From positions 1-26,077 of IMG/VR virus record IMGVR_UViG_3300049489_001254: a DNA stretch of 26,077 bases; one strand, 5' to 3'. Made by a program: the position numbers and the translations under genes. Under the pieces are notes generated by a model. It had not been told where the DNA came from. It worked only from the letters and a program-made list of their open reading frames with translations, and searched no databases. The stretch comes from a virus. This document shows positions 1-26,077 of this stretch, in pieces (position 1 is the stretch's first letter; each line of letters begins with the position of its first letter).

Positions 1-26
1 CTTTACAGCATATTTTCACCTGTAAA

Positions 27-125
27 ATTATATGAACAATTCAAAACATAATTGTCAGAAATATGATTATTATCTGAACAATATGATGATTATATGAACA
101 GCTGTTCAGATAATGTTCATATAAT
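27..125. repeat. iteron-like direct and interleaved inverted repeats (TGAACA half-sites)
   Basis: The 12-mer ATTATATGAACA occurs at 27-38 and 89-100, and its exact reverse complement is at 114-125. A sister 12-mer, ATTATCTGAACA, is at 69-80 with its exact reverse complement at 103-114. Positions 60-80 and 80-100 form a tandem direct repeat with a 20-bp period (19 of 21 bases equal). The centre, 95-108, is the perfect palindrome TGAACAGCTGTTCA. Forward half-sites lie to the left of the centre and reverse half-sites to the right. Such clusters are typical of replication-initiator iterons, partition sites or repressor operator arrays. Which of these applies is inference, since no cognate protein gene can be identified here. 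Confidence 0.85.
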
Positions 126-143
126 GACAGCAGAAAAAACTTT

Positions 144-297
144 TGTTCACTGTTCTTTTCAAACATCGTTTGTTCTTCACTTTTCTCATAGGAAAGTTGT
201 CAACTCTTCGTTGGTTTTTTCTTTGGCTTTTCTAAAAAGTTTTAAATCTATCTTTTTTCGAAGGGGGGTCATGTCGTACTAAAAAAGGAGGTGTTCA
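144..297. repeat. outlying TGTTC half-sites of the upstream array
   Basis: Further TGTTC sites in the reverse orientation lie at 144-149 (TGTTCA), 151-156 and 171-176 (TGTTCT) and 292-297 (TGTTCA). They continue the same orientation as the right half of the cluster at 27-125. They may be weaker binding sites of the same protein. Confidence 0.45.
215..233 (+). repeat. T-rich GGC motif, copy 1
   Basis: T6-C-T3-GGC-T4-C-T in non-coding control DNA. It is shorter between the C and GGC than the consensus CTTTTCTTTTTTGGCTTTTC. Confidence 0.6.
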
Positions 298-345
298 TAT
301 TAGTACTTTATTGCGCCTCTCCAGATATCTGTGATCATGGTGGTT

Positions 346-402
346 GGGGGTGGGGGCTTATATCACACTTGTGATTAGGTTCCCCCTTTCTGTGGTAGGG
401 GG
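346..402. promoter_or_regulatory. G-tract block with competing hairpins and a TGTGAT palindrome
   Basis: Two G5 tracts (346-350, 352-356) precede the inverted repeat ATCACA-CT-TGTGAT (362-375), then C5 (382-386) and another G5 (398-402). C5 can pair with the G5 at 352-356, giving a long hairpin that includes the ATCACA/TGTGAT arms, or with the G5 at 398-402. CTTGTGAT recurs at 419-426, overlapping the -10 box of the next promoter, and a further TGTGAT is at 330-335. This suggests operator sites for a regulator of that promoter. The G-tracts could also form a G-quadruplex. The function is inferred. Confidence 0.5.
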
Positions 403-431
403 TTGACTGTATATATTGCTTGTGATATAAC
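403..431 (+). promoter_or_regulatory. sigma70 promoter for the first gene cluster
   Basis: The -35 box TTGACT (403-408), an exact 17-base spacer and the -10 box TATAAC (426-431) with an extended -10 TG at 423-424 make this the best promoter in the window. Transcription would start near 438 and run into the gene at 488. A TGTGAT site overlaps the -10 box, so repression by a protein binding the palindrome at 362-375 is plausible. Confidence 0.75.
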
Positions 432-450
432 AACTACAGCATAAGCCACC

Positions 451-470
451 CTTTTCTTTTTTGGCTTTCT
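451..470 (+). repeat. T-rich GGC motif, copy 2 (in the 5' leader)
   Basis: C-T4-C-T6-GGC-T3-CT, nearly identical to the consensus. It lies in the predicted leader of the gene at 488. The upstream AAGCCA (443-448) is the inverse of TGGCTT (462-467), so the leader RNA could fold a small hairpin here. Confidence 0.85.
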
Positions 471-487
471 CTTAAAACGGAGCATGT

Positions 488-1177
488 ATGGAATTTGGAG
501 AAGAACTGTATTACCAGTTGAATGAGCGTTCTCGCGTGAAGGGTATGTATGTGGATCAGCTGGCTGCTGTTAAGATGATCTTACATGCGCGATATCCGCT
601 ATTATGTCTGAAGCCTTTTGCTCCTCGCTTTCTTTTTCCAAATAGAGTGCCTATGGAGCTTCCGATGGATGAATGCTCTGCGAGCTTTGTTGTTAGGCAG
701 CGTTGTGATCTTGTGGCGGAAATGGAAAAAATAGATAAAAGAAGTTATAACGCTTTAAATTTGATAAACTTAGATATGAAGGGGAACGAGTATTTTATTC
801 CGCCTTTTGTCTTTTTTGCTCCCAAGAAGCTAACGCTTTTTAGAGAAAGTGGATTAGGCTCTGTTTTTGTCGTACGTATATCAAACAACATTAGCAGCAA
901 TGAAGGGTATGCTTTGGGATGGAATCCCGACATTATCGTTTGTAACGGCTTAAGTGAACTGGTTTTTGGCGACTTTTCAGAACAACGCTTATATTATGCA
1001 TCAGTAAAAAAACTAGAGTTTTCTGTATGCTATCCGTTGCCTGAGTCTTCTAACTCTTCCGCTGATGCTGATGTAGAGATGTCTTTTCAGCTGACGATTT
1101 TCTTTTTTAACTCTTGGGACTATGACTTATTAAAACGGAACATTATAGATAAAGGAGGTTTACGTGTTTCCCACTAG
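488..1177 (+). CDS. hypothetical protein, 229 aa
   Basis: I do not recognise this protein. It begins MEFGEELYYQ and shows no signal peptide, clear membrane segment or catalytic motif. The chain mixes hydrophobic beta-like stretches with charged loops, and the C-terminal third is rich in Phe and Tyr. The ATG at 488 follows a GGAG about five bases upstream. The gene is the first behind the promoter at 403-431, and its end overlaps the start of the next gene by 14 bases, so the two are translationally linked. It is probably an early or accessory phage gene, judged by position only. Confidence 0.75.
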   Translation: MEFGEELYYQLNERSRVKGMYVDQLAAVKMILHARYPLLCLKPFAPRFLFPNRVPMELPMDECSASFVVRQRCDLVAEMEKIDKRSYNALNLINLDMKGNEYFIPPFVFFAPKKLTLFRESGLGSVFVVRISNNISSNEGYALGWNPDIIVCNGLSELVFGDFSEQRLYYASVKKLEFSVCYPLPESSNSSADADVEMSFQLTIFFFNSWDYDLLKRNIIDKGGLRVSH

Positions 1178-1721
1178 CAAAGAAAAGCTCATCCCTCTAC
1201 TTGAGATTGTTAGTGATCAATATTCGTCGGCGAAGTTTAAGTTGTATAATACCGAGGCCTCAAAAGAGGAGGTAGAGTATGAGAGGCTGTGCGATATTAA
1301 AAATATCCGCTACCTTCTTCTGGCTGCTGTTGATGGAGTTAAAGAGCCGCTATATAGTGCAGCGGAAAGGCGCTTGGCTAGCGCTGTCCTTTTTTCGGAA
1401 ATTAACCCAGATGAACTTTTCTGTGACCGATGGAGGAAGGGTGGCTGGTTTCGCTATTTCCTAACAGAGGCCGGCTTTCGTACTTTTTTTTCTTTCTTTC
1501 GTAAAACTAATGGGAAAAGTAATGGGGGTATTGTTTTATTTCGGCTTCGCTCATTGGTTTTTATCATCCTATGTGGGCTTATTCTGATCATAGAAGCTCA
1601 AGGGGATCTGTCTTGGTTACGTGCCCAAACAGATCGACTTTTCCCAGATCCAACTAGCGATTTAAAAAATATCAACCTTGGGTTATTCAGTTTTCATTCT
1701 GTTCATTTAGGTTGGGTTTAG
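1164..1721 (+). CDS. hypothetical protein with one membrane segment, 185 aa
   Basis: The GTG start at 1164 is supported by a perfect AAAGGAGG at 1151-1158, five bases upstream. The first two thirds are a soluble, charged domain. Near residues 128-148 a basic stretch is followed by a strongly hydrophobic run (SLVFIILCGLILIIEA), the only clear transmembrane helix among these small genes. The short tail after it is polar and ends HSVHLGWV. A single C-terminal-side anchor would fit a protein attached to the inner membrane, but no family is recognised. It overlaps the gene before it and is followed by the small gene at 1757. Confidence 0.7.
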   Translation: MFPTSKEKLIPLLEIVSDQYSSAKFKLYNTEASKEEVEYERLCDIKNIRYLLLAAVDGVKEPLYSAAERRLASAVLFSEINPDELFCDRWRKGGWFRYFLTEAGFRTFFSFFRKTNGKSNGGIVLFRLRSLVFIILCGLILIIEAQGDLSWLRAQTDRLFPDPTSDLKNINLGLFSFHSVHLGWV

Positions 1722-1756
1722 TTGTATACAGAAACATCATGAAGGGAGAACGTGTT

Positions 1757-2029
1757 ATGGAGAGTGAAGTGCATTTTCGTAAAAAGAGACCTAAAGCCGA
1801 TGCTTTTTACTTTAATTGGTTCATTAAAGCATTAGAAGAAATTCCGCAAACTGTTATAGCTGGGGTAGATTTATCGACGGCTGATGATGCAAGAAAGCAG
1901 GCCGTATGGGAAAAGGTTTTTGAAGTGGTTTCGATACACAGGGAAGCCAAAAGAAAAGAAGATTTGCGTATAAATCAAAGGCGGGATTACTACAGGAAAA
2001 AAGCCGCTAGGTTGAGGCAAGCTCCCTAA
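1757..2029 (+). CDS. small basic hypothetical protein, 90 aa
   Basis: The frame is open further upstream from a TTG at 1712, but ATG 1757 is chosen because GGGAG (1744-1748) lies eight bases before it and the upstream codons have no ribosome site. The protein begins MESEVHFRKK. Its C-terminal half is a highly basic, probably helical stretch (REAKRKEDLRINQRRDYYRK), which suggests nucleic-acid binding or a coiled coil. The codons for REAKRKE carry a reverse-orientation copy of the T-rich motif. No family is recognised. Confidence 0.65.
   Translation: MESEVHFRKKRPKADAFYFNWFIKALEEIPQTVIAGVDLSTADDARKQAVWEKVFEVVSIHREAKRKEDLRINQRRDYYRKKAARLRQAP
1942..1960 (-). repeat. T-rich GGC motif, reverse-orientation copy inside a gene
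   Basis: The plus strand reads GAAGCCAAAAGAAAAGAAG. The minus strand reads CTTCTTTTCTTTTGGCTTC, very close to the copy at 8075-8095. It is one of only two clear copies that point leftward. Confidence 0.6.
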
Positions 2030-2044
2030 TTTGCTGCTACCCAC

Positions 2045-2064
2045 CTTTTCTTTTTTGGCTTTTC
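2045..2064 (+). repeat. T-rich GGC motif, copy 3 (reference copy)
   Basis: Exact CTTTTCTTTTTTGGCTTTTC in the 63-base gap between two genes, preceded by CCAC as at several other copies. No hairpin is evident directly upstream. Confidence 0.9.
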
Positions 2065-2092
2065 TTGTGCATCGATCGAGCTAGGAGGGTTG

Positions 2093-2689
2093 ATGGCTGA
2101 GAAGAAAAAAAAGACAAGTCAGAAAGTTGTCTACAACGCTCTGGATGAGGACAGTGAAGTTCTTTCCTCTTCTTCGCCTCCTATAGAAGAATCGCCTAAG
2201 CCTTGCACGGATCGTGAGATGAGGCTTGGTCATGACGGCTATCCTGATATTGATCCGCATGAGCCGATAGAATCGTATAATGAACGGATCCTCCGCTTTA
2301 TAAGCCGTTTTGAGACCAACATCATGAAACGGGCTCGTGCTATAGAGGCGGTCATTTTGATGGCGTATATTCGTCACATACAAGTAGGGGAATTGCCCAA
2401 GTCGTTTGTGTGTTATCATCCTCAAACAAAAGTGGTTGTTGGTACGTACGAAGTGATAGAGCAGTTACAAAAGCGCCCTTCGGCGATTTATAAGAAGATG
2501 GAGCCGATGATTGTACAAGCGTTTCACCAAGGGAAGACCCAATGGTATCGCACGGGGGAGCGCTTGTTTAAGAGTGGTAAAGCGCAAGAGTTTATGGATT
2601 TCTTCAATAAGAGCTTTGGTGTTGACGATGAGCGGGAGCGTTTCCGTAAAAAAACCTCCGCTTTTATTGATGTTGATGATACAGTGTAG
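2093..2689 (+). CDS. hypothetical protein, 198 aa
   Basis: A TTG at 2090 precedes the ATG at 2093 in frame. ATG is chosen because AGGAGG at 2083-2088 leaves four bases to it and only one to the TTG. The N-terminus is a lysine-rich, low-complexity region (MAEKKKKTSQ) followed by an acidic Ser/Pro linker up to about residue 45. The rest is a predicted helical, mixed-charge domain without a recognisable motif. It is the last gene of the first cluster and is followed by two terminator-like hairpins. Function unknown. Confidence 0.75.
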   Translation: MAEKKKKTSQKVVYNALDEDSEVLSSSSPPIEESPKPCTDREMRLGHDGYPDIDPHEPIESYNERILRFISRFETNIMKRARAIEAVILMAYIRHIQVGELPKSFVCYHPQTKVVVGTYEVIEQLQKRPSAIYKKMEPMIVQAFHQGKTQWYRTGERLFKSGKAQEFMDFFNKSFGVDDERERFRKKTSAFIDVDDTV

Positions 2690-2723
2690 ATAGAAGCAGT
2701 TGTTTGCTGTTTTCTGCATCGGT

Positions 2724-2752
2724 AAAAACAGGGTTACATGCGCCCTTGTTTT
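2724..2752 (+). terminator. terminator-like hairpin
   Basis: AAAACAGGG (2725-2733) pairs with CCCTTGTTTT (2743-2752) with one bulged T. It lies 35 bases after the stop of the gene at 2093. The stem ends in T4, with no longer U-tract, so it is weaker than the hairpin that follows. Confidence 0.45.
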
Positions 2753-2791
2753 GCTATGTTTTCTGATATCTGTTTGAACGAGCTCTTATTG

Positions 2792-2827
2792 TGGAGGCTT
2801 ACCAGCATAGGCCTCCATTTTTTTTCT
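2792..2827 (+). terminator. Rho-independent terminator
   Basis: TGGAGGC (2792-2798) and GCCTCCA (2811-2817) form a perfect 7-bp stem with a 12-base loop, followed at once by T8. This is a classic intrinsic terminator closing the cluster 488-2689. Confidence 0.85.
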
Positions 2828-2840
2828 TCAAATCCCCCTC

Positions 2841-2863
2841 ATTTTCTTTTTTGGCTTTTTTTC
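2841..2863 (+). repeat. T-rich GGC motif, copy 4
   Basis: A-T4-C-T6-GGC-T7-C in the non-coding gap, preceded by CCCCCTC. Its TTGGCT lies exactly 17 bases upstream of a TATAAT box. Confidence 0.9.
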
Positions 2864-2879
2864 TAAAACCAGCTATAAT
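2851..2879 (+). promoter_or_regulatory. promoter-like site overlapping motif copy 4
   Basis: TTGGCT (2851-2856) and a perfect TATAAT (2874-2879) are 17 bases apart. Transcription would begin near 2886. No ORF follows directly. Two hairpins with T-tracts follow instead, so the product could be a short RNA. The weak -35 box comes from the repeated motif. The same spacing is not seen at other copies. Confidence 0.45.
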
Positions 2880-2896
2880 ACCAATGGTTTACTGGA

Positions 2897-2926
2897 GCGG
2901 ATCTCGCAGATAAGCCGCCTTTTTTT
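2897..2926 (+). terminator. short terminator-like hairpin
   Basis: GCGGATCT pairs with AGAT and CCGC across a three-base bulge, followed by C and T7 (2920-2926). It is also compatible with an attenuator. The bases GCAGATAAGCC (2906-2916) recur exactly at 22236-22246, just before another motif hairpin. Confidence 0.5.
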
Positions 2927-2965
2927 CGTATTGAAAATAGTCCATGCATAAAATGTTCGTAGTTT

Positions 2966-3001
2966 TGGAGATGGGGTCTATCCATCTCCATTTTTCTTTT
3001 T
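2966..3001 (+). terminator. strong Rho-independent terminator whose U-tract is the repeated motif
   Basis: TGGAGATGG (2966-2974) and CCATCTCCA (2982-2990) make a perfect 9-bp stem with a 7-base loop, followed directly by T5-C-T5. That T-tract is the first part of a T-rich GGC motif copy. Confidence 0.85.
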
Positions 3002-3008
3002 GGCTTGT
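2991..3008 (+). repeat. T-rich GGC motif, copy 5
   Basis: T5-C-T5-GGC-TTGT, placed immediately after the hairpin at 2966-2990 so that it doubles as the terminator U-tract. Confidence 0.8.
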
Positions 3009-3029
3009 CCCAATACATATTCTTTCACA

Positions 3030-3038
3030 TGATATAAT
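3030..3038 (+). promoter_or_regulatory. extended -10 promoter for the gene at 3083
   Basis: TGATATAAT is a perfect TATAAT (3033-3038) with an extended -10 TG. No good -35 box lies 16-18 bases upstream, which is common for extended -10 promoters. The start would be near 3045, giving a leader of about 38 nt. Confidence 0.6.
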
Positions 3039-3082
3039 CTGCTCAAGAGCGATCAGATCTAAGTAGAATCTACGGGTATTTT

Positions 3083-3667
3083 ATGGATAAAATGAAGTGT
3101 ACAGATCTAGTTGGTTTAATAGTGGATGAGTGTAAAAAGAATTTTCTTCCAGACGGCTCCTACAATTACGACAAGTATTTTGACGGTGCTTCGTGTAACT
3201 TTTTACATGATTACGACATAGGCGATATAAAGATTGGTTCATCCACAGTAAAGGATATTATCAGTAAAACTGGATGGAGTTTAGATCGAATACATGGACA
3301 GGTTTTATCAAAACTGAAGCTATTAAATTACAAGAAGATTAGCTTTAAAACTCTTCTTAGAATGTGCATGAAGGATGTTGTTTGTAAAATTTTGAATCTC
3401 AAGGCCTTATACGAAGACAGCATAGATATGAACACTCTAAAGTACATGACAGATAAGATACTCCTTCAATATGACTCTAGTGAGCTGAAAGCCGTTGCGA
3501 AAATACCCGATTATGAGATAGATGACATCATGACCAAAATTCCGCATTCTGATGTTCTTTTGAGTCGGCATGAGATAATTCCTGTAGCGGAAGTCTGCGA
3601 TTATAGAGGGTTTTCGCGTCCTTTTTTTCTATATAAATTATGGGTGGAGATAAAAAGGATCTGCTAG
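3083..3667 (+). CDS. hypothetical protein, 194 aa
   Basis: It begins MDKMKCTDLV and shows no recognised domain. The sequence is more AT-rich and richer in Lys, Asp and Ile than the structural genes, and looks like a soluble alpha/beta protein with several Cys. The ribosome site before ATG 3083 is weak (a lone GGG). It has its own extended -10 promoter and a terminator that begins within its stop codon, so it is a single-gene unit isolated from both neighbours. That arrangement is typical of phage accessory (moron) genes. Function cannot be inferred. Confidence 0.7.
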   Translation: MDKMKCTDLVGLIVDECKKNFLPDGSYNYDKYFDGASCNFLHDYDIGDIKIGSSTVKDIISKTGWSLDRIHGQVLSKLKLLNYKKISFKTLLRMCMKDVVCKILNLKALYEDSIDMNTLKYMTDKILLQYDSSELKAVAKIPDYEIDDIMTKIPHSDVLLSRHEIIPVAEVCDYRGFSRPFFLYKLWVEIKRIC

Positions 3668-3697
3668 GGGAACAAAAAAGTGCCCCTTCTTTTTTTT
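3666..3697 (+). terminator. terminator whose U-tract is the repeated motif
   Basis: AGGGG (3666-3670, overlapping the TAG stop) pairs with CCCCT (3683-3687) around a 12-base loop, followed by TC and T8, which belong to motif copy 6. Confidence 0.65.
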
Positions 3698-3710
3698 GGC
3701 TTTTTTTCTT
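3687..3710 (+). repeat. T-rich GGC motif, copy 6
   Basis: TT-C-T8-GGC-T7-CTT, preceded by GCCCC. It sits directly behind the hairpin that ends the gene at 3083. Confidence 0.85.
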
Positions 3711-3751
3711 TCTGAATGGTAAGTAATGGGTAGTTTAAAAGGAGATTGGAC

Positions 3752-4447
3752 GTGGCCACACCAAGCTATCCCCCGCAAGGGCTTCTAACGAATACAGGCT
3801 TTCTTTCGTCAACGCAAGTAGGCGGCTTAGCTGTTGTTGCGGGAACGAATATGAGTTCTTTTCCAGGGGCTACCGCTCCTGTTATTTACACTAATAGTCA
3901 ATCTCTGGGTGCTCCCCAATTTTTTCCTGTTGCTACAACGACGTATGCAAGGGTAGGAGCGAATACGTCAACGACTGCTGGTTATAATGCTACAGCACTG
4001 GTGCATAGCGCTACGTTTACGGTTCCCTCTATATACACCTGTGTGGGTCTATTGGTTGAAATGGATATTACCTACTGGTTCCCGATGTCCTCGAGCGCCA
4101 CGACAGGTACAGCCACGTTTACTATTTATACTACGCAGGGTGCTGGTACTCAACCAGTTACTAATCAAGCGCCTATTGCTGGTGTATTATGGAAAGGTGT
4201 TGGGAGCGTTGTAGCCGCTGGTACTACGCAAACCAATGCGACTGTGAAAGGGCGTATGGCTGCGAAAATAACCGCATCCACAGCGGCTTTAACAGGCGTG
4301 TATAATTTCTTTGTCTGTCTATTTGGCTCCGCTGCTTCTATCTCTTCTGTCTTGCAGCCTGGTATTGTAGGATCAGCGGGGGATACGTACACCATTGTAC
4401 AGGGTACCGCTCCCTCTATGCTCATAGTAACCCCTGAGTTTATATGA
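3752..4447 (+). CDS. virion surface or fibre-like beta protein, paralogue A, 231 aa
   Basis: GTG 3752 is preferred over the in-frame TTG 3746 because AAAAGGAG (3737-3744) leaves seven bases to it and only one to the TTG. The protein is rich in Thr, Ser, Ala and Gly, with alternating polar and hydrophobic residues expected of an all-beta fold. It contains few charges, no catalytic motif and no membrane helix. A central stretch followed by a hydrophobic strand (YNFFVCLFGS) corresponds to FYVCAY and FYLCIF in the next two proteins, so the three are probably diverged paralogues. The end overlaps the next start as ATGA. Surface decoration or receptor binding is inference. Confidence 0.7.
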   Translation: MATPSYPPQGLLTNTGFLSSTQVGGLAVVAGTNMSSFPGATAPVIYTNSQSLGAPQFFPVATTTYARVGANTSTTAGYNATALVHSATFTVPSIYTCVGLLVEMDITYWFPMSSSATTGTATFTIYTTQGAGTQPVTNQAPIAGVLWKGVGSVVAAGTTQTNATVKGRMAAKITASTAALTGVYNFFVCLFGSAASISSVLQPGIVGSAGDTYTIVQGTAPSMLIVTPEFI

Positions 4448-5094
4448 CACTCTACGTAAAAAACCTTATCATCACTCAGCAGCCTCTCATATTGGGAACT
4501 AGCATGGATGGGTCTCTATCGGGAAATACGGTTACTATACAGCCTGCTGTGTCCTATTTTGGGCTAACTGGTAAGGATACGGTAGTGCCTTTAACAACGG
4601 ATTATGTAGTTACTACAGCAAACACAGTGACAGCAGGCACATCCAATTTGCCCTATATTGCTTCTGGTCAGTTCCTTACGTTTTCTGTAAGCCCGCAGTT
4701 TGCCTCCTCTACCATTTACATACAACCCTATATTACCTGTACGGTTGCAACCAATAACACACAGTTTAATACGGTTATCTTTGGTATTTACTCCTCTAAT
4801 ATTCCTAACTCTACACAAATTTCTAATGGGCTAATATGGGCGCCCCAAAGTATGTTGACAAATGGTACGGGTACCGCAACCAATACGCCTACATCTAGTT
4901 GTAGTTTTACCGCTCCTCAAGCGTATTTTGCTAACACATCTACCTCGGCAAAAACCTTCTATGTGTGCGCTTATTACAATATAGCTTTGCCTGCTTCTGG
5001 GACATCTACTGTATGGAGTAATTCCGCAACAAGCACCAGCCCAGCTAATGGTTCTGCTGCTACGCATTTTGTCTACTATGAGGTGTCCAATTGA
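4444..5094 (+). CDS. virion surface or fibre-like beta protein, paralogue B, 216 aa
   Basis: The start overlaps the previous stop in an ATGA junction, so translation is coupled. The Thr/Ser/Asn-rich chain has a repeated beta-strand pattern. Around residue 70 it has FLTFSVSPQFASSTIYIQPY, and near residue 175 FYVCAYYNIALP. The next protein has the similar FTTFSIAPK and FYLCIFDL at matching places. This ordering (a TFS strand, an extended variable region, then a Cys-containing strand) supports a common fold. The protein is probably a trimeric fibre or head-decoration subunit, but no family can be named with certainty. Confidence 0.7.
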   Translation: MTLYVKNLIITQQPLILGTSMDGSLSGNTVTIQPAVSYFGLTGKDTVVPLTTDYVVTTANTVTAGTSNLPYIASGQFLTFSVSPQFASSTIYIQPYITCTVATNNTQFNTVIFGIYSSNIPNSTQISNGLIWAPQSMLTNGTGTATNTPTSSCSFTAPQAYFANTSTSAKTFYVCAYYNIALPASGTSTVWSNSATSTSPANGSAATHFVYYEVSN

Positions 5095-5699
5095 GTAACA
5101 TTGTTCTTAAAACAGCTCCTTTAGAGTTATCTATTGGATCAATAGCGGTAGTAGCCCCCTTTACCCTTTCGCAAACATCTACAACCCTCACGTTGGGAGC
5201 GGTTTCTTTTGCTGGCCTTGTGAACTCGATTGTTGCATGCGCAGTGAGCCCGATTGTTGTTGGAAACTTTTCTGCCGTTGCGCCTGTCTTTAGTAATGCC
5301 TATGTAGCCGCTAACCAGTTCACAACCTTTTCTATTGCGCCAAAAGGTGGAAACACCAACAGCTTTATTGATGTGGAAGTGTGTATGGTGATACAGTACA
5401 ACTCGCAGAGCGGATTATCAACACAGTCTGGTACGATTATTTCCGTCTATAATTCAACTACAGCTACGACGCCTTTGCAAAGCGGTATGCACCAATACCC
5501 TTCCTATGCCGGGCCTGTTGGTTTTCCTATTATAAAAAACATTGTGTTCCATTTTAGCTACACCCAAACTACGGGCACGGCGCAAACCTTCTATCTCTGT
5601 ATTTTTGACTTAATCAATGTACAGACCTCTCGTGCTCTTGGCTCTACCAATGGACCTCCCGAGCTGTCGTACATAAAGGTAAGAGAGACGTTCCTCTGA
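5091..5699 (+). CDS. virion surface or fibre-like beta protein, paralogue C, 202 aa
   Basis: The start is a TTG inside the previous stop (TTGA), with GAGGTG at 5080-5085 five bases before it. The protein MSNIVLKTAP is Ser/Thr-rich and beta-like, with FTTFSIAPK near residue 80 and FYLCIFDL near residue 167 aligning with paralogue B. It ends the three-gene cassette, and a hairpin lies 4 bases downstream. Three coupled copies suggest a duplicated gene that diverges for receptor or antigenic variety. That is inference from structure and context. Confidence 0.7.
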   Translation: MSNIVLKTAPLELSIGSIAVVAPFTLSQTSTTLTLGAVSFAGLVNSIVACAVSPIVVGNFSAVAPVFSNAYVAANQFTTFSIAPKGGNTNSFIDVEVCMVIQYNSQSGLSTQSGTIISVYNSTTATTPLQSGMHQYPSYAGPVGFPIIKNIVFHFSYTQTTGTAQTFYLCIFDLINVQTSRALGSTNGPPELSYIKVRETFL

Positions 5700-5703
5700 T
5701 TTC

Positions 5704-5728
5704 AGTCGGTTACAAATTGACACCGACT
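5704..5728. terminator. hairpin between convergent genes (probably bidirectional)
   Basis: AGTCGGT (5704-5710) and ACCGACT (5722-5728) form a perfect 7-bp stem with an 11-base loop, between the rightward cassette and the leftward operon. AT-rich DNA lies on both sides but no long T-run follows directly, so termination may be moderate. Confidence 0.55.
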
Positions 5729-5735
5729 AAATAAA

Positions 5736-7415
5736 CTAACCCTTTTTCTTTTTTGGCTTTTCCTCTTCCGATTTCTTCATTAACTCCTCTAAAGAGGGAA
5801 GATCTAAACCTTTGACACCATAATCGATAGCGATTTTCATCAAGTCCTTGTTTCTAAAAGATCCGGCCAAGGAGGCTGCTCCTTTTGCCCCTTCTTTTAA
5901 CACCTTCTTGCCAATTAACGCCTGTACCCCTTTTGTAGGCCCTCCGATGAAAGCAGCAGGGACGGTGTACTTGGTTAGATGTTCAATACCTCCAGCTATC
6001 TCTTCTCCCCATTTGGTTGCTTGGTGAATTGCTTCTGCTCTTTTCCATGGCTCTAAAAAAGCAGGGTTTATTTTTCCGTAATCGTTAATTAACGCGTCCG
6101 CTTTTTTTGCTAATGCGTCTACATTTTGTTTTACCGCTTTTCTAATTCCCTTTAAGTTTGGGTCAGCCCATAACTTATTTCTAAAGTTATTAATATTTCT
6201 TTTAAATCTAATTAATTCTACTGGGTCAATTCGGCCAGACGCCTTTTCTAGGGGTTTAAAAAATTCTCTAACTAAGTCTCTAGCTGGTTCTTCGTGTAAT
6301 AACACCTGGTTTTTTCCAGACACGTCCGCTATTTTTTTTAGATCTTCCAGTATGGGTTTTGGAATCTTGTAGGATGGAATTTCTGATCCCAATCCAGACT
6401 CGTTTAAAGATGGGATTTTCGGAGCATACTTTTTAGCATCCGCTATCCTAGGGCTTACCATTTCATATCCTTCAGGAACTCCTTTTAAAGCACGATGTGT
6501 GTTCCTTGGGGGTGGCGTTCTATATTTTGTAGGCTTGTTTCTTAAAATAGCCTTTAATAGCTTCGGATTTGCTATTTCAGAGGCTTGAGATCCTTGTTCT
6601 ACAATATCCTCAGCTAATTTAGGAGTCATCTTTTCATATCCAAAAGCGCTTTTTGTTAAAGCATCCTCCGCCAACTGTGTTGTTGGCTTTGCTGCTGATT
6701 TAGGAGTCTTTGATATCATAGCTTGTGCGTCTTCATATAAAGCATCTTTCAGTTTCGCTCCAGCAGAAGGATTGAACATGCTAATTAACAGCATGATTCC
6801 CGCTTTTACGGCTGCTTGTGTTTTAGATCCTCCCCCTAATCCTTCTACAAATTGCCTCGCAGCAGATCCTCCAGCGGCAGCTAGAACATCTTTACCCAAT
6901 GTTGCAGCAAGGCTGCCTGCGCCACCTGTTAAAGCCATAGGGAGAATTTCCCCAAAGGTTTCCGCCGTTTCGTCTAGAAATTCTTGTACCTTAGGGTTGA
7001 TATTTTTATTTTCCGTTTGAGGCAAAATAGTATTTAAAGCCATCTGCATCAGCTCTTTATTTGTTTTTGCAGATGCAGCTCCCTGCCTAGTGTTGCCTAT
7101 ATCTGTCATTGCAGCTGTATTACCAATACCTTGTCCTATTTTAGCAAACCCTCGTGCTGCTGTTTTTCCCCATTCTTTCAATGTTTCCCACATGGACTCA
7201 TTCTTTTTTTGTTGAATGGCACCCCTTTGGGAATCATAGATTTTCATCGCCTCTATCTGCTTGGGCGTAAGCCCTTTCTGTTCAGGCTGTCCTTCAGGTT
7301 CTCCCATTTCAGTCTCACCTACAGGCTCTTCTATCACTTTTTTTTCTTGGCTTTTTGCTTGATCATAAGCGCGCATAGCTTCTAGCTGTTTTTGTGAAAA
7401 AGCGGGCTGACTCAT
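5736..7415 (-). CDS. putative DNA-ejection (internal virion) protein, 559 aa
   Basis: The length and make-up resemble the large ejection proteins of P22-type podoviruses (gp16-like, about 600 aa), though I see no diagnostic motif. A charged N-terminus carries a duplicated segment: residues 6-26 (QKQLEAMRAYDQAKSQ) and 49-71 (PKQIEAMKIYDSQRG). Residues around 155-215 are rich in Ala and Gly and amphipathic or hydrophobic, fitting membrane insertion during DNA entry. The rest is helical and lysine-rich, ending in KPKKKKG, which is encoded by the T-rich motif. GGAGG lies seven bases before the ATG. The gene overlaps the upstream gene as ATGA and is the last of a three-gene leftward operon. Confidence 0.6.
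   Translation of the reverse strand: MSQPAFSQKQLEAMRAYDQAKSQEKKVIEEPVGETEMGEPEGQPEQKGLTPKQIEAMKIYDSQRGAIQQKKNESMWETLKEWGKTAARGFAKIGQGIGNTAAMTDIGNTRQGAASAKTNKELMQMALNTILPQTENKNINPKVQEFLDETAETFGEILPMALTGGAGSLAATLGKDVLAAAGGSAARQFVEGLGGGSKTQAAVKAGIMLLISMFNPSAGAKLKDALYEDAQAMISKTPKSAAKPTTQLAEDALTKSAFGYEKMTPKLAEDIVEQGSQASEIANPKLLKAILRNKPTKYRTPPPRNTHRALKGVPEGYEMVSPRIADAKKYAPKIPSLNESGLGSEIPSYKIPKPILEDLKKIADVSGKNQVLLHEEPARDLVREFFKPLEKASGRIDPVELIRFKRNINNFRNKLWADPNLKGIRKAVKQNVDALAKKADALINDYGKINPAFLEPWKRAEAIHQATKWGEEIAGGIEHLTKYTVPAAFIGGPTKGVQALIGKKVLKEGAKGAASLAGSFRNKDLMKIAIDYGVKGLDLPSLEELMKKSEEEKPKKKKG
5741..5763 (+). repeat. T-rich GGC motif, copy 7 (encodes the end of a minus-strand gene)
   Basis: CC-T5-C-T6-GGC-T4-CC, a near-perfect copy. 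On the minus strand it encodes the last residues (KPKKKKG) of the 559-aa protein. The same orientation on the plus strand is kept although the gene runs the other way. Confidence 0.85.
7338..7356 (+). repeat. T-rich GGC motif, degenerate copy in a minus-strand gene
   Basis: T8-C-TT-GGC-T5. The minus strand encodes KSQEKK here, a different reading frame from the copy at 5741 (KPKKKK). Confidence 0.5.
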
Positions 7416-8455
7416 TGATTATCCTCCAAAACCCATCTAGGGTATTTTTTTTCTTCTCCTGTTTCTGGGTCTATCATAGAAACCATTTCGTCTTTTTCCC
7501 TCCACTGTTCAATCAAGTTGCGCTCTGCCTTGTCTAGCAGTTCGTTGTACTTGAATTGGAGCTTACCTAGGGGAACCCCTTCGTTTTCTTTTTGCAGTTT
7601 AACTAGAATATCTTGTCCTAGCTTATTGAACTCGTTAGCTTGTCTAAGTCTTGATAAAATCTGCCTTCGACCTTGCTGCGTATTGGATAGCGTAGCTAAT
7701 TGGGACATAACGATAGGGAACTCTCTAGCCATGACTCTTCCGAATTTTTTGATCATATCAGACACAAGGGAGTTGACAGCTGAGTTATACTCTTGAGAAT
7801 CAGCAGATAAGAAGCCCTTTAGATAAGGGTGCTCCTCAGCCATTTGCGCAATAAAGGGGCTATTAATGTCTCCTGTTTCATTGAGTTTTTCTAGCTCATC
7901 TAGCGTCGCTTCCATTCGGTTTGCTTTTGAAGAAGCGTCAAATATGGGGTCTATCCATTTTTGGTTTCTAGCATAGTCATTGCTTTCATGGCTAAACTGC
8001 GCATGCTCCCCTTGGAGCTTCTCCTTTTCTATTCGAGCTAGGTCGGGATTAATCGCTAATTGACTATCTGTCAACTTCTTTTCTTTTGGCTTTCCTTTCA
8101 AAACTATTTTAAAGTCATCTTCGTCTAGACCCATAGGAAGCGCATCTGCCCCTTCGTTTGCAGATCCTTGCGCCTCATAACCAGGGGCGTAATCTTGGGG
8201 GGTATACGCCTGCTTTTGGATCATCTCTTTGCTCTTATCGCTAAAAAGACCAGATCCAAGTATTTGTGTTATAGATCTATGTAAATCTTCTGGTGTTTTG
8301 GCGTTATTGAGCGCTTCTAGTAGTTTGCTTTGCTGGTTCTTTTGTTGCCTTTTTTGAAAGGCTTCCCCTAGTGTATTGGTCGCTTGATTGATTCCCTCTA
8401 AAATAGAATTTCTTGGATTCGCCTCCATAGGCCTTTGTGGCAAGAAAAAAGGCAT
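7412..8455 (-). CDS. putative ejection or internal virion protein, 347 aa
   Basis: The protein is predominantly helical and charged, with a Gln/Asn-rich N-terminal part (residues 20-60), an acidic linker near 100-115 and a long helical C-terminal half. AGGAG five bases before the ATG fixes the start. Its stop overlaps the start of the 559-aa protein (ATGA), and it follows the 160-aa gene after 13 bases, so the three are cotranscribed. By order and size it would correspond to the middle ejection protein of P22-like phages (gp20-like), but I see no family motif. A motif copy is embedded near residues 121-126 (KPKEKK). Confidence 0.5.
   Translation of the reverse strand: MPFFLPQRPMEANPRNSILEGINQATNTLGEAFQKRQQKNQQSKLLEALNNAKTPEDLHRSITQILGSGLFSDKSKEMIQKQAYTPQDYAPGYEAQGSANEGADALPMGLDEDDFKIVLKGKPKEKKLTDSQLAINPDLARIEKEKLQGEHAQFSHESNDYARNQKWIDPIFDASSKANRMEATLDELEKLNETGDINSPFIAQMAEEHPYLKGFLSADSQEYNSAVNSLVSDMIKKFGRVMAREFPIVMSQLATLSNTQQGRRQILSRLRQANEFNKLGQDILVKLQKENEGVPLGKLQFKYNELLDKAERNLIEQWREKDEMVSMIDPETGEEKKYPRWVLEDNQ
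8075..8095 (+). repeat. T-rich GGC motif, copy in a minus-strand gene
   Basis: C-TT-C-T4-C-T4-GGC-T3-CC. It encodes KPKEKK on the minus strand and is almost identical to the reverse-oriented copy at 1942-1960. Confidence 0.7.
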
Positions 8456-8468
8456 AGTATCTCCTTAA

Positions 8469-8951
8469 TTAAATAAATGCTTTCGCCATTCCAGCAAGAG
8501 CGCTAATGATGCTTCCTATGCTTAAACCTTCTTTTTTTGGCTCTGCTTGTATTCCATACTCTTCCATAGGGTTTTGTAGCAGCGACTGCAATAAAGAGGC
8601 GATGCTATTCATAGCGTTCATTTGCAGCCCCGATCTTTGTCCTTGCATAGAGGAGGCCAGATCAGATGCGGCTTGTGTTTGTGCGCCCTGAAATGCAGAA
8701 GAGCCAAGCATACCACTGTTAGCAAAGTTTTGCTGAATTTGTGGCAGCAGCTTGTTTTGCAAAAAGTTTGCCCCTTGGTTTTCCATGTTTTCAAAAAATT
8801 TGCCATCTCCGCTCGCAATTCCTTGTAACGTATCTAAGGTGTTCCCCCCTCCCAGCTTAGCCATGATGTCTTTTAACATATTTGTTTGCTGGGGATTGTA
8901 TTTTGGGGTAACTACAGGCTTATAGCCTTTAGGAAGAGAAAAACCGCTCAT
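8469..8951 (-). CDS. putative small internal virion or ejection protein, 160 aa
   Basis: This is the first gene of the leftward operon. It begins MSGFSLPKGY. The centre (residues 70-115) is Gln/Ala/Ser-rich (QQNFANSGMLGSSAFQGAQ), a pattern I associate with small helical virion proteins encoded beside ejection proteins in podoviruses. The C-terminus is hydrophobic (IGSIISALAGMAKAFI) and could insert in a membrane. AGGAG lies four bases before the ATG, and the purine-rich complement of a T-rich motif runs straight into it. A P22 gp7-like role is inference from order and size. Confidence 0.55.
   Translation of the reverse strand: MSGFSLPKGYKPVVTPKYNPQQTNMLKDIMAKLGGGNTLDTLQGIASGDGKFFENMENQGANFLQNKLLPQIQQNFANSGMLGSSAFQGAQTQAASDLASSMQGQRSGLQMNAMNSIASLLQSLLQNPMEEYGIQAEPKKEGLSIGSIISALAGMAKAFI
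8528..8545 (+). repeat. T-rich GGC motif, copy in a minus-strand gene
   Basis: C-TT-C-T7-GGC-TCTG, encoding EPKKE on the minus strand. The right half is degenerate. Confidence 0.6.
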
Positions 8952-8958
8952 ATCGCTC

Positions 8959-8980
8959 CTTTTTCTTTTTTTGGCTTTTA
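8959..8980 (+). repeat. T-rich GGC motif, copy between divergent genes
   Basis: C-T5-C-T7-GGC-T4-A in the 73-base gap between the leftward operon and the terminase gene. On the minus strand its purine-rich complement ends in AAGGAG, the ribosome site of the 160-aa gene. No convincing sigma70 promoter was found in this gap for either direction. Confidence 0.85.
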
Positions 8981-9024
8981 ACTAGAACTTAAATAAATGT
9001 CTCGATAAAACCAAGGGTTAACGT

Positions 9025-10326
9025 GTGGGAAAGTTGCTGAAATTTAATCCTAAGCAAAAAGAATTTTTCTTAAGTACGAAAGGGAAGCCTTGCAAGATAA
9101 AAATTGGTGTAGGAAGCGTCCGAGGAGGCAAATCTTTTTGGCTTGTTGGAGAGATTGCTCACATCGCTATCAACGAGGAGATAGAGGGTGATTTGGTTTT
9201 TATGGCAGGTAACTTAGCAAACGTCCATTATAACATCTGCGGGGCTATTAGAGAGTGCTTAGGTGAAGATGTATTAAAACCTTATAATCCAAAACAAACA
9301 GAGATAGAATTTTTTGGTAGAAAAGTTCGATGCGTTGGAGGGGGGACGATTACCGCAGAAGATACGATTCGAGGATGGAACATTGCCTCTATTTTTTGCG
9401 ACGAGGTGACCTCTATCCACCCCAACGTTTTTGATATGTGTATGACTCGTTTAAACAAGCCTGGGTCTTGTTTTTTTGGAACCACTAACCCCGACTCCAA
9501 CTTACACTGGCTAAAAGTCAACATTTTAGACAGAAATCTTCCTGATGTGTACCACACCCATTTCACCTTAGACGATAATCCTATCTTAACGCAGGAGTAC
9601 AAAGATCACCTGAAAAACACCCTTAGAGGGGCTAATTTACAGCGATATTATTACGGCCAATGGGCGAGCGCTGATGGGGTGGTTTATCAAGATTTTGACC
9701 CTGTACGTCATGTTGGGGATTTAGTGGATGAGCCTTGTGAAGAGATGTTTTGTGGCGTCGATTTTGGAATGAACCATAAAACAGAGGCGGTTCTATGTGC
9801 AGTTAATCAGATGAGTACGCCACAAATATGGGTAAAAAAAGCGTTGTGTATTAATCAAACGCCTGACGATAGAATCACCATTGCAGCGATAGGTGAACGT
9901 ATTATGGGCTGGTTGTCTCATGACTTGCCCTCTGTTATTTATGTAGACCCTTCTGCTGTTGCGTTAAAGGTAGAGTTAAGAGAAAGAGCGCCTAAAGGCG
10001 TGTCTATTGTTGATGCAAAAAATGACGTATTGAACGGGATCAACTACATAAGCTCTCTGTTTTACAGAAATAAAATAAAAATAGATTTCCGCTGTACACA
10101 GCTGATTAACGAGCTGCATTCCTACACATGGGATGCGAAAAAGAGTATGAGTTCAGGAAAAGATGAGGTATCCAAACAGAATGATGATGGGGTGGATGCT
10201 TTACGCTATGCTCTTTATTCTAAGTTTGGTACGTCCATGGATACCATCATTAAAGAGCCTGAACGATTCTCTATTAATTTAAGAACCCCTAACTACAAGA
10301 ATGTTTATTCTGGAGCAAGATTTTAA
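9025..10326 (+). CDS. terL: terminase large subunit (packaging ATPase and nuclease), 433 aa
   Basis: This protein drives DNA translocation into the prohead and cuts the concatemer. A Walker A-like P-loop is at residues 30-37 (GSVRGGKS), Walker B at 122-127 (SIFCDE, catalytic Glu 127), and a coupling motif near 152-157 (GTTNPD). The nuclease domain shows its acidic residues at D246 (GVDFG), D308 (YVDPS) and D387/D388/D391 (DDGVDALRYAL). The length fits the family. The GTG start at 9025 is seven bases after AAGGG. A weak T-rich motif copy overlaps the P-loop codons (SFWLV). No small terminase is recognised in the window, and the portal lies 9 kb away, an unusual separation. Confidence 0.93.
   Translation: MGKLLKFNPKQKEFFLSTKGKPCKIKIGVGSVRGGKSFWLVGEIAHIAINEEIEGDLVFMAGNLANVHYNICGAIRECLGEDVLKPYNPKQTEIEFFGRKVRCVGGGTITAEDTIRGWNIASIFCDEVTSIHPNVFDMCMTRLNKPGSCFFGTTNPDSNLHWLKVNILDRNLPDVYHTHFTLDDNPILTQEYKDHLKNTLRGANLQRYYYGQWASADGVVYQDFDPVRHVGDLVDEPCEEMFCGVDFGMNHKTEAVLCAVNQMSTPQIWVKKALCINQTPDDRITIAAIGERIMGWLSHDLPSVIYVDPSAVALKVELRERAPKGVSIVDAKNDVLNGINYISSLFYRNKIKIDFRCTQLINELHSYTWDAKKSMSSGKDEVSKQNDDGVDALRYALYSKFGTSMDTIIKEPERFSINLRTPNYKNVYSGARF
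9131..9145 (+). repeat. T-rich GGC motif, weak copy in terL
   Basis: T-C-T5-GGC-TTG within the codons after the P-loop. This could be chance, because the protein is constrained here. Confidence 0.3.
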
Positions 10327-10332
10327 ATGATA

Positions 10333-10400
10333 TTGAAATTTATAGTATTTTGTTAAATAAAAATATTATAAATTAACTTTGTTTTTAATAACATTAAAAT
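10333..10400 (+). promoter_or_regulatory. very AT-rich stretch with promoter-like boxes
   Basis: The gap after terL is almost pure A/T. The best pair is TTAACT (10373-10378), 16 bases, TAAAAT (10395-10400), upstream of the gene at 10431. AT-rich DNA makes such matches cheap, so this is tentative. Confidence 0.35.
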
Positions 10401-10406
10401 AGAATT

Positions 10407-10424
10407 TCCTTGGGTTACCAAGGA
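10407..10424 (+). promoter_or_regulatory. hairpin that hides the ribosome binding site
   Basis: TCCTTGG (10407-10413), loop GTTA, CCAAGGA (10418-10424). The right arm contains the Shine-Dalgarno AAGGAG of the gene at 10431, so the folded leader would block initiation. A 7-bp perfect stem with a 4-base loop is stable enough to matter. Confidence 0.65.
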
Positions 10425-10430
10425 GATTAA

Positions 10431-10676
10431 ATGATTATTAGACAAGCATGTAGGAAGCGCGAAGCCTTTTTAGGCGTACGCTTTCCTAGAAAGCCTTTAA
10501 TTCAAATTATAGAAGAAGAGGGGGTAGTTCGAGTGATGGAAATGCACTTAATGGACGATCAGGAGTTATGTAAAATAGCTAGTTGTATGCATACCACAAT
10601 CAGAGGAACAACTAAGCGTCTCATGCGACTAGAGCTGATTCGCAGAAGACATTTAAGGCTTATGTGCTCTTGTTAA
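10431..10676 (+). CDS. small winged-helix-like DNA-binding protein, 81 aa
   Basis: ATG 10431 follows AAGGAG, which is held in a hairpin. The protein is basic. Residues about 40-76 (ELCKIASCMHTTIRGTTKRL followed by MRLELIRRRHLRL) read like the recognition helix and wing entry of a winged helix-turn-helix of the Crp or MarR type, where a second helix with TTIRGTTKRL would contact DNA. A role as a transcription regulator is therefore likely but unproven. Its TAA overlaps the stop of the convergent gene in a shared TTAA. It interrupts the order between terminase and scaffold. Confidence 0.6.
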   Translation: MIIRQACRKREAFLGVRFPRKPLIQIIEEEGVVRVMEMHLMDDQELCKIASCMHTTIRGTTKRLMRLELIRRRHLRLMCSC

Positions 10677-11260
10677 TTTAGTGTTGTCCATATCCTTTTT
10701 GCATATTGGTCTTTTGGTTTTTCTTTTGTAAAATTAATTAGACCTTTCTTATGAAGAGAGTAATAGATTTTCTTCATAAAGTCGCTATTATTAAATTCAA
10801 CAGCCTCTTTAAAAAGATCTCCTGAAATAAAGCGCGCTACTTTTTTTGCTAGTTCAGGTTGTCCAATGGAGACAAAATAGTCAATAGCGTCCTCCTCTTT
10901 TGTTCCTATGCCCTCAGGCAGACACCACACTAAATGATGCTCTTTTGTTTTATTATTATAGACATACAGGTCTTGCCCCCATTTTGGAGCAGGCATGGTT
11001 ATGCGTGGATGAAAGCACATATCTCTAAAAACAAACTTTACACTATTCCCTTCTACCCGGAGAATACTTTGATCTATAGGAGCCTTTTCCATAATAGTGA
11101 CACAAAAAAAACAAAAAGGAGCTTCTTTAGCTATATGTGTAGATTCTTCAAAAGCTTTTATGCAGTTTTTCAAGCCTACAGTTAGCTGATCGTTTCTCTG
11201 GATCACCAGATCAAGTGATTGACTCTTATTAAAACTATTTTCTTCTTTGGCTTTCTTCAT
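10673..11260 (-). CDS. hypothetical protein, 195 aa
   Basis: The frame is open back to 11434, but that part overlaps the scaffold gene. The ATG at 11260 has AGGGA eight bases upstream and gives MKKAKEENSF. No family is recognised. The centre has aromatic beta-type segments (KWGQDLYVYNNK, HHLVWCLP) and the C-terminal half is helical. Codons 2-7 carry a T-rich motif copy in the plus orientation. It is convergent with the small winged-helix gene and divergent from the scaffold gene, so the pair 10431-11260 looks like an inserted regulatory or accessory island. Confidence 0.65.
   Translation of the reverse strand: MKKAKEENSFNKSQSLDLVIQRNDQLTVGLKNCIKAFEESTHIAKEAPFCFFCVTIMEKAPIDQSILRVEGNSVKFVFRDMCFHPRITMPAPKWGQDLYVYNNKTKEHHLVWCLPEGIGTKEEDAIDYFVSIGQPELAKKVARFISGDLFKEAVEFNNSDFMKKIYYSLHKKGLINFTKEKPKDQYAKRIWTTLN
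11237..11258 (+). repeat. T-rich GGC motif, copy at the N-terminus of a minus-strand gene
   Basis: A-T4-C-TT-C-T3-GGC-T3-CTTC. The minus strand encodes KKAKEEN here, a third reading frame relative to the copies at 5741 and 7338. Confidence 0.6.
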
Positions 11261-11289
11261 AAATCTATCCCTGTTAAGTGTGACGTGAA

Positions 11290-11330
11290 GGGCGTAAGCA
11301 GTCTCGCCCCTGCACGATATCTTATATCGT
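11290..11330. promoter_or_regulatory. two hairpins in the divergent gap upstream of the scaffold gene
   Basis: GGGCG (11290-11294) pairs with CGCCC (11305-11309), and ACGATAT (11314-11320) pairs with ATATCGT (11324-11330) around CTT. They lie 30-70 bases before the scaffold ATG and could be an operator or a leader structure controlling the structural operon. No clear sigma70 boxes were seen. Confidence 0.45.
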
Positions 11331-11359
11331 ATTCGCAGCCTACAGCGTAAGAGGAAAAA

Positions 11360-12154
11360 ATGACAGAACAAGAAAAAGAAGTGAAAACAGCTCCACAAGA
11401 CCCTACTCCAACTGAGCCGCAACCAGAGGCGCAAGAAAGCGTAGAGAGCGCATCTAACTCTAAGGCTTATAATTTTAGAAATTTGCGAAAAAAGCTAAGT
11501 GCGGCAGAAGAGGAGAAGAAAAGGGATAAGGAGCGTATATCTGAACTGGAAAAAAAAGTGGCAGAAGCTACCAAGCAGTCTTTGGAAAAAGATTTTCACA
11601 AACAGCTTTTGCCAAACATGGAAATAGAAGGTGCAGCTGAAGATTACGCTTCCCTTGGCCAGTTGACAAAAGTGCAAGAGGCAGCAGCAGAAAAGCAAGC
11701 CAAAGCTTTGGCTGCTTTAGCTTCTAGCAAGGTAGACCCCGAACAACTTGCGGCTAAAGTTGAACAGCTAGCTGAAGAGCGTGTTAACAGTCTTTTTCGC
11801 AAAAGAGAATATGAAGAGAATGAAGCTTATCTAGCCAACTCGGTGGGTAAGGAAAGGATTACAAAAGAAATATCAAATAACCAGGTTCTTAAAGATTTAT
11901 TGTCTACGTTAGATGAATATGAACAACTAGCTTATTTGCGTAATTACATGGAGAACAAACTGCAAGCTGAAAAATTTACCTCGTCTGACAATGTTGGTCG
12001 AGGGGGGTATAATTTTACGGGCGTGTCAGACTCTAACGTTTCAGGTAATACGACAAGGCCTAGCTATTCAGGCAATGGCATTTCTTTGAAAGAGGCTATG
12101 GCCAATAACTGGGAGGGCTTAGCTAACTTCATGCAACGGGGAAGAACTAGGTAA
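11360..12154 (+). CDS. capsid scaffolding protein, 264 aa
   Basis: The protein lies directly before the major capsid gene. It is acidic and disordered at the N-terminus (residues 1-33, Pro/Glu-rich), then strongly charged and helical with coiled-coil potential at about 40-85 and 115-165, and ends in a Ser/Gly linker and a short basic helical tail (MQRGRTR). This architecture is that of phage scaffolds, which guide coat assembly and leave before or during packaging, and whose basic C-terminal helix binds coat. GAGG before ATG 11360 supports the start. It begins a long rightward operon. Confidence 0.8.
   Translation: MTEQEKEVKTAPQDPTPTEPQPEAQESVESASNSKAYNFRNLRKKLSAAEEEKKRDKERISELEKKVAEATKQSLEKDFHKQLLPNMEIEGAAEDYASLGQLTKVQEAAAEKQAKALAALASSKVDPEQLAAKVEQLAEERVNSLFRKREYEENEAYLANSVGKERITKEISNNQVLKDLLSTLDEYEQLAYLRNYMENKLQAEKFTSSDNVGRGGYNFTGVSDSNVSGNTTRPSYSGNGISLKEAMANNWEGLANFMQRGRTR
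11698..11713. repeat. perfect 16-bp palindrome inside the scaffold gene
   Basis: AGCCAAAGCTTTGGCT. It contains CTTTGGCT and its inverse, the right-hand core of the T-rich motif, but lacks the long T-runs. Possibly chance, as it encodes a Lys-Ala-rich helix. Confidence 0.5.
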
Positions 12155-12163
12155 TGGAGGAAA

Positions 12164-13144
12164 ATGTCAATAGGAATTTTGCCGTCGTCTATAACAACTA
12201 TTAGTAATGCGGGTTCGCCTCAGCAAATTTATTTAAGACAAACCACGCTACAAACACCTCAAAATGCGGTTATTGCAAATATTTTTGCCATGACAGAAAG
12301 CATGCCGCAAAATGCTGGTTTTATTTACCGTGCTATACAAACCAAGAACTTAACTCCGCCAATAGCCCCCGTACCACCCGGATCGCAAGGCGGAGCTTCT
12401 CAGCCCCTTACTTTTAACGTGGTTGACATTTCTCTGCAGCAGTATGCTATGAACTCTTATATGGATACTTTCAACTTGCAGACAAACCAAATTGACATTC
12501 AACAAGAAACCGTTAAGCATATTGGTTTAGCGCTTATGCAGGCTGAAGATATTATTCAGTTTAACTCTCTTACTAGCGGCTTAAACCAAATTAATGCTTC
12601 TCAAGGAGGTAATCAAGATTTTCCCACCAACTTTAGCTTTAATGATGCTTTAACCATAACGGGATATTTAACGCTCAATGACACCCCTTATATCTATGAG
12701 CCTATTTCAGGTTCCGATAAGTTTGGAACAACGCCTGGAAGACCTGCTTATGGAGGATTGACCCCTGCAGCTCTACGGCCATCTTTCCAAGCCGACACCT
12801 CTTTTGTGGAAACACCTTATTATGGAGAGTCGATTTATTCTGGTCAGGAAATAGGCCGTCTAGGAAACATTGTTCTCAACACTTCTAAAAATATTCCTAT
12901 TTTCCAAGATGCGTCCGTAAATGGAAATCCTATTTATCAGACGATTGTTACTGGAGCTAATGCGTATATGGAATTGCATTTAGATGGAGTGGACAAAGTT
13001 TTGATGCAAAATGGAGCTGCTTTTACTGGTCCAAACGCTTTGCAAATGGTTGCAAATGGAAGAAACATTTACGGCACAGGAATCGTACAGCCTACTTGGT
13101 GCGTGAACGTATTAAGCACAGCTGGAATTAACCCTGCAATATAA
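12164..13144 (+). CDS. major capsid protein, 326 aa
   Basis: Position after the scaffold and the sequence together support this. Residues about 85-135 (VVDISLQQYAMNSYMDTF through IQQETVKHIGLALMQAEDII) resemble the long-helix and adjoining part of N4- or P22-type coat proteins with the HK97 fold. The C-terminal region (NAYMELHLDGVDKVLMQNG) gives the core beta strands. The usual length is 300-430 aa. GGAGG stands three bases before ATG 12164. The gene has no long gap to the scaffold, as expected for an operon of abundant head proteins. Family assignment is by pattern, not by search. Confidence 0.8.
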   Translation: MSIGILPSSITTISNAGSPQQIYLRQTTLQTPQNAVIANIFAMTESMPQNAGFIYRAIQTKNLTPPIAPVPPGSQGGASQPLTFNVVDISLQQYAMNSYMDTFNLQTNQIDIQQETVKHIGLALMQAEDIIQFNSLTSGLNQINASQGGNQDFPTNFSFNDALTITGYLTLNDTPYIYEPISGSDKFGTTPGRPAYGGLTPAALRPSFQADTSFVETPYYGESIYSGQEIGRLGNIVLNTSKNIPIFQDASVNGNPIYQTIVTGANAYMELHLDGVDKVLMQNGAAFTGPNALQMVANGRNIYGTGIVQPTWCVNVLSTAGINPAI

Positions 13145-13153
13145 GGATATACA

Positions 13154-14194
13154 ATGTCTATGAATGGATCAACTTACTACAACACTGTTTTATCTACAGG
13201 GGCTCCCTTCACCATTTTATCTGGAGTAACAGGGCTTCCCTACCAAATTACAGTGAAAAACTTAACAGCGTATGCATCTACAAGCGCTACAGCTAGGGCT
13301 TTAGAGTCCACTTTGCTTCTGGGGACAGTGAATAACCCAACACCTAGCACCAGCACATTTGGTATTGAAGGTTCGACGGTTACTCCTGTGACCTCTTTTT
13401 CTGTAGCACCTACAGCAGGTGGAATTGCCCTTATAAACCAATCCCTCCCTGCTTTGCCAACAGCGGCTCCTGTGTCTATCTCCAGTATTAGCCAAGCTAA
13501 TCCAGCGGTTGTAACTACAGCTACAGCTCATGGATTTGTTACTGGGCAGACTGTGTGGATTAACTCTGCAACCAACATGGCGCAGATTAGTCAGATGCCT
13601 TTCACTATTACAGTGACAAGCACGACCACTTTCACGTTAGATTATTTGGACTCCTCTACGTTTGCATCAGCTGCATCAGGAGGAACTTGCACAGGTTATA
13701 TTAATTGGGGCGGATCTTTCTCTCCGTTTACTAACGCCATTACTAGCATGACCAGATCTGGTTCAGATGTACTTGTGCAATTTAGCGTTAGACAAACGCT
13801 CAGGCCAAACCAAATGTTCCAATTTTCCATCCCACCTCTTTATTCAGGGTTCCAAGGGATGAATTATAGGAATAGCGGTTTACTGCCAACCAACCAGGGT
13901 GGATACCAAGTGACAGCGTATGATGCAACAACTAACACAGCTACTTTTGCTGTTGATGGTTTTGTAGGTTCTGATACGTTTGCTTTCCCTTCACAAGCGC
14001 AAATAACTGCTTTGGGAGCTAAAGCATACTCGCCTGCACAAATATCGACTGCTGGTGACTACTGGAACTCATCTCAACCCTCCTCAATTGCTTACCAAAA
14101 CACTGGGTATAGCTTTATATACATCGGTACCAAGGTATGCGGACTTGCAGGAGATTATATACAAATAACTTACAACTGGACACCTAATGCCTAA
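13154..14194 (+). CDS. virion protein with an FCCH-like repeat, 346 aa
   Basis: The Ser/Thr-rich beta protein follows the capsid gene. Residues 107-180 (SISSISQANPAVVTTATAHG, then TGQTVWINSAT and TFTLDYLDSSTF) match the repeat, annotated in many phage virion proteins as a ubiquitin-activating E1 FCCH-like domain, which is a small beta module. The C-terminal half (PNQMFQFSIPPLYSG, ending IQITYNWTPNA) is another beta domain. Its place directly after the major capsid protein suggests a head decoration or head-tail component. It overlaps the next gene by 8 bases. Confidence 0.65.
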   Translation: MSMNGSTYYNTVLSTGAPFTILSGVTGLPYQITVKNLTAYASTSATARALESTLLLGTVNNPTPSTSTFGIEGSTVTPVTSFSVAPTAGGIALINQSLPALPTAAPVSISSISQANPAVVTTATAHGFVTGQTVWINSATNMAQISQMPFTITVTSTTTFTLDYLDSSTFASAASGGTCTGYINWGGSFSPFTNAITSMTRSGSDVLVQFSVRQTLRPNQMFQFSIPPLYSGFQGMNYRNSGLLPTNQGGYQVTAYDATTNTATFAVDGFVGSDTFAFPSQAQITALGAKAYSPAQISTAGDYWNSSQPSSIAYQNTGYSFIYIGTKVCGLAGDYIQITYNWTPNA

Positions 14195-14864
14195 AGAAGA
14201 TTATCTTGCAAAAGCAGAAGAGTTATTCCGATCTACTAACACCCCTTCTTTGGGGGGTGCTTCTGTATATGAGATTAATTTTGACGCAATAACAGCTGAA
14301 TCTATAGAGAGTTGTTTTGAGGCTGACCTTTATGTGGTTCGCCCTCTACGAGGAAAAACCGTTCATCAAAGAGTCCTCCCCTACGTTCACCCTAAATTAA
14401 AAACGGTAGAAATGCAGGAGTTTTTCAGCTCTTTAAAGAAGCCTGTTTTTCGCGTGATCTATTTCTATCAAAATCAACAAGCTATCAATAAAAAAGAATA
14501 TTCTCCCCATTTTTCTTTTGCATGTAACTACCTACCCGGTAGCAACATTGATTCGTACGCTATTCCATGTGGAGTTCCAGTCATGATGCCCTTATGGATG
14601 TTGCACTATCTGAAAAGTGTATGTAAAAACGTAGAGCCAACACCTTTTACACTCGACTATGAGTTGAAGTCTGGTGATCCAGGCAATTTAGAGCAGCAAC
14701 TACAAACGTTTTATTCCGCTGTCCATTTCTCCATAGGTAAGAACCGTTTAACAACGTTAGAGGTTCCAGAAAAACATGTGAAGAGACTTCTGGAAAGGTA
14801 TTGTGAGAAGCTAAATAAAGAAAAACTGTATACAGCTAAAGAAAAATCTTTACTAGCTAGCTGA
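14187..14864 (+). CDS. hypothetical virion-operon protein, 225 aa
   Basis: ATG 14187 lies 8 bases inside the end of the previous gene, with only a weak ribosome site, so it probably relies on coupling. The protein starts MPKEDYLAKA. It is a mixed alpha/beta protein with aromatic and Pro residues in the middle (FSFACNYLPG, IPCGVPVMMPLWML) and a lysine-rich helical C-terminus. No catalytic motif is evident. Its stop overlaps the Shine-Dalgarno of the next gene. A morphogenesis role is inferred only from its place between capsid and adaptor genes. Confidence 0.7.
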   Translation: MPKEDYLAKAEELFRSTNTPSLGGASVYEINFDAITAESIESCFEADLYVVRPLRGKTVHQRVLPYVHPKLKTVEMQEFFSSLKKPVFRVIYFYQNQQAINKKEYSPHFSFACNYLPGSNIDSYAIPCGVPVMMPLWMLHYLKSVCKNVEPTPFTLDYELKSGDPGNLEQQLQTFYSAVHFSIGKNRLTTLEVPEKHVKRLLERYCEKLNKEKLYTAKEKSLLAS

Positions 14865-14870
14865 GGGTAT

Positions 14871-15845
14871 ATGAGCATTCCTGTCGCCACCATTGTGAAT
14901 GAGGTTCGCTGGTTAACGCAGTATTTTAATCAAGCGAACTTGGCTAATGACACGATCATGTACTACATGAACATTTTGTGGAGAAACACACTTCCACAAA
15001 CGTTTGCTGACATATTGATGCAACAGACAGGCTATTTCATGACGCAGCTTGGCCAGCCTTTTTATCAACTTCCCTTAGATGATGCGATGGTAGCCATCAC
15101 AAGTGTTCTGGTAGACAATATTCCTATCCCTTTTACTCAGCAAGTGTTATCGTTCGCTTCGGCCTATAACAGCACAAGGGTAAACGTGGACTTTATTGTC
15201 GGAAATGGAACGGTGGGTCCTTATAGCGGCGTATTTCCATCTAAGCCTTTAGTGCCTGGATTTACTAGTGCCATAGGCGTTCTGACTCCAGGCTTTGTCA
15301 TTACTACGTATGACTCAAATGGAGCTATATTAACGGTGACAGATGACGGTAACGGGAATTTAATAGGTGATGGCAGTGGAACAATTTCTTATCTTACTGG
15401 CGCTGTTACTAACCTTGTTTTTAATAGCCCTATATTATCTACAGAACCGATAAGGGGTAATGGCTGTTTTTTCTCGCTGGGGATGCCTTATTCCTGTTTG
15501 CTAAACCAAGACATTTTTGTATTTAGGCCAATCCCTAACAAATCGTATTACATTAGCTATGTGTATAATGCTATCCCTGCTGCTCTTACTTATGATGGCA
15601 CATTACCTCTGTCGAGGTATCAAGAAGTACTATCGAAAGGTACAGCAATGAAACTTGCAGAAGTTTTAAAAGACCGAGAACTGTATGCCTCGTTAAAAAG
15701 TTTGTATGATCAAGCCTTTAACAACTTAACGTACGTAGATAAACGCCAAAGGGCAGTCATTAGACCAAATACGCTGATCAACAATACTGTGCCAAATAAT
15801 AATAACCTGCTCTGGCTAAACAACCCAGCACCACAAGTACCGTGA
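14871..15845 (+). CDS. putative head-tail adaptor, 324 aa
   Basis: The N-terminus (MSIPVATIVNEVRWLT) and the C-terminal helical part (residues about 245-295, RYQEVLSKGTAMKLAEVLKD then YDQAFNNLTYVDKRQ) fit the helical adaptor or tail-accessory family (P22 gp4-like) that docks beneath the portal. Residues 110-185 are an inserted beta domain with the signature TVTDDGNGNLIGDGSG-TISYLTGAVT, which recurs in the nozzle protein. GAGGG lies three bases before the ATG. Unlike P22 gp4 (about 166 aa) it is much longer because of the insertion. The assignment is moderately secure. Confidence 0.6.
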   Translation: MSIPVATIVNEVRWLTQYFNQANLANDTIMYYMNILWRNTLPQTFADILMQQTGYFMTQLGQPFYQLPLDDAMVAITSVLVDNIPIPFTQQVLSFASAYNSTRVNVDFIVGNGTVGPYSGVFPSKPLVPGFTSAIGVLTPGFVITTYDSNGAILTVTDDGNGNLIGDGSGTISYLTGAVTNLVFNSPILSTEPIRGNGCFFSLGMPYSCLLNQDIFVFRPIPNKSYYISYVYNAIPAALTYDGTLPLSRYQEVLSKGTAMKLAEVLKDRELYASLKSLYDQAFNNLTYVDKRQRAVIRPNTLINNTVPNNNNLLWLNNPAPQVP

Positions 15846-15852
15846 GGAATGT

Positions 15853-16548
15853 ATGAGTGTTTACAATAATAATACGCCTTTAGCAAACGATTCCCCCTCT
15901 AAGTCTCAACCAGAGCTGCTAGGCAATACACGCGCTGTTAACAACGTTTTTGAACAAAATCATGAAAATCTCACCACAGGAACTGGCTTCCACACTGTTA
16001 TTAATCCTGTTACACAAACCACTCCTCCTGCAGCTGAGCCAAATGTAGGCGCCTTCTTTGCCCTACTAGACCAAAACTCCATTGCTCAGCTATTTTGGAC
16101 ACCACCAGCATCTCAGGGAGGCGCGACAGTCCAAATTACAGGCGCTACCACCTCTGGTAGTGCTTCAGGTTCTTACACACAAAATCTTACTATAGGAGGG
16201 ACTACCGTTGTATATACTCAGTGGTTTACTAAGCTACCTGCTTTTTCCATAAAAATCCTCCAAGCCATTTATACAAGCTCTTCATCGGTTACGCAAACAA
16301 CAACGCTTCTTCCATTTTTAGATAGCTCTGGAGGGTCTAACTATTTTCAGACCCAACCTATTATGTCTATAACAACCTCTTTTGCAGGAACATCTCCATC
16401 AGCAGGGAGTCCAATTTCTTCCCCTTGTTTTGCAGGATCAGCCCCATCTACACCTATTGGTACGTACGTAAACGGTCAAACTTTTAGGGTGGGTGCAACA
16501 TCCTCAAGTACACTGCAAACTTACACAGCTTTTATTGTAGGCTACTGA
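15853..16548 (+). CDS. tail-fibre-like virion protein, 231 aa
   Basis: The N-terminus (NTPLANDSPSKSQPELLGNT, then RAVNNVFEQNHENL) matches the pattern common in podovirus fibre or appendage proteins, in which a short helical anchor with SQPxLLxNxxxxNxxFxxxH precedes beta repeats. The rest is Ser/Thr-rich beta, ending YTAFIVGY. GAGG five bases before ATG and an overlapping stop/start with the next gene (TGATG) place it in the operon. It probably forms a tail appendage attached near the adaptor or nozzle. No enzymatic motif is seen. Confidence 0.6.
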   Translation: MSVYNNNTPLANDSPSKSQPELLGNTRAVNNVFEQNHENLTTGTGFHTVINPVTQTTPPAAEPNVGAFFALLDQNSIAQLFWTPPASQGGATVQITGATTSGSASGSYTQNLTIGGTTVVYTQWFTKLPAFSIKILQAIYTSSSSVTQTTTLLPFLDSSGGSNYFQTQPIMSITTSFAGTSPSAGSPISSPCFAGSAPSTPIGTYVNGQTFRVGATSSSTLQTYTAFIVGY

Positions 16549-19076
16549 TGAGCGATTTAACGTTTGCTTTACAGCGCTTTGAAAAAGGAATGGTTACCCG
16601 TTATGACCCTATCAACATTCCCCATGATGCATTTTTCCTTCTCAAAAATTGCTGTGTCTACCGAGGTGATCTTATATCGAAGTTTGGAGCTAAGTTTCTT
16701 TTTCGTGTTAGTGTACCTGTTACGTCTGCTAGTTTTGGGACGCTTGACGCCTCAGGCAATGGTACATTTTCTTTTTTGGCTTCTGCTCCTACGGGCGCTT
16801 CTCTGGTTCTTGGCTCCCTATCCCTTAGTGACGGGGTAAACGCCTATACTGACCCCTCCCCTCAAAACGGTTCTTTAACATCTACCCCTTCAGGTTCTGG
16901 TACCGTCAATTATGCTACTGGTACGGTAACGATTTCTGGAGGGAGTCCCAATGGAACGGTTTCTGGTTCCTATTCCTTCTATCCTTCTTTGCCGATTATG
17001 GGTTTTGCGACCTATACGACTAGCAACACTGCCCCCGACGACCAGTTGATTTTTGACCAGTACTACTCCTACCTATACGTAGGTTCAGGTTATGGGAACG
17101 CCTCTTTTAATAGCACGTACCAAAGTTCAGGTAAAACACTGCAGTGGGCTGGCGCTAACTACAACTTGTTTATGTCGTGCAACTTTGCTCAGGCGCTTTT
17201 TGTTTCCAACGGCAATCCAGGTATGCAGTTTGGCGTTATCACAGCTATCACTACAGGCGTTACAACCACTATCACCATCCCTAATCACGGCCTTGTGGTG
17301 AATGATTATGTGTGGCTAAATGAGATTATTGGTGCTACCTCGCTTAACGCTACTACCTATATTGTTACAGCGGTAACCACTAACACATTTACTATTGCAG
17401 CCAACACCTCTTCAGAAACGTACATTGGCGGTGGTATAGCTCAGTATTTAACCTCTACAGGTTCAGATACGTCTTTAGATGGTATCCGCTATTATACCTC
17501 CAATGGATGGGTTAACTTTGCTCCCCCTACAGCGCCCTTTAATCCCTCTACCAACAACAAAGTTCGCTACATCTGCGGGGCTACCTCTATCGTTGCATAT
17601 AAGGGGCGCCTGTTGCTTTGTGGCGTATGGACAACGTCTAGTAGCGGCGACATTGTACAAGAGCCTGGCACCTTTATTTACAGCGCTATAGGCACTCCTT
17701 TCTACTCCTCGTTTAACCCATTAAGCATTACCAATGCTGGAGCTTGGTATTTCTTTCCTATTGGGGTTTATGGCGGCTTTATTTCCTTTAATACATCCGA
17801 TTCCATCATCTCTGCCACTCCGTGGCTTGACTCTGTCCTGATAGAATTGCAGTCCTATAAAGTGCGCCTCATTTCTACGAACAGCGCAACAACCCCTATC
17901 TTGTACGAGTATGTGACATATGAATATGGAGGATTAAACAAGACAGCTACGATGACGTTTGGTAGCGGGGTTATCTCTCCCTCTTCAGGGGCAACCAACT
18001 CTAAAGGGCTGATTGCTGCTGGATTTACTATTACTAACACCACTGGTGTTCAGCGTATTGATGATGACAATCCTGACTTTGCGCTCACCATCGACAAGAC
18101 CAACAATGGATACCAGCGCATTATTTGTCAGCGCGACTATCAAGCAGAGATCATGTACTTCACTTTTCCTAACGAGCGTAATCAAAACATTTTCCCTGAT
18201 ACCACGTTGGTTTATAACTATCATGACCATACGTGGGCAATTTGGGATGAGAGCTTTACAGCGTATGGAACGCTATTTGCCACTAGTGGCGTGACATGGG
18301 CTGACTTGACAGAACCTTGGTACACTTACACTAATCCATGGAACTCTTTTGGCCTTGGATCGTACAATCTCTTTTATGCAGCTGGTAACCAGCAAGGGTA
18401 TGTATTTGAGAGAGATGTGTCTTCGGGTTCTGCTGAAAGCACCTCTTTGACTATAGCCGCCATTTCCGCCAATACGCTTACTATCTATAACCACAATTTG
18501 GAGACAGGGGTTTTCCTGCGCTTTTCTGGAGCCATTGGCGTTACTGGATTAAACGGACTAGTTGCCCAAGTCACCTCCGTTCCTAACTTAAACACCGTTA
18601 CCATTAGTCTAACGCCTACGGGAACCTATCTAGGTGGAGGGCAGGTGATTGTGCTTCGTCCTTTCTACGCACTGACAAAAGAATTTTCTTTTGGACTCCC
18701 TAAGGGGAAGGCGATCTCACTAAGCACAGTAGCGCTGTTAACCAACGTGACACCCGAAGGCGTAGGAAAGTTTTCTTTTTTTGGCTTTGCTAACTCTAAC
18801 TTAAGCAGCTCCTTTAATACACCTGTGGGTGATTACACCCCCTTTATTACTGGATCTATGACCACAGAAGGAACGGTCGATCCAGCTGTATACGCCATCA
18901 AATACTCTCAAAACAAACAGTGGGTTAGGAACTCTGCTGGCTCTACAGGAGGGTTTGCTGTTCAGCTTGGTTTAGGGCTTTCTCCTTCCCAGTTAGCTCT
19001 TGCAGAGCAAGCCCCCTTTGTCCTTTCGGCCTACATATTCAAGTATAGTGTAACCTCCACAGATGTAGGAACATAA
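16548..19076 (+). CDS. putative tail nozzle or packaged-DNA stabilisation protein, 842 aa
   Basis: The N-terminus (QRFEKGMVTRYDPINIPHDA, then FFLLKNCCVYRGDLISKFG) follows the pattern of podovirus nozzle and tail-stabilisation proteins (P22 gp10, T7 gp12), which begin with a Pro- and Asn-marked motif and form the tail channel beneath the adaptor. The long beta-rich body carries FCCH-like modules at about 230-300 and 633-705. An inserted beta domain at about 59-146 shares SGSGTVNYATGTVT with the adaptor insertion. Two T-rich motif copies lie in the codons for TFSFLAS (residues 73-79) and FSFFGF. The usual family length is 470-800 aa, so this is a large member. Confidence 0.65.
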   Translation: MSDLTFALQRFEKGMVTRYDPINIPHDAFFLLKNCCVYRGDLISKFGAKFLFRVSVPVTSASFGTLDASGNGTFSFLASAPTGASLVLGSLSLSDGVNAYTDPSPQNGSLTSTPSGSGTVNYATGTVTISGGSPNGTVSGSYSFYPSLPIMGFATYTTSNTAPDDQLIFDQYYSYLYVGSGYGNASFNSTYQSSGKTLQWAGANYNLFMSCNFAQALFVSNGNPGMQFGVITAITTGVTTTITIPNHGLVVNDYVWLNEIIGATSLNATTYIVTAVTTNTFTIAANTSSETYIGGGIAQYLTSTGSDTSLDGIRYYTSNGWVNFAPPTAPFNPSTNNKVRYICGATSIVAYKGRLLLCGVWTTSSSGDIVQEPGTFIYSAIGTPFYSSFNPLSITNAGAWYFFPIGVYGGFISFNTSDSIISATPWLDSVLIELQSYKVRLISTNSATTPILYEYVTYEYGGLNKTATMTFGSGVISPSSGATNSKGLIAAGFTITNTTGVQRIDDDNPDFALTIDKTNNGYQRIICQRDYQAEIMYFTFPNERNQNIFPDTTLVYNYHDHTWAIWDESFTAYGTLFATSGVTWADLTEPWYTYTNPWNSFGLGSYNLFYAAGNQQGYVFERDVSSGSAESTSLTIAAISANTLTIYNHNLETGVFLRFSGAIGVTGLNGLVAQVTSVPNLNTVTISLTPTGTYLGGGQVIVLRPFYALTKEFSFGLPKGKAISLSTVALLTNVTPEGVGKFSFFGFANSNLSSSFNTPVGDYTPFITGSMTTEGTVDPAVYAIKYSQNKQWVRNSAGSTGGFAVQLGLGLSPSQLALAEQAPFVLSAYIFKYSVTSTDVGT
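16766..16785 (+). repeat. T-rich GGC motif, copy in the nozzle gene
   Basis: A-T4-C-T6-GGC-TTCTG, a perfect core within the inserted beta domain. It encodes TFSFLAS. Confidence 0.8.
18771..18790 (+). repeat. T-rich GGC motif, second copy in the nozzle gene
   Basis: T4-C-T7-GGC-T3-GC, encoding FSFFGFA. The extra T shifts the frame of GGC relative to the copy at 16766. Confidence 0.75.
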
Positions 19077-19513
19077 TGACGCTTCCCTCTACCCAAAAGT
19101 TTGCTAATCCTGTCGAAAGCACCGAGATTTTCTCCTCGCAGTTAGAGCGTTACACGGAGCGTGTGTCCGCAGCCTTAAATACGTCCTATTTGGTTTCTGG
19201 AGAAGCGCAGCCTATAAAGTCCTCTTACGTGATCAACCAGCCAGTAGAGCGCCCTGTATATAGACAAACCTTTTCTATTACCATTACGTCTGCTACGCAG
19301 AGCACCACTTTAAACCTTCAGTCTACCAATGTGGTTTTCCTGTCTATAGCGGGAACCGTCCAACAGTCCACCACTACTTTTCCTTTTGGTTTTAATAACA
19401 ATACAGACTGGATTACTGGTTCGATTTCTTCTAATGTGTTAACTACGAGTTGTACTGCTTCTTTTGTAGGAGCGCAGGTGCTGTTGACTTTAGAGTATGC
19501 CTATATAGCGTAA
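19076..19513 (+). CDS. small virion protein, 145 aa
   Basis: The ATG overlaps the previous stop (TAATG). The first 35 residues are polar and helical (ESTEIFSSQLERYTERVSAA). The remainder is a Thr/Ser-rich beta domain. This helical anchor plus beta cap is common to small tail or fibre proteins, but no family can be named. It stands between the nozzle and portal genes. Confidence 0.65.
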   Translation: MTLPSTQKFANPVESTEIFSSQLERYTERVSAALNTSYLVSGEAQPIKSSYVINQPVERPVYRQTFSITITSATQSTTLNLQSTNVVFLSIAGTVQQSTTTFPFGFNNNTDWITGSISSNVLTTSCTASFVGAQVLLTLEYAYIA

Positions 19514-19524
19514 ATGGAGACTAT

Positions 19525-21642
19525 ATGAGTTCGATGATTCCCCTAAACAATGCGTACAACAATATAGGCACTTTTGAAAACCCACCTCCAGATTATGCCG
19601 ATTATCAAAGAAAGGCTAACAACTATTTTCGCTCTAAAGGGTATCAGACATTAGAGGCTCGTATTTCTCAGCAACAAAATGTTAATCAAGACCGCTGGAG
19701 GGTTGCTGCCACCTCCTCTGCTTTTCGTTCTGGTTCTGCTGATGGAACCCCAAAAAGAACCACTCTTGGATTAACCTCTACAAAGAACAGCTTCACATTT
19801 AATATTATTGACCCCGCCTGTTGTCGCATTTCAGGCCACCAAAGAAATAACCGTAAAGACTTTGAACTTAAAGCTATTCACGACGAATATTCCACGGTTT
19901 GCGACCAGCAAAATACCGTATTAAAGTACCTGTCTTTTCGCAATCATTTTGCTGAAGTGTTTAGTCAGGCTTGTGACTGTGCTATGACCGAAGGGTTTGT
20001 TTTGGTCGAGCCGTATATCTCCTCTTTGCCCGACCTGTCCTGCAATATTAAGTGGAAGATTTTCCACGCATGCGATTTTATTATCGACACCAACTTTCGT
20101 AATGCAGATTTAAGCGATTGTTCCTATATATGCACCCATGAGCTTATGCCCTGCCAAGAGGCTCAGGTATCTTTCCCTGGGGTTTCAGAATCTATTATTT
20201 GGAACAGGTCTCCCAACACGCAGCAAAAACAGCTCTTTTACTTTCAGGCGTATACAAAAGAGCCAGCCACCCTATTAGGGTTTACCTCCGTTACTCGTTT
20301 ATGGCAGCGGAAAATTTTGGAAAGGCATTTTATTGTTCGAGCCGACACCAGAGAAATTATCCCTGTCCCCAAACCGTTATCTGAACAAGACATTGCCATG
20401 CTTTCGTACTACCTAAAGGCGGAGATTACCCAAAAAACGACAAAGATTAATGGGTGGGGTTTAAGCATTTATTTAAACAATACCCCTATCCTTATTGATG
20501 AGGAAAACCCCCTTGGATCGCTAAAGGCGCCTGCTGTTCCTGTATTTTGGAACTTTAGGCCATCTGAATCAGCGATCGCCTCTCGCTTTCCCAGCCTACC
20601 GCAGCTGATGGCAGATCCTCAATTTATGAGCAACCAGACGATTAATATGATGATGGACGCCTTTATGGGTCGACCTCAGTCAGGATATTATATTCACTCG
20701 ACGTCTAATGTTGACCTAAACAAATTACAAAACCCACAAACGGTAGACACGCTGGTTTATGAAGGGGAGATACCCCCTCAGCCTATTGAGCCTATGTTGA
20801 TTCCGCCTAGCACCATGGAATGCATTAAGATGCTGCGAGAAGCAGCCCATGCAGCATGTCCCTTTAACGTTAAGGAAGAATCTCCAGAACACGCTATTAC
20901 ACAAAAATCAGGCGTAGCCACCATGCTAGATCAAGCAGACAGCCTTGTGTCCCTAAAACCCATCTTAGATGGATGGGACTTATCCTTGCGCCTACTTGGA
21001 GACTTAACGGCAGACATTATGCGATGGAATATGCCAAAAGAAGAAGCCCAATCTATTTTAGGGAAAGGACAGGAAATAGACCCTCGTTTTTTTAACTACT
21101 CAGAAAGTGTATTATCCACCGTTGTTTCTACAGGCCTGTATACAGACACCCAAAAGAAAGCTACCTTCAATCAGTGGATGGAATTTTCCGCCATTACAGG
21201 CACCAAGTTCCCTGCGCAAGCGCTGGCGAAAATCATTCCTATGGCGGGCAAAGACGAAGTCATGGCCATTTTGGACGCGCAAGAAAAAGCAATGCAAGCG
21301 CAGGCGCAAGAGGATGCCAAGTGGCAAAACGTCTTAAGGCAAGCGCAAGCAAAAGAATTTGCTACCCGAGCCGAAGACAACCAAGCGTTGGCCAAGGAAA
21401 GAACAGCACGTGCTGAGTCTAATATTGGCCTAGCAGAAGAAAGAGAATCAGAAATAGAGAAGAATAAAACCGTATCTGTTAAGAATCTAATTGACGCTAT
21501 GTCAAACCTTATTAAGGCCACTTCTGACGCAGGTGCTACCACGTTAGATATTGAAAAGGTCAAGCGCCTTATACAAGACACGTACGGTAGCGTAGACTCG
21601 AGTTATGAAGAGAGTAATGCCAATAGAAAAAGCGAGGTCTAA
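19525..21642 (+). CDS. portal protein, P22-like, 705 aa
   Basis: The portal dodecamer is the DNA channel at one vertex and the binding site for terminase and adaptor. The frame is open from 19450, but ATG 19525 is chosen because GGAG lies five bases before it and the upstream part overlaps the previous gene. Residues about 90-220 (FNIIDPACCRISGHQRNN, then EVFSQACDCAMTEGFVLVEP and KWKIFHACDFIIDTNF) follow the P22 portal core. Residues about 585-690 are an Ala/Gln/Glu-rich long helix, as in the barrel of the P22 portal (725 aa, similar in length). The gene is placed after the nozzle instead of next to terL. Confidence 0.85.
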   Translation: MSSMIPLNNAYNNIGTFENPPPDYADYQRKANNYFRSKGYQTLEARISQQQNVNQDRWRVAATSSAFRSGSADGTPKRTTLGLTSTKNSFTFNIIDPACCRISGHQRNNRKDFELKAIHDEYSTVCDQQNTVLKYLSFRNHFAEVFSQACDCAMTEGFVLVEPYISSLPDLSCNIKWKIFHACDFIIDTNFRNADLSDCSYICTHELMPCQEAQVSFPGVSESIIWNRSPNTQQKQLFYFQAYTKEPATLLGFTSVTRLWQRKILERHFIVRADTREIIPVPKPLSEQDIAMLSYYLKAEITQKTTKINGWGLSIYLNNTPILIDEENPLGSLKAPAVPVFWNFRPSESAIASRFPSLPQLMADPQFMSNQTINMMMDAFMGRPQSGYYIHSTSNVDLNKLQNPQTVDTLVYEGEIPPQPIEPMLIPPSTMECIKMLREAAHAACPFNVKEESPEHAITQKSGVATMLDQADSLVSLKPILDGWDLSLRLLGDLTADIMRWNMPKEEAQSILGKGQEIDPRFFNYSESVLSTVVSTGLYTDTQKKATFNQWMEFSAITGTKFPAQALAKIIPMAGKDEVMAILDAQEKAMQAQAQEDAKWQNVLRQAQAKEFATRAEDNQALAKERTARAESNIGLAEERESEIEKNKTVSVKNLIDAMSNLIKATSDAGATTLDIEKVKRLIQDTYGSVDSSYEESNANRKSEV

Positions 21643-21855
21643 ATGGCAAAAATAAATGGCAGAACAAACATGAAGACGCTGGGAATGGATGGCGTTTTAG
21701 GCTCTGGCACTCACATACAGAAATTGCCAGCCACAAGACAGAGCATGATGCAAATGATTGATTATCCTGATGATCCATCCAGATTAGCTGACGAGGCTAG
21801 AGCCGCAGGTAAGCTAAAAGGTTCCGTTGGATCTAAGCTGCGCAGGGTCAACTAA
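21643..21855 (+). CDS. small basic hypothetical protein, 70 aa
   Basis: The ATG directly follows the portal stop, with GAGG six bases upstream. The protein (MAKINGRTNM, ending KGSVGSKLRRVN) is basic, with glycines and a central LADEARAAGKLKG helix. It is probably a minor virion or assembly component because of its position. No family is recognised. Confidence 0.6.
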   Translation: MAKINGRTNMKTLGMDGVLGSGTHIQKLPATRQSMMQMIDYPDDPSRLADEARAAGKLKGSVGSKLRRVN

Positions 21856-22235
21856 TGTCTTTGACATTACCGCCTGTCACGCGCCTTCGGCCAACAGCAT
21901 CTACCCAAGAGCAGATCTTTCCTGTTGGTATCAATCCGATACCATTACAGTCAGTTGCTTTTGGGTCTATCACGACCGCCTATTCCGTCTCAGCCAATTT
22001 TATATTTGATTTAAACGGAAAGGGTGTGGCTTACGGATTCATTACCAATGGATTAAATGAGCCCGTTTATATTAGTTTTGACGGAACCAATGACAATATG
22101 ATGGTGCTCACTCTGCAGGATAAGCCGTTTAACCTGTTAGCGAATTTGCGTTTGTTGGGGAGAACCTCTTTTTGGGTACGGTATGTAAGCGCAACGGCTA
22201 CTAGCGGAGTCATAGCTATTCAGGTTGCTTCTTAA
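21855..22235 (+). CDS. small beta virion protein (decoration- or fibre-like), 126 aa
   Basis: The start overlaps the previous stop (TAATG). Residues about 65-120 (EPVYISFDGTNDNMMVL, then GRTSFWVRYVSATATSGVIAI) follow the pattern VxxSFDG...LxVRYxSxxxTSGxIxI common in small phage beta proteins used for head decoration or tail attachment. No signal peptide or catalytic site is visible. A motif-built hairpin follows 6 bases after the stop. Confidence 0.6.
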   Translation: MSLTLPPVTRLRPTASTQEQIFPVGINPIPLQSVAFGSITTAYSVSANFIFDLNGKGVAYGFITNGLNEPVYISFDGTNDNMMVLTLQDKPFNLLANLRLLGRTSFWVRYVSATATSGVIAIQVAS

Positions 22236-22241
22236 GCAGAT

Positions 22242-22279
22242 AAGCCAAAAGAAAAACCCTTTCTTTTTTGGCTTTTTTT
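22242..22279 (+). terminator. hairpin made of two head-to-head T-rich motif copies
   Basis: AAGCCAAAAGAAA (22242-22254) pairs with TTTCTTTTTTGGCTT (22260-22274) over about 13 base pairs with two extra T, around the loop AACCC, and is followed by T5. It resembles a terminator, but the stem is mostly A/T with only GCC/GGC at the base. The left arm is the only clear intergenic copy in reverse orientation. Confidence 0.55.
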
Positions 22280-22280
22280 A
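22260..22280 (+). repeat. T-rich GGC motif, intergenic copy
   Basis: T3-C-T6-GGC-T7-A, preceded by CCC, between the small beta protein and the fibre-like genes. Confidence 0.85.
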
Positions 22281-22289
22281 TGAGGGATT

Positions 22290-22874
22290 ATGACAAGTTC
22301 ATCGGGGTTTGTAGGCCCACTTAATAAATATATTGCAGCAGCCAGAGAAAGACGAACAAAAGCGCCCGATTCTACTGTCCCTCCTAATTTACTTGGAGAC
22401 CAAATTGTTGTACAAGGCTCTGCTACACCCTCCGATGACGGAATATGGATTTGCTACGGAGGCAACGCCATCTCGGGCAACTGGCAGTGGCAACAGATAG
22501 CTCCCATCACTTCCAGTTCTAGTGGAACAGGACTCACATGGCAGGCCATATCAACCAGTACAGCCTTAGCCATCAATAACGGCTATAGCGCTACCAACAC
22601 CAGTGGTGTCATTACGCTTACCCTTCCTACAACTAGCGCCCTTGGCAGCCTTATAGAGGTGGTTGGTAGTATTGGCTGCTCAGGGTTTATTATACAGGCA
22701 GGCTCTGCCCAGCAGTTTATTGTTCCCAATGTAACCACTTCCCTAGGCGGTCAAGTTACCACGGTAAATGCAGGCGTTACAGGAACCGCATCAGGGCTAA
22801 CCGTTACCCTATTGTGCACACAGGCAGACACCTACTGGTCTGTTAATTCTTCTCAAAATATAGGAGTATCCTAA
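22290..22874 (+). CDS. tail-fibre-like beta protein, 194 aa
   Basis: GAGGG lies three bases before the ATG. The N-terminus (SSGFVGPLNKYIAAARERRT) is a helical anchor. The middle has SDDGIWICYGGNAISGNWQW. The C-terminal 100 residues (NNGYSATNTSGVITLTLPTT, then GSLIEVVGSIGCSGFIIQAG) form the repeat common to phage and bacterial fibre proteins, of a beta-strand Val/Ile pattern ending in a Gln-rich turn. The next protein shares this module. A role in receptor binding or fibre shaft is inferred. Confidence 0.65.
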   Translation: MTSSSGFVGPLNKYIAAARERRTKAPDSTVPPNLLGDQIVVQGSATPSDDGIWICYGGNAISGNWQWQQIAPITSSSSGTGLTWQAISTSTALAINNGYSATNTSGVITLTLPTTSALGSLIEVVGSIGCSGFIIQAGSAQQFIVPNVTTSLGGQVTTVNAGVTGTASGLTVTLLCTQADTYWSVNSSQNIGVS

Positions 22875-23419
22875 TGTCTTTAATTCAATATGGCAATGGC
22901 CCATTGTCATCCTCCAATGCAGACCAATTACAGGTGGTCAACGGTTCTACTGGAGCTGTCACCAACCTCGTAGCCAACTTCGTATCAGGACAAACACAAG
23001 TATTGACCGTTGGCGCAGGCAACACCCTAGCTCTGACACAACTTACCTTTTCTGGCTTTCCTGTCAATGCTATTACAGGCGCCACAGGCACGTTGGTTGC
23101 AAACCAAATTAACTACATAGAAGGTACAGGCACCGTTACCTTAACGATGCCTACGTCAGCCAACTTTGTTGCAGGTCAAGTGCTTTGGGTGATTGTTGCA
23201 ACAGCGACCACGGTCATTATTAACGCAACAACCGACCAGCAGTTTGCTGCCCCTGGTGTTGCTGGTTCAGGCTCTTTAAGTACATCGACGATTTCTACGG
23301 GAAACATCACTTCTACGGTGCCTGGTCTTATTATGCAGTTGTTCCAGATGCCGCCCATCACGCCACAAACTGTAGGATACACCTTCGTACAAGCTACGGC
23401 AAACGTGCAACTTAACTAA
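22874..23419 (+). CDS. tail-fibre-like beta protein, 181 aa
   Basis: The start overlaps the previous stop (TAATG). It begins MSLIQYGNGPLSSSNADQLQ. Residues about 75-140 (NYIEGTGTVTLTMPTSANFV, then TTVIINATTDQQFAAPG) match the C-terminal module of the preceding protein, so the two are related by duplication. It is Thr/Val/Ala-rich with no charged catalytic site. It is probably a fibre subunit. The stop is 13 bases from the next gene. Confidence 0.65.
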   Translation: MSLIQYGNGPLSSSNADQLQVVNGSTGAVTNLVANFVSGQTQVLTVGAGNTLALTQLTFSGFPVNAITGATGTLVANQINYIEGTGTVTLTMPTSANFVAGQVLWVIVATATTVIINATTDQQFAAPGVAGSGSLSTSTISTGNITSTVPGLIMQLFQMPPITPQTVGYTFVQATANVQLN

Positions 23420-23432
23420 TTAGGAGTTTTGT

Positions 23433-25841
23433 ATGGGCAATAATTACACTGGCGGCTTTTCTACAAACAGCAATGGGTATTTGGCCATACAAAACGGCGA
23501 CGTCTACACCACTACGGTTAGCAACCCTTCGGGGGGATCAGGTGGAAGCCCTGTCAATTTTCAACAAGGCTCGCTTGCGTCTAACGTAGCGATTAATACG
23601 GCGTTCACCTCTAATACAGCGCCATTAAGCGCCATGCAGTCTGTATCGACCGTTTCTATTACGCCTACCTCAGCTAATTCTCAGATATATGTCTGCTGCA
23701 CATTCCCTCAACAAAGCGCAGCCACAACCAATTTACAGGCAACGGTAGCTCTCTATTCTTCTTTAAATACCACAACGCCATTGAACATCACAACCGATGG
23801 TAATGGAACAATGTCTACTGCTGCCCCCAATAACAATAGTACAACCATTATAGATGCTATTGTGCCTTCTTCAGGAACAAGCAGCGCCATAACCTTTACA
23901 GCAGCAGCAGCCTATAGAAGCTCCCCTTACAACATTCTTTCTTCTGGCTTTTATCTTTATGCGTGGGAAGTGTTACCAAACACCCCTGGGGTAGCACAAG
24001 TAGCCTCAACCAATTTGGCTACTGGAGGCAATATTAATGCGCTCTTTACTGGAAGCTCTACAACAACTTATTCCCAAACAACGTCTTTAGGAACGCCCTA
24101 CACCTTTCAAAAAAATTACAGCGATACGAGTTTACTCATACGAACGAATGTGTGTGCCACCAACTTTTCTACGACCCAAAACTGCTTTTTTGCGATGTTC
24201 CTTTTCATTAGTGCTGGATCTTCCTTGTCCTCTTCTCAAACATTTTTTGGAAATATAGCTGAAGCTTCTAACGCTTATGGAACAATTCAAGTTCCACAAC
24301 AATACTCTAACGTTGGTTATCAATGGGTTGTTCCCGCCTCCTATTTTAACAATAGTACAGGAACTTACACATTAGCCTTTGGTGGTCAATGTCAAACATC
24401 TACTACCAACTGGAAGGTGGATAATACACCTCTAGTTACTATACAGGAAGTATCCGAAGCTAGTTATAGCGGCGTTATAGATTTAAGTACTGGCAACGTA
24501 TCTGGAACGGTTCCTTCCTTTTCTTCTACGATTCCTACCTATAATGCGGCTAACCAAATAGGTACGTATCTGTTAGCGAACAAGGCGACAGGATCCACAC
24601 AATTAGTTGAAGTAACCGCTACCAGCAATGCCGCTACCAACAATGTCGAAGAGGCCACACTTCTTGCGTTTTATGATAGTAATGTGACAGGAGCAGCCCC
24701 TATAGCTAATTTAATTGTCAGTGCTGCCACTTCTGGACCTGGGCAAGATTATAACGTACAGACAAGTAGCTTGACGTTTCCTGTTCCGTCTACAGGTGCA
24801 AACACCACTATTACCCTGTATGCATGTGCTGTATCACAAATAACAGGATATGTAGCCAATAGTGCTGGTATCTTTGCTGCTATTACAAGCCAAGAGCTAC
24901 TACCAGCTGCTACAGGAGCCGCAGGTGTAACCACCGTTTCCCCTCAAATTGGCTCCTATCTCACGGCAACCCCTACTACAGGCGACGTTGTTTTAAACAC
25001 CACACGAGCGACGCCTTTAAATGCAGGCCTTATTGCAACCCCTGGCACTATTGCTGCCAATCAGCTAGTACAGATGCAATCTACGGGAGCTGTAGGCGCT
25101 AACTTGACCAGTACGGATGCTTCAGTTGTCATTACCCCCGCATCTGGATCTATTGACCTCAGCTCTCCTTTAAATCTAGCGGTCACCCCCTCTACCACCT
25201 ATTTGCCTACACGTAGTAATAACCTGCAGATTAGCTCTACATCCCCTTCGTGGACAGCTGCTTACCTAACCAACGGCGTTTCTTCCTCCTCACTCCTCAA
25301 CATCTACGACCAGAGCGCTTCCTTTAACCAAGCACTGACGGCTACCTCTTCGCAATTAAACCTCGATGGATGGGTACGTTTTACCGTCACTACGGCGTTA
25401 TCGCCTTCTACCAACACCACTGTTACCCCTCAATGGATTCTCGCCCTACAGCCGTCGCCTGTTACGCAGTATCAATCCAAAATTATAGATATCATCGTTA
25501 CTCCTGTATTGCTGAATGCTGGCGCAACACAAGCACAGGCGTTTACGCTCAACAGTTACTATAGCGCCACGCTAGGGGTCAACGTTACGTCACTCACTGC
25601 CTCGCCTACGTTCACAGCCATGAACGTTTTTCCTTTGGCTTTTAACATCAACGGACAGACAGCTACCCCTACCGTAAATGACACCCCGCCATGGCTCGTT
25701 GCGGCCATTGTCCCCTTTAGCTCCAGCCCCTCTGGCTTATATACCGCTGGATCGGTACTAGTGATTTCTGCTCAGTGGCTACTATCAGCATCCGCAGGAT
25801 TGCAGGTGGCCTTTAACGTCGCTATGCGCACCCAATTTTGA
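23433..25841 (+). CDS. large fibre or spike-like protein with repeated beta domains, 802 aa
   Basis: The ATG has TAGGAG six bases upstream. After a Gly/Ser linker (about 30-45) the chain is a series of Thr/Ser-rich domains of about 150 residues. Two of them share an order of elements: ATVALYSS ... GFYLYAWEVLP near 100-187, and TLLAFYDS ... LYACAVSQI near 410-470. These echo the FYVCAY-type strand of the proteins at 3752-5699. The C-terminal domain (LDGWVRFTVTTALS, then PQWILALQPS) differs. A trimeric host-binding fibre is the likely role. A weak T-rich motif lies in codons for VFPLAF. No chaperone or autocleavage motif is seen. Confidence 0.65.
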   Translation: MGNNYTGGFSTNSNGYLAIQNGDVYTTTVSNPSGGSGGSPVNFQQGSLASNVAINTAFTSNTAPLSAMQSVSTVSITPTSANSQIYVCCTFPQQSAATTNLQATVALYSSLNTTTPLNITTDGNGTMSTAAPNNNSTTIIDAIVPSSGTSSAITFTAAAAYRSSPYNILSSGFYLYAWEVLPNTPGVAQVASTNLATGGNINALFTGSSTTTYSQTTSLGTPYTFQKNYSDTSLLIRTNVCATNFSTTQNCFFAMFLFISAGSSLSSSQTFFGNIAEASNAYGTIQVPQQYSNVGYQWVVPASYFNNSTGTYTLAFGGQCQTSTTNWKVDNTPLVTIQEVSEASYSGVIDLSTGNVSGTVPSFSSTIPTYNAANQIGTYLLANKATGSTQLVEVTATSNAATNNVEEATLLAFYDSNVTGAAPIANLIVSAATSGPGQDYNVQTSSLTFPVPSTGANTTITLYACAVSQITGYVANSAGIFAAITSQELLPAATGAAGVTTVSPQIGSYLTATPTTGDVVLNTTRATPLNAGLIATPGTIAANQLVQMQSTGAVGANLTSTDASVVITPASGSIDLSSPLNLAVTPSTTYLPTRSNNLQISSTSPSWTAAYLTNGVSSSSLLNIYDQSASFNQALTATSSQLNLDGWVRFTVTTALSPSTNTTVTPQWILALQPSPVTQYQSKIIDIIVTPVLLNAGATQAQAFTLNSYYSATLGVNVTSLTASPTFTAMNVFPLAFNINGQTATPTVNDTPPWLVAAIVPFSSSPSGLYTAGSVLVISAQWLLSASAGLQVAFNVAMRTQF
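25627..25646 (+). repeat. T-rich GGC motif, degenerate copy in a fibre gene
   Basis: T5-CC-T3-GGC-T4-AAC, encoding VFPLAF. Confidence 0.45.
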
Positions 25842-25847
25842 GGCTTT

Positions 25848-26077
25848 ATGAATGTCAACGGTTTACCTGTCATCTGGACTACTCCCTTCACCCCGACAAT
25901 CGTGTTTGGTACCACCCCTGGCACTATCACCTACACAACACAAACGGGGAGCATTCGGTATATAGGTATTGATTACAATTCGTCTACAAAGCAGCCTATT
26001 ACCACCTACACCGTCGTTGTTTCTGTAACGATCGTCTTCACTTTTACAGGCTCTACAGGAGCTGTTTCTATTTGGAA
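25848..26077 (+). CDS. start of another beta-rich virion protein (cut by the window end)
   Basis: The ATG at 25848 has GAGG four bases before it, at the stop of the previous gene. The frame stays open for 230 bases to the end of the window. The visible part begins MNVNGLPVIWTTPFTPTIVF and is Thr/Val/Ile/Tyr-rich with a beta-strand pattern, like the fibre genes before it. The protein is truncated here, so length and function cannot be judged. Confidence 0.65.
   Translation, partial: MNVNGLPVIWTTPFTPTIVFGTTPGTITYTTQTGSIRYIGIDYNSSTKQPITTYTVVVSVTIVFTFTGSTGAVSIW

Follow-up and report, generated by a model that had tools for sequence, protein, structure and literature searches.

The closest described counterparts of the element reported here are the stoperators of the cluster A mycobacteriophages (L5, Bxb1). 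In these phages, short asymmetric sites are scattered in large number through a single genome, predominantly in one orientation that follows transcription, and each phage carries its own version (PMC6550527). In cluster K mycobacteriophages, a repeated short word, the start-associated sequence, lies upstream of translation starts (PMC3203893). KOPS and Chi are short, strand-polar words of host DNA whose orientation is independent of gene direction. The stoperator sequence is 13 bp long and not T-rich, and it differs from the motif described below.

We analyzed a linear virus record of 26,077 bases, hereafter the window. Its genes include those for a terminase large subunit (9025-10326), a P22-like portal (PF16510; 19450-21642), a capsid-like protein (12164-13144) and a candidate DNA ejection protein (8469-8951). 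Single-protein scans of IMG/VR with the terminase, capsid and portal peptides revealed no close relatives, nor did searches of GTDB genomes with the terminase or of plasmids with the portal. Alignment profiles of terminase, portal and capsid retrieved many distant relatives, with approximately 25-35% protein identity. The whole records of these relatives are mostly ~33-42 kb, so the window probably represents part of a podovirus-like genome of similar size. Separately, positions 61-122 of the window (and 27-160) hold a cluster of TGAACA/TGTTCA half-sites, including a near-perfect palindrome, TTATATGAACAGCTGTTCAGATAA, that contains GAAC-N4-GTTC as in Gram-positive LexA boxes. The cluster at 61-122 is a candidate operator or replication-origin region.

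The first-pass annotation had described a polar, T-rich repeat spread through the window. In its refined form, the motif is GGCTT preceded by a T-rich pyrimidine tract that is 10 or more bases long, and CCCTTTTCTTTTTTGGCTTTT is its best version. Counted as ten pyrimidines plus GGCTT, the motif occurs 16 times on the plus strand and twice on the minus strand, that is, as dispersed asymmetric sites in 26 kb, like stoperators. The copies listed previously were present at their positions, except that the site at 9131 is a tract of just 7 bases within the terminase P-loop region and is not a copy; the copy at 8528 is weak, and one at 23935-23950 had been overlooked. The copies are as follows.

215-232, plus strand: intergenic copy in the left region, without a C-run
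446-470, plus strand: intergenic copy with CCACCC ahead, between a sigma-70-like promoter (403-431) and the gene start at 488
1941-1957, minus strand: copy within gene 1712-2029, upstream of the plus copy at 2045
2040-2065, plus strand: intergenic copy, closest to the consensus
2836-2864, plus strand: intergenic copy overlapping a promoter-like TTGGCT-17-TATAAT
2991-3007, plus strand: intergenic copy immediately past a strong hairpin, upstream of TGATATAAT
3683-3709, plus strand: intergenic copy past a GGGG/CCCC hairpin
5738-5764, plus strand: copy with a C-run at a convergent junction, over the last codons (KPKKKKG*) of leftward gene 5736-7415
7338-7356, plus strand: copy within leftward gene 5736-7415
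8075-8095, plus strand: copy within leftward gene 7412-8455
8528-8545, plus strand: weak copy (GGCTC) within leftward gene 8469-8951
8956-8979, plus strand: copy in the divergent gap between leftward gene 8469-8951 and the terminase gene (9025), overlapping the leftward ribosome-binding site
11238-11256, plus strand: copy at the first codons of a leftward gene (start ~11260), 111 bp ahead of rightward gene 11360
16767-16785, plus strand: copy within rightward gene 16548-19076
18771-18788, plus strand: second copy within rightward gene 16548-19076
22241-22256, minus strand: copy forming the 5' arm of a terminator-like hairpin
22257-22277, plus strand: intergenic copy forming the 3' arm and T-tail of the hairpin begun by 22241-22256
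23935-23950, plus strand: copy within rightward gene 23433-25841, absent from the earlier list
25627-25643, plus strand: copy within rightward gene 23433-25841, past a 6-7 bp hairpin

The enrichment of the motif is genuine, far above chance and sequence-specific. Allowing up to three mismatches, the pattern TTTCTTTTTTGGCTTT matched the window 21 times (20 on the plus strand, 1 on the minus strand). A comparison with shuffled sequences of equal composition had been proposed as a check, and the motif withstood it: dinucleotide shuffles gave 1.09 ± 1.08 matches, with a maximum of 5. GGC directly followed 17 of the 60 plus-strand pyrimidine tracts that were 10 bases or longer, against an expectation of approximately 2% (p ~2e-15). 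No other non-pyrimidine 5-mer was similarly enriched after these tracts, save overlapping words of the same sites, and swapping GGC for other trinucleotides gave fewer matches. Literature searches found no published description of the word. The copies share a stretch of only 18-20 bp, within which the length of the tract and the position of its C differ between copies, and their flanks lack homology. A longer transposed unit was rejected, as no flanking homology extended past ~20 bp; the short shared stretch between unrelated flanks points to binding sites instead.

Intergenic DNA amounts to 1.7 kb, or 6.4% of the window, and holds eight whole plus-strand copies where 0.26 would be expected. 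Most gaps are covered by these copies and the one at 5741, which spans the convergent gap and the leftward gene's final codons. The intergenic copies are also the strongest, and carry an additional C-run. As the first-pass annotation had noted, this C-rich run ahead of the T's precedes most intergenic copies: it was found in 8 of 9 intergenic-type copies, 2 of 8 in-gene copies and 37% of random places.

In most gaps that carry a copy, a rightward gene begins 20-110 bp further on, and several copies are closely followed by ribosome-binding sites. In this respect the motif resembles the start-associated sequences, as a repeated short phage word upstream of translation starts. In contrast to those sequences, half of the copies are within genes, and many copies, lying there or at the convergent junction, lack the ribosome-binding site of a rightward gene. 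The same spacing would suit recognition of the motif as a promoter by an RNA polymerase or sigma factor specific to the phage, with transcription starting near the GG; a weak preference for A 13 bases after the first G of the motif would fit as well. Nevertheless, we consider such a promoter quite unlikely: most in-gene copies and the convergent-junction copy are not closely followed by a rightward gene, the upstream part consists of a variable tract rather than a fixed recognition sequence, and no phage polymerase was found in the window.

To evaluate the in-gene copies, amino acids were held fixed and synonymous codons were shuffled within genes (1000 shuffles). With the proteins thus fixed, eight in-gene copies were observed versus 0.7 expected. 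Specifically, rightward genes hold 4 sense-strand copies (0.32 expected) and leftward genes hold 4 antisense copies (0.40 expected), and neither number was reached in any of the 1000 shuffles. This excess, present in both gene directions, is the strongest evidence and argues for a word that acts at the DNA level. Five copies had been reported to lie in leftward genes without being turned round; indeed, all five keep the plus orientation. The motif therefore differs from stoperators, which are oriented to transcription, in keeping one DNA strand through leftward genes. In a homology-based comparison for insertions, the relatives were strongly diverged from gene 16548 at its two copies.

These data make it very unlikely that the motif is non-functional, arising by chance from T-rich composition, from lysine-rich coding or as a neutral repeat. 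T-rich tracts are numerous on the plus strand, and lysine-rich repeats can make similar words elsewhere, as in L055. However, dinucleotide, codon-order and synonymous shuffles all fell far below the observed counts, no other word was enriched after T tracts, and the window is approximately 100 times denser in the motif than its relatives, as detailed below.

The orientation of the copies had been read as a property of the genome rather than of transcription, like that of KOPS, Chi or uptake sequences. One part of this claim stands: a single strand is kept even through leftward genes, beyond protein constraint. The other part, a signal of this type deduced from orientation alone, does not. T-rich tracts are in general more frequent on the plus strand of the window, and the 16:2 bias of the motif, although real, is not significantly stronger than this background: it compares with 12:3 for T-rich tracts lacking GGC (Fisher p = 1) and gave p = 0.28 against all tracts, so a KOPS- or Chi-like role does not follow from orientation itself. 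At four-fold sites, rightward genes showed a strong T excess and that of leftward genes did not reach significance, and a replication-type skew is thus not evident. A plus copy follows shortly after each minus copy (22260 after 22241, and 2045 ~90 bases after 1941).

A polar DNA-processing signal, in which a phage enzyme reads one strand during replication priming, recombination or packaging as a phage-specific Chi or KOPS, is accordingly a possible but rather doubtful explanation. The constancy of strand across genes of both directions and the 16:2 ratio favor it; the similar bias of other T-rich tracts, the lack of a clear replication skew and the concentration of the strongest copies in gene gaps, a placement unnecessary for a translocation signal, weigh against it. 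We regard as unlikely the related proposal of a phage-specific, strand-polar guidance signal, in which a phage replication, recombination or packaging enzyme would read the pyrimidine tract and GGCTT on one strand genome-wide, through opposing genes too. The motif shares with KOPS and Chi a strand polarity independent of gene direction, but it is much longer, T-rich, concentrated in gaps and not repeated in any host genome examined.

Searches of other genomes supported this last distinction. The exact 19-base form had 110 isolated, scattered matches in GTDB species genomes. In 34 counted GTDB genomes that hold the motif core, there were one or two core copies per genome. A host-wide polar signal of the KOPS/Chi type, which would be over-represented in the chromosome, is therefore excluded for the genomes examined. 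Among IMG/VR virus records, searches with the exact motif returned isolated matches and no record with many true copies; 50 motif-selected records held 1-5 loose copies each. Two candidate carriers were dismissed: L055, whose lysine-rich repeats give similar words, and L384, with three chance-like copies. Across 178 loci from relatives (2.6 Mb, including a few loci sharing the terminase only), the density was 0.16 per 26 kb, and 40 whole relative records held 0-3 loose copies each versus 12 in the window. Conservation in relatives, which the first-pass annotation had looked to, was thus absent in distant ones. The motif is restricted to its own phage lineage, where it occurs in most gaps and, beyond protein constraint, in genes of both directions.

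In another branch of the group (L348, L386, L346), the intergenic DNA carries a distinct dispersed element of constant orientation, TTGACTTGGA-(variable hairpin)-AACAAGGGG, at 16733-18950 of L348, at 9698-11940 of L386 and in the L346 record, with some copies just before a start codon. Dispersed, lineage-specific words may therefore be a habit of this phage group. Other repeats were also observed among the relatives. In L299, AGGCAAGTTTT(G/A)GGAGA occurs three times at leader-like positions (18050, 18845 and 19134), as a further lineage-specific repeat. Short intergenic tandem arrays of the AACGAAACGT, AGTTAAGTT and GGGCAAAGTGTTAGG types (L340, 658-708; L368, 8209-8330; L375, 235-310) are possible origins or binding arrays.

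We also evaluated hairpins beside the motif. A hairpin directly precedes the T-tract at only ~4-5 of 17 sites. Stems ending at the tract were no commoner than at random places (p = 0.74; p = 0.015 for upstream energy), and the motif as a general intrinsic terminator was rejected on this basis. The copies at 2991, 3687 and 22257 may each be a terminator, and 22241-22277 has the textbook shape of one. An RNA-level element of rightward transcripts, serving as a U-rich leader or 3' end (terminator arm, or site for the ribosome or an RNA-binding protein), would fit this shape, the hairpins ahead of 2991, 3687 and 25627, and the copies immediately upstream of ribosome-binding sites. It is nonetheless rather improbable: beyond the stem frequencies, the copies in leftward genes would occur on antisense RNA only, and a U-tract has no need of a conserved GGC. 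The motif had no match in Rfam 15.

Promoter-like sequences occur at three copies (446-470, 2836-2864 and 2991-3007). The first lies just downstream of a near-consensus sigma-70 promoter, TTGACT-17-TATAAC, at 403-431, upstream of gene 488; the promoter scan had overlooked it because its last base is C. The copy at 2991-3007 lies just upstream of its promoter-like sequence. The motif as a sigma-70 promoter was rejected, as only the copy at 2851 has TATAAT at the right distance. A sigma-54 promoter, suggested by TTGGC, was likewise rejected by eye, with GC at the right distance only in the copy at 2045.

Based on these studies, we tentatively favor the explanation that the copies are dispersed, asymmetric, putative recognition sites for a phage-encoded protein, most likely acting on transcription. 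We infer here that a protein binds the motif, that it is phage-encoded and that transcription is its target. Such a protein would recognize the pyrimidine tract and GGCTTT on double-stranded DNA; once bound, it could occlude promoters and, where genes meet, block elongation, loosely in the manner of the cluster A mycobacteriophage stoperators. Because the motif is not a repeated word in any bacterial genome examined and is absent from distant relatives, the sites are probably read by a protein of the phage itself, and the three copies at promoter-like sequences favor transcription control. Two features argue against these recognition sites: the variable tract length and placement of the C would be unusual for a rigid protein site, and the copies are not turned round in leftward genes, contrary to a stoperator-type array. 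No phage immunity repressor was recognized among the window's proteins. That the window yielded no candidate motif-binding protein, and the searches no near relative with conserved sites, also weighs against this explanation.

If the copies form a binding-site array, they would mark a system for regulation or DNA handling that operates phage-wide, in a podovirus-like group that is abundant and uncultivated and whose regulation appears to be unstudied. Should the polarity of the motif prove functional, the phage would have its own equivalent of KOPS or Chi. Under either reading, the word would provide a ready bait for its protein.
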